Virus record (IMG/VR): IMGVR_UViG_3300029258_002750 | Span: 62,001 to 126,000 of that record | DNA length: 64,000 nucleotides | Source of the DNA: a virus | Strand: one strand, 5' to 3' | Part shown: one piece after another, positions 1-64,000 of the stretch | How positions within the stretch are numbered: the first letter of the stretch is position 1 | Layout of the letters: each line of letters starts with the position of its first letter | Made by a program: the position numbers and the translations under genes | Notes under the pieces: model-generated | The model's database searches: none | What the model saw: the letters and a program-made list of their open reading frames with translations, nothing else | What the model was told of the DNA's origin: nothing

Positions 1-2
1 AG

Positions 3-785
3 CTCTTCATGGGCGAGAGTGCGGACAAGGAACCTTGCCCTGCCTGCTGCCCTGGCGCAGTTCGACACGTTCACATCGACCTGAGCACGAACCAGTGCGC
101 GACTGGCTTCTGTATGGGGCACGTGGCGGGTTCTGTCGAGGTGACCCGGCGCGACCCGGAGACGAACGAGCAGCGGCGGGAGGATGCCGTCGTTATCCAC
201 ATCGACTGCATCCTGCGGATCGTGGCGCCGGACGGCGGCGATGTGGATCACGGCGAGGTTCGCGGCCTGGTCTACAAGCTGATGAAGGGCGGGGTCCCGA
301 TCCGGTCGGTCTCGATGGACCAGTACCTAGCTCCCTCCAACCTCCAGATGTTCAAGCGCAAGGGACTCAGGACTGAGGAGATCGGCGAGCGGCGCTTCAA
401 GCTCAAGCCTTACATCACGACCAGGCAGGCTCTCTACGAGGGGCGCGTGATGTCCCCTGTGTCCGAGAATCTGTCGAACGAGCTGAAGTCGCTCGAGTTG
501 CACCCGTCCGGCAAGAAGGTGATCGTTCCCGCGAAGGGGTCGAAGGATCTGGCGGATGCGCTATGCGGCGTGGTCTACTACATCTCGGAGAACATGCGGG
601 CCGGGGTTGTCCTCGCGCCATCGCTGGGGGTATCCGGGAGCGCGAGACCAAGCGGTCCGCAGTGGAGTTCCGGCGGGAATATCGACTGGGGCGACGACGA
701 TGAGTACGATTATGCGCCTCCGCCTACGTCCGATGGCCCCGGCGGTGATGGTGGAGGGTTCTCGTCGTGGATCATTCTCGGCTGA
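3..785 (+). CDS. Large terminase subunit, C-terminal nuclease part (5' end outside window)
   Basis: The reading frame is open to the left edge, so this is the 3' part of a longer gene. The protein has the look of a large terminase RNase H-fold nuclease: a strand with an early acidic residue (VHIDLSTNQCATG, around residue 22), a long strand VVIHIDCIL, and the typical late helix GSKDLADALCGVVYYI whose Asp residues normally complete the metal site. Terminase cuts concatemeric DNA and drives it into the prohead. The Gly/Asp/Pro-rich tail after about residue 205 is not part of the catalytic fold. The gene overlaps the start of the next one. Family call is confident; the ATPase half is not in the window. 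Confidence 0.8.
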   Translation, partial: LFMGESADKEPCPACCPGAVRHVHIDLSTNQCATGFCMGHVAGSVEVTRRDPETNEQRREDAVVIHIDCILRIVAPDGGDVDHGEVRGLVYKLMKGGVPIRSVSMDQYLAPSNLQMFKRKGLRTEEIGERRFKLKPYITTRQALYEGRVMSPVSENLSNELKSLELHPSGKKVIVPAKGSKDLADALCGVVYYISENMRAGVVLAPSLGVSGSARPSGPQWSSGGNIDWGDDDEYDYAPPPTSDGPGGDGGGFSSWIILG

Positions 786-1057
786 CTCGTAGGCCGCTCA
801 AGACCCTGAGCGAGGTCGCGACGGGCCGCGAGCCCCACAAGGCCGACCGTCTGACCAACCGAGTTCGACGGCTCGTGGACAAGTTTGCCTCCAGGCGGTT
901 CAACCGAGCTGGCTACAACCGCAAGGAGCGGGAGAACTACCACAAGCGGATCCCTCAGTCGCAGGACAAGCGTCGGCTCCACCCAGCTGACACCTCCGGC
1001 AAGAAGCGGGTCGCGCCCGAGAAGCGCGTCGGCGCGGGCAGGCTCCGCCGTCGATGA
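767..1057 (+). CDS. Basic small protein with N-terminal RRPLKTL tag
   Basis: A 96-residue, strongly basic protein starting at a GTG inside the terminase 3' end. Residues 7-15 read TRRPLKTLSE, a tag that recurs at the N-terminus of the genes at 10102 and 42737 and at the C-terminus of the gene at 17474. The rest is Arg/Lys-rich with no recognised fold. Position between terminase and virion genes suggests a packaging or virion role, but that is inference. Confidence 0.7.
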   Translation: MDHSRLTRRPLKTLSEVATGREPHKADRLTNRVRRLVDKFASRRFNRAGYNRKERENYHKRIPQSQDKRRLHPADTSGKKRVAPEKRVGAGRLRRR

Positions 1058-1305
1058 GATGCCCTCGTTGCAAGCACCACGGCTCGAAGGTGACGAAGAC
1101 GACGCGCCCGATCGATGAGGGCATGTTCGAGTTCGGCACCCTGAAGAAGCGCGAGCGCCGGTGCGACGAGTGCAAGGGCCGGTTCTTTACCTACGAGATC
1201 CATGAGGATGCGTTTCGTAGAATGCTCACCCTTACTGAGGGTAAGCCTGTCCGCCGGTCGCTCCGAACGGGGGGCACGCCGAAGTACCGCAAGTCGCACG
1301 TGTAG
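1054..1305 (+). CDS. NrdR-like zinc-ribbon protein lacking the ATP cone
   Basis: 83 residues. The start MRCPRCKHHGSKVTKTTRP and RRCDECKGRFFTYE give four Cys in CxxC...CxxC spacing, matching the DNA-binding zinc ribbon of NrdR, the repressor of ribonucleotide reductase operons. NrdR is normally about 150 residues with an ATP-cone nucleotide sensor; here the chain stops after a short basic tail, so nucleotide sensing would be lost. The ATG overlaps the previous stop (ATGA). It sits in the virion block, about 18 kb from the RNR gene. It may regulate RNR or be a ribbon reused for another job. Confidence 0.7.
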   Translation: MRCPRCKHHGSKVTKTTRPIDEGMFEFGTLKKRERRCDECKGRFFTYEIHEDAFRRMLTLTEGKPVRRSLRTGGTPKYRKSHV

Positions 1306-1312
1306 GGGCAGC

Positions 1313-4300
1313 ATGAACTGGGCAACCCTGATCGAGGTCGAATGCGACAAGGACATCAAGATCAAGGATCCGACGCCCAAGCCCGAGGTGCAGGCGTCGC
1401 CGATCATCCTGGGTCGGGTCACGGCCGCGATCGAGCGCGGTCGTCAGCGGGTCGATGCTCAGGCCGCGAAGCTCGCTAAGGCCAAGGCGAAGGTAGGCAA
1501 AGCGAAGACGGACAAGGCGAAGCACAAGGCCGAGGTCTCGGCGGCCTGCGAAGCGCTCCGCGTGAAGGCGCGAGAGGCCGACCTGGAGTTCTCCCTCAAC
1601 AGGTGGAAGAACCTGGAGGTGATGGCGAAGGAGAACCTGGCGAAGGAGAAGGAGACGCGGGCCAACCTCATCGCCAAGGGCAAGCCCACGGACCACGTGG
1701 ACGAGACCATCGCGAAGATCGAGGCGTGGCTGCATTTCGGCGGTAGTGCGTCGAGCCACGGCCAGGATCACCTGGCCAACCACGGGAACGAGGACTTCAA
1801 GCCTGGGCCGATGCTCGGCATCTCCTACAACTACGGCAAGAGCAAACTGCTCGGGCCGGACGGCAACGAGTTCGACCCTATCTCGTGTTTCGAGACTGAG
1901 AAGGAGAAAGCAAAGACCGATGCGGTGATGACGGCCCTCGCGCCTGAGCCATCGCTCGAGCCCGCGACCGAGCCGGTCGTGGCTGGACCGAAGTCGGTCG
2001 ATGACCTGTCGGCCTCTGAAACAGCCAAGCTCAAGGCCGATCTCAAGACCGCTTTCCTCACCGCCACCAGCAAGGGAAACTTCCAGTGGACGCCTGGGGA
2101 GGTGTTCGAGAAGGCGGGAGTCATCCCGCCCCCGGCCGGAACCCTGAGCGTGTCCGTGGCCGAGCAGCACGCGAGCGCGCTGTACTACGCTGTCAGGGAT
2201 GAGGCCACGGTCAAATCGCTCGATGATCTCGACATCGAGGAGGCGACCAAGCTGGTCTCGGCGGCGTTCAAGGCTGTCTCAGATCAGATGAAGGCGGACG
2301 TTGCTGCGGGCGGGACGTTCAAGAAGATCGCGACCATCAAGGCGCTACGAGCGGCTAGCGTTGCCGCGCTCGGCGACAAGCGGCTCAATCTGAAGGTGGC
2401 GAAGACCTTCGTCGACCAGGCGGTCGAGAAGTGGTACTCGGTTCCGAAGCCCTACAACGCCTATACACCGGAAGACCAGGCCAAGATCAAGGCCAAGGCG
2501 AAGTCACTGGCGATCAAGAAGGCGTTCGTCGTTGCCGGTGTGCCGCAGGTGCCGGATGTCGCTACTCTCATCAAGCAGCAGCTCTCGGCTGACGGCCTGG
2601 GGATCTCCTCTGCGGCTGCGATGACACTGTCGGCTGCCACCATCGACGCGAACACGAACAAGGCGTTTGGCGCGCTTCCGGCAGACAAGCAGCAGGCGAT
2701 CCTGGCCGTGGCGCAGAAGGCGTCCGACAAGGGGCAGAGCGTCGTGGGCGCGCTCCAGCAGGCCGAGATCGCGCACCTCGATTCGGCCAGCATGAAGGAG
2801 GTTGCCGACAAGGTTGCGGCCAAGGCCGACGAGCCGGGCTTCCTGAAGGCGATCGAGAAGCACCTGAAGGACATCCCCGGCCACGACATCGTCCCCTTCC
2901 AGCCCGAGGCCGTCATCTCGCACATTGATCAGTTCGGCGAGAAGCCGTTCATCGCGCTGATGAGCGAGTACCACATTCCGAAGGTCAAAAGCACGCCGCT
3001 CGAAGGTCTCATCAAGACAAAGGCGATCGGTGTCGTCTCGAGCAGGTGGAGCCCCGAGAAGATCGCCAAGATCGTTCAGGACAACTGGGACTGGATGTAC
3101 GGCGAGCATAAGGCGAAGCCGAGCAAGGAGGTTGCGATCTCCTCGATCTCGAGTCTCTTCAGCCCGCTCCCCAGTCCGGGGGTTACCAAGGCGGGGGGCT
3201 GGCCCGAGGCGATCAAGGCGCTCACCGACAAGCACTTCACGGTATGGGTCGGTGATGTTCCCTGGCCCCCTTGGAGCGAGAAGTGGGACCAGGAGCACAA
3301 GAATCTGGCATCGAAGGAGGAGATCGACGCCTTCACTGATGAGGTGATGGCCGACCCGCAGTTCCTGTCGCCGGGCGTCATCCCCAGCGGTACCGCGCTC
3401 CACGCGAAGGTCAAGGCGTGGGCCGCCGATCATCTCGATGGGGACACGAACGCGATCGTCGATGCGCTCCTCGCGAAGAGCGCGAAGGCGACGATCGATA
3501 CCTCCTCGGAGGAGGAGCTTGGCGCAGCCAGCATCTCGATCAACGCGACCGAGACTGGCGATACCGAGCCGAAGCCGCTCCCAACGACACCAGCTCTGCC
3601 GACCGTCTCGGGCAAGACGAAGGTCACGAAGATCTCCAAGGCGCATCACCTGACCGGAGAGCAGAAGAAGCTGCTTGCCACGCTGGTCGCATCGGCTATC
3701 GGGAGCGGCGCGCCGTTCTCGAAAACCGGGAAGCTCAAGAGTCAGCTGGGCGGGGTGGCCGGGACCATCGCCAAGCAGTTCAAGGATGCGCACCTCGCGG
3801 TCGGGACCAAGCTCGCGATCGGCAAGCCGCTCGTGCTGGAGACACTCAAGAAGGGTCTTACCGGGATCAAGCACTCCGACTGGATGTCCTACCAGACCTA
3901 CAAGGCGCTCCCGGATGAAGCTATCGCGCAAGCGCTGACCACGTCCCAGCTCAACGCGCTCCAGTCGATGATCAGCGAGTGCTTCCTTCAGGAGACCCAC
4001 CAGAAGAAGAAGGGCGGCGGCTACTACGGCGGGCCGTTCGAGAACAAGAAGCAGAAGCAGTACTTCAACGAGCTGATCTCCAAATGCGAAGCGGTCGCGT
4101 CGGCTCCGGTCGAACTGGAAGCGGTGGCCGGACCAGGTGGCGAGGTCCACGGAAGCTCGCTGTCCGTGGTCGAGCTGTTCGGCATGAGCAAGCCGGACCT
4201 GGACGAGTACGCCGGTCTTGGTCCCGTGGCCGGTACGACGATGGCGCCTGCCATCGGCAAGGGGTGGACCAGCTCCAGCTCGGATCTTGACGACAGCGGC

Positions 4301-7300
4301 GGTTCCGAGGGGAGCACCAAGAAGTTCTTGTCGGCGACTCTCGACGGCAAGCAGCACACCGGAGCTGGCAAGGCTCCGGCCCAGTTCCTCTTCAAGCACG
4401 ACGGCTACAGGGCGCTCGGCGAGGCGGCAGCCAACCGGACTCAGGCTCTTCTCGGCTTGGGCGGTGTCGGCACGGACGGCTACGTCATGTCGCGCGGCGG
4501 CAAGACCGGCTTCATGCAGTTCTTCCGCGTCACCAAGAACCTCCGCCGCCGGTACGGCCATCACAGCAAGCCCTGGCTGGGTCTTCCGGGATCGGGCATG
4601 GCCGGTTCTCCCGAGGACGAGCGAAAGCGACTGGCGCAAGGTCTCCAGCTCGCGCTCGTGAGCAACTGGCTGGTCGACGATAAGGACGACCACGGTGGCA
4701 ACTACACGTTCGACGAGAACGACCAGGTCACCGGGATCGACCACGGGCAGAGCTGCAAGTTCTTCGACTCTGGCGGGACCCTGCTCTCCCACTGGGACTG
4801 GTCTACCGGCAAGATCGCCAACAAGGACAGCAAGGCTACGCTCGAGTCCAACAAGGGCTGGCCGAAGCGGATGCTGATGGACTGGGCGGCTGGCGCTGAC
4901 CTGGGTCCCGACAAGACCGAGATTCCTCTCCTGGCGCTGACGGATCCGGCGTTCGAGAAGATGATCCAGCGCGCCGAGGGTATCCCGGACGACGTCTACG
5001 ACAAGATGTGGCGGCCGTATGCGGAGGGCGCGGACGCGGCGAAGTCGCGCGACGGCGAGCAGCGGCTCGCGCGATACTCGCACAACCCGAAGGACCGGAC
5101 CGTCGAGGGCTTCATCGATGGGATGCAGCAGCGGCGCAAGACGATCCGCAAGCAGGTCGCCGACCTGTTCTCGATGCTGGCGAAGAAACGTGCTCAGGCG
5201 CTTGCCGCGCACGGGGACACGCGCCCGCTGCCAGAGATCGAGGCGGAGGTCCGCGAGCAGCTCGGTCTGGACAGGTTCGCAGCCGGTGGCGGCGCGATCA
5301 CCGACAAGCAGGCCGACAAGATGTCGCCGTCTGCCGAGGAGATCGCGGCCGGTGCCGAGGCCCCCGGCTGGGACGAGTCGAAGCTGCCCGAGTCGTCGCA
5401 TATGCCGACGTCGGAGACGATCGCCAAGTGGGGCGTCAAGGGCTACGACATGAGCGTCGGCGGCGACGCGATCAAGGGCGGCGCGGTGACATTCCGTCAG
5501 CTGGGGGAGGTACCGATCGCCCAGTTCATGCTGGATGGTCCGGCGCGCGCGACGCTCGAGGCGCGTCTCCCGGGTTTCGGCGGAACCGGCCCTCAGCCCC
5601 CGCCCAAGCCCGCCGACCCCGCGATTCCGACGTTCAAGGAGCCGCCGGTCCCGTCGTTCAGTCAGTCGCCGGAATCCCTGGCGACTACCGCTCTGACCGG
5701 CGACGACCCGCACAATTTCACCGGCATTGCGCTCAAGGGTCTGGCCGGGGATCGCCTGACGAAGATCGAGAAGTACGTCAACAAGTGGCGCGATGGAAAG
5801 CTGTCTCCGCCGAAGGGCTCGAAGTACTGGGTGCGCGGTCTCGAAGCCAGCCGGAAGATGAAGACCGATGCCGATCCGATCGTCGCGGCGGCCGGTGCCC
5901 ACTACGAGAAGGAGCTGCTCAAGTTCGGAGCCGAGGGGGGACCGGACGGGTTCACGTTCGCCGACCCCGCCACTGTTCCTGAGGAGGAGCGGCTCATCAA
6001 GCCGTTCGAGCCGACCGAGGAGCAGAAGGCCGCCCAGGAGGCTGCGAAGGCCAACGTCGAAGCGGCCCACAAGAAGGCCGTCGCGGATGCCAAGGTGGCG
6101 CACGACAAGCAGGTCGAGAAGATCAAGGCGGATCACGAGAAGGCCCTCGCCAACTGGCAGACGGCCATGAAGAAATTCGAGGAGGAGCAGGGTCCGACAT
6201 CAACACTTACTATCGCGAAGAAGATGGCCGGTGTGATGCAACCCGGGAACGCGAAGCACCACGCGGCGGACAACAAGACCGCTTCGATGGGCGCGGACTG
6301 GGATGGATCGTGGACTAAGTGGTACGGCGCGCCCGGCAACCACCAGGCGTCGTGGGAGATCGACCTGACCGACGTCGTGTCTCAGCTGGGTGCCGTGGCC
6401 ACCGGCGAGAAGGACAGCCGGTTCAAGATCGTCTACTCCCCCGGTACCCAGTCTTCTGGGAAGTCGGGCAAGCACACCGGGCTCGACGGCACGACGTTCG
6501 TCCAATTCCCAAAGGGATCAACAACCGAGCAGAACAAGGCGATGCTCAAGAAGGCGTTCGAGGTCTTGGGTATCGACGCGCGACCGGCGTCGGCCGAGGA
6601 CCATGAGCTGAACTACGTGCGCAAGATGGCGTGGCTGCTCGGGGTCGAGGGGGCCTCGGGAACCGCCGCAACCGACGACGCCCGGTGGCACGTGGTCGAA
6701 CCGTCCGGTGGTACCAGGAAGGAGCGGACCGACTTCTGGCTGAAGAAGCTCAAGAGCCACCTCGGTTACGATCCTCGCCATGCCCCGGAGCTGGACGATT
6801 ACGGGCGCCCCAAGACCGTGCCAGGCTCTCACGGTAAGGTCATCATGAAAGAGGGGCCGGACGGTGGTCCGGTGCCGAACCCCTACTACCAGCCGATCGC
6901 GGCCCACTCTGGTGGTCAGGTCTCGCATCGCCGACCGGACTTCACCGACGAAGAGATGGTCCACATGATGAAGGCGGGCCGTCAGGTATTCACTCAGCAC
7001 TCCGGCGCGGCGCGGAAGTCCAAGATCCTTCAGGGCATGTTCCTGTCCACGCGCGACAGGCACCTGAGCGGGATCGAGAAGCAGCTCGGCGCGTCAGAGA
7101 GCGGAGACCTGGCCTCCGGTGGAGGCATGGCCGCCTTCCTCTACAACCGGGAGACGGACCGGCTCCACCAGAAGGGGAACGTCAAGACGCAGCACCCGGT
7201 CCGCATGGTGGTTCACCCGGCCATCCTGCTCCGAACCAACAACTTCTCGGCCGCTGGCGACACGTTCGGCTCGAAGAAGAGTGGCTACCGTCACAAGACG

Positions 7301-7573
7301 CTCGCTGAGGCGACGCTGGTGGAGATCCTCGGTGCGCACAGTTCGACGGCGGAGCTGATGGTCGAGGGTGGACTGGACGTCTTCGAGTACGCGATGTTCT
7401 ACAAGGACGATGAGCCGGGGAAGCTGTGCGCCGCGCTGGCCGAGGCTGGGATCAAGAAGATCGGGATGCCGAAGAGGCCGTGCAAGCAGGTCATCAAGAA
7501 GAGCATCACCAAGAGCATGGTGAACAAGCTTCTCGACAAGAGCGCTGACGCGAAGGACTGGGCGACCGCATGA
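1313..7573 (+). CDS. Giant virion-type protein (2086 aa) with kinase-like core domain
   Basis: I chose ATG 1313 (AGGGG upstream) over the longer open frame from 1202. Order: Lys/Ala-rich coiled-coil region (about 20-170), long Ala-rich repetitive region to about 990, then a compact domain at about 1000-1240 with the pattern of an atypical (HipA/PI3K-like) kinase: FLFKHDGYR (K1028), ALGEAAANR (E1037), a catalytic loop D1126-H-G-G-N1130, and a metal-binding IDHG (D1143). After it come an ATP-cone-free helical part, a Pro/Lys linker near 1550-1620 and a C-terminal globular region (about 1640-2086). Neighbouring terminase and size suggest an injected or head-associated protein. The kinase call rests on motif order only; the last region is unassigned. 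Confidence 0.75.
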   Translation: MNWATLIEVECDKDIKIKDPTPKPEVQASPIILGRVTAAIERGRQRVDAQAAKLAKAKAKVGKAKTDKAKHKAEVSAACEALRVKAREADLEFSLNRWKNLEVMAKENLAKEKETRANLIAKGKPTDHVDETIAKIEAWLHFGGSASSHGQDHLANHGNEDFKPGPMLGISYNYGKSKLLGPDGNEFDPISCFETEKEKAKTDAVMTALAPEPSLEPATEPVVAGPKSVDDLSASETAKLKADLKTAFLTATSKGNFQWTPGEVFEKAGVIPPPAGTLSVSVAEQHASALYYAVRDEATVKSLDDLDIEEATKLVSAAFKAVSDQMKADVAAGGTFKKIATIKALRAASVAALGDKRLNLKVAKTFVDQAVEKWYSVPKPYNAYTPEDQAKIKAKAKSLAIKKAFVVAGVPQVPDVATLIKQQLSADGLGISSAAAMTLSAATIDANTNKAFGALPADKQQAILAVAQKASDKGQSVVGALQQAEIAHLDSASMKEVADKVAAKADEPGFLKAIEKHLKDIPGHDIVPFQPEAVISHIDQFGEKPFIALMSEYHIPKVKSTPLEGLIKTKAIGVVSSRWSPEKIAKIVQDNWDWMYGEHKAKPSKEVAISSISSLFSPLPSPGVTKAGGWPEAIKALTDKHFTVWVGDVPWPPWSEKWDQEHKNLASKEEIDAFTDEVMADPQFLSPGVIPSGTALHAKVKAWAADHLDGDTNAIVDALLAKSAKATIDTSSEEELGAASISINATETGDTEPKPLPTTPALPTVSGKTKVTKISKAHHLTGEQKKLLATLVASAIGSGAPFSKTGKLKSQLGGVAGTIAKQFKDAHLAVGTKLAIGKPLVLETLKKGLTGIKHSDWMSYQTYKALPDEAIAQALTTSQLNALQSMISECFLQETHQKKKGGGYYGGPFENKKQKQYFNELISKCEAVASAPVELEAVAGPGGEVHGSSLSVVELFGMSKPDLDEYAGLGPVAGTTMAPAIGKGWTSSSSDLDDSGGSEGSTKKFLSATLDGKQHTGAGKAPAQFLFKHDGYRALGEAAANRTQALLGLGGVGTDGYVMSRGGKTGFMQFFRVTKNLRRRYGHHSKPWLGLPGSGMAGSPEDERKRLAQGLQLALVSNWLVDDKDDHGGNYTFDENDQVTGIDHGQSCKFFDSGGTLLSHWDWSTGKIANKDSKATLESNKGWPKRMLMDWAAGADLGPDKTEIPLLALTDPAFEKMIQRAEGIPDDVYDKMWRPYAEGADAAKSRDGEQRLARYSHNPKDRTVEGFIDGMQQRRKTIRKQVADLFSMLAKKRAQALAAHGDTRPLPEIEAEVREQLGLDRFAAGGGAITDKQADKMSPSAEEIAAGAEAPGWDESKLPESSHMPTSETIAKWGVKGYDMSVGGDAIKGGAVTFRQLGEVPIAQFMLDGPARATLEARLPGFGGTGPQPPPKPADPAIPTFKEPPVPSFSQSPESLATTALTGDDPHNFTGIALKGLAGDRLTKIEKYVNKWRDGKLSPPKGSKYWVRGLEASRKMKTDADPIVAAAGAHYEKELLKFGAEGGPDGFTFADPATVPEEERLIKPFEPTEEQKAAQEAAKANVEAAHKKAVADAKVAHDKQVEKIKADHEKALANWQTAMKKFEEEQGPTSTLTIAKKMAGVMQPGNAKHHAADNKTASMGADWDGSWTKWYGAPGNHQASWEIDLTDVVSQLGAVATGEKDSRFKIVYSPGTQSSGKSGKHTGLDGTTFVQFPKGSTTEQNKAMLKKAFEVLGIDARPASAEDHELNYVRKMAWLLGVEGASGTAATDDARWHVVEPSGGTRKERTDFWLKKLKSHLGYDPRHAPELDDYGRPKTVPGSHGKVIMKEGPDGGPVPNPYYQPIAAHSGGQVSHRRPDFTDEEMVHMMKAGRQVFTQHSGAARKSKILQGMFLSTRDRHLSGIEKQLGASESGDLASGGGMAAFLYNRETDRLHQKGNVKTQHPVRMVVHPAILLRTNNFSAAGDTFGSKKSGYRHKTLAEATLVEILGAHSSTAELMVEGGLDVFEYAMFYKDDEPGKLCAALAEAGIKKIGMPKRPCKQVIKKSITKSMVNKLLDKSADAKDWATA

Positions 7574-8307
7574 AGCTGGCCGATCTTCCCGAGCTGCTGC
7601 ACACGGGCAAGTTCTCCCTGATCCGCGCGTACCCGGAGATCGGGCGGGAGGATGAGTTGCTCGGCAACGTGTTCGATATCCTCGTCAAAAGGCGCGATGT
7701 CGTGGTGCTCGCGAGCCCAACCGCCGGGTCCGGCGAGCCGTGCCGGTCATACGGCTTCAGCGCATTCGAGGTGATGTCGACCAACGGCGGAGCGCTCGTG
7801 ACCGAGGCCATCGACTGGCCTGTGACCACCTGGCGGTTGCGGAAGCTCGAATCGCCCGAGGACATCGAGCTGTGGGACAGGGAGCACGACGTTTACGATG
7901 ATGTCGAGGATGAGGTCTTGGAAGCGGCCAAGGAGGTCTTCGCTGACCTGGCGGCCAGGCCCGCGCCGCCCGAGCCCTCCCAGCTCTCGGCGTTCGACTA
8001 CGTCCGATGGAGCGTGCTGACCGAGGACGGGTGGACGCCCGCCGGTGCTGTGGCCGTCAAGTCCGACCAGAGCGGGCTGGCTGTCGACAGTTTTGGTGGT
8101 TCCGAGGCGGATGCGCACTTCTGGGAGACCCGCTACACGTTCGTTCCCGAGGGTTTCCTGCGAGACATCAACCAGGCATCCGGCCGGGATGAGATGTTCT
8201 CGGAGCCCACATCGATCAAGGCTGCTTCGCTAGAGGAGGCGCTGGAGCGCGCCAAGTACCAGATCGCGAAGGAGCACTACGAGCAGACAGGAAGGAGTCT
8301 CTTCTGA
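7570..8307 (+). CDS. Hypothetical protein in virion gene block
   Basis: 245 residues, ATG overlapping the stop of the giant gene (ATGA). Acidic in the middle (WDREHDVYDDVEDEVLE) with no signal peptide, membrane segment or recognised motif. It is translationally coupled to the genes on both sides, so it probably works with the giant protein or the methyltransferase-like protein after it. Function unknown. Confidence 0.75.
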   Translation: MKLADLPELLHTGKFSLIRAYPEIGREDELLGNVFDILVKRRDVVVLASPTAGSGEPCRSYGFSAFEVMSTNGGALVTEAIDWPVTTWRLRKLESPEDIELWDREHDVYDDVEDEVLEAAKEVFADLAARPAPPEPSQLSAFDYVRWSVLTEDGWTPAGAVAVKSDQSGLAVDSFGGSEADAHFWETRYTFVPEGFLRDINQASGRDEMFSEPTSIKAASLEEALERAKYQIAKEHYEQTGRSLF

Positions 8308-9254
8308 TGGACGAGAAGCAACTGACCGACGCCGTGGCGACCCTCGCCAGTTCGTCCGCGTTCCGGCACGGGGACGCCAGCACGTTCTCCGTGACGTTCC
8401 TCCGACACGTGGCGGAGCTGCCGGGTCCAGCCGACCCCAAGAAGTACCTCCAGGTCATCAAGAACAAGCTCGGGCTCATCGTGGGCGAGGACGACAGCGT
8501 TGCGGTCGTTTGCCCCGGCAACGGTGGTCTGGTAGCCGAGGTGCTCCTGGCCGGAGCCGAGCAGGCTGTCGCGATCGAGCCGCGTGTCCGCTTCCACCAG
8601 GCGATCGATCGGGTGTGCACCCTTCTGCGGGAGACCCACGACCGGGTCGATGTCAAGACCTACCTCGGCTGGCCGAGCCCGAAGTCCAGCGTCGGCCCGT
8701 TCGATGTGATCCTCTGGCCCGAGGGGCTCGAGGAGTGCCAGGACCCCGCCGGTTCCCTCGAGAAGCTGCTCAAGTGCCTCCGGCCAGACGGGATCCTGTG
8801 TGTCGAGGTCGCCCACGGCGAGCACACCAAGACCGAGCCGCCGCTCAACGCGTTCCGGCCGACCGAGGGCACGTGGGCCGAGCTGCTGGATCAGCTGGGC
8901 ACCGAGTCCGGGATGCAGACGGACGGTCGCGCTCAGGGCCGGGTGCTCTACCGGATCGGCGGGTCGGCGAAGCTGACCGCGAAGAAGCTGACCCCAAAGC
9001 CGAAGCCTGTGCCTCCGCCTGCTCCGGCTCCCAAGGCCGCGCCCAAGCCTCCGCCTCCGCCAGCGAAGCCGCCTGCGCCGAAGCCGACTCCGCCCAGGCC
9101 CGAGCCGAAGCCCGAGCCGAAGCCCGAGCCGAAGGTCGAGCCGAAGGTCGCCAAGAAGAAGGTCACCAAGAAGAAGACGTCGAGCCGGATCAAGAAGGAG
9201 GCCGCGCCGCCGCCTCCGCCGCCCGCCGACAAGCCGAAGGACGAGAACGGGTAG
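8307..9254 (+). CDS. Methyltransferase-like protein with Pro/Lys-rich tail
   Basis: 315 residues. Residues about 60-210 look like a class I SAM-dependent methyltransferase core: a glycine loop VAVVCPGNGGLVAEVLLAG, an acidic residue ending the next strand (VAIEP), a motif-IV-like FDVILWPEGLEE and a late strand LRPDGILCVEV. The first glycine loop is not canonical (PGNGG), so it may be a non-catalytic Rossmann domain. From about 230 on the chain is repeats of PKPEPKPEP type ending in KKVTKKKTSSRIKKE, a disordered basic tail that could bind DNA or the capsid interior. Confidence 0.6.
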   Translation: MDEKQLTDAVATLASSSAFRHGDASTFSVTFLRHVAELPGPADPKKYLQVIKNKLGLIVGEDDSVAVVCPGNGGLVAEVLLAGAEQAVAIEPRVRFHQAIDRVCTLLRETHDRVDVKTYLGWPSPKSSVGPFDVILWPEGLEECQDPAGSLEKLLKCLRPDGILCVEVAHGEHTKTEPPLNAFRPTEGTWAELLDQLGTESGMQTDGRAQGRVLYRIGGSAKLTAKKLTPKPKPVPPPAPAPKAAPKPPPPPAKPPAPKPTPPRPEPKPEPKPEPKVEPKVAKKKVTKKKTSSRIKKEAAPPPPPPADKPKDENG

Positions 9255-9281
9255 CGCATACCGCGATTAGGCTCAAGTAGT

Positions 9282-9287
9282 TAGAAT
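9282..9287 (+). promoter_or_regulatory. Putative -10 element TAGAAT
   Basis: TAGAAT lies 28 nt before the GTG start at 9315, in the only sizeable gap here. It matches the -10 type element seen at other transcription starts in the window; the GGAGG at 9302-9306 then serves as ribosome site. Confidence 0.4.
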
Positions 9288-9314
9288 CCACGGTCAGTAG
9301 CGGAGGTCGCGCCT

Positions 9315-9674
9315 GTGTCGAAGACCGTCAAGATCCAAGCCCAGTTCCAGGTGATCGACGCTGACGGCACCCAGGCCATCAACCGGGTCACCCGGGACGA
9401 GGTCACCATCGAGGAGGGCACAGGAGTCTTCCCGGAGAAGATCCCGGCCACCACGGTCGATCATCCGGTCCAGTTCTCCGGGGTCACCAACGGCAAGCGC
9501 GTCTTCCTCCGGTCGAACCAGGAGGTCACGCTCAAGATCAACAACCTCGGGGACATCGGCTTCCCGTTCGGTCCTGGCGATGGCTACCTCACCAGCTACA
9601 CCGGGATCACCGCGCTCTACGTCACGACTGGCGGGAGCGAGACCGAGTTCGAGGCCGTGGTCACCGGCGACTGA
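9315..9674 (+). CDS. Putative small virion structural protein
   Basis: 119 residues, GTG start with GGAGG about 8 nt upstream. The sequence is beta-rich with alternating hydrophobic residues (VKIQAQFQVIDADG, ALYVTTGGSETEFEAVV) and no catalytic motif, like phage decoration or fibre-head proteins. It heads a new cistron group after a promoter-like TAGAAT. The structural role is inferred from position and composition. Confidence 0.6.
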   Translation: MSKTVKIQAQFQVIDADGTQAINRVTRDEVTIEEGTGVFPEKIPATTVDHPVQFSGVTNGKRVFLRSNQEVTLKINNLGDIGFPFGPGDGYLTSYTGITALYVTTGGSETEFEAVVTGD

Positions 9675-9689
9675 GCGAGGAGATAGAGC

Positions 9690-10067
9690 ATGGCTCACCA
9701 GCACCACTTCAGCGTCAGGACCAGCGATTGGCCGCTGATCTCGATCAACGACGAGCTGATGATCGTGCACCGCAACCAGATGGCCATCAACGCGGTGCTC
9801 TACATCGGCGCGCACGAGGAATCCACGGTCGAGATCCGGTCGGCGGCCGATCGGGAGGCCGTGGAGACAGCAACCATTCCGGCCGTAGGCGTGTCAGCGC
9901 TGACCCTGCCCGCCGGTGGCCTCACCAAGTTCGACCTTCCCGGCGGTGGCACTACGCCAATCGATCAGGTCACGAAGATCTCCCTCACCCAGGGGAGCGT
10001 CTTCGTGCACATCTCGTCGCCGGGCGAGTTCTCGACGTACCTGAAGCAAGTGGACTCGGGCATCTAG
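9690..10067 (+). CDS. Putative small virion structural protein
   Basis: 125 residues beginning MAHQHHFSVRTSDWPL. Predicted mostly beta, with a Gly-rich turn (LPAGGLTKFDLPGGG). It follows the previous gene by 15 nt and has similar size and composition, so the two may form one layer of the particle. No recognised family. Confidence 0.6.
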   Translation: MAHQHHFSVRTSDWPLISINDELMIVHRNQMAINAVLYIGAHEESTVEIRSAADREAVETATIPAVGVSALTLPAGGLTKFDLPGGGTTPIDQVTKISLTQGSVFVHISSPGEFSTYLKQVDSGI

Positions 10068-10101
10068 TCACTAGGGCCTCCCATACATGATGGAGGAAGC
10101 G

Positions 10102-10389
10102 ATGAGCAACTTCGATAAGCTGGCTGGCATCGATGAGGGCGTGACCCTCACGCGTCGCCCGCTCAAGACCCTCGACGAGGCCGGTGGCGGCAAGAAGGTC
10201 ACGACCGCCGCGACGACCGACTACGGTGACAAGGCGCCGCCCACCAAGCTGGGCACTCCCAACAGCGCCTATCGGCCGATGCCGAAGTCGCCGATCGGGA
10301 CTGCGCCCGCGTTCCCCGTCAAGGCGCGCCAGCTCCGCACCGGGAAGACCCCGTCGCCGCGCCAGCCGATCCCCGTGCGGAAGGAGTAG
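10102..10389 (+). CDS. Small basic protein with TRRPLKTL tag
   Basis: 95 residues. I start at ATG 10102, which has GGAGGA 5 nt upstream, rather than the in-frame ATG at 10087. Residues 16-25 read LTRRPLKTLDE, the same tag as in the genes at 767 and 42737. The remainder is Pro/Lys/Thr-rich and probably disordered. The tag is near the N-terminus as if it were a shared targeting or processing signal; function unknown. Confidence 0.65.
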   Translation: MSNFDKLAGIDEGVTLTRRPLKTLDEAGGGKKVTTAATTDYGDKAPPTKLGTPNSAYRPMPKSPIGTAPAFPVKARQLRTGKTPSPRQPIPVRKE

Positions 10390-10425
10390 CGCCGCTCCTC
10401 CCAACCGCGTCTGGAGGTCGCGCTA

Positions 10426-10767
10426 GTGGGCTATCTGTCTGACAACCTGGCTCCGGGTCGGTCCGTTGCGGACTGCCCGGAGCTTTACCCGTATGCGATG
10501 GTGGTCGAGTACTCTCGCAACGACCCGTTCTTCGCGCCCGGCCCGGTCGATCAGCTCTCGTTAGCCATCCGCGAGGCTCTCCCCGATGTGGAGGTATGGC
10601 AGCGTTCCATCGTTCGCCCCGACGAGAACCGCGTGAAGTTCCGTTTTCGCTCCGAGGGCGAGCGCACCCAGGGGAGCAACGCCCTCACCTCCGTCGATCC
10701 GTCGATCTCGATCCGCCGGATCGTGTTCCAGAACCCGCCCGATCGAGCGAGACGAGGAATCCCATGA
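10426..10767 (+). CDS. Hypothetical protein with internal DRLG-like box
   Basis: 113 residues, GTG start with GGAGG upstream. The centre reads GPVDQLSLAIREALPD, a variant of the short motif seen in about forty minus-strand genes. The rest has Arg-rich strands (RVKFRFRSEGER). It overlaps the start of the next gene by 4 nt. Function unknown. Confidence 0.6.
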   Translation: MGYLSDNLAPGRSVADCPELYPYAMVVEYSRNDPFFAPGPVDQLSLAIREALPDVEVWQRSIVRPDENRVKFRFRSEGERTQGSNALTSVDPSISIRRIVFQNPPDRARRGIP

Positions 10768-12275
10768 GCGAGCCGTCCATGACCACGCTCCCGCCGCAGA
10801 TGCTCAAGAACGCGAAGAAGTGGGCGAAGATCAGCGGCAAGAAGCTGTACGTCTACTGGAGCCCGGCGATGGGCCGCCCGATGTTCGCCGAGGGGCCGCC
10901 CAGCGATCCCAAGCGGTTCAAGGTGCTGGCGACCGTCTCCCCGGACGGTACCGTCAAGAAGATGCACGGCAAGAAGGCGACGGCCGTGGCCGAGGCCGAC
11001 GACGCGCTCTTCGACAACCTGGTTGACCTGTCGCGCGGCGCGTTCTCCGGCTACCAGGGGTCGTTAGCCGAGGGTTCGACGAAGCACGGCCAGTCGATGT
11101 CGTCTGGCTTCTCTCGCGACGCCAAGCTGATGGCGCCTGGCACCCGCGAGCTGGTGCTCAAGAGCCGCATGACCGAGATCGAGGCGTTTGCCGAGGACCG
11201 GGGCTACGACCCTGCGCTCGTGTTCGCCGTGGCCGAGGTCGCAATGCGGATGGGCCGCGTGCCCGACCTGCGCCAGTACGGCTTCGCGGGCGAGGATGCG
11301 AAGGCCGTCCGCCACTTCGTCGCGGGCGACATCCTCAACATCGCGGTCGAGGACGTCCAGCGGCGACGGGCGCCCGGCTGTGCCTACGGCTCGGCTGGTG
11401 CGATCCCAGCTGACCTGGCCGAGGACCATCTGGAGGAGTCAACCCACGAGCGCCAGCTCGGCCTCCACCCGAACAGCGACGGCTCGGGGTTCACTGCCCT
11501 GACCCACTCGGCCAGCAAGACCTTCAAGAGCCGGGGAGGCGCGATCCGCTGGCTCAAGAGGCGCGGCTACGACGAGAAGGGCGGCCGGATCAAGCAGGAG
11601 GACGAGGACTGGTCCGAGATCGAGGACATCTGCCAGGCAACCGCGCTCCGCGCGCCCAGCGCCGCCCACGCGCTGGCCGACTCGCTCTCCGGCGAGCTGT
11701 CCGAGGACCGGGTGCACCGCAACGCGGCTGGTCCTGCGATGGAGGCTGGCAGTCTGGTCGAGGACGCCCTCTCCGAGAGCCTGCAAGACAAGATCGGCCA
11801 GCACGGCAAGGAGATCAGCAAGGACAAGCTCAACGCGCTCGGGTCGCTGTGGCTCTACGACGGGAAGGTCTGGTACCTGCGCGGGCCAAGCGCCAAGTTC
11901 GTGAACTGGGGGCCGCCCGAGCAGTTCCTCAAGCACCGCTACCGGAAGAGCCAGTTCCCCGGCGTGGATCCCAAGAAGCTCAAGGCGATGGCGGAGAGCG
12001 TCGGGCTGGACGAGGTCTCTCCTCCCGGCTGGTCCGGCACCGTCAAGGCGATGAAGGGCGAGGGCGGCAAGAAGCTCAAGAAGTACGCCGACGAGCCCGA
12101 GAGCGGCGACAAGAAGGACATCGACAACCCGTGGGCGCTCGCCTGGTACATGCACAAGAAGGGCGCGAAGCCGCACTACAAGCCGGAGCCCGGCAAGCCC
12201 AAGTACAAGGCGCCGAAGACCGAGGAGACCGGCATCTCGGCGGCCGTTGCCGAGTTCCGCGCGATGGAGGACTGA
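10764..12275 (+). CDS. Lys-rich virion-block protein with C-terminal AVAEFR tag
   Basis: 503 residues; ATG 10764 with GAGG upstream is preferred to the open frame extending left. Contains several Lys/Gly/Trp-rich modules (for example LGSLWLYDGKVWYLRG and FLKHRYRKSQFPG). It ends ISAAVAEFRAMED, resembling the L-T/S-E/D-A-V/I-RRFR tags of the two genes downstream. Composition suggests nucleic-acid contact or an ejected virion protein. No enzyme motif recognised. Confidence 0.65.
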   Translation: MSEPSMTTLPPQMLKNAKKWAKISGKKLYVYWSPAMGRPMFAEGPPSDPKRFKVLATVSPDGTVKKMHGKKATAVAEADDALFDNLVDLSRGAFSGYQGSLAEGSTKHGQSMSSGFSRDAKLMAPGTRELVLKSRMTEIEAFAEDRGYDPALVFAVAEVAMRMGRVPDLRQYGFAGEDAKAVRHFVAGDILNIAVEDVQRRRAPGCAYGSAGAIPADLAEDHLEESTHERQLGLHPNSDGSGFTALTHSASKTFKSRGGAIRWLKRRGYDEKGGRIKQEDEDWSEIEDICQATALRAPSAAHALADSLSGELSEDRVHRNAAGPAMEAGSLVEDALSESLQDKIGQHGKEISKDKLNALGSLWLYDGKVWYLRGPSAKFVNWGPPEQFLKHRYRKSQFPGVDPKKLKAMAESVGLDEVSPPGWSGTVKAMKGEGGKKLKKYADEPESGDKKDIDNPWALAWYMHKKGAKPHYKPEPGKPKYKAPKTEETGISAAVAEFRAMED

Positions 12276-12276
12276 C

Positions 12277-14418
12277 GTGACGATTCGACAGCAGCAGCAG
12301 GAGGACTGGTACAAGGGCTGGCCCAGGAACATCAGCTTGTTGCCCGTCGAGAAGGGCGCGAAGAAGGGCTCGTTCTCCAACATCCGCATCTCGTCCACGA
12401 GCCCATCTGACATCAAGATGATCGTCGGTACCTCCAAGCGGAAGCCGTTCGGTGGGAAGATCAAGATCAAGGACAAGCAGCGATCCTCGGTGATCGTGCA
12501 CAGCTACGACGATGGCATGTTGAAGGCGTTCCTCAACGCCATCATTCGGGCTGACTACGGCCAGAAGATGACGTTCGAGCGGGTAGCCGTCCAAGAGGGA
12601 GAGGAAGACGTGAGCGATCTCGACGAGGCCACGATGGGCGGCGCAGCGATGGGCGCGCACATGCAGCTCGGCTCGGCGTTCATGCAGCGTCCGCGCTCCA
12701 TGATCCCCTACAACCAGTGGGCGGAGACTGACACCGACGATCTCTCATCCGTCACGACCGGACCGCTGGTTTCAGCGTTCGAGCCGTTCAGCGTCCGCGA
12801 CATGATGCGGATCGACGAGTACAACCTCGACGATCTGGAGAAGGCCGAGCGCGGGCAGCTTCCGTTCGGCTTCCACCACGATCCACCGGCGAAGCAGAAG
12901 AGCTTTCTGCGGCACTGGATGAAGCCGTCGAACTTCAAGAAGCTCAACAAGGAGCAGCAGGAGACCTACAAGAAGGAAGCCATCCGCCAAGGCGTGATCA
13001 AGTCGGATGTGCAGCAGGCCGGTGAGCCGATCGACGAGATGGAGTACGCCAAGTTCTACAAGCCGAAGGCGCCGAAGAAGTCGAAGTGGGGTGATCCGGG
13101 CGTGGATTGGGCATGGGGCGGAAAGACCGCATTCCATCCCAAGGACGACCAGTTGGCGGTCAAGAACGCGCCCAAGATGCTGAAGTCACTCAGCGAGAAG
13201 CAGAAGGCAGTCCTCAAGAAGAAGTTCCCAGGGTACTGGAAGGCCATGAACGCCGCCGCGAAGGGGATGAAGGCGTATCGCGACTACATCGCCTCGATCA
13301 GCGATCCCAACACGGGAATGCACGGCAAAGGGGCTGATGCTCGCAAGGAGTTCAACCAGGCTGAGACGTTCTGGGGAAACGCCAGAGTCGGCGAGGTTCG
13401 TTGGGGCGGCCGGATGATGGAGGAGAAGACCCGCAAGCAGCGCTCGATCGAGAACAAGAAGCGCTTCGCCAAGCTCTCCCCGGAGCAGAAGGCCGCGACC
13501 AAGGGCGACAAGCCGTTCCATCCTGACGTGAAGGAGGACGACGATCTCGACGAGTCGCGTGACTCATACGGCCAGGCGCCGTCCCTCGGCGAGATCTTCA
13601 CGCCCGAGCGAGCCGCTCGAGCCGGTGACTTCCTCTCCAAGTGGATGAAGAAGGGCAGGGAGGCCCAAGCCAAGAAGGCCAAGAAGGCCAAGAAGCACGA
13701 GGGGCTGGACGAGGAGAAGACGCGCAAGCAGCGATCGGCCGAGAACAAGGCCAGGTTCGCCAAGATGTCGCCGAAGGAGAAGGCGGCCACGAAGGGTGAC
13801 GCCCCGTTCCACCCGGACGTGAAGGAAGACGAGGAGCTGGTCGAGGGGTTCAATCCGACCAAGTTCGCGAAGGGCCTGGCGATGCACATCATGACCGGCC
13901 CGATGAAGGGGAAGCTCCCCTCGAGCAAGGTCATCTGGCTCAGTTCGGTCGCCGCCGCGTTCGTGAAGAAGAACGAGGCGATGATCCGCAAGCAGCTCGA
14001 GGCCGGAACGCTCGACCCCAAGGCGTTCATGGCGTCGTTCAAGAAGTACGCCGAGAACGCGGCCAAGAAGGCCGAGGAGGCGCCGGTCAGCGCTGCCGTG
14101 CTTCGCGAGGCGCGGCCGAACCCCAAGACGCACCCGAAGATGAAGGGCAACATCAACAGCCCGGCCTTCAAGGCGCACGTCGGCGACTCCGACGACAGCG
14201 AGAAGCCCTACCACAAGGGCAAGGGCATCCAGAAGGAAGGCGAGGAGAAGTGGATCGCGGGCGCGATCAAGCGTCCTGGTGCGCTGAAGAAGAAGATCGA
14301 GAAGCGCACCAAGAAGGGGACGATCCCGGCGGATGAGCTGAAGAAGGCCGCGAAGAAGCCCGGCCGCACTGGTCAGCAGGCACGACTGGCGCAGACGCTC
14401 AGGAAGCTCAACAAGTGA
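12277..14418 (+). CDS. Lys-rich protein with two internal KTRKQRS repeats
   Basis: 713 residues, GTG start one base after the previous stop. Two segments of about 46 residues near 381-427 and 478-524 are close copies: each has KTRKQRS, then NK-RFAK-SP, KAATKGD, PFHPDVKEDE. A third PKTHPKMKGNINSPAFKAH block lies near the end. Strongly basic between acidic patches. Likely a structural or DNA-associated protein expanded by duplication; family unknown. Confidence 0.7.
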   Translation: MTIRQQQQEDWYKGWPRNISLLPVEKGAKKGSFSNIRISSTSPSDIKMIVGTSKRKPFGGKIKIKDKQRSSVIVHSYDDGMLKAFLNAIIRADYGQKMTFERVAVQEGEEDVSDLDEATMGGAAMGAHMQLGSAFMQRPRSMIPYNQWAETDTDDLSSVTTGPLVSAFEPFSVRDMMRIDEYNLDDLEKAERGQLPFGFHHDPPAKQKSFLRHWMKPSNFKKLNKEQQETYKKEAIRQGVIKSDVQQAGEPIDEMEYAKFYKPKAPKKSKWGDPGVDWAWGGKTAFHPKDDQLAVKNAPKMLKSLSEKQKAVLKKKFPGYWKAMNAAAKGMKAYRDYIASISDPNTGMHGKGADARKEFNQAETFWGNARVGEVRWGGRMMEEKTRKQRSIENKKRFAKLSPEQKAATKGDKPFHPDVKEDDDLDESRDSYGQAPSLGEIFTPERAARAGDFLSKWMKKGREAQAKKAKKAKKHEGLDEEKTRKQRSAENKARFAKMSPKEKAATKGDAPFHPDVKEDEELVEGFNPTKFAKGLAMHIMTGPMKGKLPSSKVIWLSSVAAAFVKKNEAMIRKQLEAGTLDPKAFMASFKKYAENAAKKAEEAPVSAAVLREARPNPKTHPKMKGNINSPAFKAHVGDSDDSEKPYHKGKGIQKEGEEKWIAGAIKRPGALKKKIEKRTKKGTIPADELKKAAKKPGRTGQQARLAQTLRKLNK
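13420..13851 (+). repeat. Pair of coding repeats (about 138 nt each)
   Basis: Copies at about 13420-13557 and 13711-13851 encode the KTRKQRS...PFHPDVKEDE module twice in one gene, with many synonymous differences between them. They are separated by a Lys-rich KKAKKAKKHE linker. Confidence 0.75.
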
Positions 14419-14693
14419 CGCTGACCGAGGCGGTCCGGCGGTTCCGCGAGATGGATGAGGCCACGACCACGGCCAACATCGGCGCACGTACGACCGGCGG
14501 CCTCCCGTTCTACGGCCGTCGCGGGCTGGCAGTCATCGAGCGCGAGCGCAAGCGGCGCATGAAGCGCCAGCGACGGAGCAAGTGCAAGGGCTACGACCCC
14601 AAGTGCCGTGACAAGGAGTGGGAGGTGCCCGCGCCGGTCGGCGGAGTCGCGATCCTGCGGCGCAGCTCGGTGACGAGTCCATCGCCAAGTTGA
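14415..14693 (+). CDS. Small basic protein with N-terminal LTEAVRRFR tag
   Basis: 92 residues, GTG overlapping the previous TGA. It opens VTLTEAVRRFREMDEA, matching the internal NLSDAIRRFRGEDEE of the next gene. The middle is a run of Arg/Lys (RERKRRMKRQRRSK) with two Cys. Probably binds nucleic acid; function unknown. Confidence 0.6.
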   Translation: MTLTEAVRRFREMDEATTTANIGARTTGGLPFYGRRGLAVIERERKRRMKRQRRSKCKGYDPKCRDKEWEVPAPVGGVAILRRSSVTSPSPS

Positions 14694-14716
14694 TCGACCC
14701 GCAGCTGGAGAGCGGG

Positions 14717-14722
14717 TAAGAT
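14717..14722 (+). promoter_or_regulatory. Putative -10 element TAAGAT
   Basis: GGGTAAGAT sits 18 nt before ATG 14741 in a short intergenic gap, with GAGG as ribosome site. Weak match to the TAGAAC/T element. Confidence 0.3.
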
Positions 14723-14740
14723 GTTGAGCCGAGGCCACCT

Positions 14741-16957
14741 ATGAGCGATTCGATCGACAAGCTGCTCCACATGGCGATGGCGGGTCCGTTCGCCGACTGC
14801 TCGCTGAACGAGCCGCTGACCGAGGACAGCCAGGCGGAGTGGAATCGGATCTTCGCCTCGCTGAAGCCCAAGGAGACGCTCCTCGTTGCCATGACCAGCA
14901 TCATGGGGCGGCACCCCAAGATGGACGGCAAGTTCCATCCGTGGAAGGTCGGTCGCCGGTCGCACAGCAAGCGGTCGGGGATGACGTCCGTGACGCTCCT
15001 ACCGATGGAGGGGAAGCCGAAGAAGGGTGCCCGGCTCCATCGCATCTCCCTCTACACCTTCAAGGACGGGGACGTCAACGCCGGTTGGGGCGACATGGCC
15101 GTGATGCTCAAGGGCCTCAAGCGCGCGCCCAAGACCGAGGGCGTGGACGACCACCTGACTCCCGAGGAGCGGATGCTCCTGGGGCTCGATCGCGGCGCCA
15201 GCTCCGGCCCCTGGTTCGGTGACGACGCCCCGACCGGCCCCCGGCCGCTGATGGAGGGCGAGACCTCCCACTACTTCCCCCAGCCGATGACGTTAGCCGA
15301 GCACCGCTCGGACGATCACCCGATCGTCGAGGAGGCGCTCGACTGCGAGATGATCCAGTCGGTCTCGTTCTCAGCTGGGCCGGGCGACCCCCGCGAGCCG
15401 GAGTACGAGGGCGTCCCGTTCAAGCTCGAGGAGGACGAGGAGCTGGTCGAGGCCGCCGGTCCCAGGAAGGGCGAGCGGTACACTGTCAAGGGCATCGACG
15501 GTGTGATCAGCGGGCCGTGGGAGGTCTGGATGGACAGCTCCTCGCCCAAGCAGAACATCCTGATGACGCGCCTCGGTTCCAAGGGCAAGAAGAAGGGCAA
15601 GGCGCTCTCGATCTACGTGCCGAGCAATCAGTTCGGCATCTCGCTCAAGCAGTGGCAGCAGTTCACCAAGAGCGGGCACATCAAGCCGTTGCGCGAGGAC
15701 GAGCTGGCCGAGCTGGCCGAGGCGGTCACCAAGGTCACCTACCTGGGCAAGAAGGATCAGGTCTCCTACAAGGACGCGCTGGCTGAGATCGACAAGACCT
15801 GGAAGCACCAGGGCAACTGGAACATGCCCGCGATCCAGTTCATTCGGCGGACGGCCAAACAGGAGCATCACGCGGCCATCGCGTTCGAGGCCGGTCAGCT
15901 TCTCCAGGTCATCAAGCACAGCCCGCTTGGCATCCAGAAGCAGAAGGCCATGTACGATCGCCTCCGCAAAGCGGTCTCCAAGCACAAGGAGGAGAGCGCG
16001 GAGGACCGGGCGAACCTGGCCGAGATGGAGGCCGGTGACATCGACGGCGCCATGAAGGAGATCCGAAAGAAGGTCATCAAGGGCGCCAAGCCTACGCGCG
16101 CCCGTCGACTCGCCGGATGTCTACGCGCGCTGCGCACGGGCGGAATCACGGTCTCTGGCCAGTCCCAGACCGACCTGAACCCGGTGCCCAAGGTCGAGCG
16201 CAACAAGGAAGACCAGCCGAAGGACGACACGCCCGGCGAGGTGGACGAGTCGCTTGATGAGACCACCGGGCCGCCGGATGCCGATGACCCGAAGGCCCGT
16301 CAGTTCGGAATGCCGTCCCCGAATTGGCAGACGAAGCGCCCGCCGCGCGCAAAGCGGGGCAGGCGCAAGAAGAAGTACGAAGACACGGAGGATGTCATGA
16401 ACCTGAGTGATGCGATCCGGCGCTTCCGGGGCGAGGACGAGGAGCCCGCGCCGAAGCCCGAGCCGAAGCCCGAGCCGCAGGCGGAATCCCACGCGCGCGG
16501 TGCCACCCCCGAGTACGGCGAGTCGTTCAACGAGCTGCGCGAGAAGGGCATGGCCCTCGACGACTTCGGGTCGTTCGGCGACGCGAGCGACGTGCAGTTC
16601 GCCGAGGCCATGCTGACCGACGATCCGACCTTGACCGGGATGGATCGTCGGCTGGCCCAGCTCGAGGCCAACATCCCCGTGAAGGGCGGGAAGTCCAAGA
16701 GCAGGTTCCGCCAGCCCTACAAGGGGCCGGGCAAGGGCGTGCACGGGCCTGCGTCGACTCCCGCTGATCCCGAGGCGAAGGCGGCGGCCACGCGCAGTAC
16801 CGCTGGCGTGTCGGGTCCGGGCTACACGCCTGATGGCCGCGAGGAGGTGGACGTCCGCACCGAGCGGCGCGAGCCCAAGAGCGCGCGCGACCTCGACCTC
16901 TTCGCCGAGGGCATGGAGTACCCGGACGATCTGATCAAGCGCGACAAGCGGCCGTAG
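14741..16957 (+). CDS. Large Lys/Glu-rich virion-block protein, possible dual start
   Basis: 738 residues. No catalytic motif is visible; the chain has Lys-rich (KGKKKGKALSIYV) and acidic patches and a PKPEPKPEP stretch near 565. At 16397 an in-frame ATG preceded by GGAGG at ideal distance begins MNLSDAIRRFRGEDEE, the same tag that opens the gene at 14415. The gene may therefore be a fusion of two reading frames or produce a second 186-residue product. Virion or ejected protein is the likeliest role. Confidence 0.65.
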   Translation: MSDSIDKLLHMAMAGPFADCSLNEPLTEDSQAEWNRIFASLKPKETLLVAMTSIMGRHPKMDGKFHPWKVGRRSHSKRSGMTSVTLLPMEGKPKKGARLHRISLYTFKDGDVNAGWGDMAVMLKGLKRAPKTEGVDDHLTPEERMLLGLDRGASSGPWFGDDAPTGPRPLMEGETSHYFPQPMTLAEHRSDDHPIVEEALDCEMIQSVSFSAGPGDPREPEYEGVPFKLEEDEELVEAAGPRKGERYTVKGIDGVISGPWEVWMDSSSPKQNILMTRLGSKGKKKGKALSIYVPSNQFGISLKQWQQFTKSGHIKPLREDELAELAEAVTKVTYLGKKDQVSYKDALAEIDKTWKHQGNWNMPAIQFIRRTAKQEHHAAIAFEAGQLLQVIKHSPLGIQKQKAMYDRLRKAVSKHKEESAEDRANLAEMEAGDIDGAMKEIRKKVIKGAKPTRARRLAGCLRALRTGGITVSGQSQTDLNPVPKVERNKEDQPKDDTPGEVDESLDETTGPPDADDPKARQFGMPSPNWQTKRPPRAKRGRRKKKYEDTEDVMNLSDAIRRFRGEDEEPAPKPEPKPEPQAESHARGATPEYGESFNELREKGMALDDFGSFGDASDVQFAEAMLTDDPTLTGMDRRLAQLEANIPVKGGKSKSRFRQPYKGPGKGVHGPASTPADPEAKAAATRSTAGVSGPGYTPDGREEVDVRTERREPKSARDLDLFAEGMEYPDDLIKRDKRP
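16387..16399 (+). promoter_or_regulatory. Internal ribosome site and start codon
   Basis: GGAGG at 16387-16391, 5 nt, then ATG 16397, in frame inside the gene 14741-16957. The predicted N-terminus carries the RRFR tag, which is N-terminal in the paralogous context at 14415. Confidence 0.5.
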
Positions 16958-16973
16958 CTCGCGGGAGGCTACC

Positions 16974-17477
16974 GTGGGCCTGAAGGATGTGGCCGAGGAT
17001 CTCGCTGGCTTCCTCGTGGAGGCCGACCCCGACCCGGGGCCGGGTCCGCCTGTACTCACCGAGGAGCAGGTCGACGAGGCCGCAACGGCCGTACTGGACT
17101 ACGTGCTCAGTCGGATGGAGAGCGACGATACGCCCGCCACGCTGGGCGAGGCGCTCGTCATCGGCGCGCGGGCCGTCAGCGTGGACCTCGATCAGGGTGA
17201 CGACCGGATCGCTCAGGCGGCCGTCTCCCGACTCGAGGACATCGCGCGGGCAGCTCGGGTGTCGATCGAGGAACAGGAAGAGCCGATCGAGGAGGCGACC
17301 GCTCCCGAGACGAGCGCGATCATCGACCTGCTCCGCAAGAAGAAGGGCGCGAAGCTGCGCGAGGTCGCCAAGGCAATCGGCAGCGATGTGAGGGCGGCAG
17401 CCAAGGCGCTCAAGAAGCTCCAGGCGCAGGGTCGGCTCGACTACAACCTCAAGACCGGATACTCGGTGGTGCAGTGA
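16974..17477 (+). CDS. Acidic protein with DRLG-like box and C-terminal winged helix
   Basis: 167 residues, GTG start. The middle reads QAAVSRLEDIARAARVS, a variant of the DRLG box. Residues about 105-167 (IIDLLRKKKGAKLREVAKAIGSDVRAAAKALKKLQAQGRL) have the helix pattern of a winged helix-turn-helix, as in small DNA-binding adaptors. Overlaps the next start (GTGA). Could regulate transcription or be a DNA-binding virion component. Confidence 0.6.
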   Translation: MGLKDVAEDLAGFLVEADPDPGPGPPVLTEEQVDEAATAVLDYVLSRMESDDTPATLGEALVIGARAVSVDLDQGDDRIAQAAVSRLEDIARAARVSIEEQEEPIEEATAPETSAIIDLLRKKKGAKLREVAKAIGSDVRAAAKALKKLQAQGRLDYNLKTGYSVVQ

Positions 17478-18577
17478 GCCTCTACGAGCGGGTGCTAGGC
17501 GAGGCCGCCGCGACGGCGGCAGCTGGTTTCGCCGCTCTCTCCTCCGATGAGAAGCGGGCGCTCGCTCGTGCGTGGGACGCGTGGCGGAACAAGCCATCCT
17601 GGGAGAAGCGTGGCCAGAACGCCTGGTACGACTGTCCGCGTGTGAAGGCGGTGCTAGGGCTCTCGCCGGGCGACAAGGTCCCACGCTTCATCAAGCGGCT
17701 CAAGCGGAAGGATCTGAGCGAGTCGAAGCAGGGGGGCGCGGCAGCGTCCAAGAAGCTCAGTGGGACGTGGGGGCATCCGCGCCGACACGGCAAGAAGGCG
17801 GCCAGCAAGAAGCGCCGTCAGCAAGGCAAGCGGATCGACGAGGGCAAGGCCGCGTCCAGCTCGCAGATCAGCTACGCCCAGCACCTCGCCAAGCAGCAGA
17901 AGCTCAGAAGCCCGACTGCCGACGAGATCGCGGCGATGGACGACGTGACCATCAGCAAGCTGATCGACGGCCTCAAGAAGAAGCGCGGCGAGCCGGTGTT
18001 CTACGGCAACGGCAAGTTCAAGGGCTGGGTCAAGAAGGGTGAGCTGTGGCCCAAGGGCAAGAAGGAGTCGCTCGGCGAGGCCGCCTGGGGCATGTTCACC
18101 GGCGGGGCGGCGCCGCTGGATGTTCCCTACCACGTGGGCGGAGACTGGAAGGAAGGCGCGGCGCAATTGCTCCGTCGGGAGCTTGCGAAGCTCAAGGGGA
18201 TGGAGCGCGCGCGCCTTGCCCTCCTCGCTGACGCGCTAGAACGCCGGGATCTCAAGGCGGCCAAGAGGTTCTACAAGAAGCTGTCGAAGGCCGCCCGGAA
18301 CCGCTACGTCACGGTGGCGGCCCGCGAGAAGCTCTCAGAGTCGCTCGAGGAGTACGGCGGCATCGGCGGCCGGATCGCCGGTGGTCGTCATCCCTACCGC
18401 GTGCCTCCGTCGAACACGATCCCGCCTGCCAACACGATCGTCACCCGCAAGGACATGACGCCCGAGCTGCTGGCGAAGCGGCAGCGCGAGTTGGAACAGC
18501 GGGCCGAGACGCGAGAGCGGATGCGTCAGCTGGCGATCGAAGGCAAGCGCCGACCACTGAAGACTCTCAGTTCGTAG
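17474..18577 (+). CDS. Basic protein with SLYERVLGE start and RRPLKTL end
   Basis: 367 residues and the only protein here carrying both recurring tags: it begins MSLYERVLGEA and ends KRRPLKTLSS. Between them are Lys-rich helices and a hydrophilic segment with PEVFYGNGKFKGWVKKGELWPKG-like sequence. No enzyme motif. Start GTG overlaps the previous TGA. The two tags suggest modular signals, perhaps for packaging into the particle. Confidence 0.65.
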   Translation: MSLYERVLGEAAATAAAGFAALSSDEKRALARAWDAWRNKPSWEKRGQNAWYDCPRVKAVLGLSPGDKVPRFIKRLKRKDLSESKQGGAAASKKLSGTWGHPRRHGKKAASKKRRQQGKRIDEGKAASSSQISYAQHLAKQQKLRSPTADEIAAMDDVTISKLIDGLKKKRGEPVFYGNGKFKGWVKKGELWPKGKKESLGEAAWGMFTGGAAPLDVPYHVGGDWKEGAAQLLRRELAKLKGMERARLALLADALERRDLKAAKRFYKKLSKAARNRYVTVAAREKLSESLEEYGGIGGRIAGGRHPYRVPPSNTIPPANTIVTRKDMTPELLAKRQRELEQRAETRERMRQLAIEGKRRPLKTLSS

Positions 18578-18600
18578 CTCGATTCGTCGCTCGTCCTGGG

Positions 18601-18606
18601 TAGAAC
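18601..18606 (+). promoter_or_regulatory. Putative leaderless promoter, -10 TAGAAC
   Basis: GGGTAGAAC with 7 nt to ATG 18614 and no ribosome site between them. The spacing puts the transcription start at or next to the start codon, as in leaderless mRNAs. Same element as at many minus-strand genes. Confidence 0.55.
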
Positions 18607-18613
18607 GTGGGTC

Positions 18614-18829
18614 ATGGTCGAGCCTACGTGGTGCCCGGTCTGTCACGAGATCATGGCTGAGGGCGAAGAGTGCCCGCGCTGCGCCGGGAGGCCAATACCG
18701 AGGGAGACTGTTCCACGGCGCTCTCACCGGCACACCAGCGAGTACGTTGCGGGGTGCGCGCTAACCGCTGGCGCCATCGCGCTGGTCTTGGGGTTCGCGC
18801 TCGGTTTCCTCGTGAGGGGCTGCACGTAG
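18614..18829 (+). CDS. Small zinc-ribbon membrane protein
   Basis: 71 residues. Two CxxC pairs (WCPVCHE and ECPRCAG) form a zinc ribbon at the N-terminus; residues about 45-68 (VAGCALTAGAIALVLGFALGFLV) form one membrane segment ending in Arg-Gly-Cys. Likely leaderless from the TAGAAC element. Probably inserts in the host membrane with the ribbon in the cytoplasm; role unknown. Confidence 0.7.
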   Translation: MVEPTWCPVCHEIMAEGEECPRCAGRPIPRETVPRRSHRHTSEYVAGCALTAGAIALVLGFALGFLVRGCT

Positions 18830-19239
18830 TGCCCCCCTGGAAGAGCGGCTGGTCAGCGCTGACCGATGGCAACGGAAACACGATCGCGTGCCTGTGTGGA
18901 TGCGGGCGCGCCTGTAACACGTACGAGTTCGACACAGGTGAGCCCCTCAGCATCGAGTGCTGGCAGGAGGGCTCGGCGAAGCGGTGCCGAGCGCACCGGG
19001 AGAGAGGGCAACGTGGGTCCACGGGTTCTAGTGGTCGTCGCGGGGAACAAAGGACATGGCAAGGACGTGACGGCGGATGCGCTAGCCGAGCTGCTCCCGG
19101 ACGCGCGGCGGGATGCCTACGCAGCTCCGCTGAAGGTGTGCGTCCACCTGAAGACGGGGATCCCGATGGACGTGCTCAATGGGCCGCAGTCGGTGAAGGA
19201 GGACCCCAAGTTCGGACGTTACGGGCAGACCCCGCGTAA
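18829..19239 (+). CDS. Cys-rich small protein overlapping dNMP kinase start
   Basis: GTG start shares bases with the previous stop. The first 65 residues look real: CLCGCGRACNTYEFDTGE and CWQEG...CRAHR resemble a small zinc-binding module. The frame then stays open through 227 nt of the next gene, where the sequence becomes Arg/Gly-rich shadow coding. Either a long real overlap or a lost stop codon. Function unknown. Confidence 0.45.
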   Translation: MPPWKSGWSALTDGNGNTIACLCGCGRACNTYEFDTGEPLSIECWQEGSAKRCRAHRERGQRGSTGSSGRRGEQRTWQGRDGGCASRAAPGRAAGCLRSSAEGVRPPEDGDPDGRAQWAAVGEGGPQVRTLRADPA

Positions 19240-19789
19240 ACTCATGCAGGACGAGGGTCAGGAGGCCCGGGAGCGGATCGGCCCGACCGTCTGGATGGAT
19301 CGGCTCGTAGAACGCACACGGGCCGCCCAGGAGCGCTGCACGATCGTCAGTGACGGACGACACCCAAACGAGGAGATCGTTGGTGTACGGGCCGCGCTGG
19401 GCTTCCACGGGCTTGTCCTGGCAGTTCGTGTGGTCCGTCAGAGCGTCCCCGTCGTCCGTGGCCACCCCTCCGAGGACAAGATCGCCGACGCCCCGGACTC
19501 CCTGTTCGACGTGATCGTCCGTAACGATGGAACTCTGGAGGACTTACGGGCGATGGTCCAGCAGGTCGCCGACCTGGCCGTGCTCCGCTCCAAGACGGGC
19601 GGCCGGAAGAAGGCCCCGGAGGGCTGGATCATCCGGTGCCCGAGGGGCGGGCGACGGGCCGAGCCGATCGAACTGGAGCAGACGGCGAGGATCACCGCCG
19701 CGCAGCCGATGATGCCGTGCCCGGGGTGCGGCTACCAGGACGAGCATACCGTCGAGCCGGTCAGCTACGACCTGATCGAGATCGTTTGA
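19013..19789 (+). CDS. Deoxynucleoside monophosphate kinase, T4 gp1-like
   Basis: 258 residues from GTG 19013 (GAGAGAGGG upstream). The Walker A loop GNKGHGKDVTADALAE follows an N-terminal strand (VLVVVAG); GQTPRKLMQDEGQEARERIG and IVSDGRHPNEE match the phage dNMP kinase family, which phosphorylates dNMPs to dNDPs. After about residue 185 comes an extra zinc-type tail (IIRCPRGGRR, MPCPGCGYQDEH) not typical of T4 gp1. It directly precedes the RNR gene, so both feed dNTP supply for phage replication. Confidence 0.85.
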   Translation: MGPRVLVVVAGNKGHGKDVTADALAELLPDARRDAYAAPLKVCVHLKTGIPMDVLNGPQSVKEDPKFGRYGQTPRKLMQDEGQEARERIGPTVWMDRLVERTRAAQERCTIVSDGRHPNEEIVGVRAALGFHGLVLAVRVVRQSVPVVRGHPSEDKIADAPDSLFDVIVRNDGTLEDLRAMVQQVADLAVLRSKTGGRKKAPEGWIIRCPRGGRRAEPIELEQTARITAAQPMMPCPGCGYQDEHTVEPVSYDLIEIV

Positions 19790-19861
19790 GTTAGCGAATC
19801 AGCGCTGATTTGGACGGCCGGTGCCCCCGTAGAGCGGGCAGCGATGTTCGGAAGACCTCGG

Positions 19862-19867
19862 TAGAAT
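19862..19867 (+). promoter_or_regulatory. Putative -10 element TAGAAT of RNR gene
   Basis: CGGTAGAAT in the 126-nt gap before the RNR gene. The resulting leader of about 42 nt holds the small hairpin at 19876-19889 and GGAG near ATG 19916. Confidence 0.45.
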
Positions 19868-19875
19868 ACGCCCTG

Positions 19876-19889
19876 CCGGTCATCCGGCG
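19876..19889 (+). other. Short hairpin in RNR leader
   Basis: GCCGG-TCAT-CCGGC gives a perfect 5-bp stem with a 4-nt loop between the -10 element and the ribosome site. It could modulate translation, but it lacks a T run and is too small to resemble a cobalamin riboswitch. Confidence 0.35.
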
Positions 19890-19915
19890 GTCCCTCTACC
19901 AACTATGGAGACCGT

Positions 19916-22669
19916 ATGTCGTCACCCGTAAGTGCTGTTGGTGATAAGACTTCTGCCGTACAGCTCAAGCCCTACTTCACCAAGACCGATGATCCCTTCG
20001 AGGGGATCGAGTGGGATCGTCGCCGAGCTGTGATCCAGAACGCGGACGGGACCGTCGTGTTCGAGATGGAGGACGTGGAGGTTCCCGCGAGCTGGAGCCA
20101 GCGCGCGACCGACATTGTCGTCTCGAAGTACTTCCGCAAGGGAGGCGTGCCCAAGACGAAGACCGAGACATCGGTTCGCCAGGTGGTGCACCGGATCGCC
20201 GATGCACTCTCATCGGCCGGGCAGCACCAGGGCTACTTCACACCGGAGACCGGCCGCATCTTCTACCGCGAGCTGGCGCACCTCCTCGTGAACCAGGTCG
20301 GCTGCTTCAACTCGCCGGTCCTGTTCAACGTCGGACTGGCCGAGAGCTACAACATCACCGGCGAGTCAGCTGGCAACTGGGCCTGGGTCGAATCGCTGGG
20401 CGAGGCGGTCCAGACGACCGACGGTTACTCGCGCGCTCAGGCTTCGGCCTGCTTCATCCGCTCAGTCGAGGACGACCTCATGTCAATCGCCGAGGGCATC
20501 AAGACCGAGATGCGCCTCTTCAAATACGGAAGCGGCACTGGAACCAATTTCTCCCGCCTGCGCGCGATCGGGGAACCGCTCTCCAGCGGCGGATCTTCGT
20601 CGGGCGTGATGAGCTTCTTGCGCGCGTACGATACGGCGGCCGGATCGGTCAAATCGGGCGGCGCAACGCGCCGGGCTGCGAAGATGGTAATCCTCGACGC
20701 CGACCACCCGGACGTCGAGCGGTTCATCGACTGGAAGGTGCAAGAGGAGAGGAAGGCGAAGGCGCTCATTGCTGCCGGGTTCTCCGGCGGCATCGACGGC
20801 GAGGCATACAGGACCGTCTCTGGGCAGAACGCGAACAACACGGTGCGGGTAACCGATGGCTTCATGCGCGCGACCGAGAAGGGCGATGAGTGGTCAACAC
20901 GGTTCCGCACGTCGGGCGAGGTTGCCACGAAGCTCGACGCGAAGAAGCTGCTCCGCAAGATCGCGTCGGCCGTCTGGGAGTGCGGCGACCCTGGCATCCA
21001 GTTCCACGACACGATCAACAAGTGGAATCCGACGCCGAACGCTGGGAAGATCAGGGCCTCGAACCCGTGCGGCGAGTTCATGTTCGTCGATGAGTCGGCC
21101 TGCAATCTGGCCAGCCTGAACCTGGTCAAGTTCCTCCATTCCGACGGCACGTTCGACATCGAGAGCTTCCGCCAGGCGTGCAGGGTTTTCATCCTCGCCC
21201 AGGAGATCATCGTCGACTACGCGAGCTACCCGACGAAGAAGATCGCCGAGAACAGCCACCGGCTCCGGCCCCTCGGCCTGGGCTACGCGAACCTCGGCGG
21301 TCTGCTCATGCGGATGGGGCTCCCTTACGACAGCGACGAGGGCCGTGCCGTCTGCTCGGCCATCACCGCGCTGATGAGCGGAACCGCCTGGGAGATGTCG
21401 GCCGAGATCGCGATGCGCGTCGGGCCGTTCACCGGCTTCGCGTTCAACAGGGACTCCATGCTCCGCGTCGGCCAGATGCACAAGGACGCGCTCGACGGCA
21501 TCCCGCAGAGTCCGATCCGTGACGAAGCGACACTCGCCTGGGAGCGCGCGCTTGACCTCGGTGGGCAGCACGGCTTCCGCAATGCGCAGTTGTCCTTGCT
21601 CGCCCCGACCGGGACCGTCTCGTTCCTGATGGACTGCGACACGACGGGGATCGAGCCGACCTACGCGCTGATCGCGCACAAGAAGCTCGCCGGTGGTGGG
21701 ACGATGAAGATCACCAGTGGCGCTGTGATCGAGGCTCTCCATGCGCTCGGCTACGAGCCGGACGCGCAGCGCGAGGTGGCCGAGTACATCGACGACAACG
21801 GGAAGATCGAGGGCGCGCCGCACGTCCGGCCGGAGCACTACCCGGTCTTCTCGTGTGCGACCGGCGAGGGCGCGATCACCCCGAAGGGCCACCTGGGCAT
21901 GATGGCCGCCGCGCAGCCGTTCCTCTGCGGTGGGATCTCCAAGACGTGCAACCTGCCGAAGAATGCGACCGTCGAGCAGATCGAGCAGCTCTACCGCGAC
22001 GCCTGGGAGATGGGGCTCAAGGCCGTGGCCGTGTTCCGTGCGGGCAGCAAGGGCTGCCAGGTGCTCACGTCGGGCCGGAAGAAGCGCCAGCCGGATGAGC
22101 CTGCGGCCGAGCGCGCTCAGGACGAGCAGGTCCGCGCGCGCCGTCGTCGCCACCGGCTACCGAAGCGCCGGACTGGCTTCACCCAGGAGGCAACGATCGG
22201 CGGGCACAAGGTCTACCTGCGGACCGGCGATTACGAGGACGGTTCCCTGGGCGAGATCTTCATCGACATGCACAAGGAGGGCGCGACGCTCCGCTCGCTC
22301 CTCAACACGGTGGCGATTTCCATCTCGTTGGGACTCCAACACGGCGTGCCGCTCGAGGAGTACGTGGACGCCTTTACGTGGACGCGCTTCCTTCCGGCCG
22401 GGCCGGTTGTCGGCCACGACCACGTCAAGACGGCGACCTCGATCATCGACTACATCTTCAAGGTGCTTGCGGTCGAGTACCTCGGCCGACACGACCTCGC
22501 CCACGTGCACCCGCTCAAGAGCAAAGGTGACGGCAGCGTAGAGCCGGTGCCGCCGACGAACGGTGCCTCCCGTGAGGCCCAGATCTGTCCGCGCTGTGGG
22601 GGCCTTACGCAGACGAGCGGAACGTGCAGCGTTTGCGTCTCGTGCGGAGAGACCACAGGCTGCTCCTAA
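19916..22669 (+). CDS. nrdJ: Class II (adenosylcobalamin-dependent) ribonucleotide reductase
   Basis: 917 residues, in the range of NrdJ. Reduces ribonucleotides to deoxyribonucleotides in the cytoplasm using a B12 radical. Visible signatures: QASACFIRSV (C179, first active-site Cys), FKYGSGTGTNFS substrate loop, NPCGEF with N383, C385 and E387 of the radical site, LLAPTGTVSFLMDCDTTGIEP, and a C-terminal Cys-rich tail (CPRCGGLTQTSGTC and SCGETTGC) that re-reduces the active site. No accompanying NrdB-type subunit is needed. It follows dNMP kinase and its own promoter-like element. Confidence 0.92.
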   Translation: MSSPVSAVGDKTSAVQLKPYFTKTDDPFEGIEWDRRRAVIQNADGTVVFEMEDVEVPASWSQRATDIVVSKYFRKGGVPKTKTETSVRQVVHRIADALSSAGQHQGYFTPETGRIFYRELAHLLVNQVGCFNSPVLFNVGLAESYNITGESAGNWAWVESLGEAVQTTDGYSRAQASACFIRSVEDDLMSIAEGIKTEMRLFKYGSGTGTNFSRLRAIGEPLSSGGSSSGVMSFLRAYDTAAGSVKSGGATRRAAKMVILDADHPDVERFIDWKVQEERKAKALIAAGFSGGIDGEAYRTVSGQNANNTVRVTDGFMRATEKGDEWSTRFRTSGEVATKLDAKKLLRKIASAVWECGDPGIQFHDTINKWNPTPNAGKIRASNPCGEFMFVDESACNLASLNLVKFLHSDGTFDIESFRQACRVFILAQEIIVDYASYPTKKIAENSHRLRPLGLGYANLGGLLMRMGLPYDSDEGRAVCSAITALMSGTAWEMSAEIAMRVGPFTGFAFNRDSMLRVGQMHKDALDGIPQSPIRDEATLAWERALDLGGQHGFRNAQLSLLAPTGTVSFLMDCDTTGIEPTYALIAHKKLAGGGTMKITSGAVIEALHALGYEPDAQREVAEYIDDNGKIEGAPHVRPEHYPVFSCATGEGAITPKGHLGMMAAAQPFLCGGISKTCNLPKNATVEQIEQLYRDAWEMGLKAVAVFRAGSKGCQVLTSGRKKRQPDEPAAERAQDEQVRARRRRHRLPKRRTGFTQEATIGGHKVYLRTGDYEDGSLGEIFIDMHKEGATLRSLLNTVAISISLGLQHGVPLEEYVDAFTWTRFLPAGPVVGHDHVKTATSIIDYIFKVLAVEYLGRHDLAHVHPLKSKGDGSVEPVPPTNGASREAQICPRCGGLTQTSGTCSVCVSCGETTGCS

Positions 22670-22682
22670 GCCCACTGGCTGT

Positions 22683-22688
22683 TAGTAT
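22683..22688 (+). promoter_or_regulatory. Putative leaderless promoter, -10 TAGTAT
   Basis: GTTAGTATCGACGTATG: TAGTAT, six bases, ATG 22695, no ribosome site. Same geometry as the TAGAAC elements and closest of all to a general bacterial -10. Confidence 0.5.
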
Positions 22689-22694
22689 CGACGT

Positions 22695-23345
22695 ATGAAC
22701 GAAGCGCTCATGGCCGCCTTTATCGCAATGGCCCTGGCGTTGGTCGAGGGCTTCAAGTACGCCATCGGCCGACTCAAGGAACGCGACGCCGAGAAGAAGG
22801 CACAACAGCAGGCCGACAAGGACAAGAAGGACGGGAAGCCTGTCAGCGCTGACGACAAGCTGAACAACCTCCTCGAGCTGGTCTCAGCGATGCGGACGGA
22901 GAGCGCGGACCTGCACAAGTGGCACGCGGTCGATGACCCGGCGCAACCCGGCGTGAAGGTCTGGTGGAACACCGACAGACAACAGGCGCTCTCGCTGGAG
23001 ATGGACGAGAAGCTGGATGCGCTGACGACGATGCTCGCGAGCATGAGGGACGTTCATCGGACGTGCAACGAGGGTCAGATCGACTTCATTCAGAAGATGC
23101 GAGACGAGAACGAAGCACTTAGGAGGCGTATCGACGAGTTGCACGAGCTTCGAGTGGCCGACCGAGATACTCTGTACGAACGTGTCATCGGCGTCACCGA
23201 GTCATTCTCTCGACGGATCGAGGAGGGAATCTCTGGCACCGGGACTGGGTCGGGAACCGGGCCGGTTGATACCACAGGCAGGTTCCACAAGAAGTCGGAA
23301 CAGCAACCTTCGGGCGAAGACAACGGGGAAGAGGTTCAAGCATGA
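22695..23345 (+). CDS. Membrane-anchored coiled-coil protein
   Basis: 216 residues. One N-terminal hydrophobic helix (ALMAAFIAMALALVEG), then long charged heptads with few prolines. Residues 155-165 read DTLYERVIGVTE, close to the SLYERVL tag of virion-block genes. A Gly/Thr-rich linker and hydrophilic tail close it. Architecture suits a lysis accessory (spanin- or holin-like) or membrane anchor; unproven. Overlaps the next start (ATGA). Confidence 0.55.
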   Translation: MNEALMAAFIAMALALVEGFKYAIGRLKERDAEKKAQQQADKDKKDGKPVSADDKLNNLLELVSAMRTESADLHKWHAVDDPAQPGVKVWWNTDRQQALSLEMDEKLDALTTMLASMRDVHRTCNEGQIDFIQKMRDENEALRRRIDELHELRVADRDTLYERVIGVTESFSRRIEEGISGTGTGSGTGPVDTTGRFHKKSEQQPSGEDNGEEVQA

Positions 23346-23632
23346 CCGTTCAGCCGCTCAGTCGAGAGCCATCTGCGGAAGAGGCGGGTCGCGAGAGGGA
23401 GCTGCAAGGGCGGCTTCGGGCGGCTGAAGCGCGCCTCATCCAGACAGCGGTCAAGCTACTCAAGAGTGCGAAGCGAGAGGACGTTGTCCGTCAGGTGGTG
23501 CTGGAGGCAGCTGGCGAAGTCTCACCAATGAACGGCAATTCGCCCGTGCACGACATCGTCCCGTTCTGGGACGACCTCACGAAGAGCCAGCAGCACAAGG
23601 TCGGCGGGATGCTGCGCGAGAACGGGGACTAG
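23342..23632 (+). CDS. Small helical hypothetical protein
   Basis: 96 residues, ATG overlapping the previous stop. Helical charged N-terminus, then a conserved-looking HDIVPFWDDLTKSQQHKVGGML. Its TAG shares a CTAG tetramer with the stop codon of the convergent gene 23629-24246. Function unknown. Confidence 0.6.
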   Translation: MTVQPLSREPSAEEAGRERELQGRLRAAEARLIQTAVKLLKSAKREDVVRQVVLEAAGEVSPMNGNSPVHDIVPFWDDLTKSQQHKVGGMLRENGD

Positions 23633-24246
23633 GCGCGCCGCTTTCTTCGCCGCCTCGCTCCGAGAATCTCGAACGCCTCGTCGCTAACCGCGTCCTCTGT
23701 CTCCGGCGGGAGTCGACGCAGCAGTCCCTTGAACTCCCGCTTGAGCACCAAGTTCTCGTGCTCCAGCTTCTTGATCCGCGCGGCCCATTCGTTTTCGCGC
23801 TGGACGCTGTCCTTGACCTCCAGTGACGGGGCCAGGTCGCGGAGGAGCTGCTTGAAGGTGGCCTTCGACAGTTTGCCGCGCCCGCCCTTCCCGATGCGCT
23901 TCAGCACCTCGTCGTGAACCGCCTTTCGCTCGCGCGCCTTGGGGATGCGCTCGAGCTGAGAGACGCCGCCGCTCCAGCCGAGCCGTTCCCAGATCGCCTT
24001 CTCGGGCGCGCTCTTGAGCGCCGAGATCATGCGGCGGGCCGTCTTGATCTTGTTGCTGTCCAGACCGAGACCATCGGCCGGATCGGCCAGGAACTCCCGG
24101 AACTCGTCCGGCGACGTGCAGTCGCCCCAGAGGCCCTGGTAGCCCTTGGCCAGGTCCCATTCGGCCCCGCCGACCTTCTTGATCGCCTTCGCGATCTTGG
24201 TCTTGTGGGCCTGGAACTTCTTCAGCTTGAATCTCGGAGTAGCCAT
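23629..24246 (-). CDS. Hypothetical basic protein, leaderless
   Basis: 205 residues, basic at both ends (FKLKKFQAHKTKIAKAIKK and GARRRRKRRA) with a coiled coil near 150-175 (RIKKLEHENLVLKREFKGLLRR). The pattern could suit a DNA- or RNA-binding protein. ATG 24246 stands six bases after a TAGAAC element whose TAG is the stop codon of the gene upstream. Confidence 0.65.
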   Translation of the reverse strand: MATPRFKLKKFQAHKTKIAKAIKKVGGAEWDLAKGYQGLWGDCTSPDEFREFLADPADGLGLDSNKIKTARRMISALKSAPEKAIWERLGWSGGVSQLERIPKARERKAVHDEVLKRIGKGGRGKLSKATFKQLLRDLAPSLEVKDSVQRENEWAARIKKLEHENLVLKREFKGLLRRLPPETEDAVSDEAFEILGARRRRKRRA

Positions 24247-24252
24247 GATGAC

Positions 24253-24258
24253 GTTCTA
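24253..24258 (-). promoter_or_regulatory. Leaderless promoter TAGAAC fused to stop codon
   Basis: GAGGTAGAACGTCATCATG on the minus strand: TAG ends gene 24256-25620, TAGAAC is the putative -10, and six bases later is ATG 24246. Confidence 0.6.
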
Positions 24259-25620
24259 CCTCGCTCTCCTGCTTTCGGAGCGCTCGTCCACCGTTTTGGG
24301 GACCAGCTCTGTCCGAAGGTACTTGAGATCCCGGGTAACCTCGTCCACGCGGGCGTCCAGCTCGGAGACCTGCTGGGACCCCTCGTAGCCGAGTGCTTCA
24401 CGCAGCTCACCGCCGGACTCGATCTCCTCGACCAGGGTCTCGGCGATGCCACTGACCACCTTGAGGCTCCCGAGCGCTGCCTTCAGGCGCTCGCGGACGC
24501 GGTGGGGGTAGAACTCCATCCCGTCCACGACCACGCGGCCGTCGCCGCGACGCTTGTCGACTGCCTGGGCCAGCCGAGGCCCCTCACCGCTCTCGTCGTT
24601 GTTGTAGCCGTTCACGAAGAAGCCGAGATCGGCGAGTGACAGCTCATGTTCGGCCAGGAGCCCCTCGACCTCCATGATTGCAGCACCGATTGCGTGATAG
24701 CTGACCGGATCTTCGACGCCCGCGTCGTAAGCGGCCCGCGCCGCGTGCTTCTCGAGCGGCGTCTCCCAGTCGCGATCCTCCTCGAACTCGGGGGTGAGTT
24801 GGACCTCACCTGTGTCGCTGAGGGCCGACGAGATCGCTGCGTCTTCGCAGGTTCGACAGAGCCGCCGACCTTCCATCTTGGACCTGAGGCAGCAGACAGG
24901 GCAGAGCATGTTTTCGAGGCGCAGCCTCTCCAGCTCGGCCTCGCGCTCCTCCTGTTCTCGTTTGATCCGAGCGGCCTCTTCCTCCGCCCGGCGCTGGCGC
25001 TCGTTCTCCTCTTCCTCCTGCACGATGATCTGAAGCGCGTCGAGCTGTGTGATGCGCTCGGCCTTCTTCTGCTCATACTCATCGACGAAGTCCGAGAGCG
25101 ACAGGGGGTCGTCGGTTAGCACCGCGTTGCAGCGCTGGTGGTAGTCGATGATCTCGATCAGCTTCGCGACCGCGTTCGGGATCTTGCATCCGTTGCGCAG
25201 CCACCCGAGCACGTCCTCCGAGTCGAGGCCGCTCGCTCGGGCGACGCCGCGATGCCCCTCTTGGACCATCGCGCAGACGGCCTGCACGTCCGGCGCGTAC
25301 ATGATCCGCATGACGTCTTTGAGTTCGACGTTGCTGTCCACGGCCCGTACGAAGACGCTCTCGATCCGCTCGCCCTTCCAGGTGGCGGACGACTGGAACT
25401 CGTCCATGTCGTTGAGGAGTGAGAGCGCGGCCACGAGACGCGTGGTCGCCTCGCCACGGTCGCCTCCGTTGGTCTGGCCACAGGCGTGGAGGAGCGACTT
25501 GACCTTGACGGTGATGAACCTGTGCGCGACGACGTCCGTGCGCAGGCCGAGGAGGGTCTGACGAACAGCGTCGGCGTCGCGGAAGACCGTCTTGGGGATT
25601 GCTGGTGCCTCGTCGCTCAT
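24256..25620 (-). CDS. Large coiled-coil zinc-finger hypothetical protein
   Basis: 454 residues. N-terminal helical domain to about 190, a Glu/Arg coiled coil (about 195-240), then a CPVCCLRSK...CRTCE zinc motif near 245-265, followed by another helical domain. The layout is that of a scaffold or DNA-binding organiser, but no family is recognised. Start ATG has AAAGGA upstream and a TAGAAC element 27 nt away. Confidence 0.6.
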   Translation of the reverse strand: MSDEAPAIPKTVFRDADAVRQTLLGLRTDVVAHRFITVKVKSLLHACGQTNGGDRGEATTRLVAALSLLNDMDEFQSSATWKGERIESVFVRAVDSNVELKDVMRIMYAPDVQAVCAMVQEGHRGVARASGLDSEDVLGWLRNGCKIPNAVAKLIEIIDYHQRCNAVLTDDPLSLSDFVDEYEQKKAERITQLDALQIIVQEEEENERQRRAEEEAARIKREQEEREAELERLRLENMLCPVCCLRSKMEGRRLCRTCEDAAISSALSDTGEVQLTPEFEEDRDWETPLEKHAARAAYDAGVEDPVSYHAIGAAIMEVEGLLAEHELSLADLGFFVNGYNNDESGEGPRLAQAVDKRRGDGRVVVDGMEFYPHRVRERLKAALGSLKVVSGIAETLVEEIESGGELREALGYEGSQQVSELDARVDEVTRDLKYLRTELVPKTVDERSESRRAR

Positions 25621-25647
25621 GTCTGGTCTCTGTCCTTTACGCCCCTG

Positions 25648-25653
25648 GTTCTA
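25648..25653 (-). promoter_or_regulatory. Putative promoter TAGAAC with short leader
   Basis: TGGGTAGAACCAGG lies 27 nt before ATG 25620; the leader contains AAAGGA as ribosome site. Confidence 0.5.
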
Positions 25654-25661
25654 CCCAAGGC

Positions 25662-26204
25662 TCACCGGCGCTTTCCTTTCTTCTGGTCTGCGCTGACCTT
25701 CTTCGCGAGTCGGATACCGAGCTTCGCCATGCCGCGCTTCGCCTGCTTGACGACGGCCTCGCCGATACCAGGCATCTCACTGAGTTGCTTCTCGGTCATG
25801 CCAGCGAGCTGACCGATCGTCGTGATCCCGGCCTTCTTCAGCCGCCACGTGTACCTCCTCCTGATAGGGAGAGATTCGATGGGCGCGGTCCCCGGGGGAT
25901 CGATCGTCAGTTTTCCGGTCCCCCCGCTGGCCGTGAACGAGGTGAGCATGGAACTGCCGCCTCCGCTGCCGCTGACGTAACCGGATCCCGCGCCTGGGAT
26001 TGGGATCAAGCCCTGGGCCGCGCGCTTCTCGGCCTCCTCGAGCAGACCCTCCATCTGGCGCACGCGCTCGGCGAGCTGGCTCGGCGCCTCGACGGCCATT
26101 TCCCAGGCGACACCGCCCGGGAGCTGGAAGAGGCGGGCGATCCGCCCGCCGTCTGAGATTACGTGGACGTTGCCCACCAGGGCGATCGTGAGCTTGTGCT
26201 TCAT
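25662..26204 (-). CDS. Protein with RpoA C-terminal-domain-like HhH fold
   Basis: 180 residues. I start at ATG 26204 (GGAGG upstream), not the earlier TTG. Residues about 112-170 (IESLPIRRRYTWRLKKAGI, TIGQLAGMTEKQLSEMPGIG, VKQAKRGMAKLGI) follow the pattern of the RNA polymerase alpha C-terminal domain, a helix-hairpin-helix that binds promoter UP DNA and activators. The N-terminal 100 residues are unrelated and end in a Gly/Ser linker. It could steer host polymerase to phage promoters; a plain HhH DNA-binding role is the alternative. Confidence 0.65.
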   Translation of the reverse strand: MKHKLTIALVGNVHVISDGGRIARLFQLPGGVAWEMAVEAPSQLAERVRQMEGLLEEAEKRAAQGLIPIPGAGSGYVSGSGGGSSMLTSFTASGGTGKLTIDPPGTAPIESLPIRRRYTWRLKKAGITTIGQLAGMTEKQLSEMPGIGEAVVKQAKRGMAKLGIRLAKKVSADQKKGKRR

Positions 26205-26225
26205 CGGATTGTGCCTCCACAAGAA

Positions 26226-26231
26226 GTTCTA
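26226..26231 (-). promoter_or_regulatory. Putative promoter TAGAAC (minus arm of divergent pair)
   Basis: CGGGTAGAACTTCTTG precedes ATG 26204 by 21 nt; the leader carries GGAGG. It is paired with a TATAAC on the plus strand 25 nt away. Confidence 0.5.
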
Positions 26232-26256
26232 CCCGGGCCTCGTCGGCCGACCCGGG

Positions 26257-26262
26257 TATAAC
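26257..26262 (+). promoter_or_regulatory. Putative near-leaderless promoter TATAAC (plus arm)
   Basis: CGGGTATAAC, then 8 nt to ATG 26271 (5 to an in-frame GTG). Divergent with TAGAAC at 26226-26231. Confidence 0.45.
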
Positions 26263-26270
26263 CCCCAGTG

Positions 26271-26693
26271 ATGAAAGAGAAACTGACGTGCGACTGCGGC
26301 CGGAGCATTCCGGTGATCTCGCTCTGGACGGCTCTTGCCGAGGAGAAGGCGCTGAGATGCACAGAGTGCCGGGCTAGGATCACCAGGCAGAGCCTAATCG
26401 ATAGAGCTGACATGCTGGTCTACGGCCGCGTTGTGCTTGCGATCTACCGCCAGTTGCTCCGGTTCGGCTGGACCTCGGCCGACGCGATCACCAATGCGGT
26501 ACCCCAGGCCGATGACGGCCAGGCCATCGGCGGTCTACTCGCTGGTCTGGTCCGTGCCGGTCTAATCCGGCGCGGCGATCCGCCAGCGACGGTGTCGTCG
26601 GCGGTCGCCGGGCTCATCTCATCTCCATCGAGTCCGGTGTTCGTGCCGGGACCGACGTTCCCTGTGGAGGACGAGCGTGTCGAGACCAGCTAA
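26271..26693 (+). CDS. Zinc-ribbon winged-helix protein (family A, copy 1)
   Basis: 140 residues. CDCGRSIPV...CTEC is a split zinc site, followed by RITRQSLIDRA; residues 60-100 (LLRFGWTSADAITNAVPQADDGQAIGGLLAGLVRAGLIRRGD) look like a winged helix. The gene at 27663 has the same order (CAQCGNDIPMTRDLL, then a winged helix), so the two appear to be distant copies. Probably DNA-binding. Confidence 0.6.
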   Translation: MKEKLTCDCGRSIPVISLWTALAEEKALRCTECRARITRQSLIDRADMLVYGRVVLAIYRQLLRFGWTSADAITNAVPQADDGQAIGGLLAGLVRAGLIRRGDPPATVSSAVAGLISSPSSPVFVPGPTFPVEDERVETS

Positions 26694-27120
26694 TCAGTCG
26701 ATTCGGGATGCGCTGAGATGTCCGAGGTGCGGCAAGCTAGGAAACATCCGTCCGAACGCGACGGGCACGAACGACCCGAATCTGTCGATTCAGCTGGCTT
26801 GCGTGGATTGCGGGTTCCTCGGCACGTTCTCGCCGCCTGACCCCATCGCCTGGAGCATGATCACGCCGCCGGACGCCGTGGAGCAGCTCCAGGCGTTCCT
26901 CGACAAGAACGCGCTGCCCGAGGACGCGGTGGACCTCCTTGCGACAATGCGCCGGAAGGACGAGCGGATCGAGGAGCTGGAGACGGAGATCAGGAAGATC
27001 GCCCAGATGACACACCAGGCGTACCATGGCGCCCATCCGCCGGACCTCTGCGACTGCACCTGGGACGAGTGTCCGCGCGGGATCTGCCGCCGAGCCCAGG
27101 ACGTGCTCGGGATGCGATGA
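26677..27120 (+). CDS. Zinc-ribbon protein (family B, copy 1) with DRLG-like box
   Basis: 147 residues, GTG start. RCPRCGKLGN...CVDCGFLGTF is a zinc ribbon; EDAVDLLATMRRKDERIEELE is a DRLG-type box leading into a coiled coil; the end has CDCTWDECPRGICRR. The next gene repeats this order with CVDCGYLATF, so the pair arose by tandem duplication. Function unknown. Confidence 0.65.
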   Translation: MSRPANQSIRDALRCPRCGKLGNIRPNATGTNDPNLSIQLACVDCGFLGTFSPPDPIAWSMITPPDAVEQLQAFLDKNALPEDAVDLLATMRRKDERIEELETEIRKIAQMTHQAYHGAHPPDLCDCTWDECPRGICRRAQDVLGMR

Positions 27121-27663
27121 ATGCTGATCACCGAGCTGGGACCGTGGAACCTCAAGGACCACATGGAGGAGTCCCTCGTCGCCGTCAACGTGCTGGAGCG
27201 TGTCCGGTGCCCAGAGTGCGATCAGCGAGCGCGGGTCGGCTGGAAGCGGACAGGCACGGAGCTGGTCTCGACCGAGTTCTACTGTGTGGACTGCGGCTAC
27301 CTGGCTACCTTCGGGGGCACATTCTCGCTAGATACGCAGTGTCCGTCCGGTGTGCCGTTCTCGGATCACGTTGATGGGATGGCGATGATGGTACAGGCGA
27401 CTCTCTCCGACGCGCGGCAAGGCCAGTCGGCCGTGGACAAGCTCGCGAAGATCGCCTACGACGACATGGTCGCGAAGCTCAAGCCTCTCATCCTGCGCCA
27501 GGACTCGCTCGAGAAGGCGGTCGAGGAGTTGGCGCAGCGCTGCCACGCGGCGCACCACGTACACAGCACGCACATCGACAACTGGCGCGATTGCTGGAAG
27601 CCGGAGTGCGGGCGGATGAGGAGGCTCATGGAAGCCCGGATAGAGGTCGAAGGAGGAGAGTGA
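27121..27663 (+). CDS. Zinc-ribbon protein (family B, copy 2) with DRLG box
   Basis: 180 residues. RCPECDQRAR...CVDCGYLATF matches copy 1; QSAVDKLAKIAYDDM is the DRLG box near residue 100; the C-terminus has CHAAHHVHSTH...CWKPECGRM. Begins right after copy 1's TGA. Possibly a two-part complex with its paralogue. Confidence 0.65.
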   Translation: MLITELGPWNLKDHMEESLVAVNVLERVRCPECDQRARVGWKRTGTELVSTEFYCVDCGYLATFGGTFSLDTQCPSGVPFSDHVDGMAMMVQATLSDARQGQSAVDKLAKIAYDDMVAKLKPLILRQDSLEKAVEELAQRCHAAHHVHSTHIDNWRDCWKPECGRMRRLMEARIEVEGGE

Positions 27664-28175
27664 TGCTCATCACGTGTGCCCAGTGCGGTAACGATATCCC
27701 GATGACGAGGGACCTGCTCCAGAAGATGGAGGAGGCGGTGCGGCTCGATCACCCGATCTACTGTCCGGCGAAGGACTGCGACCGCCAGATCGGATCGGCC
27801 ACGCTTCGGTCGATCCTCTCCCGGGTCGCGGCCAAGCGTCGCCAGCCGAAGGTGAATCCCAAGGCGGTGAAGCAGAAGTCGGCCAAGGCGCTCGGCGGGG
27901 CCGGTATTCTCACGCAGCGAGACCTGGTCGAGCTGTCCGCAGGGGCGAAGCGAGTCGCCGACATGATGGGCGACGGGCTCTGGTACGAGGCTGACGAGAT
28001 CCGCACGGCGGCTGGGGAGAACGGGCGCCCGGCGAGCGAGGGGCTCCGGCGGCTCCGAGAGCTGCGCGACCTGCCTGGCATCGTGGTCGACAAGATGAAG
28101 AAGCCGGGCGCGTCGCGGATCTGGCTGTACCGGCTGCGGCGCGTTGCGAAGACGAAGGCGGGCGCCGGTGCCTGA
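27663..28175 (+). CDS. Zinc-ribbon winged-helix protein (family A, copy 2)
   Basis: 170 residues. CAQCGNDIPMT...CPAKDCDRQIG is the zinc part; LSAGAKRVADMMGDGLWYEADEIRTAAG followed by ASEGLRRLRELRDLPGI looks like a winged helix with a basic wing. Related in layout to the gene at 26271. It overlaps the next gene's GTG. Likely DNA-binding regulator. Confidence 0.6.
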   Translation: MLITCAQCGNDIPMTRDLLQKMEEAVRLDHPIYCPAKDCDRQIGSATLRSILSRVAAKRRQPKVNPKAVKQKSAKALGGAGILTQRDLVELSAGAKRVADMMGDGLWYEADEIRTAAGENGRPASEGLRRLRELRDLPGIVVDKMKKPGASRIWLYRLRRVAKTKAGAGA

Positions 28176-28581
28176 CGAGCCTCTCCAGATCAGCGTGAGC
28201 TACCCGATGGACGGTCTGCTGAACGCGAACGGCCGGGTCTACCCGCCCGAGCTGTTCAAGGAGGCGATGGAGAAGGCTGCGCGAGAGGGGAAGCTCAAGG
28301 TCGACATCGGTGGCACCCAGGAGCCCTGGCTGAAGGGCAAGCCGATCACGCTCGGCAACAAGCGGTTCGTCGACCCCAAGATGCAGATCGAGAGCATGGA
28401 CATGGGACCAGACGGCGAGCTACAGGCGACGATCCGTGTCGAGGAGCAGGCCGGGGCGGTGGATCAGCTGGCGGCGGTAGCCCGCGACGATGAAGATGTC
28501 CTCGATCGATGCCGTGACGCCGGTCTGGGCAGCTCGTCGAAGTCCACGAAGGTGTCGGAGGGCGACGGCCAGACGCGCTGA
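28168..28581 (+). CDS. Truncated S80 prohead-protease-like protein with DRLG box
   Basis: 137 residues. LNANGRVYPPELFKEAMEKA resembles the opening of T4 gp21-type (S80) prohead proteases, where an N-x-NGRVYP segment precedes the catalytic His; the His and Ser motifs are absent here and the chain stops at about half the usual length. EQAGAVDQLAAVARDDED near residue 97 is a DRLG box. The last 118 nt overlap the 3' end of the convergent gene on the minus strand. Likely a decayed or repurposed protease domain. Confidence 0.5.
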   Translation: MPDEPLQISVSYPMDGLLNANGRVYPPELFKEAMEKAAREGKLKVDIGGTQEPWLKGKPITLGNKRFVDPKMQIESMDMGPDGELQATIRVEEQAGAVDQLAAVARDDEDVLDRCRDAGLGSSSKSTKVSEGDGQTR

Positions 28582-29321
28582 AGGTTGCCGCCGAGCGAGG
28601 CTGCGAGCAGGAGGTAGGAACGCCCGTTGATCTGGACGTGGTAGACGATCTCCCCCGGGGCGCATCTCCGAGCGTTGCGGTAGCCCAGCGGTGGGCAGCG
28701 GCCGGTGGCGGCTAGCGCCGTGTTGAGTACCTCGTCCACTATCTCGAGGCGCCGTCGTAGGCGATCGACTCGGTCTCGCGCCGCATCGTACTCCACGCCG
28801 AGTTCGATTTCGTCTGGTCGCGGAAGGCACGCGAGACGATCGATCGCGTTCTCCGGGTCTCGTTCCGTGTGCTCGAACCACTCGTCGATGTCGTAGCTCT
28901 CCTGGTTGCCGTGCTCGTCCCACTTCGTGAACTGCTCTTGTCCTGTGCCTGACCACTTACGATGGAAGATGCGGCCGATCTTCTTCGAGCGCTCGCGAAC
29001 CTCTCCGAACGTCGGAATAGCCTTCTCGTGCAGGACGCGCAGGATGCGCCAGCGAAGGGCCTCGATCGCGCGGATGTCGGTGAGCTTGTCGCGACGGACG
29101 ATCCAGGCGGTGTTGTAACCGTGCTTCTCGATGCAGACGTACCAGCGCTCGAGCGGGTGTCTCCAGATTCGCCGGTGCTTGGGTGGGTAGACCCAGCCGT
29201 CCGCGTCCAGCTCGTAGTCGTAGATGCCGCGTGACATCGAGTAGACGGAGCCATCGTCGCGGATGCCGCCAACGAAGGTGTAGAGCGCGATCTTCTTGTC
29301 GCGCTTCTCGTTCAGATTCAT
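28464..29321 (-). CDS. Hypothetical protein with internal DRLG box, leaderless
   Basis: 285 residues; ATG 29321 is six bases after TAGAAC. PENAIDRLACLPRPDE lies near residue 160. N-terminal half rich in Tyr/Trp/Arg (YDYELDADGWVYPPKHRRIWRH). The last 30 residues become Arg/Ser-rich where the gene overlaps the convergent plus-strand frame, so the true end may have been changed by a frameshift. Function unknown. Confidence 0.6.
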   Translation of the reverse strand: MNLNEKRDKKIALYTFVGGIRDDGSVYSMSRGIYDYELDADGWVYPPKHRRIWRHPLERWYVCIEKHGYNTAWIVRRDKLTDIRAIEALRWRILRVLHEKAIPTFGEVRERSKKIGRIFHRKWSGTGQEQFTKWDEHGNQESYDIDEWFEHTERDPENAIDRLACLPRPDEIELGVEYDAARDRVDRLRRRLEIVDEVLNTALAATGRCPPLGYRNARRCAPGEIVYHVQINGRSYLLLAASLGGNLQRVWPSPSDTFVDFDELPRPASRHRSRTSSSSRATAAS

Positions 29322-29327
29322 ACCACC

Positions 29328-29333
29328 GTTCTA
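29328..29333 (-). promoter_or_regulatory. Leaderless promoter TAGAAC fused to stop codon
   Basis: GCCGGGTAGAACGGTGGTATG: TAG ends gene 29331-29663 and ATG 29321 follows six bases after the hexamer. Confidence 0.6.
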
Positions 29334-29663
29334 CCCGGCGGTGTCCTCCGTCAGCTCTCCGGCAGGTGGTCCCTCGGTGAGCATCTGGGGACCGGCCTCC
29401 TGCGTGCTCGGGTCGTAGACGCGCAGCGCGCTCATAGCCACGCGCACGCTCCCGAGGCCCCCGCACGCGAAGCAACCGTTGTTCGGCGGCGGCCCGCACC
29501 GTGGACAGGGCAGAACGACCATCGCCTCGGTCGGCTCGCGCGGCGGGTTCCGGTCGCAGCTCGCGCACGTCCACGCGCCCGTCGGGTCCTCCACCACGCT
29601 CAGGACCGCATCCCGATGCAGGCCGCACTTTGGGCAGTGCGTTTGGGTCTGGGTTTCACTCAT
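29331..29663 (-). CDS. Multi-zinc-ribbon hypothetical protein
   Basis: 110 residues with three Cys pairs: HCPKCGLHRD, TCASCDRN, then LPCPRCGPPPNNGCFACGGLG, which resembles half of a DnaJ-type CxxCxGxG zinc module. Tail acidic and Pro-rich. Overlaps the preceding gene's end. Function unknown. Confidence 0.6.
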   Translation of the reverse strand: MSETQTQTHCPKCGLHRDAVLSVVEDPTGAWTCASCDRNPPREPTEAMVVLPCPRCGPPPNNGCFACGGLGSVRVAMSALRVYDPSTQEAGPQMLTEGPPAGELTEDTAG

Positions 29664-30132
29664 CGTCGTCTTCCTCGCTGTCCGTCGCCGAGCTGTCGGC
29701 GGCGATGATGCTACCTGGTTCCGCCTTCGTCGCCGAGCGTCCGATCTTCTCGAAGCCCGGCGGGGCTAACGGAAAAGCCTCCCTGATCGCGGCGCACAGG
29801 ACGATCGCCTGAAGCTCGTGCATGTCCGGGCTTTCGTCCTCGACGATGATCGTTCGCGAGGCGATGCCGTGAACGCACGCTTCCCAGTCGTCCCTCGACG
29901 CTAACGCGGCCCAGGCTTTCCGTAACCGGCTCAGTGCCCTGGTTCTCACGTTCGGGGTGCACGCGGTCTCGTTGATCGCCTTGCGGGTCTCTTGGAGGAA
30001 GTTGGCTATCGGTACCCGTACGCCCCATCCAGCGTTCTGGCAGGCGACGTACATACGCCTCCAAGCGATGCAGGCGTCCCAATCCCCCTGGTCGTAAGGT
30101 CTTGGCGTACCTTTCCTTCTCGAGCGGCCCAT
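29656..30132 (-). CDS. Hypothetical helical protein
   Basis: 158 residues from ATG 30132. Helical body (DACIAWRRMYVACQNAGWGV, TRALSRLRKAWAALASRDDWEACVHG) and an acidic Ser-rich tail (SSATDSEEDDDE). A GAGAAT element is six bases before the ATG. Function unknown. Confidence 0.55.
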   Translation of the reverse strand: MGRSRRKGTPRPYDQGDWDACIAWRRMYVACQNAGWGVRVPIANFLQETRKAINETACTPNVRTRALSRLRKAWAALASRDDWEACVHGIASRTIIVEDESPDMHELQAIVLCAAIREAFPLAPPGFEKIGRSATKAEPGSIIAADSSATDSEEDDDE

Positions 30133-30138
30133 CCCCGG

Positions 30139-30144
30139 ATTCTC
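30139..30144 (-). promoter_or_regulatory. Putative leaderless promoter GAGAAT
   Basis: CCTGAGAATCCGGGGATG: GAGAAT, six bases, ATG 30132. A variant of the TAGAAC element with G in the first position, as in the three GTGAGAAC leaders. Confidence 0.4.
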
Positions 30145-30174
30145 AGGGCGGGACGACGAGGAGTCCAGATTAGA

Positions 30175-30217
30175 AATGGTTGTAGACCCGGACAAAACGA
30201 AACCATTCGGGGTCTAC
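30175..30217 (-). repeat. Interlocked inverted repeats (two alternative hairpins)
   Basis: AATGGTT (30175-30181) pairs with AACCATT (30201-30207), and GTAGACCC (30182-30189) with GGGTCTAC (30210-30217). The arms alternate, so the 7-bp and 8-bp stems compete. The outer arm contains the stop codon of gene 30214-30519. A terminator or attenuator between the two minus-strand genes is plausible. Confidence 0.5.
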
Positions 30218-30519
30218 GAGGTCTTCGCGGTCTTCGCTGGCTCCTGCTCGAGATCCCTGTTCTGGTCGTTGATCGCTGGCATCGAGAAGACGTTCTCGGC
30301 CCACAGGATTCCCTGGATGACGCCGAGCTGGTGAAGCGCCTTCCGCTCCGACCACTTGTCCTTGGCGGCGTTCTGCTGCATGAAGTCGATCATCCACCGG
30401 GCGTGCGCCAGGCGGAGATCGCTGGTTTGAGCCGAATGTGGCTCCTCTCGCCGGTGGATCCCCTGAACCGACAGGGTGTTCTCGTAGAGCTGTAGCAGTT
30501 CGATGATTCGCTCGTTCAT
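30214..30519 (-). CDS. Conserved small phage hypothetical protein
   Basis: 101 residues. The helical stretch LHQLGVIQGILWAENVFSM followed by DQNR is a pattern I associate with small conserved phage proteins of unknown function. The leader has GGGAGGG before ATG 30519 and a TAGAAC 18 nt upstream. Divergent from the gene at 30578. Confidence 0.6.
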   Translation of the reverse strand: MNERIIELLQLYENTLSVQGIHRREEPHSAQTSDLRLAHARWMIDFMQQNAAKDKWSERKALHQLGVIQGILWAENVFSMPAINDQNRDLEQEPAKTAKTS

Positions 30520-30537
30520 AAGCCCTCCCAGGATGGC

Positions 30538-30543
30538 GTTCTA
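30538..30543 (-). promoter_or_regulatory. Putative promoter TAGAAC (divergent pair)
   Basis: TCGGTAGAACGCC with a leader holding GGGAGGG before ATG 30519. It faces TAGAAT at 30562-30567 on the other strand. Confidence 0.5.
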
Positions 30544-30561
30544 CCGAAACGGTCCGACAGA

Positions 30562-30567
30562 TAGAAT
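30562..30567 (+). promoter_or_regulatory. Putative near-leaderless promoter TAGAAT
   Basis: GACAGATAGAAT, 10 nt, ATG 30578, no ribosome site. Confidence 0.45.
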
Positions 30568-30577
30568 GGGATTCCGT

Positions 30578-30718
30578 ATGAGGCTGCCGAGCTGGGTACG
30601 AAAGCTCATCTGCTCGATCCTGGGCCACGTTCCCCTCACGGTGAAGGAAAGCCCGGAGAAGGTGGTGATGTGCAAGCGGTGCTGGACCCGGCTCGACAGG
30701 AAGGGACGCAGGCGGTGA
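30578..30718 (+). CDS. Small basic CxxC protein
   Basis: 46 residues, too short for most gene callers. MRLPSWVRKLICSILGHVPL is an amphipathic or hydrophobic start, followed by VMCKRCWTRLDRKG with one CxxC. It has its own promoter-like element and its TGA overlaps the next GTG. The pattern of a phage inhibitor-sized peptide is suggestive only. Confidence 0.5.
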   Translation: MRLPSWVRKLICSILGHVPLTVKESPEKVVMCKRCWTRLDRKGRRR

Positions 30719-31665
30719 GCCTCTTCGATCGCGTGTTGGGCGAGGAAATCGGCGCGGCCGGATCCTGGGATCAGACCAACCCGGTCGGGGTCTCGAAGCA
30801 GTCCCGCAAGGTGATCGGGAACTTCCCGCTTCCGCTCAACAGGAGGCGGAAGAAGGGAGAGCGGCTCGACCCGAACCTGTACACCGAGCAGCAGCCTGCC
30901 CCGATCTCAGGCTGGGTTGTGCTGCGCTACCCAGCTGGCACGAAGCACGCGGGCAAGGCCGATGTCGTAATCGGCAAGGGCGGCGATCGGAAGCGGGCGA
31001 AGAAGATCGCCGACTCACTGCGGTGGATCTACGGCAAGCGGGTGAAGACAGAGGGCAGGTACGATCCCAGTCGGTGCACGAACACGGTCATGCGGGCATT
31101 CGGTGTCTGCGCCAACGACGCCATGAACACCGGGCATATTCTCAGCGGCTTGCGCCAGGCGGGGTGGAAGTATCAGCCGGTTCGACTACCGTGGGACAAG
31201 AAGACAAAACTGCGCGACTTCGTGAATTCGCATCCGAAGGGGCGCTACGTGATCGGTGTTCGTCGACACGCGATGGCCCTTATCGACGGGAAACTGATCG
31301 ACACGACGGAGAAAGGCCCGGACGGTAGGCACGTCAAGGACGTCTACGTCGTATGGCGAGCAGGCGAACCGACGCCCACGTTCGAGGACGAGCAGCCGTC
31401 GTTCAAGGTGCTGAGGAAGGGCCGCAAGCCGCTCGACCCCGAGGAACGGCAGCTCTGCTTCGATCGGAAGGCCGTCTGGCACAACCGGCTCAAGCGGAAC
31501 GAGAAGACTGGCGAGATCGAGCACCTGCCGACGCCAGCCGTCTGGAAGTCCGAAGTGGACGGCAAGACCTGGTACGTGACGAACACGCACCGGGCCTACA
31601 ACGTGACGCCGACGCTGAAGGCTACGATCAAACGGTTTCACGACTTCATCAGGGGCACGGCGTGA
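30715..31665 (+). CDS. Papain-like cysteine peptidase candidate with SLFDRVLGE tag
   Basis: 316 residues, GTG start. N-terminus VSLFDRVLGEEIG is the recurring tag. Residues about 118-205 show a Cys followed by Asn and a later His-Asp: RCTNTVMRAFGVCANDA and RYVIGVRRHAMALIDGKLIDT, the order of papain-fold (NlpC- or YopJ/AvrPph-like) peptidases. If active it could process virion proteins or cut peptidoglycan. Assignment rests on the Cys and His motifs alone. Confidence 0.45.
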   Translation: MSLFDRVLGEEIGAAGSWDQTNPVGVSKQSRKVIGNFPLPLNRRRKKGERLDPNLYTEQQPAPISGWVVLRYPAGTKHAGKADVVIGKGGDRKRAKKIADSLRWIYGKRVKTEGRYDPSRCTNTVMRAFGVCANDAMNTGHILSGLRQAGWKYQPVRLPWDKKTKLRDFVNSHPKGRYVIGVRRHAMALIDGKLIDTTEKGPDGRHVKDVYVVWRAGEPTPTFEDEQPSFKVLRKGRKPLDPEERQLCFDRKAVWHNRLKRNEKTGEIEHLPTPAVWKSEVDGKTWYVTNTHRAYNVTPTLKATIKRFHDFIRGTA

Positions 31666-31721
31666 GCCTCTACGATCGGGTGCTCGCGGAGGAGGACCGG
31701 GGGGCTGTTCGCACGCTCTAC
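31662..31721 (+). pseudogene. Orphaned 5' end of HAD-phosphatase gene, cut by HNH insertion
   Basis: GTG at 31662 overlaps the previous TGA and encodes MSLYDRVLAEEDRGAVRTLY, then meets the 3' end of the HNH gene. The gene at 32297 contains a second, recoded version (VLLSEDRG...VRTLY) just before its catalytic motif. So the 20 codons here look like the original start of that gene, separated by the insertion. Confidence 0.6.
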
Positions 31722-31724
31722 GCG

Positions 31725-32216
31725 TCAGGGAACGTGCGTCCAGGTGCGCCCCTGCTTGATGTGGGCGATGGCGCTCTTGCTGACGCCGAGCGATGTGGCG
31801 ATGGCTTGCAGCGATTCTCCGGTCTTGAGGCGTTGTCGGATGCCCGGGATGTCGGCCTCGACGAGTTGCGCCTTCCTGTTCTTCGACCCTCTCCTGTCGT
31901 CAAACCGACCCTTTCGCGAGCAGTCTTCCATGTTCCTCTTCTGGGTGCCGAGGAACAGGTGGTCAGGATTCACGCAGGCCGGTGTGTCGCAGGAGTGGCA
32001 GACATTCATTCCCGGGGGGATGCTCCCTTTTTCCAGCAGGTAGGCTATCCGATGGGCACGTTGTTCTTTTCCCCATCGGATGTGCCCGTACCCGTCGTGG
32101 TTCACCGCCCCTGTCCAGAGCCAGCATCCGCTCTTCGTGCGACGAACTCTGCTCCAGAGTCGTGTCTCGATTGGGGTGTGGTGCGAGAAGCGCGGGGTAT
32201 GATGGTTGGTGGCCAT
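31725..32216 (-). CDS. HNH homing endonuclease
   Basis: 163 residues, ATG 32216 with AAGGAGG upstream. GCWLWTGAVNHDGYGHI, RAHRIAYLL, NVCHSCDTPACVNPDHL and GTQKRNMEDC are the classical phage HNH pattern with His-Asn-His and zinc Cys residues. The C-terminus (LKTGESLQAIATSLGVSKSAIAHIKQ) is a helix-turn-helix for site recognition. It lies opposite to the flanking genes and splits one of them; it lacks the DRLG box, as expected for a newcomer. Confidence 0.9.
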   Translation of the reverse strand: MATNHHTPRFSHHTPIETRLWSRVRRTKSGCWLWTGAVNHDGYGHIRWGKEQRAHRIAYLLEKGSIPPGMNVCHSCDTPACVNPDHLFLGTQKRNMEDCSRKGRFDDRRGSKNRKAQLVEADIPGIRQRLKTGESLQAIATSLGVSKSAIAHIKQGRTWTHVP

Positions 32217-32247
32217 CGTGCCTCCTTCACAGGCTCGGCGGTCTGCG

Positions 32248-32273
32248 CAGCCCGGAGCCCTAACTCCGGGCTG
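32248..32273 (-). other. 10-bp hairpin in HNH leader
   Basis: CAGCCCGGAG-CCCTAA-CTCCGGGCTG is a perfect 10-bp inverted repeat with a 6-nt loop, about 32 nt upstream of the HNH start on the minus strand. It may limit HNH expression, as leader hairpins do for some phage homing endonucleases, or stop plus-strand transcription. Confidence 0.5.
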
Positions 32274-32296
32274 TCGCCTTCTGCAAGGATAGTAGC

Positions 32297-33037
32297 GTGA
32301 GACGGCGGGGGTTGAAGGTGCTCCTGTCGGAGGACAGGGGGAGTGACCTAAAGGTAAGAACACTATATATTTATGACTTCGACGACACGCTGGTCTACTC
32401 GCCGCCGGTCGAGCACATCCGTGACATCACGAAGGCGAGCAGCATCGTCGGCAAGCCGATCAAGGCCAAGCCTCAGGTGCGCGTGGCCTACCAGCGAGCG
32501 AAGCGGGATCACCTGGGCAAGGTCATCGTGATGACCGGCCGGATCAACACGCCCGAGCTGCGGAAGGCCGTGAAGAACGCGCTCGATCAGGCGGGCTACC
32601 CGGGCCACAAGCACGGCCGCGACCTCTTCCTCAAGGACCCGAAGGTGCGCCGCACGGCCGAGTGGAAGAAGAAGATGCTGCGCGGCCTCATGCGCCGGTT
32701 TCCGAACGTGACCTCGGTGCATATGTGGGACGACCGGGGCGAGCACGTCGAGCAGTTCCGCAAGCAGATCAAGGATCTCGGCCGCCAGGACCACGTCGTG
32801 CACGTCGCCGAGAGCCTCTACGACCGGATCATCGAGAGCTACCCGAACCGGCCTCGCGGACAAGCTCGCGACACGCCGGTACTATCCAAGGGGGAGAAAC
32901 CGCCGCCCGAGGCGCCAGCCGAAGAGCCTGAACAGCCGATGGACAAGCCGTTACCTGGGAACGTGAGTCCGAGAGCGTTCATGAGAGGAGCAGGTACAAG
33001 GGCTCAACGCATGAGAGGACCAAGGCCGCCTCGATGA
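32297..33037 (+). CDS. HAD-superfamily phosphatase with resected N-terminus
   Basis: 246 residues from GTG 32297 (CAAGGAT upstream). Catalytic motif I YIYDFDDTLVYSPP (DxD), motif II VIVMTGR, and late motif HMWDDRGEHVEQF match HAD phosphohydrolases, in the branch seen in phage 5'/3' nucleic-acid end-processing enzymes. The first 20 codons duplicate the orphan start at 31662. Residues 174-185 (AESLYDRIIESY) repeat the SLYDRVL tag. The AT-rich patch at 32349-32376 differs from the GC-rich surroundings. Confidence 0.75.
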   Translation: MRRRGLKVLLSEDRGSDLKVRTLYIYDFDDTLVYSPPVEHIRDITKASSIVGKPIKAKPQVRVAYQRAKRDHLGKVIVMTGRINTPELRKAVKNALDQAGYPGHKHGRDLFLKDPKVRRTAEWKKKMLRGLMRRFPNVTSVHMWDDRGEHVEQFRKQIKDLGRQDHVVHVAESLYDRIIESYPNRPRGQARDTPVLSKGEKPPPEAPAEEPEQPMDKPLPGNVSPRAFMRGAGTRAQRMRGPRPPR

Positions 33038-33477
33038 CCGACCTCATGATCCTGCTCGCCGACACGGCGACGAAGACCGCCGCTGACCCCACGATCCCGA
33101 GCTGGGGCAAGTACGTTCTCGGCCCACTTGGCTGCCTGGTGCTGCTCCTGGTCTACGCCATCTACACGGAGAAGTACCGGATCCCCAAGTTCGAGGGGCT
33201 GCTGAAGACGAAGGACGACGCGCTGAAGGAGGCGCGGGACGAGCTGAGTACGCTCCGCGAGCAGAACTCGATCAAGCGGGAGGAGATCCGCGACAAGGCT
33301 GAGTCCAGGGAGGACGATCTGGAAGCGGAGATTCGGAAGCTCCAGGCCAAGATCGCGAAGGAGAAATCAGCCCGCGCGTGGTGGCAGGCGAAGGCGACTG
33401 GCGCCTTCAAGCGGCTCGACGAGGAGTTGAGCATCCCCGAGGACATCGACAAGACGCACTACGGGGGCGATGGCTAG
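33034..33477 (+). CDS. Membrane-anchored coiled-coil protein
   Basis: 147 residues. One membrane segment near 28-46 (YVLGPLGCLVLLLVYAIY), then a long charged coiled coil to about 115. Same layout as the gene at 22695. Its TAG shares CTAG with the stop of the convergent gene 33474-33926. Possible spanin or membrane scaffold; unknown. Confidence 0.6.
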   Translation: MTDLMILLADTATKTAADPTIPSWGKYVLGPLGCLVLLLVYAIYTEKYRIPKFEGLLKTKDDALKEARDELSTLREQNSIKREEIRDKAESREDDLEAEIRKLQAKIAKEKSARAWWQAKATGAFKRLDEELSIPEDIDKTHYGGDG

Positions 33478-33926
33478 AGGTTGTTGAGCGCGCACCACAG
33501 CTCGCGCAGGGTCGCCCAGCGCTTCTTGCCGTCCAGCTTGATGCGCACCTTCGCCTCGTGGAGCTTGTGGAGACGGCGCTTGTAGGTGAGCACGATGTCG
33601 GAGTCTTGGGCCGGAGCGTGCTTCCAGGTGATCTGCACACAGCCGGTCACGTAGCTGACCGAGCCGGAGCAGTCGCCGTGCAGAGCACCATCCTCGCTGA
33701 CGTCGCAGCAGGCCATCTCCGGTTTCACGTGCCCGGCCAGCGCGCCCAGCTGGCTCACGGCGTCTGGCGGCATGACGCGGATGAACACGGAGCCCGGGAC
33801 GATCGGGCCGCGTATCGCGATCGAGTAGTTCGTCGTCGCGTGGTCGCCCTTCCCGATCGACATCCGGCGGTCTTCGGTCTTCGGGAACTCGTCCCACCGA
33901 TCGTCGCTCCAGTCGCTAGCGCTCAT
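33474..33926 (-). CDS. Hypothetical protein with internal DRLG box
   Basis: 150 residues from ATG 33926, overlapping the upstream stop. PPDAVSQLGALAGHVKPE sits near residue 58, unusually central. Cys residues in ACCDVSEDGALHGDC and VTGC could bind metal. Function unknown. Last gene of the minus-strand run. Confidence 0.6.
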   Translation of the reverse strand: MSASDWSDDRWDEFPKTEDRRMSIGKGDHATTNYSIAIRGPIVPGSVFIRVMPPDAVSQLGALAGHVKPEMACCDVSEDGALHGDCSGSVSYVTGCVQITWKHAPAQDSDIVLTYKRRLHKLHEAKVRIKLDGKKRWATLRELWCALNNL

Positions 33927-34198
33927 CGGCAAGACTCCCGAGAGCCGTGATTGCGCAGGGTGCGACCGGCTCCCAGTTGCGCGTCATGAACCATTCGAGC
34001 AGATCGGGCTTGTTCGTCTCCAGCCAGATGGTACTGCGGACTGTCTGGGGTGCAGAGCGAGAACCACCTGGAGGCGCCCGCGTGCGTCGGCAGGTGCTCT
34101 TTTGCCTGCGCCTCGTAGTCGAGGGGGTGCCGCTTCTCATCCCTGTAGGACAGCGCAGACCCGACGCGCGAGAGCCGGATGGCCTCGTGCAGCGTCAC
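33916..34198 (-). pseudogene. Small DRLG-box protein with apparent frameshift
   Basis: GTG 34198 overlaps the previous TGA. The N-terminal frame (VTLHEAIRLSRVGSALSYRD) runs into an Arg-rich nonsense tail, whereas the next frame gives TIWLETNKPDLLEWFMT and a proper end, CAITALGSLADER, overlapping the next gene as usual. Removing one base from the GGGG at 34047-34050 joins them. The N-terminus matches that of gene 60761-61024 (VTLDEALAESRIGLVIRR), so the two are paralogues. Sequencing error or real mutation cannot be told apart. Confidence 0.55.
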
Positions 34199-34533
34199 GC
34201 CTTCACCTGGCACTCGCAGCCCTTCGCCACGAGGATGCGACGCTGATCCGCGAGTGTGGTGATGCGCGACGGCGGTGGTACCTGCTCGTCCCAGTACGGC
34301 AAGCACGCGAGCGGTGATTTGTGATTCCACCCGCGCCGGACCATCTCCTCGGCCTGCTGCTGGTGGCGAACCGCCAGGTGTTGGAGACGCCCCTCCCAGC
34401 GCTTGACCTCTGGATGATGGCGGTAGCCTTGCCTGTCCTCGGTCAGGATCGTCCAGATCGCGTGCAGCTCGCGGTGCTCACCGAGCAGGTGCTTGCGGCA
34501 GAGAACGCGAACCGGCAGATCCCAGATCCTCAC
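34195..34533 (-). CDS. denV: Pyrimidine dimer DNA glycosylase (T4 endonuclease V-like)
   Basis: 112 residues. MRIWDLPVRVLCRKHLLGEHRELHAIW contains the Pdg family start, with conserved HLLGEHRE, followed by GYRHHPEVKRWEGRL and MVRRGWNHKSPL. These enzymes cut the glycosidic bond at UV pyrimidine dimers and nick the strand, protecting phage DNA. Shorter than T4 DenV (138). In T4 the N-terminal Thr is the nucleophile; here Arg follows Met, so the exact chemistry may differ. No DRLG box. Confidence 0.8.
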   Translation of the reverse strand: MRIWDLPVRVLCRKHLLGEHRELHAIWTILTEDRQGYRHHPEVKRWEGRLQHLAVRHQQQAEEMVRRGWNHKSPLACLPYWDEQVPPPSRITTLADQRRILVAKGCECQVKA

Positions 34534-34940
34534 TCGAAGCTCTCGTCAGCGATGGCGGCGAGGTGATCGACGGCCGATGGGAACACGTCCGGCTGGATGT
34601 CGGCCAGCACACGGGCGGGCATCCTGCCCTCGGCGGCGGCAATCGTGAGAAGTGCGTCGAGGAGTTTCTCCTGCGACTCCCAGGGGGGTCCGCTGATGTT
34701 CACCTCCATGTTCGTCTTGATGTGCGTGTAGTAGCCGGTGTAGGTACCGCGCTGCCACGTGGCCTCGTCATCCCTGCAACGATCGGCTAGGTACTGCTCG
34801 AACGGTTCCGTCCTGAGGAGCATGAGTTCGTGGGGAAGGATGGGCGCTAGGAAGAGGCGGACGACCTGCTCCAGCCGCTCGATTCGCTCGACGAGCTTCT
34901 CGAACTCCTCGACAAACTCGCGCCCCGGCCCAGAGATCAC
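34530..34940 (-). CDS. Hypothetical protein with C-terminal DRLG box
   Basis: 136 residues. N-terminal coiled coil (FVEEFEKLVERIERLEQVV), then a helical region; ends PSAVDHLAAIADESFE. Coupled by 4-nt overlaps to both neighbours. Function unknown. Confidence 0.65.
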   Translation of the reverse strand: MISGPGREFVEEFEKLVERIERLEQVVRLFLAPILPHELMLLRTEPFEQYLADRCRDDEATWQRGTYTGYYTHIKTNMEVNISGPPWESQEKLLDALLTIAAAEGRMPARVLADIQPDVFPSAVDHLAAIADESFE

Positions 34941-35248
34941 TGTCGCCGCTTGCCCTTCTTGCCTCGCTTCGCCTGCCGCTCCCGGCGGGCCTCCATCCGC
35001 TCAAGGCGCTGGGCCTCAAGCGTCGTGTTGTGAATGAAGAGATCGACGCCGCCCTCCTCGACTTCGATGCCCTCGAGCGCGCCCAGCATGTTCTGAAGCA
35101 GCGCCCCCGGATCGTCGGGGTCAGCTGGCGCGGACGGCGGCATCGTGCTCGCGACCTCGATCTTCGGGGTCGGTCCCTTCGGCTTCTTCTTGGGCGGCAG
35201 GTTGTCGTCAGGCGGTGGCGGTCCGGTGAAGAACTCGGCTTCCTTCAT
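34937..35248 (-). CDS. Hypothetical Pro/Lys-rich protein
   Basis: 103 residues. Pro/Lys-rich disordered first half, a short ordered region (GALLQNMLGALEGIEVEEG) and a basic tail (RRERQAKRGKKGKRRQ). Overlaps the previous gene by 41 nt. Function unknown. Confidence 0.6.
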   Translation of the reverse strand: MKEAEFFTGPPPPDDNLPPKKKPKGPTPKIEVASTMPPSAPADPDDPGALLQNMLGALEGIEVEEGGVDLFIHNTTLEAQRLERMEARRERQAKRGKKGKRRQ

Positions 35249-35462
35249 TCGGCTTCCTCTTTCTCTCTAGCCGAGCGAGCTGGTCGATGGCCGAGACCAG
35301 TCGAACCCTGCCAGCCCAGCACTTCATCATCTTGGGCTCGCCAATGGCCGCGTCGTGAAGCCAGAACACGACCTCCTCCGTGAGCGGCCAGTAGCAGTAG
35401 ACCTTGCCGGTGCGGCCAGCGTAGCGGCCCTCGATGATGTGGATCTCGTCGCCCGGTTCCAT
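35208..35462 (-). CDS. KOW/SH3-like small protein with DRLG box, leaderless
   Basis: 84 residues. GDEIHIIEGRYAGRTGKVYCYW reads like a KOW motif found in NusG and ribosomal proteins; SAIDQLARLERKRKP is the DRLG box, followed by a 14-residue extension over the next gene. ATG 35462 is six bases after TAGAAC. Confidence 0.6.
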   Translation of the reverse strand: MEPGDEIHIIEGRYAGRTGKVYCYWPLTEEVVFWLHDAAIGEPKMMKCWAGRVRLVSAIDQLARLERKRKPNEGSRVLHRTATA

Positions 35463-35468
35463 ACCCTA

Positions 35469-35474
35469 GTTCTA
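35469..35474 (-). promoter_or_regulatory. Leaderless promoter TAGAAC fused to stop codon
   Basis: CGGGTAGAACTAGGGTATG: TAG ends gene 35472-36593; ATG 35462 follows after six bases. Confidence 0.6.
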
Positions 35475-36593
35475 CCCGTCGTCTTGGTCGTTCATCTCGA
35501 GCATCTTGGTCTCGGCGGGCGGGGCCAGGATCGGCCCGGCCGCCTCCCAGAGCGTCTTCTGGTCGAGGCTCTGCTGGCCGATGAACTGGATCGCGGCCGA
35601 CTCCATGATGCCAGTGATCTCCTCGCGCGCCTGGTCCACGGTGAACGCGGCGTTCGCGGCCGAGTGTTCGACGGCCCGTGCCACGCGCTCGGCGAACTCG
35701 CGGAGCTGGGTCTTGCGCGCGGGCTTGCCGCTCTCGGCCTGCGCCTCCAGCTCCTCGGCGATCTCGCGTAGCGCGTCGGCCTGCTCGCCCAGGCGGTGCT
35801 TGAGGCGCTTCTCCATGCGCGCGCGGATGGGCTCGGGCGGGCGAACGCGCTCGCGCAGGAGGACCGCGTCGTCGGTCACACTCCAGTAGGACGAAAGCGT
35901 GCACGGGGTGTGCGAGTTGCCGACCAGCGCCATTGCGAACTGCTCGGGGCTCATCGTGACCTCGCAGATGCGGCGGCCGTCCGGGTTCGTGATGGTGATG
36001 TGCACCACGGACGAGTGGTAGACCTTCGACCCGTTGAGCGCTTGACCGGGTGGCCCGGCCGACGCGATGCCGATGTAGATCGTGGACCGGCTCTTGTCGA
36101 TGTCGAAGTCGTCCGACTGCTTGTGAAGGCCGTCCTTGGCCGAGTCGATGGCGTCGGTGCCGGGGTGCGTCTTGGCGCGCGCCTCCTCGAAGATGCGCTC
36201 CTTCTCGCCTTTCGCGCCAGTCATCTTTCGGTGCGCGTGGATGGCCGCCGCGTAGTCGAGGATCTCCTCCTCGCTGATGAAGGACCCCTGATCGGCCATC
36301 CGCTTGAGGTGCGGCTTCGGCCGCTTGGAGAGGATCTCCTCCTTCTTGCGATCGTAGACGCGGCCTCTGCTCTCCTTGGAGAAGCCACCGTGCGAGACGA
36401 GGAAGCCGTCGCCGGGGATGTAGTGCGTCTCTCCGTGCGCTGGGCCACGGATGGTGAGCACGACGTCAGCGTGATCGTGCGTGTCGGGAATCTCGTCGGC
36501 GCCGGTGATGCCAGCTGGGTGGCGCTGGTCGTCGTCGAAGGTCTTGGACGGTACGCGCTGGACCTTCTTCTTCTTCCTCTTCTTGCGGCTCAT
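35472..36593 (-). CDS. Hypothetical protein, 373 aa
   Basis: Basic start (SRKKRKKKKVQRV), central beta-rich domain (VVHITITNPDGRRICEVTMS, then PEQFAMALVGNSHTPCTL) and a helical C-terminal third rich in Glu/Arg/Ala. The EQFA-NSHTPCTL segment looks like a conserved phage core but I cannot name the family. AGGGAGGG is the ribosome site. No DRLG box. Confidence 0.6.
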   Translation of the reverse strand: MSRKKRKKKKVQRVPSKTFDDDQRHPAGITGADEIPDTHDHADVVLTIRGPAHGETHYIPGDGFLVSHGGFSKESRGRVYDRKKEEILSKRPKPHLKRMADQGSFISEEEILDYAAAIHAHRKMTGAKGEKERIFEEARAKTHPGTDAIDSAKDGLHKQSDDFDIDKSRSTIYIGIASAGPPGQALNGSKVYHSSVVHITITNPDGRRICEVTMSPEQFAMALVGNSHTPCTLSSYWSVTDDAVLLRERVRPPEPIRARMEKRLKHRLGEQADALREIAEELEAQAESGKPARKTQLREFAERVARAVEHSAANAAFTVDQAREEITGIMESAAIQFIGQQSLDQKTLWEAAGPILAPPAETKMLEMNDQDDG

Positions 36594-36603
36594 GTTGCCC
36601 TCC

Positions 36604-36777
36604 CTAGCACGTGTAGAGGACGAACGACGGCTCGGTGTAGACGCGTTCGACCGGGTCGTTCGAGGGGTCGTAGCCCTCGATGAAGGTGCCCGCCTTGACC
36701 TGTTCTCGGAGCAGCTCGCGCGCCTGATCTTCGTTCTCGGCCAGGCAGGCGAATCCGTCCCATTCGTAGAGGTTCAT
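36604..36777 (-). CDS. Small hypothetical protein
   Basis: 57 residues, MNLYEWDGFACLAENEDQAR at the start; the ATG overlaps the upstream TGA. Compact acidic protein resembling an inhibitor or adaptor by size. Function unknown. Confidence 0.55.
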   Translation of the reverse strand: MNLYEWDGFACLAENEDQARELLREQVKAGTFIEGYDPSNDPVERVYTEPSFVLYTC

Positions 36778-37175
36778 CCGTCCCACTCCTCGTCGTCCTT
36801 GTCGGTGACGCCGCAGATCGGAAGCAGGTCGAGCTTGCGGGCCAGCTTGACGGCGAGCGCCAGCTCCTCGTCGACCGGCTGGACCCGGCCGTCGCCGAAG
36901 CGCAGGCCGCTCTTGTAGTCCTCGGGCTTGTCGCCGTAGCGCGCGATGACGGTCGGTAGCCGGTTGTCCTGCTTGTTGCAGAAGTACAGGTCGAAGAACT
37001 CGGACGGCTTGACGCCCATCTCGCGGTGCAGGTCGGCGATCGAGGGGCTCTCGATGTGGCGGGTCAGCGCTGACACGACCTTGTCGGTGACGAGGATCAT
37101 CTCGGAGCGCGTGATCTTCCCCAGGAAGACGCACTCGTCGCAGTCGTGGGTGAAGTGGGGATCGGGGTCGCTCAC
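36774..37175 (-). CDS. Conserved phage protein with HDCDECVFLG motif
   Basis: 133 residues from GTG 37175. FTHDCDECVFLGK, FDLYFCNK and PTVIARYGDKPEDYKSGLRFG form a metal-binding-looking pattern recurrent in phage hypothetical proteins. C-terminus acidic. Coupled to both neighbours. Function unknown. Confidence 0.65.
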   Translation of the reverse strand: MSDPDPHFTHDCDECVFLGKITRSEMILVTDKVVSALTRHIESPSIADLHREMGVKPSEFFDLYFCNKQDNRLPTVIARYGDKPEDYKSGLRFGDGRVQPVDEELALAVKLARKLDLLPICGVTDKDDEEWDG

Positions 37176-37942
37176 TCGGTCTCCTCCTCGTGTCTGATCA
37201 CGTTGCCGAGTCTCGTGATCGCATCCGAGCACAGATCGTGGATGATCCTGAGCCGTCCACGCTCGAGGCTCGCTTCCTTGAGCGCCTTCGAGGCGGCCCG
37301 CTTTGAGCGAAAACTCTCGGGCAGTGCCTCGCCCTCGTAGCCGTCTTCGCCGTAGAGCCTGGCGATCCACCGGCCCTGGACCCTGGTGATTCGGCCGAGC
37401 CGCACGTTGATGCCGCTGTGTTTTCTGCCGAGCCACACCTGGCGGCCCCGGTTCCTGTAGGAGAACGGCAACTCGATCAGCTTGGCCCAGCCCTCGCTGT
37501 CCAATTCGATCGTGAGAGCTGAGATCCAGTAGGGAACACCGCGCAGCCAACGCCAGTCTGCGGCCGATTCCGGCCGCGTCAGCCAGAACTCGATGTCACC
37601 GAGCCTGCGCCAGAACCGCCAGCTCGTACCGGACACGGTCTCGGAGCCGTCTTCCCCGGTCACTGTGCGGCGGCCGTGCATCTCCGGGTAGCGGGACGAC
37701 CACCGGCCCCACCGATCGCTCTCGTCAGTCGCGCTGCGCTCGCGCTTGAACGAGATCTTGCACTCGACCTCCCACTCCGGGTCGGCCTTGATTGGGTAGC
37801 GAAGGAACGCCTCGAACCATTGCGTGTGCCAGCGAGAGTTGCTGCGCTCCTCGACGCCCTTCGTGTGGACGGTCCACCCGTGGCTGGCGGCGAGCTTGAT
37901 CATGCGCTCGGCACGGGTCGGCAGGCTAACGGTCGTCGTCAC
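37172..37942 (-). CDS. Hypothetical Trp/Arg-rich protein with DRLG box
   Basis: 256 residues from GTG 37942. Rich in Trp and Arg with strands such as VECKISFKRERS and GVPYWISALTIEL; the end is CSDAITRLGNVIRHEEETE. Overlaps its neighbours by 4 nt each. Function unknown. Confidence 0.65.
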   Translation of the reverse strand: MTTTVSLPTRAERMIKLAASHGWTVHTKGVEERSNSRWHTQWFEAFLRYPIKADPEWEVECKISFKRERSATDESDRWGRWSSRYPEMHGRRTVTGEDGSETVSGTSWRFWRRLGDIEFWLTRPESAADWRWLRGVPYWISALTIELDSEGWAKLIELPFSYRNRGRQVWLGRKHSGINVRLGRITRVQGRWIARLYGEDGYEGEALPESFRSKRAASKALKEASLERGRLRIIHDLCSDAITRLGNVIRHEEETE

Positions 37943-38277
37943 GCCGCCTCCTCTTCGTCGAGCAGCGAGCCCATCCGGGTGATGACGTCGATCTCCTTCG
38001 TGTATCCCTTGTCGCGCTTCTTGCCCTTCAGCTCCCGCGCGTGCTTCTTCGCCGAGAACCTGCTGTGGCGGATCTCGACCTTGATCTGGCCCCTCGTGCC
38101 GTACTTGCCCCAGCGCCGGACGACCTTCCACTGGCCGTCGTGCCTGAAGATCGCGACCTCCCAGTACTTGTCGCTTTTCCCGCTCTTGTTCGAGGCATTG
38201 GGTCCGAGGTACTCGAGGTAGCGGTGGTAGACCGGCTCGGGCCAGGTGTCGTAGGGACTGATGTCGGTGATCTTCAC
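37939..38277 (-). CDS. WGR-domain protein with DRLG-like box
   Basis: 112 residues from GTG 38277 (GGAGGA upstream). SDKYWEVAIFRHDGQWKVV, RRWGKYGTRGQIKVEIRHS and KKRDKGYTKEI match the WGR domain in order. WGR binds nucleic-acid ends in PARPs and occurs alone in some bacteria. The C-terminus IDVITRMGSLLDEEEAA is a DRLG-type box. May recognise DNA breaks or modified DNA. Confidence 0.75.
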   Translation of the reverse strand: MKITDISPYDTWPEPVYHRYLEYLGPNASNKSGKSDKYWEVAIFRHDGQWKVVRRWGKYGTRGQIKVEIRHSRFSAKKHARELKGKKRDKGYTKEIDVITRMGSLLDEEEAA

Positions 38278-38465
38278 TTGTCGTCCTCCCCGGTCCACAG
38301 CGGCCGACCGTCGCGGTCCACCTGGTTGTGCGGGCGGCGGCAGCGCGCCTCGCCCTGCCAGACGTTGTTGGCCGACTGCTTACGGACACCGGCCCAGACC
38401 CGGCCCGAGTAGCGCCGGATCCGTCGGCGGGTGTGTCCGTGTTGCGGCTTGCCCTTGATGCTCAC
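38274..38465 (-). CDS. Small basic hypothetical protein
   Basis: 63 residues, GTG start. Basic and His-rich (GKPQHGHTRRRIRRYSGRVW). No motif recognised. Coupled to the WGR gene. Confidence 0.5.
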   Translation of the reverse strand: MSIKGKPQHGHTRRRIRRYSGRVWAGVRKQSANNVWQGEARCRRPHNQVDRDGRPLWTGEDDK

Positions 38466-38479
38466 GGTCCCCTCCTCTC

Positions 38480-38857
38480 CTAGTCCAGCAGGTCCACGTT
38501 GAAGCAGAGCTTGTCGATGTCGATCCAGTAGCCCGACCCGTCCACCTTGCAGCGCGTGCCATCGCGGGTGACGGCCACGACGTACTCCCAGCCGGTGAAC
38601 CGGGCGCGGCCCCGCCCCGGCATCTCGTTCTCGCAGCCCTTGCGCGGGAAGGCCGAGACCAGGAACGTGGCGCGGCGATCGGCCTGCCGGTGCAGGACCA
38701 TCGCGCGCAGACGCGGCCCGGACACGTAGTAGTTGCTGGACCGCTTGTAGTGCTGGACCTTGCCGTCGAACACGACGCGCACGCCGCCCTCGGCGGTAGC
38801 GCGGGAATAGCCTGCCTCGGTGATCGTCGGGAGTTGAATCGCTTGGGTCTGAGCCAC
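38480..38857 (-). CDS. Hypothetical protein with conserved long leader
   Basis: 125 residues from GTG 38857, which has GGTGGAGG upstream. The frame is open to GTG 38968, seven bases after a TAGAAC, so a longer leaderless form with 37 more basic residues is possible. Body beta-rich (GVRVVFDGKVQHYKRSSNYY, WEYVVAVTRDGTRCKVDG). Shares its leader with genes 45176-45520 and 57670-57900. Confidence 0.6.
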   Translation of the reverse strand: MAQTQAIQLPTITEAGYSRATAEGGVRVVFDGKVQHYKRSSNYYVSGPRLRAMVLHRQADRRATFLVSAFPRKGCENEMPGRGRARFTGWEYVVAVTRDGTRCKVDGSGYWIDIDKLCFNVDLLD

Positions 38858-38905
38858 GGTTGTCTTGCCTCCACCTCTCTCAACAACCATGCTCTCCGTT
38901 CTCAC
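38858..38905 (-). promoter_or_regulatory. Conserved GTGAGAAC leader (copy C)
   Basis: GTGAGAAC, ten variable bases, GTTGTTGAGAGAGG, then GTGGAGGCAAGACAACC and the start GTG 38857. Two other genes carry the same arrangement. GAGAAC (38898-38903) would be the -10 element. Confidence 0.6.
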
Positions 38906-38975
38906 ACGATTTCGTAGACGGGTGTCGCTAAAGGACTTCCGGCGCCGGTCTCTGGTGGGCGGTCTCACACCCAAG

Positions 38976-38981
38976 GTTCTA
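38976..38981 (-). promoter_or_regulatory. Putative leaderless promoter TAGAAC
   Basis: CGGGTAGAACCTTGGGTGTG: seven bases separate it from GTG 38968, which is in frame with gene 38480-38857. Confidence 0.45.
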
Positions 38982-39530
38982 CCCGGGGTCGGCCAGTTCT
39001 CCGAGATGCTCGATGGCGCTCAGGAGATCGATCTCCCCCGGCTCCTCGCGACCGTCGCACAGGCGATCTGCGCAGTTGTTCCAGCGCGTGAAATCCGAGT
39101 TGTCGCGCTGATGTCCCGCGTGGTGGATGAATGACAGGAAGAGCCCGCGATCCTCGGCGATGGCCATCGCGTGTTCTATCTTGCCGCGCACCAGCTGATC
39201 TTTGATCTTCCAGTTGCCTGTCATCCAGGCCGCGATCCCGAGGTAGTCGGAGACGATGGTGACCTCGGTGTTCTCCGGTGCGCGAGCGAGTCCGAGGCAC
39301 AAGGCATCCAGCTCTGCACCAACGTTCCTCGTGCTCGTAGGCTTGTTGAAGCCCGCGTACTTCCTCGCGTAGGCGCGGGTGACAACCACGGCCCCGAAGC
39401 CGCCCTTCGAGCTGCCATCGGTGAAGACGTACGTCTTGTCGGCCATGCAGCGTCGGTCCTCTAGGAGAGAGACCCACTTGGCCTGGTGCGGAACGCGGGT
39501 GGTCTTGAGATTCGTGGAGTAGACGGTCAT
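38979..39530 (-). CDS. rnhA: Ribonuclease HI-like protein with DRLG box, leaderless
   Basis: 183 residues. YVFTDGSSKGGFGAVVV (first Asp), NVGAELDALCLGL (Glu), VTIVSDYLGIAAW (second Asp) and HHAGHQRDNSDF...NNCADRLC give the RNase HI order D-E-D-D. It removes RNA from RNA-DNA hybrids such as Okazaki primers. ATG 39530 is six bases after TAGAAC; a start at the internal MADKTY is an alternative. It ends LLSAIEHLGELADPG. Confidence 0.8.
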   Translation of the reverse strand: MTVYSTNLKTTRVPHQAKWVSLLEDRRCMADKTYVFTDGSSKGGFGAVVVTRAYARKYAGFNKPTSTRNVGAELDALCLGLARAPENTEVTIVSDYLGIAAWMTGNWKIKDQLVRGKIEHAMAIAEDRGLFLSFIHHAGHQRDNSDFTRWNNCADRLCDGREEPGEIDLLSAIEHLGELADPG

Positions 39531-39536
39531 GTGGCC

Positions 39537-39542
39537 GTTCTA
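39537..39542 (-). promoter_or_regulatory. Leaderless promoter TAGAAC of RNase H gene
   Basis: TTGGGGTAGAACGGCCACATG: six bases between hexamer and ATG 39530, in a 29-nt gap. Confidence 0.6.
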
Positions 39543-39559
39543 CCCCAAGGTGGCGACGG

Positions 39560-39973
39560 CTAGGGTTGTCGGGGCTGCTCGGGGTCGCCTATTTCAGCGA
39601 GCAGCCCCGCCAGAGCCGCTTCGGAATCGGCCTCCTCGGCGGCGCCGGTATCTCCCCGAGATGCAAGCAAGCCCGACCAGTTTCCCGATCGGGCTGCTTC
39701 TAGGATCCGAACGGCCCTCGGATCGGGGCTCGGACCTCGCGTCGCCTTCACGAGCGCGACGACCCTGTCCATCGCCCAGGGATGCCGGGCCAGCTGGCCC
39801 TCGATCACGCGCCGTTCGTGGCTTGATACGGCACCGGCGGCATAGCGACAGAGTCCGTACACATCGACGCCCGACTCCAGGGCGAAGTCGGGCGCGGTTC
39901 GGGCCGCCGTGGCCTCGGTCAGCAGATCAGCAAACAACGTCTGGCCGGGGCGCTTGGAATTGACGGGGGGCAT
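39560..39973 (-). CDS. Hypothetical protein, anti-sigma-like helix pattern
   Basis: 137 residues. GLCRYAAGAVSSHERRVIEGQLARHPWAMDRVVALV resembles the zinc-less helical part of anti-sigma factors (a Y..G.L...E...E.HL pattern), but the Cys residues are missing. Ends with Ala/Glu-rich EAALAGLLAEIGD. If real it might bind a sigma factor; weakly supported. Confidence 0.45.
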   Translation of the reverse strand: MPPVNSKRPGQTLFADLLTEATAARTAPDFALESGVDVYGLCRYAAGAVSSHERRVIEGQLARHPWAMDRVVALVKATRGPSPDPRAVRILEAARSGNWSGLLASRGDTGAAEEADSEAALAGLLAEIGDPEQPRQP

Positions 39974-40028
39974 GGGGTCCTCTTTGGTGGGGGTGGTACT
40001 CCTTAGACCTTCGAGGGTGTCTCCCCTG

Positions 40029-40256
40029 TCAGTTCGACTGCACGTAGAGCAGCCACAACTCGTTTGTCCAGCGGCGCATCTTGAGCACGGCCGGGTGTTG
40101 CGTCGCCGGGCACGCCCGGTACATGGCCCAGGTCTCGGCCGCGATCTCGGGCGTCACCGGCTCGTGCGTCGCCGGGACCAGCTCGTGCCAGATCCAGGCG
40201 AGGAGCATCACGTGCTCCTCCTTGACGCTCGGCAGATCCCAGACCACGACGCTCAC
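40029..40256 (-). CDS. Small hypothetical protein
   Basis: 75 residues from GTG 40256 (AGGAGG). Trp-rich (LLAWIWHELVPATHE, TNELWLLYVQSN). Follows the 52-residue gene directly. Function unknown. Confidence 0.5.
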   Translation of the reverse strand: MSVVVWDLPSVKEEHVMLLAWIWHELVPATHEPVTPEIAAETWAMYRACPATQHPAVLKMRRWTNELWLLYVQSN

Positions 40257-40264
40257 CTCACCTC

Positions 40265-40423
40265 CTAGCACTCTTCTCGGTACCTCGGTGCTCCCCAGCC
40301 CGGCCCGCGTCTGATCGCGGTGAAGTACGGCCAGTCGGGCGCGAGTTCGGCGAGGATCTGCTTGTCGATCTCGCGTCGCAGGTCAGTGCTGGCGGCCTCG
40401 ATCAGATCGCACTCGACCGACAT
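40265..40423 (-). CDS. 52-residue hypothetical protein
   Basis: MSVECDLIEAASTDLRREID...APRYREEC, ATG directly behind the TAG of the upstream gene. Acidic helix first, Pro/Arg-rich tail. It fills an otherwise empty gap and its stop sits just before AGGAGG of the next gene, which supports it being real. Confidence 0.5.
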   Translation of the reverse strand: MSVECDLIEAASTDLRREIDKQILAELAPDWPYFTAIRRGPGWGAPRYREEC

Positions 40424-41104
40424 CTACTGCCTCGTGTAGTCGTCGTGGTGCCCGTACGGCGATCCGTCTTCGCCAGCGAACACCCTCTCTCCGGTTTCCC
40501 GATTGACCAGGTAGCGTGTGCCAGGGCCGCCCTGGACACCAGGCACGCCGGTGCCTGGAACACTGGCCTCGCTCCCCCTCGGCTTGGCTGTGGCGATCGG
40601 CAGCTCGCCTTTGAGGTGCCGCACTCGGCCGCAGCCCTCCTCGTCCTCGCAGTCCGGTGTCGGGCCGTGCAGGTCGGGCACGCTGCCGCAGGTTCCGCAC
40701 GGCGCGCCGCTCGCGACCATCTCACTGTCAGCTGGGAGGGGCGCGGCCGGTGCGGCCGGAGGGGGTACCATGCCCGCCTGCTGCGCCTGGTACATGGCCG
40801 GAGAGACCATTGGAGCTGCGGGCGGTCCCTCGACCTCCTTACGCCAGCGAACCGAGAACACGATCTCCGCGTCGTCGGGGATGTCCTCGACCTTCTCTCG
40901 AGCGATCTTCTTCAGGTCGGTCGGCCCGATGACGCTCTCTGCGTTGCCTACGACGGCGCAGAGCTTGATGTCGCGCGGGTCGATCTCGGTCTCCTCGGGC
41001 AGCACGTCCTTGAGAAGATCGGCCAGCTCATCGCGGTTGAAGGTGATCAAGTGCTCCTCGACCGTCACCACCTTGCGCTTGCTCTCGTGCTTCATGTTGG
41101 GCAT
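40424..41104 (-). CDS. Hypothetical protein with ordered N-domain and Pro/Gly tail
   Basis: 226 residues, ATG 41104 with AGGAG. First 95 residues look folded (KRKVVTVEEHLITFNRDELA, DAEIVFSVRWRKE); then Ala/Pro linker, CGTCGSVPDLHGPTPDCED zinc-like segment and a Gly-rich tail. Divergent from the gene at 41168. Function unknown. Confidence 0.6.
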   Translation of the reverse strand: MPNMKHESKRKVVTVEEHLITFNRDELADLLKDVLPEETEIDPRDIKLCAVVGNAESVIGPTDLKKIAREKVEDIPDDAEIVFSVRWRKEVEGPPAAPMVSPAMYQAQQAGMVPPPAAPAAPLPADSEMVASGAPCGTCGSVPDLHGPTPDCEDEEGCGRVRHLKGELPIATAKPRGSEASVPGTGVPGVQGGPGTRYLVNRETGERVFAGEDGSPYGHHDDYTRQ

Positions 41105-41126
41105 GGCTCCTACTTCCTTCTTCTCC

Positions 41127-41132
41127 TTCTAC
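41127..41132 (-). promoter_or_regulatory. Putative promoter TAGAAG (divergent pair)
   Basis: GAGGTAGAAGGAG precedes ATG 41104 by 22 nt; the leader holds AGGAG. Faces TAGAAC at 41155 on the plus strand. Confidence 0.4.
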
Positions 41133-41154
41133 CTCAGATGGCCGACACAAGAGG

Positions 41155-41160
41155 TAGAAC
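41155..41160 (+). promoter_or_regulatory. Leaderless promoter TAGAAC
   Basis: GAGGTAGAAC, seven bases, GTG 41168, no ribosome site. Confidence 0.55.
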
Positions 41161-41167
41161 ATCTTTC

Positions 41168-41443
41168 GTGAGAGATCCCGAGCGGATTCCGAGGATGCTG
41201 CGGAAAGTGTATCTCATCTGGAAGCGGTCCCCAGACTTACGACTGCTCCAGATGCTCTCGTGGATCGCCGAGAAGCCGCTGCCAGAGCAGGGCAGTTTGC
41301 CCAGGCGGTCGATCGCCGCGCGGTTCGTGGATGATGACCGACTGGAGCAGCAGCTCGATCGCGCTCTCCAAGATCGCTGTGTGATCGATGCGCTCGGTGA
41401 CTCGCTGGGGTTCGAGGATGCGGTGCTCCGAGATGACGGCTAG
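41168..41443 (+). CDS. Small leaderless protein with DRLG-like box
   Basis: 91 residues from GTG 41168. The single plus-strand gene in this stretch. Helical, winged-helix-like (LRLLQMLSWIAEKPL, RSIAARFVDDDRLEQQLDRA); ends CVIDALGDSLGFEDAV. Stop shares CTAG with the convergent gene. Possibly a small DNA-binding regulator. Confidence 0.55.
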   Translation: MRDPERIPRMLRKVYLIWKRSPDLRLLQMLSWIAEKPLPEQGSLPRRSIAARFVDDDRLEQQLDRALQDRCVIDALGDSLGFEDAVLRDDG

Positions 41444-41595
41444 CGTGGTCTGAGCGTCAGTGCGACGTTGGGGATCTCTCGCGAGAACGTGTCCACCTTC
41501 GGCGCTCCGACATCCAGCTGGCCTGTCGATGGCGGCGGCGGGCTGCTCTCCGGCTTCTTCTTGAGCGTCTTCAGCGCACGTCGCTTCAGCTTCAC
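41440..41595 (-). CDS. 51-residue basic protein with RRALKTL tag
   Basis: GTG 41595 overlaps the upstream TGA. Starts VKLKRRALKTLKKKPE, close to the RRPLKTL tag. The rest is Pro/Ser-rich. Function unknown. Confidence 0.5.
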   Translation of the reverse strand: MKLKRRALKTLKKKPESSPPPPSTGQLDVGAPKVDTFSREIPNVALTLRPR

Positions 41596-42035
41596 GCCAC
41601 ACCTCGCGCCGGGATGAAGAAGTCCTCGTCGCAGGCGAGCGGGTTGAACCGCAGATCGAGTTTGCCTCCGCCCCGCCTCTGCTCCTGCTCCTTCTTCCAC
41701 TTCGCCCATTCCGGGTTCTCGGCGACCGGCATGTCGCAGAGTTTCTTCATGGCCGCGCCCGCGACCTCGCCCTGGCGCCGCGCCTCTTTGGTTGCTGCCT
41801 CCATCTCGTCCCACGCATCGACCCACGCCTTCAGCTCCGGGTCGGCCAGTGCGCCGAGCCGATCGTGGACGGTCGGTTCGCGGAGCGGGCTTGGCGTCCG
41901 TCGCGGCGGCGGTGCGCAGACCTGCTTCTTCTTGAGGTCGCGCTTCACGCGACGAAGGAAATCATCGACCTCGGACATCTTGTCGTAGCCGAGACCGCGC
42001 AGCCGCTTGATGATCCGCTCTCGAATGCTGCTCAT
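41592..42035 (-). CDS. Hypothetical protein with central DRLG box
   Basis: 147 residues. Basic N-terminus (RERIIKRLRGLGYDK), then PTVHDRLGALADPELKAW at about 55-72, a charged helix and a basic C-terminus. Function unknown. Confidence 0.6.
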   Translation of the reverse strand: MSSIRERIIKRLRGLGYDKMSEVDDFLRRVKRDLKKKQVCAPPPRRTPSPLREPTVHDRLGALADPELKAWVDAWDEMEAATKEARRQGEVAGAAMKKLCDMPVAENPEWAKWKKEQEQRRGGGKLDLRFNPLACDEDFFIPARGVA

Positions 42036-42460
42036 AGGTACTTCCTCTTGATCTTCTCTGCCGCCCGGTCGCGCGCCGTCTTGCCTGTGATCTTTACCTC
42101 CTTGGGCTTGGGCGGGTCTACGACGGCCGCGAGTCGGTCGACGGCGTGTGCGTTGAGGAATTCGAGGATCTCGGTCGCGAGCTTCCTAAACGCTCTGCCG
42201 TAGGTCTTTCCGTAACCACGGATGCGGAGTACGTGAGCGAGCCACTCAAGGCAGTCCTTGTCGGCCGAGTGAAGGTTCAAGAAAGCGCCCTCGTCGTCGC
42301 CCTCGAAGCTCTCGGCGATGCGATGCCAGATCTGCTGCTCGGGTTCGGTGCGACGCGAATGCGGCTTGCCGATGGTGCGGCGGATCCACATCATCACCTT
42401 CGACTCGATGTAGATCTTCGAGCTGACTCTACGTCTTCGGCCAGGCTGGGCTGATTTCAT
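42032..42460 (-). CDS. Hypothetical protein with DRLG box
   Basis: 142 residues if started at ATG 42460, which overlaps the upstream gene by 32 nt; a start at the ATG pair near 42396 is possible. LNAHAVDRLAAVVDPPKP lies near residue 105, followed by a basic tail (KTARDRAAEKIKRKYL). Function unknown. Confidence 0.6.
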   Translation of the reverse strand: MKSAQPGRRRRVSSKIYIESKVMMWIRRTIGKPHSRRTEPEQQIWHRIAESFEGDDEGAFLNLHSADKDCLEWLAHVLRIRGYGKTYGRAFRKLATEILEFLNAHAVDRLAAVVDPPKPKEVKITGKTARDRAAEKIKRKYL

Positions 42461-42737
42461 CCGCCATATCGTCGCGCGGGTCGTTGTGCTTGTAGGTAAC
42501 ACCGCCGACTGGCGCCGGGAACGAATCGCAGCGCGGGCAGTACGCGGCGTGCCAGGGCTCGTGGTAGTTCGGGCACCGGCGGCGGAACCGCTCGTAGTCT
42601 CGAACCGGATCGACCACTTGGGGCGAGACATTTGACGAGTCGCCGATCACGTCATAGACGCCCATGCCCAGGGTATGGAGCCCACCGGCCATCGTGGCCT
42701 CGGCGAGTGTCTTGAGCGGCCTGCGTCGGAGGTTCAT
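42429..42737 (-). CDS. Small protein with N-terminal RRRPLKTL tag, leaderless
   Basis: 102 residues starting MNLRRRPLKTLAEA. CPNYHEPWHAAYCPRC is a likely zinc site. ATG 42737 is six bases after TAGAAT. The tag links it to the virion-side genes at 767, 10102 and 17474. Confidence 0.6.
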   Translation of the reverse strand: MNLRRRPLKTLAEATMAGGLHTLGMGVYDVIGDSSNVSPQVVDPVRDYERFRRRCPNYHEPWHAAYCPRCDSFPAPVGGVTYKHNDPRDDMADEISPAWPKT

Positions 42738-42743
42738 GTCGAG

Positions 42744-42749
42744 ATTCTA
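42744..42749 (-). promoter_or_regulatory. Leaderless promoter TAGAAT
   Basis: TGGGTAGAATCTCGACATG: six bases to ATG 42737. Confidence 0.55.
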
Positions 42750-42767
42750 CCCAAGCGGTTCGTGAGA

Positions 42768-43055
42768 TCATCGCCGGTTCCGGCGTCGGGAGAGTTTCGC
42801 TAGCCAGTTGCGTCGTCGGCGTCGATGCTTCTCGCGTGGCGAGAGCGGCTGACGCTGCGGCATGTTCCTGAAGATGTCACCGAGCCTTGTGACCGCGTCG
42901 TCCGGCTCGGGATCGACGGGCTCGATGCACGTGCTTGCGCTGCTTGTGCTGCTTGTGAGGATCGTACCGCTGGCGGCGGTCCACTCGAGATCCTCTGCCT
43001 CGTGGTAGGTAATCACGCCACTCGGCATCGCCTCTGGGTTTTCGATGTAGAGCAT
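42768..43055 (-). CDS. Small protein with DRLG box and basic tail
   Basis: 95 residues, ATG 43055 with GGAGG and a TAGAAG element 12 nt upstream. Ser/Thr-rich middle; PDDAVTRLGDIFRNMP near residue 52, then an Arg-rich end (HRRRRRNWLAKLSRRRNRR). It lies inside the 3' part of another open frame (42877-43455). Confidence 0.6.
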   Translation of the reverse strand: MLYIENPEAMPSGVITYHEAEDLEWTAASGTILTSSTSSASTCIEPVDPEPDDAVTRLGDIFRNMPQRQPLSPREKHRRRRRNWLAKLSRRRNRR

Positions 43056-43455
43056 CGCCTCCGCTGCCTTCTACCTCCAGGTCTAGCACTACCGTGCTGG
43101 CAGTGCTCGCGCTCTCCACCATCGTCCACGTGATCAGGCCGTTCGGGCAGTTCGTGTGGTGCCGCTGGCAGCGATCGGGGCCGTGGTCCATGCAGCCTTC
43201 GCAGCGGTGCAGGTCGGCGAGCGCATCGACGGCCGAGTAGGGCTTCACCGCGCGGGGAGTGCGGTAGACGAGGCGGCCCGTGGCCAGCTTGACGCCGTAT
43301 CCCCATTCGTCGTCTTTATCGGTGACGACTTCGCCTCGGATCCACACGACGCGCTCTAGGGCTTCTGTCTCGGAGATGCCGAGCGCCCAGGCGGTGTGCA
43401 TGACCGCTTCTAGGGACTCGCGGGTGACGAGGACGCGGTCGCCGCGCTTGATCAC
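42877..43455 (-). CDS. Hypothetical protein with DRLG-like box; doubtful 3' end
   Basis: GTG 43455. Residues 1-125 look coding: RGDRVLVTRESLEAVMHTAW at the start, PYSAVDALADLHRCEGCMDH and a Cys/His-rich GPDRCQRHHTNC. After that the frame runs 180 nt through gene 42768-43055 and turns Arg-rich, so the natural stop has probably been lost by a small indel near 43085. Confidence 0.5.
   Translation of the reverse strand: MIKRGDRVLVTRESLEAVMHTAWALGISETEALERVVWIRGEVVTDKDDEWGYGVKLATGRLVYRTPRAVKPYSAVDALADLHRCEGCMDHGPDRCQRHHTNCPNGLITWTMVESASTASTVVLDLEVEGSGGDALHRKPRGDAEWRDYLPRGRGSRVDRRQRYDPHKQHKQRKHVHRARRSRAGRRGHKAR
43068..43073 (-). promoter_or_regulatory. Putative promoter TAGAAG
   Basis: GAGGTAGAAGGCAGCGGAGGCGATG: 12 nt to ATG 43055, which includes GGAGG. 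Confidence 0.4.
43085..43107 (-). terminator. 9-bp hairpin before gene 42768-43055
   Basis: AGCACTGCC-AGCAC-GGTAGTGCT pairs over 9 bp (one G-T) with a 5-nt loop, directly upstream of the TAGAAG promoter. No T run follows, so it may be a weak terminator or processing site. Confidence 0.4.
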
Positions 43456-43658
43456 GGAGAGCCGATGACCTCGATCTCGTCCGGCGGGATCACGAGGTTG
43501 AGCGCGCGCGGCCCATCCCAGCTGACGGTGACGTGGTGCGTGTCGTCGTGCGGCCACTTGATGCACTGGAGTACGGTGCCCTCGGCGCCGGGCTCCATCG
43601 GGCACGGGTCCTCGCCCATCTTGACCAGGCGGATGCGGGTTCCGACGGGCAGGTTCAC
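43452..43658 (-). CDS. DUF4314-like small protein
   Basis: 68 residues from GTG 43658 (GAGGAGG). VGTRIRLVKMGEDPCPMEPGAEGTV, then HHVTVSWDG and NLVIPPDEIEVI follow the DUF4314 pattern (beta-rich, in mobile elements and phages). Role unknown. The 44 nt upstream hold no gene. Confidence 0.6.
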   Translation of the reverse strand: MNLPVGTRIRLVKMGEDPCPMEPGAEGTVLQCIKWPHDDTHHVTVSWDGPRALNLVIPPDEIEVIGSP

Positions 43659-43702
43659 GCGGCCTCCTCGTGCTTCATTTACCTTGTAGACCGCCTGCCG
43701 GA

Positions 43703-44173
43703 TCACGGGAGTCCCAGCTTCTTGTTCCGGCAGCTGTCGCACCGGGCCTCGTTACCACACCAGTGCACCAGCCCCTCGATCGGTTGCTCGCAGTCGGCGC
43801 AGACCGGCCTCTCGTCTTCCATCTCGTTCAGCACGTCCTTCAGGTCGCGGCGGCCGAGCACGTCGCCCAGCCGGGAGACCGAGTCGAGCGGCTCGACGGC
43901 TTGCGGCGGCGCCCATGCGAACTCCAACCCGTCATCGAGGATAAGCCGGAGCGTCGTGGTCCCGTCGGGGTTCGTGATGACTCGATCGACCGTCGCCTTC
44001 TTGCGAACGCCCTGGCCCTCTTGGATCGCCTTGTCGAACGACGAGAGCAGGTGGTCCTTCGGCAGGTCGTGCGAGCCGTGTGTGCCGCCGGGTCCGTAGG
44101 AGCAACCGGGCTGGGGGACGAAGTCGACTCGATCGCCGGGTTGCCAAGATGGTCCGATGATGGGGATGTCCAT
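43703..44173 (-). CDS. DRLG-box protein with C-terminal zinc ribbon
   Basis: 156 residues from ATG 44173 (AGGAG). GDRVDFVPQPGCSYGPGGTHG opens it; PLDSVSRLGDVLGRRDLKD is an internal DRLG box; CADCEQPIEGLVHWCGNEARC-DSC is a zinc ribbon at the end. Box and ribbon in one chain suggest an adaptor. Unknown function. Confidence 0.65.
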   Translation of the reverse strand: MDIPIIGPSWQPGDRVDFVPQPGCSYGPGGTHGSHDLPKDHLLSSFDKAIQEGQGVRKKATVDRVITNPDGTTTLRLILDDGLEFAWAPPQAVEPLDSVSRLGDVLGRRDLKDVLNEMEDERPVCADCEQPIEGLVHWCGNEARCDSCRNKKLGLP

Positions 44174-44181
44174 GACGTCTC

Positions 44182-44574
44182 CTAGTCCTGTTCTACCTCG
44201 ACGACCGGACACAGGGCGCCGAGAGCATCGACGGGGTTCGGGTTCGGCCAGATCTCGATCCACCGGGTCCTGGCGACCGGCTTCCCCGGGATGACCTGCT
44301 GTACCAGGATCGACGCGCGCCAGCCTCGCCGGATGAACTCAGCTGGCACCTTGGCTTTGAGCGCGGCCCGCGCCTTCTTCTCCGACCGGAAGGTGTGCTT
44401 GAACATGGGCCTGGTGGCGACCGTCCACATGCCCTTGCGCAGATGGAAGCCGAACTGGCGCCTGTGCATTCCGTAGCGGAACTGGACGACGTCGAGCACC
44501 TCGTGACGCTTCTTCCCGCGCCGATCGATCTCGGTCTTGTCCAGGCGCACGATGTAGGAGCGGCCGTCGTCCAT
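44182..44574 (-). CDS. Small basic protein with DRLG-like end
   Basis: 130 residues. Basic beta-rich body (RRQFGFHLRKGMWTVATRP); ends NPNPVDALGALCPVVEVEQD. The ATG overlaps the previous stop (TGATG). Function unknown. Confidence 0.6.
   Translation of the reverse strand: MDDGRSYIVRLDKTEIDRRGKKRHEVLDVVQFRYGMHRRQFGFHLRKGMWTVATRPMFKHTFRSEKKARAALKAKVPAEFIRRGWRASILVQQVIPGKPVARTRWIEIWPNPNPVDALGALCPVVEVEQD
44190..44195 (-). promoter_or_regulatory. Putative promoter TAGAAC
   Basis: GAGGTAGAACAGGACTAGGAGACGTCATG: inside the last codons of the gene upstream; 16 nt to ATG 44173 with AGGAG. Confidence 0.4.
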
Positions 44575-45161
44575 CAGGGCAGCTTCGCCTTCCTTGCCAG
44601 GGCGATGATCGAGGAGAGGTTGAACCACTCCTCCTCGCCGGTGTTGTCGTTGCGGAGCAGGAAGCACCTCTCCCCGGAGTCGGGACCCTCGCCGTGGGCG
44701 TTGTCGAGCTTGGTGCCGCGCACCTTGACCACGCGCACGCCCTGGCAGTCGGGCTCGTGCATCTCGTCGTTGCACTCACTGGTTAGGGCGCACAGCCGGG
44801 CGTGCATGTCGCTCCAGCGCTGGCGCCGGTCCTCCTCGCGCCTCTGCATCTCGGCCGCGAACTCGGCGTTCGCGCGGACCCGCTCGTCGATCAGGGCGTT
44901 GATGGCCTTTCCCCGGCTGGGGAACACGCCCAGCTCGGTCTTCCGCTCGCAGTCCCAGGCGGTCGCCTCGTAGGCGCGGCTGGAGACGTCGCGGCGCTTG
45001 CTCACGCCGCCCAGGTAGTTCTGACCGTCGGGCCGGGTGACCCCCTGGTCGCGGGCCGTCTTGGTGTTGGCCGCCCAGACGCGCAGGCCCCACCACTTGC
45101 GCTCGGTCTCGGTCAGTGCTCGGATCTCGTCGGCCGTTCGACTCTGGGTCACTGTGCTCAC
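44574..45161 (-). CDS. Hypothetical protein with DRLG-like end
   Basis: 195 residues from GTG 45161. Helical with Arg/Glu-rich segments (EMQRREEDRRQRWSDMHARL), two Cys near CNDEMHEPDCQG; ends FNLSSIIALARKAKLP, a distant variant of the box. Function unknown. Confidence 0.55.
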   Translation of the reverse strand: MSTVTQSRTADEIRALTETERKWWGLRVWAANTKTARDQGVTRPDGQNYLGGVSKRRDVSSRAYEATAWDCERKTELGVFPSRGKAINALIDERVRANAEFAAEMQRREEDRRQRWSDMHARLCALTSECNDEMHEPDCQGVRVVKVRGTKLDNAHGEGPDSGERCFLLRNDNTGEEEWFNLSSIIALARKAKLP

Positions 45162-45175
45162 TCTGCGCTCGCTTT

Positions 45176-45520
45176 CTAGCTTCCGACGAACACCGCGCCC
45201 TCGCGCGGCTTGAAGTAGACGATGTTGGTCCGGTTGTTCCGCTCGACGAACACGTGGTCGCCGGGGCTGACGCCCACGCTCCAGTCGCTCCACTCTCCCT
45301 CGGGATCCTGCGCGATCAGCGACAGCAGCTTGAGCATGTGCTTGACCTTGCGGCGGGCCTTGCTCAGGCCGGACTCGGTGGACGTGTCGAGCTTGGTGTG
45401 CGTTCCGAGGCACCCGCAGCAGCACCCGACCCGGCCGTTGTAGACCTGGGTCACGGTCCGCAGGTCCAGGGTCTTCAGGAAAGCCTCGACTCCCTTGGTG
45501 CTTTCGATCGCGTAGCTCAT
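45176..45520 (-). CDS. Cys-cluster protein with conserved long leader
   Basis: 114 residues, ATG 45520 with AAGGAG. NGRVGCCCGCLGTHTKLD is a Cys cluster similar to small phage proteins with a CGCxG motif; the rest is basic helical then beta-rich. Shares the GTGAGAAC leader with two other genes. May bind metal or RNA. Confidence 0.6.
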   Translation of the reverse strand: MSYAIESTKGVEAFLKTLDLRTVTQVYNGRVGCCCGCLGTHTKLDTSTESGLSKARRKVKHMLKLLSLIAQDPEGEWSDWSVGVSPGDHVFVERNNRTNIVYFKPREGAVFVGS

Positions 45521-45568
45521 TGCGTTCTCCTTTCCGTCTCTCCCCACAACCACGGTTCGCGTTCTCAC
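45521..45568 (-). promoter_or_regulatory. Conserved GTGAGAAC leader (copy B)
   Basis: GTGAGAAC (hexamer 45561-45566), ten bases, GTTGTGGGGAGAGACGGAAAGGAG, then ATG 45520. Same spacing as copies A and C. Confidence 0.6.
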
Positions 45569-45802
45569 AGGGGTTCTTGATGGAATCGTGCAACCCACTC
45601 GGTCGGCTGTCGTTATGACGGCCTTTTCCCTCGTGGATGCGCATCTCCGGCGGCGGCACGCCCAGGCGCACACACGGCCGCGCTACGGGCCTCGGCCGCT
45701 CGGACGGCTCAGAGGTCGAGGAGAGGGGCGATCGTCGCGTCACAGGCCGCCCCGACGCTCTGGGGCGCCAAGGACGGTGCTGCCTGGCTAGGCTCTACTT
45801 GG
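45569..45802. other. Gap without convincing gene; contains hairpin
   Basis: About 230 nt between a minus-strand leader and a plus-strand promoter. Short open frames exist but have poor composition. CGCCCC-GACGCTCT-GGGGCG at 45748-45767 is a 6-bp hairpin. Likely a divergent control region. Confidence 0.45.
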
Positions 45803-45808
45803 TAGACT
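45803..45808 (+). promoter_or_regulatory. Putative -10 element TAGACT
   Basis: TTGGTAGACTCG, 28 nt before GTG 45837; AGGAGG serves as ribosome site. Confidence 0.4.
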
Positions 45809-45836
45809 CGTCTGAGGTTACGCCAGGAGGCGTCGC

Positions 45837-46631
45837 GTGAGTCTGTACGACCGGCTGATGGAACAGCCCGAGCACGGCGGGGGAGGCGGCGGTGCTCAGG
45901 GTCGGTTCCGGCCAGCGCCGGGCGGCGCGCTCCAGATCACCGACCGCTCCCGGCAGGGTGTGCGGAACAAGATGAAGGGCGGCAAGTTCGTCGGCCGCAA
46001 CAAGCGCTACCCGGTCTCCAAGAAGCGCGGCAAGGCGGCGGCCCTCGGCTCGCTCTCCCAGGCGATGCAGCGTGGGGCCGGGGTCAAGAAGGTCGCGAGC
46101 GCGGTCCGCAAGGCGTTCCCGGAGGTGTGCCCGACTGTCCTGTCCGGTTGTCCGGGGAGACGGAACCACGGAGCTGGCGGTGCGCCCGTGTCCGGCCGCG
46201 AGGGGCCGAGTGAGCACGGCGCGAAGTCGAACTGGCCCTTCTACCACTCGCGGAAGAAGCCGAAGTGGGACGTGGACTGGACAGCCCTCGGCCACGAGAA
46301 GAAGTCGTCCGGGCTGAAGCGTCAGCGCAGTCACCCGAAGCGGATGGCGTTCAAGAAGACGAAGGGCTACTCGAAGGCGCAGCACCACGACCTCAAGAAG
46401 CAGGCGAAGGCGGCGGCAGAGAAGGAAGCCCAGCTGAAGAAGGCCGCGAAGGCGGCGAAGAAGGGCAAGGCCGGGAAGGCCGCGAAAGCTGCCGCAAAGG
46501 CCGAGAAGGCGCACAAGAAGCTCCGGCGCGCGCTCAAGCGCTACGAGCGACGGAAGAAGGGCGCCGAGCGTCCTTACCGTACCAAGGCGCAGGCCGCGCA
46601 CGGCAAGGGCACGAGCCACCAGACGATCTAG
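45837..46631 (+). CDS. Highly basic histone-like protein with SLYDRLM tag
   Basis: 264 residues. VSLYDRLMEQPEHGG tag and Gly run, then long Lys/Ala-rich helices (KKAAKAAKKGKAGKAAKAAA) like histone H1 or phage internal proteins. Probably binds phage DNA in the head or cell. Island on the plus strand amid minus genes. Confidence 0.6.
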   Translation: MSLYDRLMEQPEHGGGGGGAQGRFRPAPGGALQITDRSRQGVRNKMKGGKFVGRNKRYPVSKKRGKAAALGSLSQAMQRGAGVKKVASAVRKAFPEVCPTVLSGCPGRRNHGAGGAPVSGREGPSEHGAKSNWPFYHSRKKPKWDVDWTALGHEKKSSGLKRQRSHPKRMAFKKTKGYSKAQHHDLKKQAKAAAEKEAQLKKAAKAAKKGKAGKAAKAAAKAEKAHKKLRRALKRYERRKKGAERPYRTKAQAAHGKGTSHQTI

Positions 46632-46640
46632 GAGCGTCGC

Positions 46641-47564
46641 GTGAGCCTCTACGAGCGGGTGGTCCTGCTGACCGAAGATGCGATGCCGGAGAATGCGGTC
46701 GACATCTTCCGCTCGCGCGTCCCGGGTTCGCTGAAGAAGCACTACGGCATTGAGATCCGGCCGATCGACCCGAACAAGGTTGCGCTGTCGAAGGACCGTA
46801 CGCTGGCGACGCTCTTCCTGAAGGGGAAGGACGGCCGCCCGTACTCGCTGTCGGTTCGCAGCAAGGGCTCCCACTGGACGGTCACGCTCAAGAGCAAGGG
46901 CCAGACGCTTCTCCAGGGCGATGGACCGAAGGCATTCACCGCGCTCTGGTCGATGAAGGAACCGAAGAAGGCGCACGCGCTCAAGCAGCTCACCGCGCCG
47001 CAGCCCAAGCTCAAGCAGGATGACGATGAGCCGGTCGTCGGGATCTACAAGGGCAAGAAGTACCGGGTGACCGGCTTCAAGCACGGCGGCAATGTCGTCG
47101 AGTTGGCGTGGTTCAGCGACCCGACCAAGAGCTTCAAGGTGGCCACGAAGAAGGTCAAGATCGCCGACCTCCACGGTCCGGCCGTACAGAAGCTCATGCC
47201 CAAGCCGCCGCCCGGTCAGGTCGGTTACTACCGCTTCTCCACGACGCTCGTGAAGGGCTCACCGCTCAAGGACCGGGCCGTGGACGTCGTCAAGGCCGAA
47301 GGTCCCGAGGGCAAGAACATCGGTGGTGCGAAGCGGACGCAGCGTACCGGCGGCTGGCGCGACCGGATCCTCCAGAAGTTCACCCAGCTCTCTGGGGTCA
47401 AGACCCAGCTGTTCGGCGACAAAAAGGACAAGCTCCAGCGATGGCCGACGATGGCCGACTGGGAAGCGATCAAGCAGAAGATCGAGGCCGCGACGGGCGT
47501 GAAGAAGGCGTACTTCATGGTCCCGAAGAAGTGGCACCAGACGGCGCTGATCGTCGAGGTCTAG
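46641..47564 (+). CDS. Hypothetical protein with SLYERVV tag
   Basis: 307 residues, GTG 46641 with GGAG. VSLYERVVLLTEDAMPEN tag, then beta-rich basic modules (YSLSVRSKGSHWTVTLKSKG, KYRVTGFKHGGNVVELAWF). Stop shares CTAG with gene 47561-47890. Likely partner of the preceding gene; virion role possible. Confidence 0.6.
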   Translation: MSLYERVVLLTEDAMPENAVDIFRSRVPGSLKKHYGIEIRPIDPNKVALSKDRTLATLFLKGKDGRPYSLSVRSKGSHWTVTLKSKGQTLLQGDGPKAFTALWSMKEPKKAHALKQLTAPQPKLKQDDDEPVVGIYKGKKYRVTGFKHGGNVVELAWFSDPTKSFKVATKKVKIADLHGPAVQKLMPKPPPGQVGYYRFSTTLVKGSPLKDRAVDVVKAEGPEGKNIGGAKRTQRTGGWRDRILQKFTQLSGVKTQLFGDKKDKLQRWPTMADWEAIKQKIEAATGVKKAYFMVPKKWHQTALIVEV

Positions 47565-47890
47565 TCGTCCTTCTTCTCGATCACCTCGGCCAGCTGGTCG
47601 ACCGCTGGCATCGGCTCGATCGCGTCGAGCGGGACCCAGGCTGTTTTGTTCGTGCCGATCGCGATCGACGCGTCGCTCTGCCGCTCGTCGAAATCGACCT
47701 TCACCGGCTGCTTCGACGTCAGGTCGAGGCCGACTACCGTGCCGGTCGCGGTGATTCCGGGGCCGGGCGGGAGACTGTCTCCGTACACTGCGCGCATCAG
47801 CTGGGAAGCGGACGGGTTCCACCTGCGCCTTCGCTTGTAAAGGACCCGGTCGCCGATCTCGAACGGCAGCGACTCGTGCTCGAGCCTCAC
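47561..47890 (-). CDS. Small SH3-like protein with DRLG box
   Basis: 109 residues. FEIGDRVLYKRRRRW and ATGTVVGLDLTSKQPVKVDF are KOW/SH3-like strands; ends EPMPAVDQLAEVIEKKDD. Last gene of the large minus-strand run. Function unknown. Confidence 0.65.
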   Translation of the reverse strand: MRLEHESLPFEIGDRVLYKRRRRWNPSASQLMRAVYGDSLPPGPGITATGTVVGLDLTSKQPVKVDFDERQSDASIAIGTNKTAWVPLDAIEPMPAVDQLAEVIEKKDD

Positions 47891-48132
47891 GGGTCGAGCA
47901 GCCTTCGGAACGGGTCTTCCGGTGGGGTCGGCTCATCCGTGTTGGCGATGTTGCCCAGGGCGTCGATCGCGGACGGCTCGATCTCGTCGGCCTCGACGAT
48001 CCACGTGTCCTCACTGCCAGGGAACTGGATGGCGAATCCGACGATGACGCCCAGACGATCGCGCGGCGGCGGCGAGTCCTCCTCGTGCTTGTCGCGGACG
48101 ATCACTACCCGGTCGCCGACGCGGTACCTCAT
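47887..48132 (-). CDS. Small SH3-like protein with DRLG box
   Basis: 81 residues. RYRVGDRVVIVRDKHEED, then GVIVGFAIQF strands and IEPSAIDALGNIANTDEP. Same order as its downstream neighbour (SH3-like, then EP-box), so the two are probable paralogues. Confidence 0.6.
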   Translation of the reverse strand: MRYRVGDRVVIVRDKHEEDSPPPRDRLGVIVGFAIQFPGSEDTWIVEADEIEPSAIDALGNIANTDEPTPPEDPFRRLLDP

Positions 48133-48263
48133 CGCGGGTCCTTCTCCTTCCGCGTGTCGATGATCGTGAGCGACTCCAGCCGGTCCACGCGGCGGATGAG
48201 CCGGTAGATCAGCCAGCCCTGGAGGATGACGGCGAGCGTGAGTGCGGCGGTTGAGGCGGTCAC
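48129..48263 (-). CDS. 44-residue membrane protein
   Basis: GTG 48263. VTASTAALTLAVILQGWLIYRLIRR is one membrane segment, followed by VDRLESLTIIDTRKEKD, itself reminiscent of the box. Below the usual gene-calling size but coupled on both sides. Confidence 0.5.
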   Translation of the reverse strand: MTASTAALTLAVILQGWLIYRLIRRVDRLESLTIIDTRKEKDPR

Positions 48264-48469
48264 GGGTACTCCACATAGACCGTGCTGGTGCCGTGGGGGT
48301 CTTGGCCGTGGCTGCACTCCTTCACGTCTGGCGCGACGCCTCGGCCACAGACCGGGCACTCCCACCCACGCTTTGGCGGCGGTGGGCAGTTGCATGGATG
48401 ACAGACCGAGTGGTCGGAGCAGAATCCCAGGTGTCCGCTGCACCGTGGGCAGTGTCCCGCAGAGCCCAT
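48260..48469 (-). CDS. Cys-rich zinc protein
   Basis: 69 residues with CPRCSGHLGFCSDHSVCHPC and CPVCGRGVAPDVKECSHG, probably two zinc sites. Function unknown. Confidence 0.6.
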   Translation of the reverse strand: MGSAGHCPRCSGHLGFCSDHSVCHPCNCPPPPKRGWECPVCGRGVAPDVKECSHGQDPHGTSTVYVEYP

Positions 48470-48471
48470 GC

Positions 48472-48789
48472 CTACTCTCCCTCGTCAGCGCTGACCCCCG
48501 ACGAGAGCGCGCCGAGCAGCTCGACGCCGGAGATCACGGAGATGTCCACGTCATCGGTGTGGACGATCACTTGCACTTCTTCGAGTCCCATCCGATCGAG
48601 CGCTTCTCGAAAGGTTCGCTTCACTATTTCGAGGTACTTGTTCACGGCGATGCGGTCGAGCGACTCCGGCACCCGGTAACGGATGAGCACTAGGTCCCCC
48701 GGCCGCAGGACCATTCGCCGGATGTCGCTGATCTCGAGCGGCGGCGGCTCGCGCGGCGGCAGATGCGGTATGGGATCTCCCAGGCCCAT
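48472..48789 (-). CDS. Hypothetical protein with DRLG-like end
   Basis: 105 residues. Pro-rich start, then LRPGDLVLIRYRVPESLDRI and VQVIVHTDDVDISV; ends ISGVELLGALSSGVSADEGE. Function unknown. Confidence 0.55.
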   Translation of the reverse strand: MGLGDPIPHLPPREPPPLEISDIRRMVLRPGDLVLIRYRVPESLDRIAVNKYLEIVKRTFREALDRMGLEEVQVIVHTDDVDISVISGVELLGALSSGVSADEGE

Positions 48790-49139
48790 CACTCCTCCAG
48801 CCCAGCTGCCTCGCGCGCTTCGCGGCAGCTCATGCCTCCGGCCTTGAACTGTCGACACGCTCGCGGCCGGTCTTCGTATATCGAGCACGAGCACTGTTTG
48901 CCGACGGAGCCGCGAAACGCGATGCACACGATGTGGCCCTGCTTGTTCTCCTTCGTGCGTAGCGCGGGGAACGACATCCCGTAGTCGCCGCGCTCGTAGT
49001 GGACCCAGTGTGCCTGCTTCCACTCGGAGAGCCGATCGACCTCGTTCGGGTGCATGGCGACGTAGCTCGGCTCGTCCCAGTTCGAGATGCAGCAGGCCCC
49101 ACATCGACGGCAGTCAAGGTCAGCGCGCGCCACTGGCAC
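48789..49139 (-). CDS. YkgJ-type CxxCxxCC cluster protein
   Basis: 116 residues from GTG 49139. DCRRCGACCIS opens and CSCSIYEDRPRACRQF closes the cysteine set of the YkgJ family, proposed to bind zinc or an iron-sulfur cluster. C-terminus MSCREAREAAGL. Overlaps both neighbours. Biochemical role in phages unknown. Confidence 0.75.
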   Translation of the reverse strand: MPVARADLDCRRCGACCISNWDEPSYVAMHPNEVDRLSEWKQAHWVHYERGDYGMSFPALRTKENKQGHIVCIAFRGSVGKQCSCSIYEDRPRACRQFKAGGMSCREAREAAGLEE

Positions 49140-49452
49140 TGGTCCCCCCGTACCGCCGACCGGGCGGCGGCCTCACGATGGCAGCCAGCTGATCGATCAC
49201 CCCCGGCTTCCGAATCAGGTGAGGCTTCTTCGAGATCAGCTCCAGGTCGCCATCGTACTGGACGATCACGGCAAGGACGTCGCCTTTCTTGCCTGTGTCG
49301 TCTCGGATCCGACCGCCGCGCGAGCACGGACTCTCGACGTCTCTGGTCCGCCGGATCACGTGTGTGATCGTGGCAACTCTCCAAGGGGCGCCACGCTTGT
49401 CCTCGGTCTTCGCCTCGCACCGCGCGTGAGGTTTCATCCACTTGAGCTTCAT
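49120..49452 (-). CDS. Small basic protein with DRLG box
   Basis: 110 residues. Basic strands (APWRVATITHVIRRTRD, DVLAVIVQYDGDLELISKK); PGVIDQLAAIVRPPPG near residue 83, then a Gly/Arg tail lying over the next gene. Function unknown. Confidence 0.6.
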   Translation of the reverse strand: MKLKWMKPHARCEAKTEDKRGAPWRVATITHVIRRTRDVESPCSRGGRIRDDTGKKGDVLAVIVQYDGDLELISKKPHLIRKPGVIDQLAAIVRPPPGRRYGGTSASGAR

Positions 49453-49829
49453 CGAGCCAGCTTGCTGGTGGCCGGTTGGACTACGATCGAGCCACGCTTG
49501 GTTTTACCCAGCTTCACCAGCCCGGCCTCTGCCATGACCTCGACGTACACCGTGGTGACGGCGATGGTGGTGTTGAACATCCGCTCCCGGTTGATCCGCT
49601 GGACGGTGCGCGGGCCGACCTCGTCCAGGTAGCTCAACAGATCATCGACGACAGTCCCATCCAGGCGCACGCCCTTTGCGCCGACCTTCTTGACCCGCTT
49701 GATCTCGTTCTCGCGGGCGGCCAGCTCGGCAACGATTCCCGCGACGTAGGAGTGATGCTCCACGTGCTCCGGGCAGTACGGCTTGTTCTCCCGGGTCGTC
49801 TCCTCGCAGCCCGGAAACTCGCAGATCAT
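49449..49829 (-). CDS. Zinc-finger winged-helix-like protein, leaderless
   Basis: 126 residues. MICEFPGCEETTRENKPYCPEH is a zinc finger; GPRTVQRINRERMFNTTIAVTTVYVEVMAEAGLVKLGKTK looks like a winged helix. ATG 49829 is six bases after TAAAAC. Likely DNA-binding regulator. Confidence 0.6.
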   Translation of the reverse strand: MICEFPGCEETTRENKPYCPEHVEHHSYVAGIVAELAARENEIKRVKKVGAKGVRLDGTVVDDLLSYLDEVGPRTVQRINRERMFNTTIAVTTVYVEVMAEAGLVKLGKTKRGSIVVQPATSKLAR

Positions 49830-49835
49830 GTTTCC

Positions 49836-49841
49836 GTTTTA
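49836..49841 (-). promoter_or_regulatory. Leaderless promoter TAAAAC fused to stop codon
   Basis: CGGGTAAAACGGAAACATG: TAA ends gene 49839-50141; ATG 49829 after six bases. Confidence 0.5.
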
Positions 49842-50141
49842 CCCGGTTGAACCGACTCGCGTCCCGGTGCTTCTGGCGATGTCGGCGAGCCGATCGACGG
49901 CCGATCTTTCCCGAACGGTCACATCGTAGGCGGGCAAGGTGCGATTGTCCCAGTCGACCGTCCACTTGTAGGCCGCTGGGTCCAGTTGCGCGTGGTCGCG
50001 GCAGTAGCGATCGACGGCCGCCTCGATCTGCTCACGCTCCTCGCGGCTGCCGTGTCTGGCGATGTAGTTATCGACCGCGATGCCCCGCGCGATCTGCAAG
50101 CAGTTCTGGCGGATCTCTTCGAGCGTCCAGGGGCTACTCAC
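49839..50141 (-). CDS. Small protein with DRLG box
   Basis: 100 residues. Helical N-terminus (EEIRQNCLQIARGIAVDNY), Trp/Tyr-rich middle, and RSAVDRLADIARSTGTR at the end, the closest match to the box consensus. Function unknown. Confidence 0.65.
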   Translation of the reverse strand: MSSPWTLEEIRQNCLQIARGIAVDNYIARHGSREEREQIEAAVDRYCRDHAQLDPAAYKWTVDWDNRTLPAYDVTVRERSAVDRLADIARSTGTRVGSTG

Positions 50142-50514
50142 GTGGTGCTCCGCACGGCGGGTGGCAGAGCGGGAAGCACTGGCAGCGGCGGCGGAATCTC
50201 TTGCGGCCGACCTCGGCGAGCCGGTCGACGACCGATAGCTCGGAGAACTCGGTCACGACCTTGAGCTTCCTTCGCAGTGAACGCTTGGTGATGTCTCGCC
50301 GCTTGCGGCCAAACACCCCCGGCTTCCCGACCGCCTCGAGCACCTCTTTCAGGTCTTCTACCTGTTCGGCCGAGAGTTTCCGCAGGTTGATGGTCATGGG
50401 GATGTAGAGGCTGGCGTACACGAGAGCGGCCAGCTCTGTCTTCCCCAGCTCCTTCGCACGGTGCCAGACGACCCACGTCTGCCGCTCGGTCAGTCGGATC
50501 GACCACTTAGCCAT
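50134..50514 (-). CDS. DRLG-box protein with Cys-rich tail
   Basis: 126 residues. Starts KWSIRLTERQTWVVWHRAK; helical; LSVVDRLAEVGRKRF then CQCFPLCHPPC, which may bind zinc. Function unknown. Confidence 0.6.
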   Translation of the reverse strand: MAKWSIRLTERQTWVVWHRAKELGKTELAALVYASLYIPMTINLRKLSAEQVEDLKEVLEAVGKPGVFGRKRRDITKRSLRRKLKVVTEFSELSVVDRLAEVGRKRFRRRCQCFPLCHPPCGAPRE

Positions 50515-50803
50515 CGGCCAGGTCCGCCAGCTGATCCACAGCCGACCGTTCCGCGAAGCTGAGGCTGATCCTGTTCCGGTCCGGTAGGACCGTGCAGTGG
50601 ACCTCGTAGCGCCTGCGGATTTTCGGCAGCATCATCTCGATCGCCTGCTCGACCGCCTCGTGCACCTTGTCGATCAACTCGTGGCTGATGTTCTCGAACA
50701 TGAACGCGCGGAGGGTCGTCTCGACGGCCGAGAAGATCTCCTCGGGAGGGTAGGGCATCTCGGGACCGGCGTTCGTCAGATGGATGTTGATCCAGTCACT
50801 CAC
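50507..50803 (-). CDS. Small protein with DRLG box
   Basis: 98 residues from GTG 50803. Helical middle (HELIDKVHEAVEQAIEMML) and strands (YEVHCTVLPDRNRISLSF); ends ERSAVDQLADLADG. Overlaps the upstream gene by 8 nt. Function unknown. Confidence 0.65.
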   Translation of the reverse strand: MSDWINIHLTNAGPEMPYPPEEIFSAVETTLRAFMFENISHELIDKVHEAVEQAIEMMLPKIRRRYEVHCTVLPDRNRISLSFAERSAVDQLADLADG

Positions 50804-51155
50804 TGGCCGTCTTCCCCACCAGTGCGAGCAGGTCCACGATGTTGATCGCCTGCACATCCACATCGCTGGCTGTCGTGAGGATCGGCGGATTCTTGACGCC
50901 CATCGCCATGAAGAACTGCATCAGCTCCTCGCCGATCGCGTTGACAGTGTCCGGCTCGTAGCGGTCCGGGTCGAACTGGACCCACAGGACCATGCCCGGC
51001 TTCCACTCGATCGTGGTGAGTTGCCGCACCGGCTCCCGGAGCATCGCATTCCGCTCGGCCTGCTCCAGGTGCCGCATCCAACGGCGGTTCCACAGGAAGA
51101 CGATGAGCATCATCACGCCCGTGCAGCCGATCACCACATACGTACAGATGGTCAT
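50796..51155 (-). CDS. Membrane protein with DRLG-like box
   Basis: 119 residues. One N-terminal membrane segment (YVVIGCTGVMMLIVFLW) followed by a soluble domain; ends INIVDLLALVGKTASE. So the box also occurs in membrane proteins, on the soluble side. Confidence 0.6.
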   Translation of the reverse strand: MTICTYVVIGCTGVMMLIVFLWNRRWMRHLEQAERNAMLREPVRQLTTIEWKPGMVLWVQFDPDRYEPDTVNAIGEELMQFFMAMGVKNPPILTTASDVDVQAINIVDLLALVGKTASE

Positions 51156-51577
51156 CGGGCTACGACCAGGTACCTTACCAGGTCGCCCAGCCTGTCGATC
51201 GCTGACAGCTTCTTCAGCCGGTCGATGTGCACATCTTCGAGCTGTCGGCCGTCGTCCATCTCGACCAGCCATTTCTCGAGGTTGGGCTCGTCCGAACCGC
51301 GCCTGAGCAGCGGGTGTGAGACGAGCGTTCCCCGCTCGCAGTCGAGGAGCACCCGGTCTCCGGCCGACCAGCCGTGGGCCGACTCGCGGCGGCGGCGCAC
51401 GTAGCGGAGCCACTTCCACGTCGGCCAGACGCCGAACACGGCCGCAGCAAAGCCCATCGCCCAGAACTCCCAGTTGCTCCACCAGTGGCCGAGTAGCCAC
51501 TTCTCGAGGGTCGATAGGGCGAAGATGATCAACATGCTCAGGTCGATGATGAGCGCGATTCGGGTCCAGAATCCCAT
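51152..51577 (-). CDS. Two-segment membrane protein with DRLG box, leaderless
   Basis: 141 residues. Hydrophobic segments near 5-25 (IALIIDLSMLIIFALS) and 38-55 (FWAMGFAAAVFGVW); then SH3-like strands (GDRVLLDCERGTLVSH) and LSAIDRLGDLVRYLVV at the end. ATG 51577 is six bases after TAGAAC. Confidence 0.65.
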   Translation of the reverse strand: MGFWTRIALIIDLSMLIIFALSTLEKWLLGHWWSNWEFWAMGFAAAVFGVWPTWKWLRYVRRRRESAHGWSAGDRVLLDCERGTLVSHPLLRRGSDEPNLEKWLVEMDDGRQLEDVHIDRLKKLSAIDRLGDLVRYLVVAR

Positions 51578-51583
51578 GCTTAC

Positions 51584-51589
51584 GTTCTA
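51584..51589 (-). promoter_or_regulatory. Leaderless promoter TAGAAC fused to stop codon
   Basis: CGGGTAGAACGTAAGCATG: TAG ends gene 51587-51943; six bases to ATG 51577. Confidence 0.6.
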
Positions 51590-51943
51590 CCCGGCCAGCT
51601 CGCCCAGTCGCTCGACCGCGCTCGTGTTGTTGTAGTCGTGGACCGCCTCTGCGAGCAGGTTGAAGTCCCAGCCCGGCGACCAGCGGTGCAACCACCGGAA
51701 GAACGCGGCGATCTCGATCAGCTCTTTGGGCGAGAAGACCCAGACCCGGCTCATGTTGATCGCGTGACCGCCGCGCAGGTCTTCGAGTAGCCTCTCGACA
51801 CCGGGCACGACGACCTCGGGTGGCGTGTAGTAGTGCTCCTCCCGGAGGATCACACTCCGCTGGGCATCGGTAAGCGCCAGCATGTGCGGCGCCAGCAGCT
51901 CGCGCGCCTGCTCTTCGGTCATGTCAGCTGGGTCGAGCGGCAT
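51587..51943 (-). CDS. Small protein with DRLG box
   Basis: 118 residues. Helical (TEEQARELLAPHMLALTDAQ; ELIEIAAFFRWLHRW); ends TSAVERLGELAG, with nothing after the box. Function unknown. Confidence 0.65.
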   Translation of the reverse strand: MPLDPADMTEEQARELLAPHMLALTDAQRSVILREEHYYTPPEVVVPGVERLLEDLRGGHAINMSRVWVFSPKELIEIAAFFRWLHRWSPGWDFNLLAEAVHDYNNTSAVERLGELAG

Positions 51944-52262
51944 CGTATAGCTCCCCCAGCCGAACCACGGCCGACCTCGGTCGGATCCAGTGGGCCGAGA
52001 GCATCTGCGGATCGTGCGGCGGCCGGTCCTCGCCCTCCTCCAGCACGTAATCCAGGTAGTAGAAGATGGTCTGGCCGTAGGCCCCATAGCGCGCGACGTG
52101 TGTGACCCGGCAGAGGTAGCGCAGGGACGGATCGTCCTTGCGCGGGTGCAGCCAGACTGGATCGCCCTCCGCGAACTCTGGCTCGGGGACCTCGAACGTG
52201 GGCGGGCTGAACGTCATCCCGGCGTGCTTCTCGGGATTGCAGCGGTTGCAGTTACAGATCAC
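51924..52262 (-). CDS. Cys-start small protein with DRLG box
   Basis: 112 residues. MICNCNRCNPEKH may bind metal; EGDPVWLHPRKDD strands; ends IRPRSAVVRLGELYDAA. Overlaps the next gene by 20 nt. Function unknown. Confidence 0.6.
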   Translation of the reverse strand: MICNCNRCNPEKHAGMTFSPPTFEVPEPEFAEGDPVWLHPRKDDPSLRYLCRVTHVARYGAYGQTIFYYLDYVLEEGEDRPPHDPQMLSAHWIRPRSAVVRLGELYDAARPS

Positions 52263-52518
52263 GCTCGGCTATCTCCCCCAGACGTTCTACCGCGCTCCTC
52301 TCCTCGTAGAGCTTCCATCTCGCCTTGTGCAGTCCGCCGATGTGGTCGTGGCCTGGTCCGTGTTCCGTGGCCTTGACCCGTCCGGTACGCGAGTCCCACA
52401 CCTGGTTCCACGGGATGATCTTCTGGCAGGGTTGACCGGGCTCGGCCATGCAGCGCGGGCAGCGGTGCTGCTTCGCGCGCTCGTGCCTGAGCCTGCGCAG
52501 CTCATTCGCGTCCGGCAC
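52252..52518 (-). CDS. Zinc-ribbon protein with DRLG box
   Basis: 88 residues from GTG 52518. HRCPRCMAEPGQPCQ zinc motif, His-rich middle (HGPGHDHIGGLH), ends ERSAVERLGEIAERDL. Function unknown. Confidence 0.65.
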   Translation of the reverse strand: MPDANELRRLRHERAKQHRCPRCMAEPGQPCQKIIPWNQVWDSRTGRVKATEHGPGHDHIGGLHKARWKLYEERSAVERLGEIAERDL

Positions 52519-52849
52519 GCTCGGACAATCTTCCCAGGGTGCTGATGATCTCGACCTCACGCAGATCGCACTCGGCTACCTGGATTCGCACGCCGTTGAT
52601 CTCAGTTCCGTACCAGAACCGGAACCGATCGGTGAAGGCAAACCAGACGTCGTCGATCTTGGTGACGAGCACCTTGTTCGCTCCCTTGTGCTCCGCGTAG
52701 TCGCCGATCTTGAAGCGGCTCTTCGGCGCCTCGTGGCCAGGCAGGCACGTGCACGTGTCGCGACCGTTGTGGATGAGCCGTTGTCGGCCCAGGTAGCAGA
52801 TCTCTCCCGGACAGTCTTCGCAGAGGAACAGGACGAACTCGTCAGCCAT
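52502..52849 (-). CDS. Cys-rich protein with DRLG-like end
   Basis: 115 residues. LCEDCPGEICYLG and DTCTCLPGHEA in the first half; SH3-like FKIGDYAEHKGANKVLVTKI; ends VEIISTLGRLSERAGRE. Function unknown. Confidence 0.55.
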   Translation of the reverse strand: MADEFVLFLCEDCPGEICYLGRQRLIHNGRDTCTCLPGHEAPKSRFKIGDYAEHKGANKVLVTKIDDVWFAFTDRFRFWYGTEINGVRIQVAECDLREVEIISTLGRLSERAGRE

Positions 52850-53093
52850 CGAGCCGCTCCCGGCCGCGCTTCTTCTTGAGCTTCGCCTCCACTCGCTGCG
52901 CCTCGCTGCGCGAGCCCAGGGGTCCGTGCACGCGCGCGAGCTTCCAGGGCCGACCTACTCGTGTCGCCTTCGCGCCCCCCGGCCGGGAACCATTGTGCTC
53001 TTCCAGTCTCCGGTCGACGTTCACGCACGAGCCGACGTACGTCCGCGATGAGTCGGCGCTGACCAAGACATAGACGAACCAGGCTTCACTCAT
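52842..53093 (-). CDS. GIY-YIG endonuclease (YhbQ-like)
   Basis: 83 residues. FVYVLVSADSSRTYVGSCVN gives the GIY-YIG signature in the Y-V-L...TYVG form, followed by DRRLEEHNG, ARVHGPLGSRSEAQRVEAKLK with the conserved Arg and Glu. Small standalone GIY-YIG nucleases of this type may be repair or mobile nucleases. No DRLG box. Confidence 0.8.
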   Translation of the reverse strand: MSEAWFVYVLVSADSSRTYVGSCVNVDRRLEEHNGSRPGGAKATRVGRPWKLARVHGPLGSRSEAQRVEAKLKKKRGRERLDG

Positions 53094-53316
53094 CGGCCAG
53101 TTCCGCGAGCATGTCCACGGCGCTTGGCGCGCAACGGTCGCAGCACCAAGAATTGCGCAGGATCCATCCTCGCCGCCGCGCGGCGTCGAGCAGTCGGGCT
53201 ACCGCATCATGGAACGCGCCTTCTTCCTCCGGGTAGTCGTAGAACTCCGATAGGCCGAGCCGCGCCAAGCACTTACGGCACTCGATCATTGGCTGGACCT
53301 GGTGACTGCTACTCAC
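53086..53316 (-). CDS. Zinc-ribbon protein with DRLG box
   Basis: 76 residues from GTG 53316. ECRKCLARLGLSEFY and WCCDRCAPS form a split zinc ribbon; ends PSAVDMLAELADE immediately behind the second Cys pair. Function unknown. Confidence 0.6.
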   Translation of the reverse strand: MSSSHQVQPMIECRKCLARLGLSEFYDYPEEEGAFHDAVARLLDAARRRGWILRNSWCCDRCAPSAVDMLAELADE

Positions 53317-53596
53317 GAACCAGATCCCCCAGTTGATCGACAGCGGGCGCGGGCCGGATGTAGTTGAAGTTGCCTGGTGCGTAGCCGACCTTGTGGTGCT
53401 TCTCTCCCGTCTCGACGATGCGGAAGTCGAACTTGCTGCCGTTGATTCGGAGGATGATGGCCTTGTGCCACGTGTCGCTGAAGTCTCGCTTCGCTCGGTC
53501 CCACAACCGGACCTCGATGCTGTCGCCCGGCCGGTAGAAGACGCCCTTGTTCTTCTTCCGCGCTTGCGCGTGCCGCCACTTCTTCCGCTTACCCAT
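53309..53596 (-). CDS. Small SH3-like protein with DRLG box
   Basis: 95 residues. Basic start (GKRKKWRHAQARKKNKG), strands (GDSIEVRLWDRAKRDF, HKAIILRINGSKFDFRIV), ends RPAPAVDQLGDLVRE. Function unknown. Confidence 0.65.
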   Translation of the reverse strand: MGKRKKWRHAQARKKNKGVFYRPGDSIEVRLWDRAKRDFSDTWHKAIILRINGSKFDFRIVETGEKHHKVGYAPGNFNYIRPAPAVDQLGDLVRE

Positions 53597-53828
53597 ACGT
53601 CAGCTCCCCGAGCCGCGTGATCGCGTCGTCGCAGGGACGAAGGGACGTCACGTGGTAGGAGCGCGATCGACCGTGGCGGCGCGGCTGGTTCGGGTAGATC
53701 CACCGGACGAAGACGCGTTGAGGGTCCTTGCGCTCGTAGCGTTGGACGACCCCGTGTTGGTGACGGTGCCGCATCGCGACCGTGTTGATGATCACGCGCT
53801 CGCCGACCTCCGGCCTCCACCTATCCAC
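53589..53828 (-). CDS. Small SH3-like protein with DRLG box
   Basis: 79 residues. VGERVIINTVAMRHRHQHGVV strands; ends PCDDAITRLGELTYG. Same plan as its neighbour, so a likely paralogue. Function unknown. Confidence 0.65.
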   Translation of the reverse strand: MDRWRPEVGERVIINTVAMRHRHQHGVVQRYERKDPQRVFVRWIYPNQPRRHGRSRSYHVTSLRPCDDAITRLGELTYG

Positions 53829-54060
53829 TGAGGAACTCCATCAGGATTGCGGCCAGCACGACGCCTGCCACGACGCCCCACAGGAACGCTTTCGTTCGCC
53901 CGCGCGCGTACCCCGCGTTGTAGGCGGCCGGGTGCTTCGCCTGAAGGTGCCAGTGCACCTGGTCGATAGCCTGGGTCGGCCAGAACAGGAAGCAGCCGCG
54001 CGGCTTGAACTCGGGCAGGTCTTCGATCTCCTTCTTGTAGTCTTCCTGTGGATCGTTCAC
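53821..54060 (-). CDS. Small C-terminal membrane protein
   Basis: 79 residues. Soluble acidic first half with WPTQAIDQVHWHLQAKHP, a distant box-like segment, then one membrane helix (FLWGVVAGVVLAAILMEFL). Function unknown. Confidence 0.55.
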   Translation of the reverse strand: MNDPQEDYKKEIEDLPEFKPRGCFLFWPTQAIDQVHWHLQAKHPAAYNAGYARGRTKAFLWGVVAGVVLAAILMEFLSG

Positions 54061-54380
54061 AGGAGATCCTCTGCGAGCGAGCCGAGCGCGTCGATGGCTT
54101 TGCCGTCTTCGATGAGTTTGTCGCGATAGCGCAGCTTCGCCTGTATCTCGCTGATCATCCGCGTGAAGCGCGCCGCCGAGGCCGCCGAGAGCCCACACAG
54201 ATTGAGACAGATGTGCGTGTCGCTGTCCTCCGGCAGCGAGAGTTGGGCGTTGCACTCGGGGCAGCGCCACCGGGAGAGCGCGCCGTCGAGAAGCAGCACG
54301 TCGCTCATCTCGTCGTCCCAGCGCGCGGGCTTCATGTTGACGTGGGGGACGCCTCCGATCGTGCAGTAGCCGATGATCAT
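54057..54380 (-). CDS. Zinc-ribbon protein with DRLG box
   Basis: 107 residues. WRCPECNAQLSLPEDSDTHIC-LNLC zinc ribbon, then a helical stretch and GKAIDALGSLAEDLL at the end. Function unknown. Confidence 0.65.
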   Translation of the reverse strand: MIIGYCTIGGVPHVNMKPARWDDEMSDVLLLDGALSRWRCPECNAQLSLPEDSDTHICLNLCGLSAASAARFTRMISEIQAKLRYRDKLIEDGKAIDALGSLAEDLL

Positions 54381-54634
54381 CGGTCGGTCTCCCATCCCAT
54401 CAGCGGCTCCCACTCTTGGGTCCGGTAGTCCACGAGCCATTTGCAGCCGTAGCAGATGATGAAGAAGCTGCCGACGCGATCCGTTTCGCCCTCGTGCTTG
54501 CACTCCCGGAAGCGCGCGAGACTCTCCTCGAACTTCCCGAGGTTCGCCAGCGTGTCGATCGCGCTGCTCTTCGTGTTCTTCGCCCTGGCGCGCCAGTAGT
54601 CCTCGCCGCTCTTGATCGTGTCGTGTTCAGCCAT
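54377..54634 (-). CDS. DRLG-box protein with box near the N-terminus
   Basis: 85 residues. KSSAIDTLANLGKFEE begins at about residue 23, so the box is not tied to the C-terminus. It is followed by ECKHEGETD and FFIICYGCKW, a likely metal site. Function unknown. Confidence 0.6.
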   Translation of the reverse strand: MAEHDTIKSGEDYWRARAKNTKSSAIDTLANLGKFEESLARFRECKHEGETDRVGSFFIICYGCKWLVDYRTQEWEPLMGWETDR

Positions 54635-55007
54635 CGCTCTCGTCCTCTTCCGCGTCCTCGAGCACGCGCGCGATGTCGCCCAGGAGCGTGATCGTGTCCA
54701 TCTTCATGAGGAACTGCGGGCCGAGCATCGTGGTCTTCCCGCGCTGTGGGCCGGTCGTCCAGCGAACGTGGACCGACCAGCAGCCGCCGTACTTGGAGCA
54801 CGACTCGACGCGGGCCGTGAACCGGCCCGCCTCACCGCCGTCGCCGTCGCCCATCGCGACGCGGAAGGTCTGGCCCTTCTTGAACGGTGGATTGTCGCCG
54901 TAGATGAGCGCGCGCCGAGCTGCCTCGTCGTCGCGAGCTTTCTCAACCTCGCGCTTCATCCGCTTCAGCACGGCGTCCGGGTCGTCGCTGGAGCTGTGCC
55001 TATACAC
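54627..55007 (-). CDS. SH3-like protein with DRLG-like box
   Basis: 126 residues from GTG 55007. Charged helix first (KRMKREVEKARDDEAARRAL), then QTFRVAMGDGDGG and WSVHVRWTTGPQRGK strands; ends MDTITLLGDIARVLED plus acid tail. Function unknown. Confidence 0.6.
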   Translation of the reverse strand: MYRHSSSDDPDAVLKRMKREVEKARDDEAARRALIYGDNPPFKKGQTFRVAMGDGDGGEAGRFTARVESCSKYGGCWSVHVRWTTGPQRGKTTMLGPQFLMKMDTITLLGDIARVLEDAEEDESDG

Positions 55008-55272
55008 AGATCCCCTCCGCATCGAAGAACTCGTTGTGCGCGCCCAGCCAGCTGAGGTGGTTGGTCGTGGTCGCGAAGCCCATGCACCAGCCGTTCGGCG
55101 GAACGGACGGGTGCCTGGCATCGCCTGTGTGCTTGCCGTGCTCGTAGGTCAGGCGGCGGCACTTCCCCCAGTTGGAGCACGAGCCGGGGATGAAGCTGAT
55201 GCAGGTCCGACAGGTCGGCAGCACGCGGAACTTGGCGTCTCGCAGAGCTTGGAGCTTGTTCGGATCAGGCAT
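55000..55272 (-). CDS. Cys-rich hypothetical protein
   Basis: 90 residues. LPTCRTCISFIPGSCSNWGKCRRL and NGWCMGF give five Cys that likely bind metal. No box. Function unknown. Confidence 0.6.
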   Translation of the reverse strand: MPDPNKLQALRDAKFRVLPTCRTCISFIPGSCSNWGKCRRLTYEHGKHTGDARHPSVPPNGWCMGFATTTNHLSWLGAHNEFFDAEGICV

Positions 55273-55432
55273 CGTCGTCTTCCAGCAGCGTCACGTCGTC
55301 AGCCCAGAACCAGCCGATGTCGCCCTCGTCCTCGGAGAACCTGACGAGGTACATCTTGTCGGTCGAGTTGTAGTCAACGACGTCGCCGACGACGGCAACG
55401 CCGTCCATCTCGACGCGCACTCGCCCTCTCAT
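55265..55432 (-). CDS. 55-residue Tudor/SH3-like protein
   Basis: MRGRVRVEMDGVAVVGDVVD, then KMYLVRFSEDEGDIGWFWADDV: a compact beta fold of Tudor/SH3 type. Starts inside the 3' end of the upstream gene and ends in the next start, which fills a gap. Not long enough for standard calling. Confidence 0.5.
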   Translation of the reverse strand: MRGRVRVEMDGVAVVGDVVDYNSTDKMYLVRFSEDEGDIGWFWADDVTLLEDDDA

Positions 55433-55715
55433 GGGTCACCAGTCCTGCTAGCTGCTCGATCGCACCGGCCAGCTCGACGTTGCAGATGCCCTTGTCGATC
55501 TTCTGCCTGCCGACGCGCACGCGGCAGAAGTACCATGGCTCCTCCCCTACCAGGAAGAACTCGAAGATCCGACCGCGCAGTCGGCTTCCGCCCAGCGTCT
55601 CGAACTCGACCAGGGACCCGATGCTGAGGCCCCGGCTCTCCTTGATCAGCGCGACCTCGGAAGAGTCGGCGGAGAGCTTGATGCGGCGGGGTTGCTTCAT
55701 GCTCCCGTTCTTCAT
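55374..55715 (-). CDS. SH3-like protein with DRLG-like box, leaderless
   Basis: 113 residues. GSLVEFETLGGSRLRGRIFEF strands; VELAGAIEQLAGLVTHE near residue 85, then an Arg-rich stretch over the next gene, so the functional protein may end near 95. ATG 55715 is six bases after TAGAAC; a second ATG with a similar upstream CGGGAGC lies at 55700. Confidence 0.6.
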   Translation of the reverse strand: MKNGSMKQPRRIKLSADSSEVALIKESRGLSIGSLVEFETLGGSRLRGRIFEFFLVGEEPWYFCRVRVGRQKIDKGICNVELAGAIEQLAGLVTHERASARRDGRRCRRRRRR

Positions 55716-55721
55716 GCTCCC

Positions 55722-55727
55722 GTTCTA
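55722..55727 (-). promoter_or_regulatory. Leaderless promoter TAGAAC fused to stop codon
   Basis: CGGGTAGAACGGGAGCATG: TAG ends gene 55725-55952; six bases to ATG 55715. Confidence 0.6.
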
Positions 55728-55952
55728 CCCGGGATCGGCGACGATCTCTCCGAGCAGTTCCACGGCCGAGAGCGGCTCGATCTCGAACTGCGTGACCCAG
55801 AACCGGACCGCCTCGCCGTCGAGAACGACGTCGGAACGGATGTAGTAGGCCGGGCTGCTCCCGTCGCTCCATCGGTGAGGGTCGATGGCCTCGATGGTCC
55901 CTCGCCTCGGCCCGTCCTCAATGTGGTAGATCACCCGGTCGCCGATCCTCAC
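55725..55952 (-). CDS. Small SH3-like protein with DRLG box
   Basis: 75 residues from GTG 55952. IGDRVIYHIEDGPRRGTIEAI strands; ends IEPLSAVELLGEIVADPG. One of the EP-box proteins (acidic-Pro just before the box). Function unknown. Confidence 0.65.
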   Translation of the reverse strand: MRIGDRVIYHIEDGPRRGTIEAIDPHRWSDGSSPAYYIRSDVVLDGEAVRFWVTQFEIEPLSAVELLGEIVADPG

Positions 55953-56194
55953 AGCAGTGCCCCGAGCCGCGTGACCGCGTCGGCCTCGACCCAGTAGTCG
56001 TCCAAACTGACGAACGTCTGGATCTTCAGCCGCAAGTCCCGCGCGATCCACCACAAGGTCTCGTCGCATATCGCGTCTGGATCTCTCCCGCCGTGGTACT
56101 GGCCGAAGCACTCCTCGACCGTAGCCGGGCGCGTCAGTTGGACGAGTCTGCGGCCGGTTCCCACGAGCAGCAGTCCTGGTTCCGGCTCGATCAC
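55949..56194 (-). CDS. Small protein with DRLG box
   Basis: 81 residues. ATVEECFGQYHGGRDPDAICDE centre; ends EADAVTRLGALL with the box as the very last residues. Function unknown. Confidence 0.6.
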   Translation of the reverse strand: MIEPEPGLLLVGTGRRLVQLTRPATVEECFGQYHGGRDPDAICDETLWWIARDLRLKIQTFVSLDDYWVEADAVTRLGALL

Positions 56195-56412
56195 GCGGCC
56201 ACCAGACTACCCAGCTGATCGACCGCGTCGAGCGCCTCGACCGCGCGCACGTCCACGAACGTGCAGACCTCCATCAGGTCGTCGTCCCAGGCAATGTCGA
56301 GGGAGCGGGGCCGCTTGTCCTTGTCCCACGAGCGGATGCACTTGATCGTTCCTGCGCGCGCGAGACCCCGGGTCGTGCGAACACGGACGCCTGTCGCGAG
56401 CGCGAGCTTCAT
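56191..56412 (-). CDS. Small SH3-like protein with DRLG box
   Basis: 73 residues. TGVRVRTTRGLARAGTIKCI and SLDIAWDDDLMEVCTF strands; ends EALDAVDQLGSLVAA. Function unknown. Confidence 0.65.
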   Translation of the reverse strand: MKLALATGVRVRTTRGLARAGTIKCIRSWDKDKRPRSLDIAWDDDLMEVCTFVDVRAVEALDAVDQLGSLVAA

Positions 56413-56744
56413 CGCTGGCTCGCGATCAGCCGGATCAAACTGTTGGTCAGCCACTCGAATTCGGTCTGGCCGCTCTCCATCCACTGCTTGGCCACGCGGC
56501 GTATCTCGTTGCAGCGCGCCTGGGCCTGCGAGAACTCGCCGGGGTCGGACGCGCGGCCGACGATGTTCGCGGCCTGCTGCTTGTGCGCGGCCACGTGGTG
56601 GCCGATGCACGCGGGAGTGATTTGGACCGAGTCCCAGAAGAGCCCCCACGTGAGCTGATCGACTCCCGGCTCGGTCGGCATGGCCCAGACCTCGGGCGCG
56701 ACCAGGAGCATGGTGAGTCGAATGTCCAGCTCGCGGTTCTTCAT
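56409..56744 (-). CDS. Hypothetical helical protein, leaderless
   Basis: 111 residues from ATG 56744, seven bases after TAGAAC (the in-frame GTG one codon earlier gives only four). Helical (CIGHHVAAHKQQAANIVGRA); EPGVDQLTWGLF near residue 27 is box-like. Function unknown. Confidence 0.55.
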   Translation of the reverse strand: MKNRELDIRLTMLLVAPEVWAMPTEPGVDQLTWGLFWDSVQITPACIGHHVAAHKQQAANIVGRASDPGEFSQAQARCNEIRRVAKQWMESGQTEFEWLTNSLIRLIASQR

Positions 56745-56751
56745 CACTATC

Positions 56752-56757
56752 GTTCTA
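56752..56757 (-). promoter_or_regulatory. Leaderless promoter TAGAAC
   Basis: GGGGTAGAACGATAGTGATG: seven bases to ATG 56744; decides that start over GTG 56747. Confidence 0.55.
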
Positions 56758-56767
56758 CCCCGCCTGG

Positions 56768-57145
56768 CTATCTGTCCATCTCGTAGAGAGAAAGGGTGAG
56801 CAGCTCGAAGCCCTCCTCGAGCCGGTCGTACTCGGTGCGCCGATCCTCGCGGAACTCCTCCTCGACCTCCCTCCAGGCTGCCAGGAGGCCCGGGTCGACC
56901 ACGGGAAGGGCCGTCAGGCCGCCGGAGAGCGTCTCAGGCGAACGATCGTCGGCCGGATGGGTAACGAGACCTCGCTCGATCAAACCGGCCGTCTCCGGGG
57001 CCGAGAGGAGCTTGTCGAACCTCCGGGGGTCCGGGGGCGGGCTCCTATCGAGCCGGAAGGGCCGACCGATCAGGGCCAGGTCGTTGCGGGACAAGGCGTC
57101 TCGCAGGTCCAGCTCGCGCAAGTCGTTGATTCCCAGGATGTTCAC
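56768..57145 (-). CDS. Hypothetical protein
   Basis: 125 residues from GTG 57145. Leu/Asp-rich (INDLRELDLRDALSRNDLAL) with an acidic coiled coil at the end (REVEEEFREDRRTEYDRLEE). No box. Function unknown. Confidence 0.55.
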   Translation of the reverse strand: MNILGINDLRELDLRDALSRNDLALIGRPFRLDRSPPPDPRRFDKLLSAPETAGLIERGLVTHPADDRSPETLSGGLTALPVVDPGLLAAWREVEEEFREDRRTEYDRLEEGFELLTLSLYEMDR

Positions 57146-57375
57146 TTCTGCCTCCTCGCCAGGTCTGCCATCAGGTCGATGGCGGTGTTCTCTCTCAGAA
57201 TGAGGCCCGGGAGCCACCCGGTCGCGCTCGGGCAGTCGGGGTCTCGGACCTCGATAAGACCGTCGCCCACTTCGCCCGTGCCGCGCAGCACCAGGCCCGC
57301 AGACCAATAGGGCGGGTCGAGGGCCGGGTCTCCATCTTCGGCCCACCAGTCGGCGGTCAGGGTGTAGTCGGTCAC
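57142..57375 (-). CDS. Small protein with DRLG-like box
   Basis: 77 residues. Trp/Asp-rich first half (ADWWAEDGDPALDPPYWS), strands, ends ENTAIDLMADLARRQK. Overlaps the next gene by 4 nt. Function unknown. Confidence 0.6.
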   Translation of the reverse strand: MTDYTLTADWWAEDGDPALDPPYWSAGLVLRGTGEVGDGLIEVRDPDCPSATGWLPGLILRENTAIDLMADLARRQK

Positions 57376-57376
57376 G

Positions 57377-57658
57377 CTACTCCGCCGTCGAGACGTAGTG
57401 GGGAGCGAGCAGGTCGCGCGCGGCGTCGAAGAGAAACCGGGTCGCGGCGAGCCGCGTCTCCGGCGTGGCCGACTCCTTGGAGCCGGACGGGTACTTGACC
57501 GAGCGGTACTCCTCGTATCGCTCGGGCGCGGCGGCCCTCAGCAGCGAGCGGAACTGCTCGCGGGCCTGGGCGCAGATCACCGCGCCGACCGTGATCGGCT
57601 GGATTCCGTCATCGGTGATCTTGTCGTTGACGATTTGGTTCAGATCGAACTGGCTCAT
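57377..57658 (-). CDS. Small helical protein
   Basis: 93 residues. FDLNQIVNDKITDDGIQPIT then helices (AQAREQFRSLLRAAAPERYEEY). No box. Function unknown. Confidence 0.55.
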   Translation of the reverse strand: MSQFDLNQIVNDKITDDGIQPITVGAVICAQAREQFRSLLRAAAPERYEEYRSVKYPSGSKESATPETRLAATRFLFDAARDLLAPHYVSTAE

Positions 57659-57669
57659 GGGTTCCCTTC

Positions 57670-57900
57670 CTAGCGCAGCACCACAACGCTGCGCGTGCTC
57701 TCGAAGTCGTCCTCCCTGACCTCTTCCTCGACCACGACATCGCAGCCGAAGTAGTCGGACCGGCCGACCTGCTCCACCGACACGCTGCGCACCTCGGGCG
57801 CGATCGTGGTGTGGCAGTAGTCCCGCGCGTCGTGTCCGAAGTGGATCGTGGCGTCGGCGGGCATTGTCTTGAGCAGGTTGATCAGTTCGTTGCGGGTCAT
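57670..57900 (-). CDS. Small hypothetical protein with conserved long leader
   Basis: 76 residues. MTRNELINLLKTMPADATIHF, a pattern common among small phage proteins with an N-terminal helix and a beta body (CDVVVEEEVRED). Shares the GTGAGAAC leader with genes 38480-38857 and 45176-45520. Confidence 0.6.
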   Translation of the reverse strand: MTRNELINLLKTMPADATIHFGHDARDYCHTTIAPEVRSVSVEQVGRSDYFGCDVVVEEEVREDDFESTRSVVVLR

Positions 57901-57947
57901 GGTTGTCTCCTTCCGTCTCTCTCAACAACACCGACTCCTGTTCTCAC
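57901..57947 (-). promoter_or_regulatory. Conserved GTGAGAAC leader (copy A)
   Basis: GTGAGAAC (hexamer 57940-57945), ten bases, GTTGTTGAGAGAGACGGAAGGAG, ACAACC, ATG 57900. Same spacing as copies B and C. Confidence 0.6.
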
Positions 57948-57981
57948 GACCTTTTCCTAAGTGGCCGTGAGGCCAGGGGTT

Positions 57982-58077
57982 GGTGGGTCTCGATTCCGGT
58001 AGGGTCCGGCCCTCATCGGGGCTGGTTGGGGGGAAGCCGAGCGTGGTGGGTCTCGGTTCCTGTAGGGACCCCGCCTC
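57982..58077 (-). repeat. Two imperfect 33-nt direct repeats
   Basis: 57982-58014 and 58045-58077 both read GGTGGGTCTCG-TTCC-GTAGGG-CC, ending in CTC. They fill the gap behind gene 58076-58492. TGGCC-GTGA-GGCCA at 57962-57975 is a small hairpin with a GNRA-type loop. Possibly a terminator region. Confidence 0.5.
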
Positions 58078-58492
58078 ACGCGTGACCTCGCTCTCGTACG
58101 AGCTTGCCGACCAGCTCGCGGTCGGGGTTTTCGCCGAGCTGGCGCATGACTGCTCGCCACGTCGGCCCGTGTTGGACCGGCCCACGACCGTTCATCTTCG
58201 CGTGAGCGTCGGCGATCAGGTGCGCGACCTCGTGAACGACCAGGTGGTAGCGCTCGTCGAGACTCAGCTGGTTCCACCAGTAGCGGTAGAGCTTGATCCG
58301 GCCGATCCAGTGGACGCACGGGATCACGCGCACGTCCAGCTGTGCGCTTCCCATCACATCCCACGCGTCCGGGTCAGGGTCGAAGAACTGGATGTCGAGC
58401 CCGATGTGGCCGAGCTTGTAGAGACCGAGCGCGGCGCGCGCGATCTCGGCGGCCCACCGGACCTGCTCGGTCCAGTGCTCGTGGTTTCTCAT
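58076..58492 (-). CDS. SprT-like zinc metallopeptidase
   Basis: 138 residues. YHLVVHEVAHLIADAHAKM contains HExxH, and GRGPVQHGPTWRAVMRQLG supplies the third zinc His, the order seen in SprT/Spartan-type peptidases that digest DNA-crosslinked proteins. It lacks the longer SprT zinc ribbon. No DRLG box. Confidence 0.8.
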   Translation of the reverse strand: MRNHEHWTEQVRWAAEIARAALGLYKLGHIGLDIQFFDPDPDAWDVMGSAQLDVRVIPCVHWIGRIKLYRYWWNQLSLDERYHLVVHEVAHLIADAHAKMNGRGPVQHGPTWRAVMRQLGENPDRELVGKLVRERGHA

Positions 58493-58512
58493 GTTGGGTT
58501 ACGGAAGAAGTC

Positions 58513-58650
58513 GGCCGGATCTTTCGGCTCTATCCAGTAACGAAGCGGGGCGAGAAAGCCTTAGAGGCTCCCTCGCCCTGTCTGCCTCGTCCGCCCGGAT
58601 CTCTTGCCTCATACCCAGTAACGAATCGGCGTGAGGAAGTCTTACGGCTC
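58513..58650. repeat. Two imperfect repeats of about 58 nt in an intergenic gap
   Basis: Units at 58513-58570 and 58592-58650 share CCGGATCT, CCAGTAACGAA, GAGGAAGTCTTA-like and GGCTC blocks in the same order. They lie in the 174-nt gap between SprT-like and SEC-C genes. Both strands lack a convincing reading frame, so a structured RNA or binding-site pair is possible. Confidence 0.5.
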
Positions 58651-58666
58651 GGCCGGAATTTTCTTC

Positions 58667-59314
58667 TTAGCGCCTACCGCAGCAGCGCTTGTGCTTCTTG
58701 CCGCTGCCGCACCAGCAGGGGTCGTTGCGGCCGATCTTGTTGAAGCCGCGCCGGAAGGTGCGAACCGTGCGGAAGAACCTCTCGGCGTGCCCCTCCGATG
58801 CCATCGCCTGCTGCCAGCCGAGCGAGGTGAGCGAGAGCCGAGCGTGGAACGACCGGAACGACTCGGAGTGGCCCTCGGTCGGTGACAGCTCGTTGATGGT
58901 CTCGACGACGTTCTTGTCCTCGTGAGCGTGAAGCGCGCGCGCGAGGGCCAGGTCGAGCGCGATCATCGCCGGTGCGTCGGTCTCCACCATCGTGTTCGGC
59001 TGCTCGCCATCCTTGACCACCACGAGCGCGGCGGCGAGCGCGCGCGTGCTGTCGAGCGATGGCGGAGTCCGCTTGACGGGCTGCGTGAAGTGACCCTCTA
59101 TGCGGCGGTGCCGGTCCGGGTCACCGCAGACGTCGTCGATCTCACGCACGGCCGACTCGATCGCGGTCGGGTGCAGCTCTAGTATGGTCTCCAGAACCTC
59201 GGCCGCGAGCCGGTCGATCTCGACATAGAAGCTCTTCGTGTCGCAGTGGAAGCCGTGGCGAGCCGCGTTACGGATCAGCGCTTTGACATCGTCGCTTGGC
59301 TCTTCGTAGGCCAT
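58667..59314 (-). CDS. SEC-C domain protein, paralogue 1, leaderless
   Basis: 215 residues, ATG 59314 six bases after TAGAAC. Helical body, then IGRNDPCWCGSGKKHKRCCG, the SEC-C zinc motif (CxCxSGKKxKxCC). SEC-C binds the ribosome in SecA and also occurs in other host proteins. Two paralogues follow at 61021 and 63552, with matching GH-x(2)-R-F-x(4)-T-x-R lead-in. Confidence 0.8.
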   Translation of the reverse strand: MAYEEPSDDVKALIRNAARHGFHCDTKSFYVEIDRLAAEVLETILELHPTAIESAVREIDDVCGDPDRHRRIEGHFTQPVKRTPPSLDSTRALAAALVVVKDGEQPNTMVETDAPAMIALDLALARALHAHEDKNVVETINELSPTEGHSESFRSFHARLSLTSLGWQQAMASEGHAERFFRTVRTFRRGFNKIGRNDPCWCGSGKKHKRCCGRR

Positions 59315-59320
59315 GCCCTT

Positions 59321-59326
59321 GTTCTA
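59321..59326 (-). promoter_or_regulatory. Leaderless promoter TAGAAC fused to stop codon
   Basis: CAGGTAGAACAAGGGCATG: TAG ends gene 59324-59758; six bases to ATG 59314. Confidence 0.6.
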
Positions 59327-59758
59327 CCTGTCCTTCACCTCCATCCTCCTGGCTACGTTGGCGAGTCGGTCGATCGCGGTCACGCCAGCTGACTCGGACA
59401 GGGCATCGACGCGGTGACGAAACTGATTCGCCAGCCGCTTGTCTCCTCGGCGTCGCGCCCAGCTCTCCGCTCGCTTGCACAGCTCGCGCAGCCGCTTGAA
59501 GCGCGGCAGGTCGAAGCTGACCATGTTCACGTGGTCGGGCGAGAGCTTCACTGCCCACCCGTTCATGTTCTTGGCGCCGAACGCGAGCGCGCGGTGCACG
59601 GCCCATACGGGGTTCACGACATTCAGCTCGTGGTTCTTGCCAACGATCTTCGGGTTCCAGTCCTTAGCGATCTGGTACGTCTCGCGGTCGAGGTGGAGCA
59701 GGATCACACAGTGGCGCTGAGTGAGGGTTGTAGTACGCGGTGGTGTGGGGGTGCCCAT
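59324..59758 (-). CDS. Hypothetical protein with DRLG box
   Basis: 144 residues. Basic helical body (KRLRELCKRAESWARRRGDK); ends GVTAIDRLANVARRMEVKD. Function unknown. Confidence 0.65.
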   Translation of the reverse strand: MGTPTPPRTTTLTQRHCVILLHLDRETYQIAKDWNPKIVGKNHELNVVNPVWAVHRALAFGAKNMNGWAVKLSPDHVNMVSFDLPRFKRLRELCKRAESWARRRGDKRLANQFRHRVDALSESAGVTAIDRLANVARRMEVKDR

Positions 59759-59761
59759 CGC

Positions 59762-60193
59762 TCACTTCCGGTTAGTGGCGATGGTCTCTCTCAGCTCTGG
59801 TAGCCCGATCTTTGGCGGGTCGACGGTCGCGTGATACTCAAGAAGCGCCAGGCACAAGGATACGAGGCCGGTGGCGATCTCGTCCTCGTCGGCCATTCGT
59901 CCGCCGATAGTGCCCAGTTGGTTGCGGAGCGCGTTGATCTCGCGGCGATTCCCTTCGTCGAGTTTCACGAGGCACTTTGTCGAGTGATCGAGCGGCTTGC
60001 CGACGCGCTCGACCTTGCCGCCCTTGGCCCATCGTCGCCACGTTGCCAGGGAGCACTTGCGCTCGTGCCGACCGTTTTGAACCGAGTAGACGACCGTTCC
60101 CAGGGCCGTCACGTACTCGACGCAGCGCTCGTTCTTGCCCACCCGCACGACATCGAGGAGCTGCGGGGTCACACGAGGGTCGCGGTCGGGCAT
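59762..60193 (-). CDS. Hypothetical protein
   Basis: 143 residues, ATG 60193 with GGAGG. RVGKNERCVEYVTALGTVVY strands, then CSLATWRRWAKGGKVERVG and a helical end. No box. TAGAAA 18 nt upstream. Function unknown. Confidence 0.6.
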   Translation of the reverse strand: MPDRDPRVTPQLLDVVRVGKNERCVEYVTALGTVVYSVQNGRHERKCSLATWRRWAKGGKVERVGKPLDHSTKCLVKLDEGNRREINALRNQLGTIGGRMADEDEIATGLVSLCLALLEYHATVDPPKIGLPELRETIATNRK

Positions 60194-60211
60194 GGTTACC
60201 TCCGACCGCGT

Positions 60212-60217
60212 TTCTAC
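60212..60217 (-). promoter_or_regulatory. Putative promoter TAGAAA
   Basis: GAGGTAGAAACGCGG with a short leader containing GGAGG before ATG 60193. Confidence 0.4.
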
Positions 60218-60218
60218 C

Positions 60219-60764
60219 TCAATCTACCGACACATCCCCCACTTCTTCCCAGACGAGCGCGCCGAGCCGATCGACGGCGCTAAGTGACGCCGCGAAGGCG
60301 GCTCGGAGCGCTTCCCAGGCGGCCTCCCGTCGCTTGGGTCGCCTGATCCTGCCATCCCACAGGTCGGCGCCGACATCGAATCTCGGCTCCTCGGACCGGC
60401 GCTTCACGTTGATCGCGACGTGGGGGAGTACGATCCGGGCGATACCCGCGCTGGTGGGCTTGTTGTTCAAGTAGGTCCAGCTGTGCCAGACGACCGTGGT
60501 TCCGTGTGGGTCGGCGACCGCGACTGCGAGCTGCGTCCAGTAGGCGGTGGCCTCGTAACGCTGCCTGCTGGATGTTCGCGAACAGGCGGCCAGCGCCGAC
60601 CACTTCCGGTTGCGCTTGATCTTCTTCCCTCGCTTCTTCTGTGCCCGCTGGCCGAGCTTCATCGGGTCGAACCGATCGCACTCGGCGATCCTGTGTGCCG
60701 ACCGGGAGCCCGGCCCGCTCGTGCGTTGGTCCGGCGGCGTGTCGAGGTAGATGACCTTGATCAT
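60219..60764 (-). CDS. Basic hypothetical protein with DRLG box
   Basis: 181 residues. Arg/Lys-rich (QKKRGKKIKRNRKWSALAAC), with SLSAVDRLGALVWEEVGD at the end. Function unknown. Confidence 0.65.
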   Translation of the reverse strand: MIKVIYLDTPPDQRTSGPGSRSAHRIAECDRFDPMKLGQRAQKKRGKKIKRNRKWSALAACSRTSSRQRYEATAYWTQLAVAVADPHGTTVVWHSWTYLNNKPTSAGIARIVLPHVAINVKRRSEEPRFDVGADLWDGRIRRPKRREAAWEALRAAFAASLSAVDRLGALVWEEVGDVSVD

Positions 60765-61024
60765 GCCAGCTCCCCCAGCTTGTCGATCACGTTCTTCGGC
60801 TCGACCGGCTCCCAGTTCTTCCAGTTGCCGAACTCGGCCTCCTCGCGAGTCGTGGAGAACAGCGCGTCATGCCCGACCGCCGAACGAGTCCGGCACCAGC
60901 GCACGGCATGGCGCGCGGTCTCCCACGAGCCGCGAACGAAGTAGTAGTTCCACGTCCCGTAAGCCTTGGTGCGTCGGATGACCAGGCCGATCCTGCTCTC
61001 GGCTAGCGCCTCGTCCAGCGTCAC
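60761..61024 (-). CDS. Small DRLG-box protein, paralogue of 33916-34198
   Basis: 87 residues from GTG 61024. VTLDEALAESRIGLVIRRTK matches the start of the frameshifted gene at 34198 (VTLHEAIRLSRVGSALSYRD). Middle Trp-rich; ends KNVIDKLGELA. Function unknown. Confidence 0.65.
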   Translation of the reverse strand: MTLDEALAESRIGLVIRRTKAYGTWNYYFVRGSWETARHAVRWCRTRSAVGHDALFSTTREEAEFGNWKNWEPVEPKNVIDKLGELA

Positions 61025-61596
61025 TTCGGCCTTCCGCAGCATCGTTTGTGCTTCTTCCCAGAACCACAGGCGCAGCGCTCGTTGCGGCCCTGCTTGGAGT
61101 AGAAGTTCCGGTAGGTTCCAGCTGACTTCCTGACTATGTCGAAGTGCCCATCGGTCACGTCGCCCTGATTCAGGGCGGCGGCCGTCGCGCATACCCTAGT
61201 CCACCACTCAGTGAAGGACCACTTGTGGTCCTCGTTGGGTGCGATAGCGTTCACACGCCGTTCGCATTCGGCTCCCGTACCGAACGCCGCCTGAACAGCG
61301 TGGGCCACTACGGCGAAGTGGGTAGTGCTCATTGGTCTGCTGGCTACCGTGTCGTGCACGTTGCAGAGCGCGTCCAGATGCTCCCACACGTCAGACTCGT
61401 CGATGTCGAATTCGGTGAACTGGTGGAGCTTCTCTCGTACAGCCTGTCTTGTCTCGTCCTCGGCGTTGCGCAGGAGCGCCTGGAGCATCGCCGACGCTGA
61501 CGGGTCGATCTCGACATCCCACACGTTCTCGGATCGATCGAGATGGAAGCACAGTCGTGCGGCGGCCCGTCGTACCTGTCGGTCGATGTCCCTCAT
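61021..61596 (-). CDS. SEC-C domain protein, paralogue 2
   Basis: 191 residues from ATG 61596, chosen because it overlaps the upstream TGA (ATGA). HFDIVRKSAGTYRNFYSKQGRN leads into ERCACGSGKKHKRCCGRPK. Helical body related to paralogue 1. Possible ribosome or zinc-dependent adaptor. Confidence 0.8.
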   Translation of the reverse strand: MRDIDRQVRRAAARLCFHLDRSENVWDVEIDPSASAMLQALLRNAEDETRQAVREKLHQFTEFDIDESDVWEHLDALCNVHDTVASRPMSTTHFAVVAHAVQAAFGTGAECERRVNAIAPNEDHKWSFTEWWTRVCATAAALNQGDVTDGHFDIVRKSAGTYRNFYSKQGRNERCACGSGKKHKRCCGRPK

Positions 61597-61763
61597 GCCG
61601 AACTCTCTCGACAAACGCAGACGAGCACGACGCCGACCATTGCGGTGATTCCCCAGAAGATGATTGGGATGTCCGGTGCGGCTTTCATGCAGAGTCCGAG
61701 GACGATGGAGAGTAGGAGCAGCTCGCTCCAGAATCGAATCTCGAGCCTAATGTGTGTCAGCAC
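61593..61763 (-). CDS. 56-residue two-segment membrane protein
   Basis: GTG 61763. Hydrophobic stretches ELLLLSIVLGLCM and IIFWGITAMVGVVLVCVC separated by a short polar turn. Fills the gap between the SEC-C gene and its upstream neighbour with overlaps at both ends. Confidence 0.55.
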   Translation of the reverse strand: MLTHIRLEIRFWSELLLLSIVLGLCMKAAPDIPIIFWGITAMVGVVLVCVCRESSA

Positions 61764-62023
61764 GAGATGTCTCCCAGTCGATCGACGGCCGGGATCAGGT
61801 TCTCTAGCGCGCGGATGGCCCGCTTGATCTCGTCCACGTTGCGGAAGTGGATGCAGCCGCGCGACGCTGTACCCGCCGGTCTGCCCCTGAAGTCGTAGAT
61901 CGAGTCCTTGATGTGGAGCCAGCCGATGACGTCCGGCTCGTTCGGCGCGGGCCGTGTGTAGATCTCGGCCTCAGAAGGGGAACTCACTTGGAAGGGGAAC
62001 TCGGCCTCAGAAGGGGAACTCAC
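61757..62023 (-). CDS. Small DRLG-box protein with duplicated start region
   Basis: 88 residues from GTG 62023; GTG 61987 is an equal alternative because VSSPSEAE occurs twice 12 codons apart. Body GWLHIKDSIYDFRGRPAG; ends LIPAVDRLGDISC. Function unknown. Confidence 0.55.
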   Translation of the reverse strand: MSSPSEAEFPFQVSSPSEAEIYTRPAPNEPDVIGWLHIKDSIYDFRGRPAGTASRGCIHFRNVDEIKRAIRALENLIPAVDRLGDISC

Positions 62024-62024
62024 T
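61964..62024 (-). repeat. Perfect 25-bp direct repeat, 36 bp apart
   Basis: CTCGGCCTCAGAAGGGGAAC plus TCACT occurs at 61964-61988 and 62000-62024. The in-frame period of 36 bp duplicates the start codon region of gene 61757-62023 and overlaps the stop of the upstream gene. Confidence 0.75.
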
Positions 62025-62402
62025 CGGATCGATCCCTGGTTCAATGTCGTTCGCGACCTCGGCCAGTCCGACGACGGCGCCCTTGTGGTCGAGGATCTGC
62101 TCCCGCATCTTGTCTCGGTAGACCTCTCCCGCGTACGCGCGAGCAGTGTTGTCGAGGCTCTCCCACGTGCTCCTGTGCTGGATCGAGCAGAAGATGAGCA
62201 CGCGCTTCTTCGGTCCCTTTCGGAACATGCCGCCCATCTCCAGCACCGTCGAGACGTGGGAGGCGTTGTGTGCTACCCAGCCGGGCGGCAGGTCGCCCCG
62301 GAAGTAGTCCTTGGCGTCCCGCGCCTGCTTGTGGATCGCAGCCTCGGCCTTCATCTTCGTTCCGCACAGTTCGCACGTGAAGGTGACATCGATGCCGCTC
62401 AC
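62007..62402 (-). CDS. DRLG-like box protein with N-terminal zinc motif
   Basis: 131 residues from GTG 62402. FTCELCGTKMKAEAAIHKQA is half a zinc site; ends KGAVVGLAEVANDIEPG. Function unknown. Confidence 0.6.
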   Translation of the reverse strand: MSGIDVTFTCELCGTKMKAEAAIHKQARDAKDYFRGDLPPGWVAHNASHVSTVLEMGGMFRKGPKKRVLIFCSIQHRSTWESLDNTARAYAGEVYRDKMREQILDHKGAVVGLAEVANDIEPGIDPSEFPF

Positions 62403-62680
62403 GTGCTCTCTCCGACACTCGCCAGCCGATCGATCGCCGAGCACGAGTCGAGCGGGGCCTCGGCCCACTCGTACTGGCAGGTCCGACAGGAGCGGTGCAT
62501 GTGCTCCTCGGCGGAGAGCCTGCCTTCCATCAGGCGATTGCCGATCGTCGCCGGTACTGACAGCCCGCTCTTCAGCCTCTTCTTCAAGAACGGCTGTGCC
62601 TTGACCCACACCACGTGGATGTCGCGCTGGCCGCACTTGGGGCAGGAGCGATCGTGTCGGTAAGGCTTCAGCTCGCTCAC
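62399..62680 (-). CDS. Zinc-ribbon protein with DRLG box
   Basis: 93 residues from GTG 62680. RSCPKCGQRDIHVVW and HRSCRTCQYEW form the ribbon, similar to phage Ogr/Zn-ribbon proteins; ends CSAIDRLASVGEST. Function unknown. Confidence 0.65.
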   Translation of the reverse strand: MSELKPYRHDRSCPKCGQRDIHVVWVKAQPFLKKRLKSGLSVPATIGNRLMEGRLSAEEHMHRSCRTCQYEWAEAPLDSCSAIDRLASVGEST

Positions 62681-62865
62681 GCGTTCGCCTTGTAGTGCAG
62701 GTCGCCGATCCACATCCCGCAGACACAGCAGCAGCCGACGTCACCGGCCCAGTGATCGGTGCGTAGGACGGTGGTGAGTTCCCCCTCCACCTCAGCCTGC
62801 TTCGGCTCGTGGTCCTTGCACCAGACCGTGCTCTTCTCATCGAACCAGGCGATAACCTCGTCCAT
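62677..62865 (-). CDS. Small Cys-rich protein
   Basis: 62 residues. VWCKDHEPKQ and VGCCCVCGMWIGD: probable metal site. No box. Function unknown. Confidence 0.55.
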   Translation of the reverse strand: MDEVIAWFDEKSTVWCKDHEPKQAEVEGELTTVLRTDHWAGDVGCCCVCGMWIGDLHYKANA

Positions 62866-63149
62866 CAGTCCATCCCACTTGGAGCGGTCGATCTCTTCGC
62901 CTGCTCCTCGGCGTAGATCCGATTCGCGTAGTCCGCGTAGGCGGAGAAGATCTCCCTGTCATCTCCCCAACTGGCGATCTCCTTTCGGCCCCTCTCGGTG
63001 CAGTGACCGGCCGAGATGAGACCGAGACGCGACAGGGAGATGACCAGCTCGCGGCCCTCTTGGGTATCGGTCACGCCGACGCTGAACCAGTGGTAGTAGT
63101 AGCGCAGGAGCATCAGCTTTTGCTCTTGCGTCAGGTCCGAACCGGCCAC
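62865..63149 (-). CDS. Small winged-helix-like protein
   Basis: 94 residues from GTG 63149 (AGGAG). LTQEQKLMLLRYYYHWF, ELVISLSRLGLISAGHCTERGRKEI looks like a winged helix with recognition loop. Possibly regulatory. Confidence 0.55.
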   Translation of the reverse strand: MAGSDLTQEQKLMLLRYYYHWFSVGVTDTQEGRELVISLSRLGLISAGHCTERGRKEIASWGDDREIFSAYADYANRIYAEEQAKRSTAPSGMD

Positions 63150-63152
63150 TTC

Positions 63153-63347
63153 TTACTCCTCTGGGATCGGTCCCAGTCGCAGCTTCTTGGAAACGGATAC
63201 CATTCGCTCGTGGGTGACCGATCCCGCGCACGTCTTGCAGAGAGGGCTACAGCTGTTACCCCACCAGTAGCAGGTGTGCTTGCCGCAGATCACGCAGACC
63301 TCGACGACTTCGTCGCACGGCTGTTCTCTGGTCACTGGTACGGGCAT
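63153..63347 (-). CDS. Small Cys-rich zinc protein
   Basis: 64 residues from ATG 63347. VCVICGKHTCYWWGNSCSPLC-KTC holds six Cys in a ribbon-like arrangement. Function unknown. Confidence 0.6.
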   Translation of the reverse strand: MPVPVTREQPCDEVVEVCVICGKHTCYWWGNSCSPLCKTCAGSVTHERMVSVSKKLRLGPIPEE

Positions 63348-63559
63348 CAGTCCAGCCACTTCTCGCACCCGCGTTTCATGTTCTCCAGCGCCTCGTACTG
63401 GGCTTCGGTCACGTGCCGCCGGTCCTCGATCCAGGCGCGGATGTCCCGCACTTTCTCCTCGACCGACCCGGCGAACTCCTCGGCCTTCTCGGGCAGCTCG
63501 TTGTCGATCATGTCGAGGATCTCATCGGCGATCTCGAGCGCGCTCTCCCAGTCAGCCAT
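63347..63559 (-). CDS. Small acidic helical protein
   Basis: 70 residues. ALEIADEILDMIDNELPEKA, wholly helical and acidic; the stop overlaps the next ATG (TGATG). Size and charge suit an inhibitor or DNA mimic, unproven. Confidence 0.55.
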   Translation of the reverse strand: MADWESALEIADEILDMIDNELPEKAEEFAGSVEEKVRDIRAWIEDRRHVTEAQYEALENMKRGCEKWLD

Positions 63560-64000
63560 CTCGTCTCCCGCAGCAGCGCTTCCACTTCTTCCCGGAGCCA
63601 CAACCGCACGGTGCGTTGCGGCCTGTCTTCTTCCTCGGTCGGCGGTAGGTTCCGGCGTGCTTGAAGTAGCGGTGCAGGTGGCCATCGGACGTCATGGCCT
63701 CCTTGATGCCCAAGCCGGTGGTGAGCAGCCGCTCCAGCCAGTTGTCCGCGAACCACGACCACACGCCCCCGGGCAGCGGCGAGAACCGATCGTTGAGCAG
63801 CTCGGTCAGGTCGGTCAGGCCCTCGGGGGTCTCCTCCGACTCTTCGTTCACGTCCATCTGGTAGACCGCCCAGACGGCGATCTCGATGAGCGTGAGCACC
63901 TCGGTGACGCTGGCGTTGATGACCGATCCCTCGATGTGATCGGCCGCGCCGAACACGCGCAGGAGCAGCTTGGCGATGTCCTCGTCGTCCGGGTGGACGC
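63552..64000 (-). CDS. SEC-C domain protein, paralogue 3 (5' end outside window)
   Basis: The frame is open to the window edge, so at least 149 codons. SDGHLHRYFKHAGTYRRPRKK leads to GRNAPCGCGSGKKWKRCCG, the SEC-C motif. Third copy within 5.4 kb; lead-in and C-terminus align with copies 1 and 2. Confidence 0.8.
   Translation of the reverse strand, partial: VHPDDEDIAKLLLRVFGAADHIEGSVINASVTEVLTLIEIAVWAVYQMDVNEESEETPEGLTDLTELLNDRFSPLPGGVWSWFADNWLERLLTTGLGIKEAMTSDGHLHRYFKHAGTYRRPRKKTGRNAPCGCGSGKKWKRCCGRRDG

What the first reader, a model, noticed from the sequence alone, without database searches (positions are those of the whole stretch)
31662..32376. HNH gene splits a phosphatase gene and supplies a recoded 5' end
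Seen: the 5' piece reads VLAEEDRGAVRTLY and the downstream gene has VLLSEDRG...VRTLY just before its catalytic DFDDT. VRTLY is encoded by GTTCGCACGCTCTAC on one side and GTAAGAACACTATAT on the other: every codon is synonymous yet different, and the second is strikingly AT-rich. Established: free-standing homing endonucleases can spread with flanking sequence. Inference: the recoded copy both restores the gene and escapes cleavage.
Basis: partly seen in the sequence, partly recalled or inferred. Interest (0 to 1): 0.75.

Follow-up and report, generated by a model that had tools for sequence, protein, structure and literature searches.

The report
Phage homing gene with replacement gene-start
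In a large T4-like phage, a selfish DNA-cutting gene sits inside a phosphatase gene and has brought a differently spelled replacement for the broken gene's beginning, and the whole package appears to have jumped as one unit between two diverged phages, much like a natural "home-and-rescue" gene drive.

Summary
An antisense HNH endonuclease gene (31725-32216) separates MSLYDRVLAEEDRGAVRTLY from a HAD phosphatase ORF with its own second 5' end (MRRRGLKVLLSEDRGSDLKVRTLYIYDFDDT). All five VRTLY codons differ. The recoded block 32348-32374 is the most AT-rich 27-mer of the window and its rarest-codon stretch. Key new evidence is one related contig, L005: its flanks differ by 10-16%, but 31710-32382 (HNH plus recoded 5' end) has one mismatch in 673 bp, at the same site. 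So HNH gene and replacement 5' end moved as one unit. No relative with an uninterrupted gene was found, so continuity of the original gene is inferred. Escape from cleavage is untested; the AT-rich block could instead be an HNH promoter/operator. The 5' end probably is a capsid-targeting leader: MSLYDRVLAE belongs to a leader family shared by unrelated proteins of these phages, aligns gap-free with T4's MKTYQEFIAE, and usually carries [LI]xE; the genome has a gp21-type protease. The substitute leader keeps the motif (LSE). Nearest known kind: fungal mitochondrial endonuclease ORFs carrying a foreign gene terminus. I found no phage case described. New variant of a known kind.

The parts
31662..31721 (+). 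Native 5' end of the phosphatase gene: GTG start, probable capsid-targeting leader MSLYDRVLAE (31662-31691), then EDRGAVRTLY
31662..32300 (+). 212-aa frame that now continues from the native 5' end through the antisense of the HNH gene and stops at TGA overlapping GTG 32297 (openness of this frame is unremarkable: 35% of control stretches)
31710..32382 (.). Mobile unit: 673 bp, one mismatch (32293) to L005 while the flanks differ by 10-16%
31725..32216 (-). HNH endonuclease gene, 163 aa (HNH_3 plus C-terminal helix-turn-helix), ATG at 32214-32216, SD AAGGAGG just upstream
32248..32273 (.). Perfect 10-bp inverted repeat (CAGCCCGGAG-CCCTAA-CTCCGGGCTG) between the two divergent reading frames
32285..32289 (+). 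AAGGA, ribosome-binding-site-like, 7 bases before GTG 32297
32297..33037 (+). HAD phosphatase ORF (HAD_SAK_1; PHROG polynucleotide kinase) with element-borne 5' end; substitute leader MRRRGLKVLLSE ends at 32332
32348..32374 (+). Recoded block CTA AAG GTA AGA ACA CTA TAT ATT TAT (LKVRTLYIY); its minus strand holds the only ATAAATA (32368-32374) of the 275-kb contig
32375..32389 (+). Catalytic DFDDT codons, host-type codon usage, right edge of the insertion

Best explanation
A free-standing HNH homing element has inserted into a phage HAD-phosphatase gene at the codons just before the catalytic DFDDT motif, cutting off the native start (a probable capsid-targeting leader MSLYDRVLAE plus EDRGAVRTLY). 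Besides the antisense endonuclease gene, the element carries a ribosome-binding site, a start codon, a substitute leader (MRRRGLKVLLSE) and a recoded copy of the lost codons, so that the phosphatase ORF is complete again. The unit moves as a whole between diverged phages. Shown: the anatomy, the recoding, near-identity of the joint HNH-plus-5'-end unit in two phages whose flanks have diverged, intact HNH and HAD motifs. Inferred: that the gene was continuous before insertion, that HNH cleavage of the uninterrupted site drove the transfer, that the chimeric phosphatase works, and that recoding protects the carrier from cleavage (about 50%).
For: One mismatch in 673 bp inside the unit against 17/169 and 70/446 in the flanks, same insertion point. 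Homologous 5' ends with divergence concentrated at the junction codons. Recoded block is the extreme of the window in GC and codon rarity. HNH_3 motif, conserved residues, best solved fold match I-HmuI. SD and start codon in front of the replacement end. Leader function: the leader family, its [LI]xE motif, the T4 IPIII match and the S77 protease, with LSE kept in the substitute.
Against: Only one comparison contig; no uninterrupted allele found, so the empty site is not demonstrated. Near-identity shows joint transfer but not that HNH cleavage caused it. HNH activity, phosphatase activity and cleavage resistance are untested. Identical unit in two contigs could in principle reflect a mis-join, if both come from related samples.
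Confidence: 0.72

Rival explanations
1. Same insertion and joint mobility, but the AT-rich recoding serves HNH expression, not escape: it embeds a promoter, perhaps with an operator made from the altered homing site as in I-TevI, for the antisense HNH gene inside the phosphatase codons.
For: The block lies 132-158 bp upstream of the HNH start on the minus strand, is the most AT-rich spot of the window and holds the contig's only ATAAATA. The T4 precedent is a modified homing site overlapping the I-TevI late promoter (PMC2988022). RNA of the HNH leader can pair its SD with UCCUUGC, as in RBS-occluding T4 hairpins.
Against: The phage itself does not use ATAAATA elsewhere; the consensus scan found no minus-strand sigma-70 site there. 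An AT-rich recoding gives such motifs easily.
Confidence: 0.3
2. The second 5' end is simply foreign: it came from a diverged donor gene by ordinary recombination next to a resident HNH gene, with no role in protection or rescue; the codon difference is donor codon usage and drift.
For: Part of the replacement end (VL..EDRG) shows ordinary divergence with GC-rich codons. Foreign gene ends beside endonucleases are known from fungi.
Against: AT-richness is confined to nine codons at the junction and stops exactly at the DFDDT codons; the rest of the unit is 62% G+C. The transferred tract ends at the insertion edges.
Confidence: 0.2
3. The upstream MSLYDRVLAEEDRGAVRTLY is not the lost start of this gene but an independent small leader gene, and the phosphatase always began at MRRRGLK.
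For: Many unrelated genes here begin with the same leader, and the upstream frame stays open for 212 codons.
Against: EDRG...VRTLY is shared by both ends (nine residues in order), and the shared VRTLY lies exactly at the two edges of the inserted unit.
Confidence: 0.1
4. The insert is a group I intron or similar spliced element carrying HNH.
For: HNH genes often live in phage group I introns (established knowledge).
Against: No Rfam intron match even at E = 1. The HNH gene is antisense and fills 492 of 673 bp, leaving little room for a ribozyme.
Confidence: 0.03

Closest known systems
Fungal mitochondrial mobile ORFs carrying a foreign gene terminus (Allomyces atp6; Glomus atp6/atp9/cox2/nad3, PMC3630166; Tremella introns with N-terminal duplications, PMC7315562)
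   Same: Endonuclease gene plus a duplicated, diverged (largely synonymous) end of the host gene that replaces the native end, while the displaced native fragment remains beside it.
   Different: Those carry LAGLIDADG or GIY-YIG enzymes (Glomus), mostly replace the 3' end, lie in sense orientation and in mitochondria. Here: HNH, antisense, 5' end with own start signals, in a phage; the recoding is sharply confined to the junction codons.
Aeh1 mobE splitting nrdA (genes-in-pieces; Friedrich et al. 2007, cited in PMC10448857)
   Same: Phage free-standing endonuclease inside a coding sequence of a nucleic-acid enzyme.
   Different: There both halves are needed and no part is duplicated; here the lost half is re-supplied by the element.
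I-HmuI-type HNH homing endonucleases (HNH_3, PDB 1U3E)
   Same: HNH_3 domain plus C-terminal helix-turn-helix; best solved fold match.
   Different: I-HmuI is intron-encoded; this one is free-standing with no intron detected. Activity unknown.
Engineered home-and-rescue drives (HomeR, PMC7968924)
   Same: Logic: cutter inserted in a gene together with a recoded end that restores the gene.
   Different: Engineered Cas9 system in flies; here natural, phage, single small protein; recoding as protection not shown.
T4 capsid-targeting sequence (IPIII, MKTYQEFIAE)
   Same: Short N-terminal leader ending [LI]-x-E, shared by unrelated proteins; MSLYDRVLAE aligns gap-free; gp21-type protease present.
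   Different: Sequence otherwise distinct; cleavage and packaging not shown.

Membership tests
HNH homing endonuclease (HNH_3, I-HmuI-like) | HNH_3 catalytic domain with conserved H/N residues | tested here: met
   Pfam HNH_3 8e-11; conserved columns in nine relatives
HNH homing endonuclease (HNH_3, I-HmuI-like) | C-terminal DNA-binding helix-turn-helix | tested here: met
   Weak HTH Pfam matches, three C-terminal helices in the model, best solved match 1U3E but TM only 0.35
HNH homing endonuclease (HNH_3, I-HmuI-like) | Cuts the allele that lacks it | not testable with these tools
   Needs a cleavage assay
HNH homing endonuclease (HNH_3, I-HmuI-like) | Gene moves with sharp borders between diverged genomes | tested here: met
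   1/673 against 10-16% in flanks, one pair of contigs
Mobile ORF carrying a foreign gene terminus (fungal mORF type) | Endonuclease ORF linked to a duplicated, diverged end of the host gene | tested here: met
Mobile ORF carrying a foreign gene terminus (fungal mORF type) | Displaced native end remains and matches uninterrupted relatives | tested here: inconclusive
   Fragment remains, but no uninterrupted relative found
Mobile ORF carrying a foreign gene terminus (fungal mORF type) | LAGLIDADG or GIY-YIG enzyme in a mitochondrial gene, sense orientation | tested here: not met
   HNH, antisense, phage
Group I intron with HNH gene | Intron RNA core | tested here: not met
   No Rfam match at E up to 1
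Genes-in-pieces (mobE/nrdA type) | Two non-overlapping halves, both needed | tested here: not met
   The 5' part is duplicated and re-supplied
T4-type capsid-targeting leader | Short N-terminal leader with [LI]xE shared by unrelated proteins | tested here: met
   34 pattern matches in 10 of 12 contigs, 0 in controls; 20 of 28 distinct N-termini have [LI]xE at residues 9-17, background 7% per 10-residue stretch
T4-type capsid-targeting leader | gp21-type prohead protease in the same phage | tested here: met
   Peptidase_S77 over cut-off, with Gp23 and T4 portal nearby
T4-type capsid-targeting leader | Proteins are packaged in the head and cleaved after E | not testable with these tools
   Needs virion mass spectrometry

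The most novel reading that the evidence does not exclude
A natural home-and-rescue element in a phage: a homing endonuclease that targets the catalytic codons of a capsid-packaged phosphatase and carries a synonymously recoded, cleavage-immune replacement start with its own ribosome-binding site and a substitute capsid-targeting leader, so that every converted genome keeps the enzyme and its packaging signal.
Probability: 0.4. Interest if true: 0.8.

Novelty: new variant of a known kind. Interest (0 to 1): 0.62.

Why it matters
Homing elements usually survive in coding sequence by splicing or by sitting between genes. A third way, repairing the gene from within with a recoded end, is known from fungal mitochondria; I found no phage case in the papers searched. 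It would be a compact natural counterpart of engineered home-and-rescue drives, testable with one small enzyme and a few short DNA substrates. It also shows how selfish DNA can swap the targeting leader of a phage enzyme. The leader family itself points to a set of probably head-packaged, injected proteins in uncultured jumbo phages.

Tried and rejected
Empty-site search: HAD protein and HAD alignment in viral contigs, the catalytic codons as a degenerate pattern, leader-plus-catalytic-codon patterns, genome contigs, phage records (only remote HAD domains without leader), the upstream gene, and 16 contigs found through the major capsid protein. None has an uninterrupted copy. G006 has the end of the upstream gene, but an intein/HNH-like ORF follows instead of the phosphatase; G011 has the downstream gene but no phosphatase beside it. 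Intron: rejected. The 212-aa read-through frame and the GTGA stop/start overlap at 32297: not used as evidence, since 35% of control stretches are open in that antisense frame and any GTG followed by A gives GTGA. General use of a T4 late promoter by this phage: rejected, ATAAATA occurs once in 275 kb. Other HNH relatives were looked at for the same trick: they appear free-standing, with no evident split gene on a quick look.

Full report
What was checked. The window is part (62001-126000) of a 275-kb virus contig. Codon by codon, the leader part is 20/27 identical at the DNA level, but all five VRTLY codons are synonymous and different. The block 32348-32374 is the lowest-GC 27-mer of the whole window (6 of 27 in a 65% GC sequence), and no other nine-codon stretch among 8,914 is built from such rare codons.

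Mobility. One related contig, L005 (IMGVR_UViG_3300017963_000254), carries the same arrangement. Alignment gives 17 differences in 169 bp on the left and 70 in 446 bp on the right, but one (at 32293) in the 673 bp from 31710 to 32382. At the flank rates roughly 70-105 differences would be expected. The identical stretch begins 12 bp before the left junction and ends 8 bp after the recoded block, so it is the inserted unit itself: HNH gene, hairpin, ribosome-binding site, start codon and recoded 5' end. This shows that the second 5' end is part of the mobile unit. It does not by itself show that HNH cleavage drove the transfer, and it rests on one pair of contigs. Nuclease genes are reported to lie at boundaries of genetic exchange in phages (PMC10448857).

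The endonuclease. Pfam HNH_3 (8e-11) with weak helix-turn-helix matches, PHROG endonuclease families, conserved residues across relatives at 37-49% identity, and a predicted model (pLDDT 78) whose best solved match is I-HmuI (E 1e-3, probability 0.99, but TM-score only 0.35). Relatives elsewhere appear free-standing. No intron family matches.

The host gene. The phosphatase matches HAD_SAK_1 (7e-10) and the phage polynucleotide-kinase family PHROG 415. Its catalytic motif DFDDT starts right after the recoded block. Insertion next to conserved catalytic codons is typical of homing elements (general knowledge).

What the lost 5' end does. A DNA pattern for M-S-L-x-[DE]-R at a start codon occurs 10 times in this contig, all on one strand, and 34 times in 10 of 12 related contigs, with none for the reversed pattern. 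Of 28 distinct N-termini, 20 have [LI]-x-E ending at residue 9-17 (background 7% per 10-residue stretch). MSLYDRVLAE aligns without gaps to MKTYQEFIAE of T4 internal protein III. Such capsid-targeting sequences take proteins into the T4 prohead and are removed by protease gp21 (PMC5694885). The contig has an S77 (gp21-type) protease, a Gp23 capsid protein and a T4-type portal. So the HNH element landed just behind a probable capsid-targeting leader, and the replacement start MRRRGLKVLLSE|DRG keeps the L-x-E motif. That the substitute leader works is inference.

Why recoded. Three readings remain: escape from cleavage; a promoter or operator for the antisense HNH gene (the block's minus strand has the only ATAAATA of the 275-kb contig, and I-TevI offers the precedent of a modified homing site overlapping its late promoter, PMC2988022); or foreign divergence plus avoidance of a direct repeat. 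The sharp confinement to nine codons at the junction speaks for the first two, which do not exclude each other.

Limits. No uninterrupted allele was found. Most related contigs are fragments, so absence says little. Metagenome contigs could not be searched.

Known relatives. Fungal mitochondrial mobile ORFs that carry a foreign end of their host gene (Allomyces atp6 and four Glomus genes, PMC3630166; N-terminal duplications in Tremella introns, PMC7315562) work in a similar way but with other endonuclease families, orientation and, mostly, the other gene end. In phages, a homing endonuclease splits a ribonucleotide reductase gene into two working pieces without replacing a part (Friedrich et al. 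2007, cited in PMC10448857). I found no phage report of an element-borne replacement start in the papers searched, which is not proof of absence. Verdict: a new variant of a known kind, with strong evidence for joint mobility and an open question about the purpose of the recoding.

Noticed in passing
window 17474, 30715, 31662, 45837, 46641; L060 757 and 1086; L061 2422; contigs of L005 and L062-L077: Family of unrelated proteins sharing an N-terminal leader MSL[YFH][DE]RV..[LI]xE, resembling the T4 capsid-targeting sequence: candidates for head-packaged, injected proteins.
   Followed up: partly
L059 5917-8745 (contig 191916-194744): The S77 prohead protease gene is interrupted by an intein (Hint plus LAGLIDADG domains).
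   Followed up: partly
L059 10279-11427: A gene with two HNH_3 domains and HTH lies directly behind the Gp23 capsid gene.
   Followed up: no
L059 1054-1824; L093 about 2187-2876: An ORF just before the T4-type portal gene looks like an intein with an HNH domain; a similar ORF sits before the portal gene in a relative, whose portal gene also appears to hold an intein.
   Followed up: no
L061 2422-3249 (contig 208921): A Zeta-toxin/AAA_33-type (polynucleotide-kinase-like) kinase carries the same leader, so a kinase and a phosphatase may both be packaged.
   Followed up: no
window 32190-32290, minus strand: In a long HNH transcript the HNH ribosome-binding site (AAGGAGG) can pair with UCCUUGC, which is the complement of the phosphatase's own ribosome-binding site; a strong hairpin lies between.
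   Followed up: partly
L005 4531-4750: The relative's phosphatase has an in-frame insertion of about 64 residues with a CxxC pair that the window's copy lacks.
   Followed up: no

Follow-up and report, generated by a model that had tools for sequence, protein, structure and literature searches.

In phage T4, one short tag is found on diverse internal proteins (PMC3012670), and bacterial microcompartments receive their enzymes through encapsulation peptides, which are terminal amphipathic helices routing enzymes to one compartment (PMC12108088). The bacterial clamp-binding motif reads Q-phi-x-[LM]-[FL] or Q-phi-x-[LM]-x-[FL] (PMC11139829), and no conserved linear signal has been found for import into the phage nucleus (PMC11087766). 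The 275-kb jumbo phage record analyzed here (phage A) carried a ten-residue box, with the core A-[IV]-[DE]-[RQ]-L-[GA]-x-L, in 138 of 410 proteins. Position 2 of the box (the A of this core) also allowed V or P, and the residue after D/E was often A or L besides R or Q. When two relatives were added, 381 of 1,130 proteins were carriers, compared with ~7 expected by chance from shuffled proteins.

The window was a stretch of 64,000 nucleotides of this record. Genes were called with a custom script, not a standard caller, and the threshold on the profile score corresponded to ~2% false positives. A sequence-only reading had reported about forty box proteins between positions 33474 and 62680 of the window, and 40 of the 75 genes called there passed the threshold (Table 1). 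The central and near-N-terminal cases that it had singled out were also recovered, at residue 55 of 147 (41592 gene) and residue 24 of 85 (54377 gene). The Ig-like gene 33474-33926 was related to the MCP insertion domain.

Table 1. Boxes in the window (position 1 is its first nucleotide)
Box	Position	Strand	Gene	Remarks
DVVSQLGAVA	6371..6400	+	1313-7573	within 2086-aa protein, perhaps chance
DAVDLLATMR	26923..26952	+	26803-27120
SAVDKLAKIA	27427..27456	+	27121-27663	outside 33474-62680; kept in phage B
NAIDRLACLP	28821..28850	-	28464-29321
DAVSQLGALA	33735..33764	-	33474-33926	Ig-like; internal (residue 55/150); profile score 22.8; kept in phage B
SAVDHLAAIA	34548..34577	-	34530-34940
SAIDQLARLE	35265..35294	-	35208-35462
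DAITRLGNVI	37196..37225	-	37172-37942
DVITRMGSLL	37960..37989	-	37939-38277
SAIEHLGELA	38991..39020	-	38979-39530	RNase H; C-terminal tail
TVHDRLGALA	41844..41873	-	41592-42035	central
HAVDRLAAVV	42119..42148	-	42032-42397
SAVDALADLH	43207..43236	-	42877-43455	gene start uncertain
DSVSRLGDVL	43856..43885	-	43703-44173
NPVDALGALC	44209..44238	-	44182-44574
PAVDQLAEVI	47579..47608	-	47561-47890
SAIDALGNIA	47944..47973	-	47887-48132
SGVELLGALS	48502..48531	-	48472-48789
GVIDQLAAIV	49174..49203	-	49120-49452
SAVDRLADIA	49875..49904	-	49839-50141
SVVDRLAEVG	50206..50235	-	50134-50514
SAVDQLADLA	50516..50545	-	50507-50803
NIVDLLALVG	50814..50843	-	50796-51155	box-like, weak (score 10.6)
SAIDRLGDLV	51176..51205	-	51152-51577	two hydrophobic segments, SH3-like part, then box (domains by eye)
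SAVERLGELA	51593..51622	-	51587-51943
SAVVRLGELY	51945..51974	-	51924-52262
SAVERLGEIA	52267..52296	-	52252-52518	Phage_zn_bind_8
SAVDMLAELA	53095..53124	-	53086-53289
PAVDQLGDLV	53318..53347	-	53309-53596
DAITRLGELT	53598..53627	-	53589-53828
KAIDALGSLA	54072..54101	-	54057-54380
SAIDTLANLG	54536..54565	-	54377-54634	near N-terminus
DTITLLGDIA	54669..54698	-	54627-55007
GAIEQLAGLV	55437..55466	-	55374-55715
SAVELLGEIV	55740..55769	-	55725-55934
DAVTRLGALL	55952..55981	-	55949-56194	last residues
DAVDQLGSLV	56200..56229	-	56191-56412
TAIDLMADLA	57157..57186	-	57142-57375
TAIDRLANVA	59351..59380	-	59324-59707
SAVDRLGALV	60252..60281	-	60219-60764
NVIDKLGELA	60764..60793	-	60761-61024	C-terminal end
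PAVDRLGDIS	61763..61792	-	61757-61987
GAVVGLAEVA	62052..62081	-	62007-62402	box-like, weak (score 11.2)
SAIDRLASVG	62411..62440	-	62399-62680

The boxed proteins with a recognisable function were mainly nucleic-acid enzymes. The virion block was almost without boxes (0–1 per 10 kb across 200–260 kb), and the boxed share was 12% of deep core genes vs. 29–54% of genes restricted to phages A–C. Proteins of likely recent arrival had been said to lack the box. In the window, this held for the three SEC-C genes and the GIY-YIG gene; it failed for an HNH gene (position 196323 of the record), an SNase-like gene and an RNase H gene of the same phage, all of which are boxed. Low-scoring internal boxes are partly chance, given the few residues in the motif; a GDLVDRG match in a phosphatase is an example.

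Counted per tenth of protein length from the N- to the C-terminus, the boxes numbered 4, 8, 12, 19, 19, 22, 18, 27, 81, and 179, and 253 of 389 ended ≤12 residues from the C-terminus. Such a bias would suit a degradation signal by which a host or phage protease clears early proteins at a set time; in phage E the protein often ends with the box itself, and phage A encodes a tmRNA with the tag ANAPVRLAA, indicating that tail-read proteolysis matters here. However, about one quarter of the boxes lie >30 residues from the protein end, including those in DNA polymerase and nuclease loops, and the residues on the C-terminal side of the box are variable and mostly charged, which makes a degradation signal improbable.

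When 2.9 million viral contigs were scanned for the pattern, repeated matches came only from relatives of phage A, and two further contigs each had a lone box-like site within a large protein. In the control records (five of 50 kb from the 595-kb phage LR756511 and one of 50 kb from Caulobacter phage CcrColossus), a shared C-terminal motif was not above chance. No named phage matched the region in a megablast search, and a capsid protein search of GTDB genomes gave no hint of the host. Judged from its capsid protein, phage A was T4-like.

The earlier observation that codons vary while residues are kept was borne out by a codon-resampling test, in which random codons were drawn for the same peptides and pairwise identity was calculated among the boxes of the record. 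Nucleotide identity was 0.540 among 141 boxes, compared with 0.537 ± 0.003 after resampling. Because this equals the expectation from the peptide only, selection acts on the peptide. The N-cap serines used both TCN (146) and AGY (59) codons, the codon usage of the boxes resembled that of the genome, and their flanks showed no nucleotide conservation. The boxes cluster at gene ends within tightly packed operons, as might a feature of the DNA or RNA, such as a recombination joint, a translation-coupling or regulatory sequence or a repeat element, whose look-alike translation would be incidental. However, the nucleotides are not conserved beyond the peptide, no Rfam match was found, and internal boxes exist. 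The probability of such a feature is negligible, and a sequence-specific DNA or RNA signal was refuted by the resampling test.

The carriers were of very different kinds. After box masking, the 138 boxed proteins of the record formed 136 unrelated clusters. The segments might have been parts of one known domain family, but Pfam covered no box; of 130 boxed proteins, at most 2 had a Pfam family in common, and each PHROG or PADLOC family listed occurred in one. Descent from a single ancient gene family, in which the end is conserved and the front parts evolve quickly, could explain why an SH3-like GDxV start was found in 92 of 381 boxed proteins (~1/4) and in 52 of 749 unboxed ones. The cluster number, the presence of the box on known unrelated enzymes and its clean gain and loss within orthologs all argue against this origin, which is hardly credible; as a general account it was refuted by the boxed enzymes.

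The helical moment of the boxes at 100 degrees was 0.491, vs. 0.282 for shuffled residues. The Ncap and N3 positions covaried, S being paired with D/E (180:0) and D with T/S (74:11; Fisher p = 3e-54), and both pairings are listed among the helix N-terminal side-chain motifs (PMC4515027). From the amphipathic moment and this covariation, the box is predicted to be a capped, amphipathic helix of ~10 residues. In a structure model of RNase H, the core folded and the box residues were modelled as disordered; the model of the Ig-like protein, with the box in a loop, was too poor for interpretation (pLDDT 42). As in a helical short linear motif, the box combined peptide-level conservation in tails and loops of unrelated proteins with disorder, the latter in one model only.

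Comparison among the phages showed that the box is gained and lost as a module. It was kept in 55 orthologs of phages A and B and present in one only in 6; the corresponding numbers for phages A and C were 41 and 8. Identity within the box was 0.83 vs. 0.70 in the rest of the protein, and 0.63 vs. 0.44; the box values are inflated, as only pairs in which each ortholog scored as boxed were counted. In PolA, the box was a clean insert in a loop (PPDPVTRLGDVVREPQPEL vs. PPDEPTQTPEL) between near-identical proteins. Clean gain or loss was also found in an SNase loop and a kinase tail, and the RNase H tail has the box in phage A, whereas the orthologs in phages B and E have tails without such a box. 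In phage D (G012) the form was [DS][VPA][VI][ED]xLAEL, in 55 of 179 proteins, and in phage E (G013) it was x[VP]LDxLAxI, in 35 of 236 proteins (1.3 by chance); the phage A profile found only 2 in phage E. Few or no boxes were found in G015 and G017, which are fragments from relatives of E. All boxes of the distant relatives had changed together, as is expected with one co-evolving partner.

Coordinated drift within a genome is also expected if the boxes bind one another, the helices bundling into a condensate or lattice with no separate receptor, and the small G/A after the central leucine would permit close helix packing. However, a single ten-residue helix is probably short for stable self-bundling, and a second matching face would be needed, of which the polar side shows no sign. 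We regard such bundling as about as improbable as a degradation signal.

The same docking helix could instead bind a host protein (e.g., polymerase, ribosome, nuclease, or chaperone), with the phage recruiting or saturating a host machine. Most boxed genes are accessory and of a host-acting kind, and G+C differs in part between lineages that have different forms of the motif (65% in A–D, 58% in E), which may reflect different hosts. However, the motif was stable between A and C at ~45–60% protein identity and changed in D at a similar capsid distance, so a phage-encoded partner fits at least equally well. Two of the boxed enzymes, DNA polymerase and RNase H, are encoded by the phage itself, which suits a phage site better, and a host partner is rather unlikely.

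The reading preferred here, with a probability of roughly 0.55, is that the box is a helix docking on a single common partner, which is either encoded by the phage or still to be assigned. Docking through an amphipathic helix, by which many phage proteins would reach a single partner or location, had already been proposed in the sequence-only reading. This proposal, in which the binding and the shared partner are putative, was supported in part, by the helical moment, the N-cap covariation, the peptide-only selection, the modular loss and gain, the disordered RNase H tail and the coordinated change of the motif. The box would act as a short linear docking motif on the tails, and sometimes in the loops, of about one third of the phage proteins. 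Its apolar face (A, I/V, L, G/A, L/I/V, A/V) would enter a groove on the shared partner, and many small unrelated proteins, together with DNA polymerase I, RNase H, nuclease, and helicase-like proteins, would be brought to one intracellular place. We infer that the boxes bind one partner, which is most likely a phage-encoded scaffold at a replication or nucleoid site rather than in the virion. In time, the box may also become a tool for directing proteins of choice to the site where the phage works.

More tentatively, this could amount to proteome-wide addressing, in which one phage-encoded receptor gathers >100 phage proteins at a specialised site in the infected cell and the code drifts between lineages; this is possible rather than probable. 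Such a system could take in new genes when they gain a ten-residue helix. Among the genes found in all box-bearing lineages and not in the fragments G015 and G017, there was no convincing receptor candidate. If true, this would be, as far as known, the first such addressing code in any bacterial virus; it would also document, as few natural cases do, how a motif and its receptor co-evolve over a whole proteome. Most giant-phage genes have no known function, and a tag uniting one third of them through a common partner would offer a handle on dozens of unknown proteins at once.

None of the known tag systems fits the tests, and searches of the open-access journal literature yielded no described system of such a kind. 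Boxes on PolA, RNase H, and nucleases brought the sliding clamp into consideration, and the bacterial clamp motif and the PCNA PIP box resemble the box in that unrelated proteins carry a single short motif, in a tail or a loop, and meet through it at one hub. In contrast to the clamp motif, the box is a regular helix, and the clamp-binding motif occurred in 1 of 389 boxes with flanks. A DnaN-like clamp gene was present in phages A, B, and C, whereas none was found on the contig of the box-bearing phage E, at the syntenic place or elsewhere; a host clamp or one encoded outside the contig may serve there. In view of the motif test and of the clamp not found in E, the clamp was dropped as an obligatory receptor.

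The T4 capsid targeting sequence, like the box, is a short amphipathic tag on otherwise unrelated phage proteins, and a signal loading proteins into the head might be expected in a T4-like phage. The T4 tag is N-terminal and cleaved and is found on few virion proteins, whereas the boxes do not keep to the N-terminus, are mostly C-terminal and have no regular cleavage site. The cleavage site consensus of the T4 prohead protease is [LI]-x-E, a pattern found in only 88 of 389 boxes. A different peptide, MSL[YF][DE]RV..LxE, stood at the N-terminus of ~19 proteins, only one of which was also boxed; it looks like a candidate T4-like tag with a cleavage site. Boxes in the DNA polymerase and in loops would be senseless as cargo tags. 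Capsid targeting is very improbable and was set aside once this separate tag was found.

Encapsulation and encapsulin cargo peptides are likewise terminal amphipathic helices, in agreement with the moment and position of the box; the box has far more clients and also lies inside loops. The microcompartment shell family PF00936 was absent in G000, G002, G003, and G013, and the control genomes were positive. Phage-nucleus import, which goes with a PhuZ-type tubulin and a chimallin shell, is similar in that a jumbo phage sorts many of its own proteins, and no tubulin family gene (PhuZ-type) was found in the present T4-like phage. The difference from eukaryotic short linear motifs lies in a use for which, to our knowledge, no prokaryotic virus offers a precedent, across the proteome and on about one third of its proteins. 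The box resembles the short linear motifs of eukaryotic cells and eukaryotic viruses in its peptide-level selection, disordered context, gain and loss, and motif drift.

The sequence-only reading had proposed a short peptide (the box) shared by about forty otherwise unrelated proteins between window positions 33474 and 62680, and a profile search for it. The profile was built up from stringent seed matches, with shuffled versions of the proteins as the background for scoring, and it found the box in 40 of the 75 genes of this stretch. Over the whole record (phage A; 275,101 bases, G+C 65%), 138 of 410 proteins reached the threshold, and 381 of 1,130 did so when two related phages were added, with about seven expected by chance; a control with reversed proteins gave 11. 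The consensus of 363 distinct boxes was [S/D/P]-A-[V/I]-[D/E/T/S]-[R/Q/A/L]-L-[A/G]-x-[L/V/I]-[A/V]. Leucine at residue 6 and alanine or glycine at residue 7 were each found in 353 of them. At most 10 residues followed the box in 240 of 389 cases, and 66 boxes lay more than 60 residues from the protein end. Some internal matches were due to chance, such as the phosphatase motif GDLVDRG in the gene at record position 268834. A group of small proteins across phages A–C carried an extended variant, PS-A-V-[DE]-R-L-A-A-[LV]-x-D-P-[ED]..A.RV..[WY]D. The window corresponds to record positions 62001-126000, and the rest of the record was also used. Genes were called by a custom script that weighed codon usage together with start codons and ribosome-binding sites; the gene starts may differ from those of standard annotation, and the boxes are independent of them.

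Box-rich IMG/VR contigs were located by a DNA pattern, and more were added through DNA polymerase and capsid searches; the relatives compared were mostly fragments. Contigs G001 and G006 tiled phage A between them, their proteins being about 80% identical to its own, and presumably represent a single phage B. Contigs G002 and G003, from one metagenome, tiled it at about 40–60% and probably form a single phage C; the profile found the box in 126 of the 263 genes of G002. The capsid protein of phage A was gp23-like, with about 30% identity to SP-15, Listeria phage LIS04 and the 595-kb record LR756511, which places the phage in a deep T4-like lineage.

The earlier view that codons vary, residues are kept and selection acts on the peptide was borne out. 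Pairwise nucleotide identity of the boxes was 0.540 in phage A and 0.544 in G002, compared with 0.537 ± 0.003 and 0.544 ± 0.003 for random codons encoding the same peptides. No shared sequence was seen in the 30 bases on either side of these boxes, and first-position serines used both codon families (146 TCN, 59 AGY). The box was thus shown not to stem from a repeat or a recombination joint, nor from any sequence-defined RNA signal. Where orthologs were both boxed, a requirement that inflates the box figure, identity was 83% in the box vs. 70% elsewhere between A and B, and 63% vs. 44% between A and C; 31 and 52% of the identical residues, respectively, had different codons.

After masking of the box, phage A's 138 boxed proteins fell into 136 clusters, in keeping with their supposed unrelatedness. 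No Pfam family was common to more than two of the 130 boxed proteins scanned, and the segments were not an ordinary part of one known domain family. The families named included RNase H, WGR, HNH, DnaB-like, ResIII helicase, SNase, zinc fingers, HTH, KOW/SH3-like and a Gp23 piece. SH3-like GDxV starts were commoner in boxed (92/381) than in unboxed proteins (52/749). Boxes also came and went: in DNA polymerase I, the exonuclease region had PPDPVTRLGDVVREPQPEL in A and PPDEPTQTPEL at the same site in B. The SNase loop and RNase H tail boxes occurred only in A and the kinase tail box only in C; between A and B, 55 boxes were common and six one-sided. These patterns argue for a module rather than a domain. 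The polymerase also contained inteins at differing places in different relatives.

The amphipathic helix suggested earlier agreed with a helical hydrophobic moment of 0.491, compared with 0.282 when the residues were shuffled; the strand moment was under chance level. Residues 1 and 4 covaried: serine occurred with D/E 180 times and with T/S never, and for aspartate the counts were 74 with T/S and 11 with D/E. An N-cap serine with an acid at N3 is a capping box, and the pairing of aspartate with T/S at that position is catalogued among the side-chain pairs that begin helices (PMC4515027). Residues 4 and 7 covaried as well, T/S being almost always paired with glycine. These features give the box the character of a capped helix. 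The RNase H model had a good fold with RNase H matches in the PDB, and its box (residues 171–183) had pLDDT <50, as expected for a free tail that would fold upon binding.

The virion block (record 200–260 kb) had 0–1 boxed genes per 10 kb and the replication block (30–40 kb) had none, and the boxed share reached 60–75% in accessory blocks. It was 12% among genes in common with phage E (contig G013, capsid 69% identical) vs. 29–54% among those confined to A–C. Only 4 of the 381 boxed proteins had a membrane segment predicted by a simple hydropathy rule. We propose that the box would be a docking helix meeting one partner within the cell. This would most likely be a phage protein at a replication or nucleoid site, since enzymes acting on nucleic acids, the polymerase and RNase H among them, are boxed and virion proteins are not. 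The motif itself, the selection on it, its helical character, its modularity and its drift are shown by the data, and the binding, place and purpose are proposed from them.

The box drifted between lineages. Phage D (contig G012, capsid 80% identical) had [DS]-[VAP]-[VI]-[ED]-x-L-A-E-L in 55 of 179 proteins, often as the final residues. Phage E had x-[VP]-L-D-x-L-A-x-I in 35 of 236 (1.3 expected), and the phage A profile gave two matches there, not above the shuffled-protein level. Homologous proteins showed the form of their own lineage: in D the capsid-fragment protein had CIIDALATLD, compared with SAVDRLAALA in A and C, and the DUF6011-type protein had TVVEKIAALD, compared with SVVEKLAALS in A. 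If all boxes met one shared, changing partner, most of those in a genome would be expected to change together; mutual binding of the boxes would also cause this. The small capsid-fragment protein, kept in A–D, carried SVQPMTxPVGGxAFYRPRY before its box. This segment corresponds to the capsid region in which T4 has the Gol peptide, and the protein is possibly a decoy against capsid-sensing defence.

Phage A also encoded a tRNA array of about 35 genes with a tmRNA (tag peptide ANAPVRLAA), the array being adjoined by a Ro60/TROVE-like protein recognized by eye; a 1750-aa UvrD helicase fused to a 2'-5' RNA ligase-like domain; a 2086-aa protein matching nothing in Pfam or PHROG; and a MoxR-type AAA ATPase next to a VWA/metallopeptidase-like protein (by eye).

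Positions of features in phage A and its relatives (G, contigs; L, pieces of record A)
Feature	Phage A	Relatives
Extended box variant	record 25861-26936, 46414, 144341, 158530	G001, G002, G003
Capsid-segment boxed protein	record 25086-25493 (L003:5086-5490)	G001 13995; G003 99292; G012 59210
MSL[YF][DE]R[VLI] proteins	window 17474-18577, 30715-31665, 45837-46631, 46641-47564; record 150585, 208921	G002, G003, G001, G006, G012
DNA polymerase I	record 40880-43639	G006 4500-9425; G013 110032
tRNA array, tmRNA	L002 6525-16678 (record 6.5-16.7 kb)	
Ro60/TROVE-like	record 17340-19016	
UvrD/RNA ligase-like	record 170537-175789 (L008:5038-10290)	homologs in B, C
2086-aa protein	window 1313-7573	conserved in B
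MoxR and VWA-like pair	record 1960-4367	conserved A-D

Several known systems were compared with the box. Microcompartment peptides form a similar helix, but shell genes were absent from these phages. Phage-nucleus import has no known linear signal (PMC11087766), and this phage encoded no tubulin gene. A clamp-binding motif fitted only 1 of 389 boxes. The phage E contig had no clamp gene; a clamp from the host, or one encoded beyond the contig, may serve there. The T4 capsid targeting tag differs from the box in its position and its cleavage site. A better candidate for such a tag was a second shared peptide, the N-terminal MSL[YF][DE]R[VLI]. It was present in about 19 proteins of the same phages that are otherwise unrelated, and L-x-E often followed it. 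It was nearly mutually exclusive with the box (only one of the proteins with the fuller form, MSL[YF][DE]RV..LxE, was also boxed), and it resembles a capsid targeting sequence of the T4 type, including the protease site.
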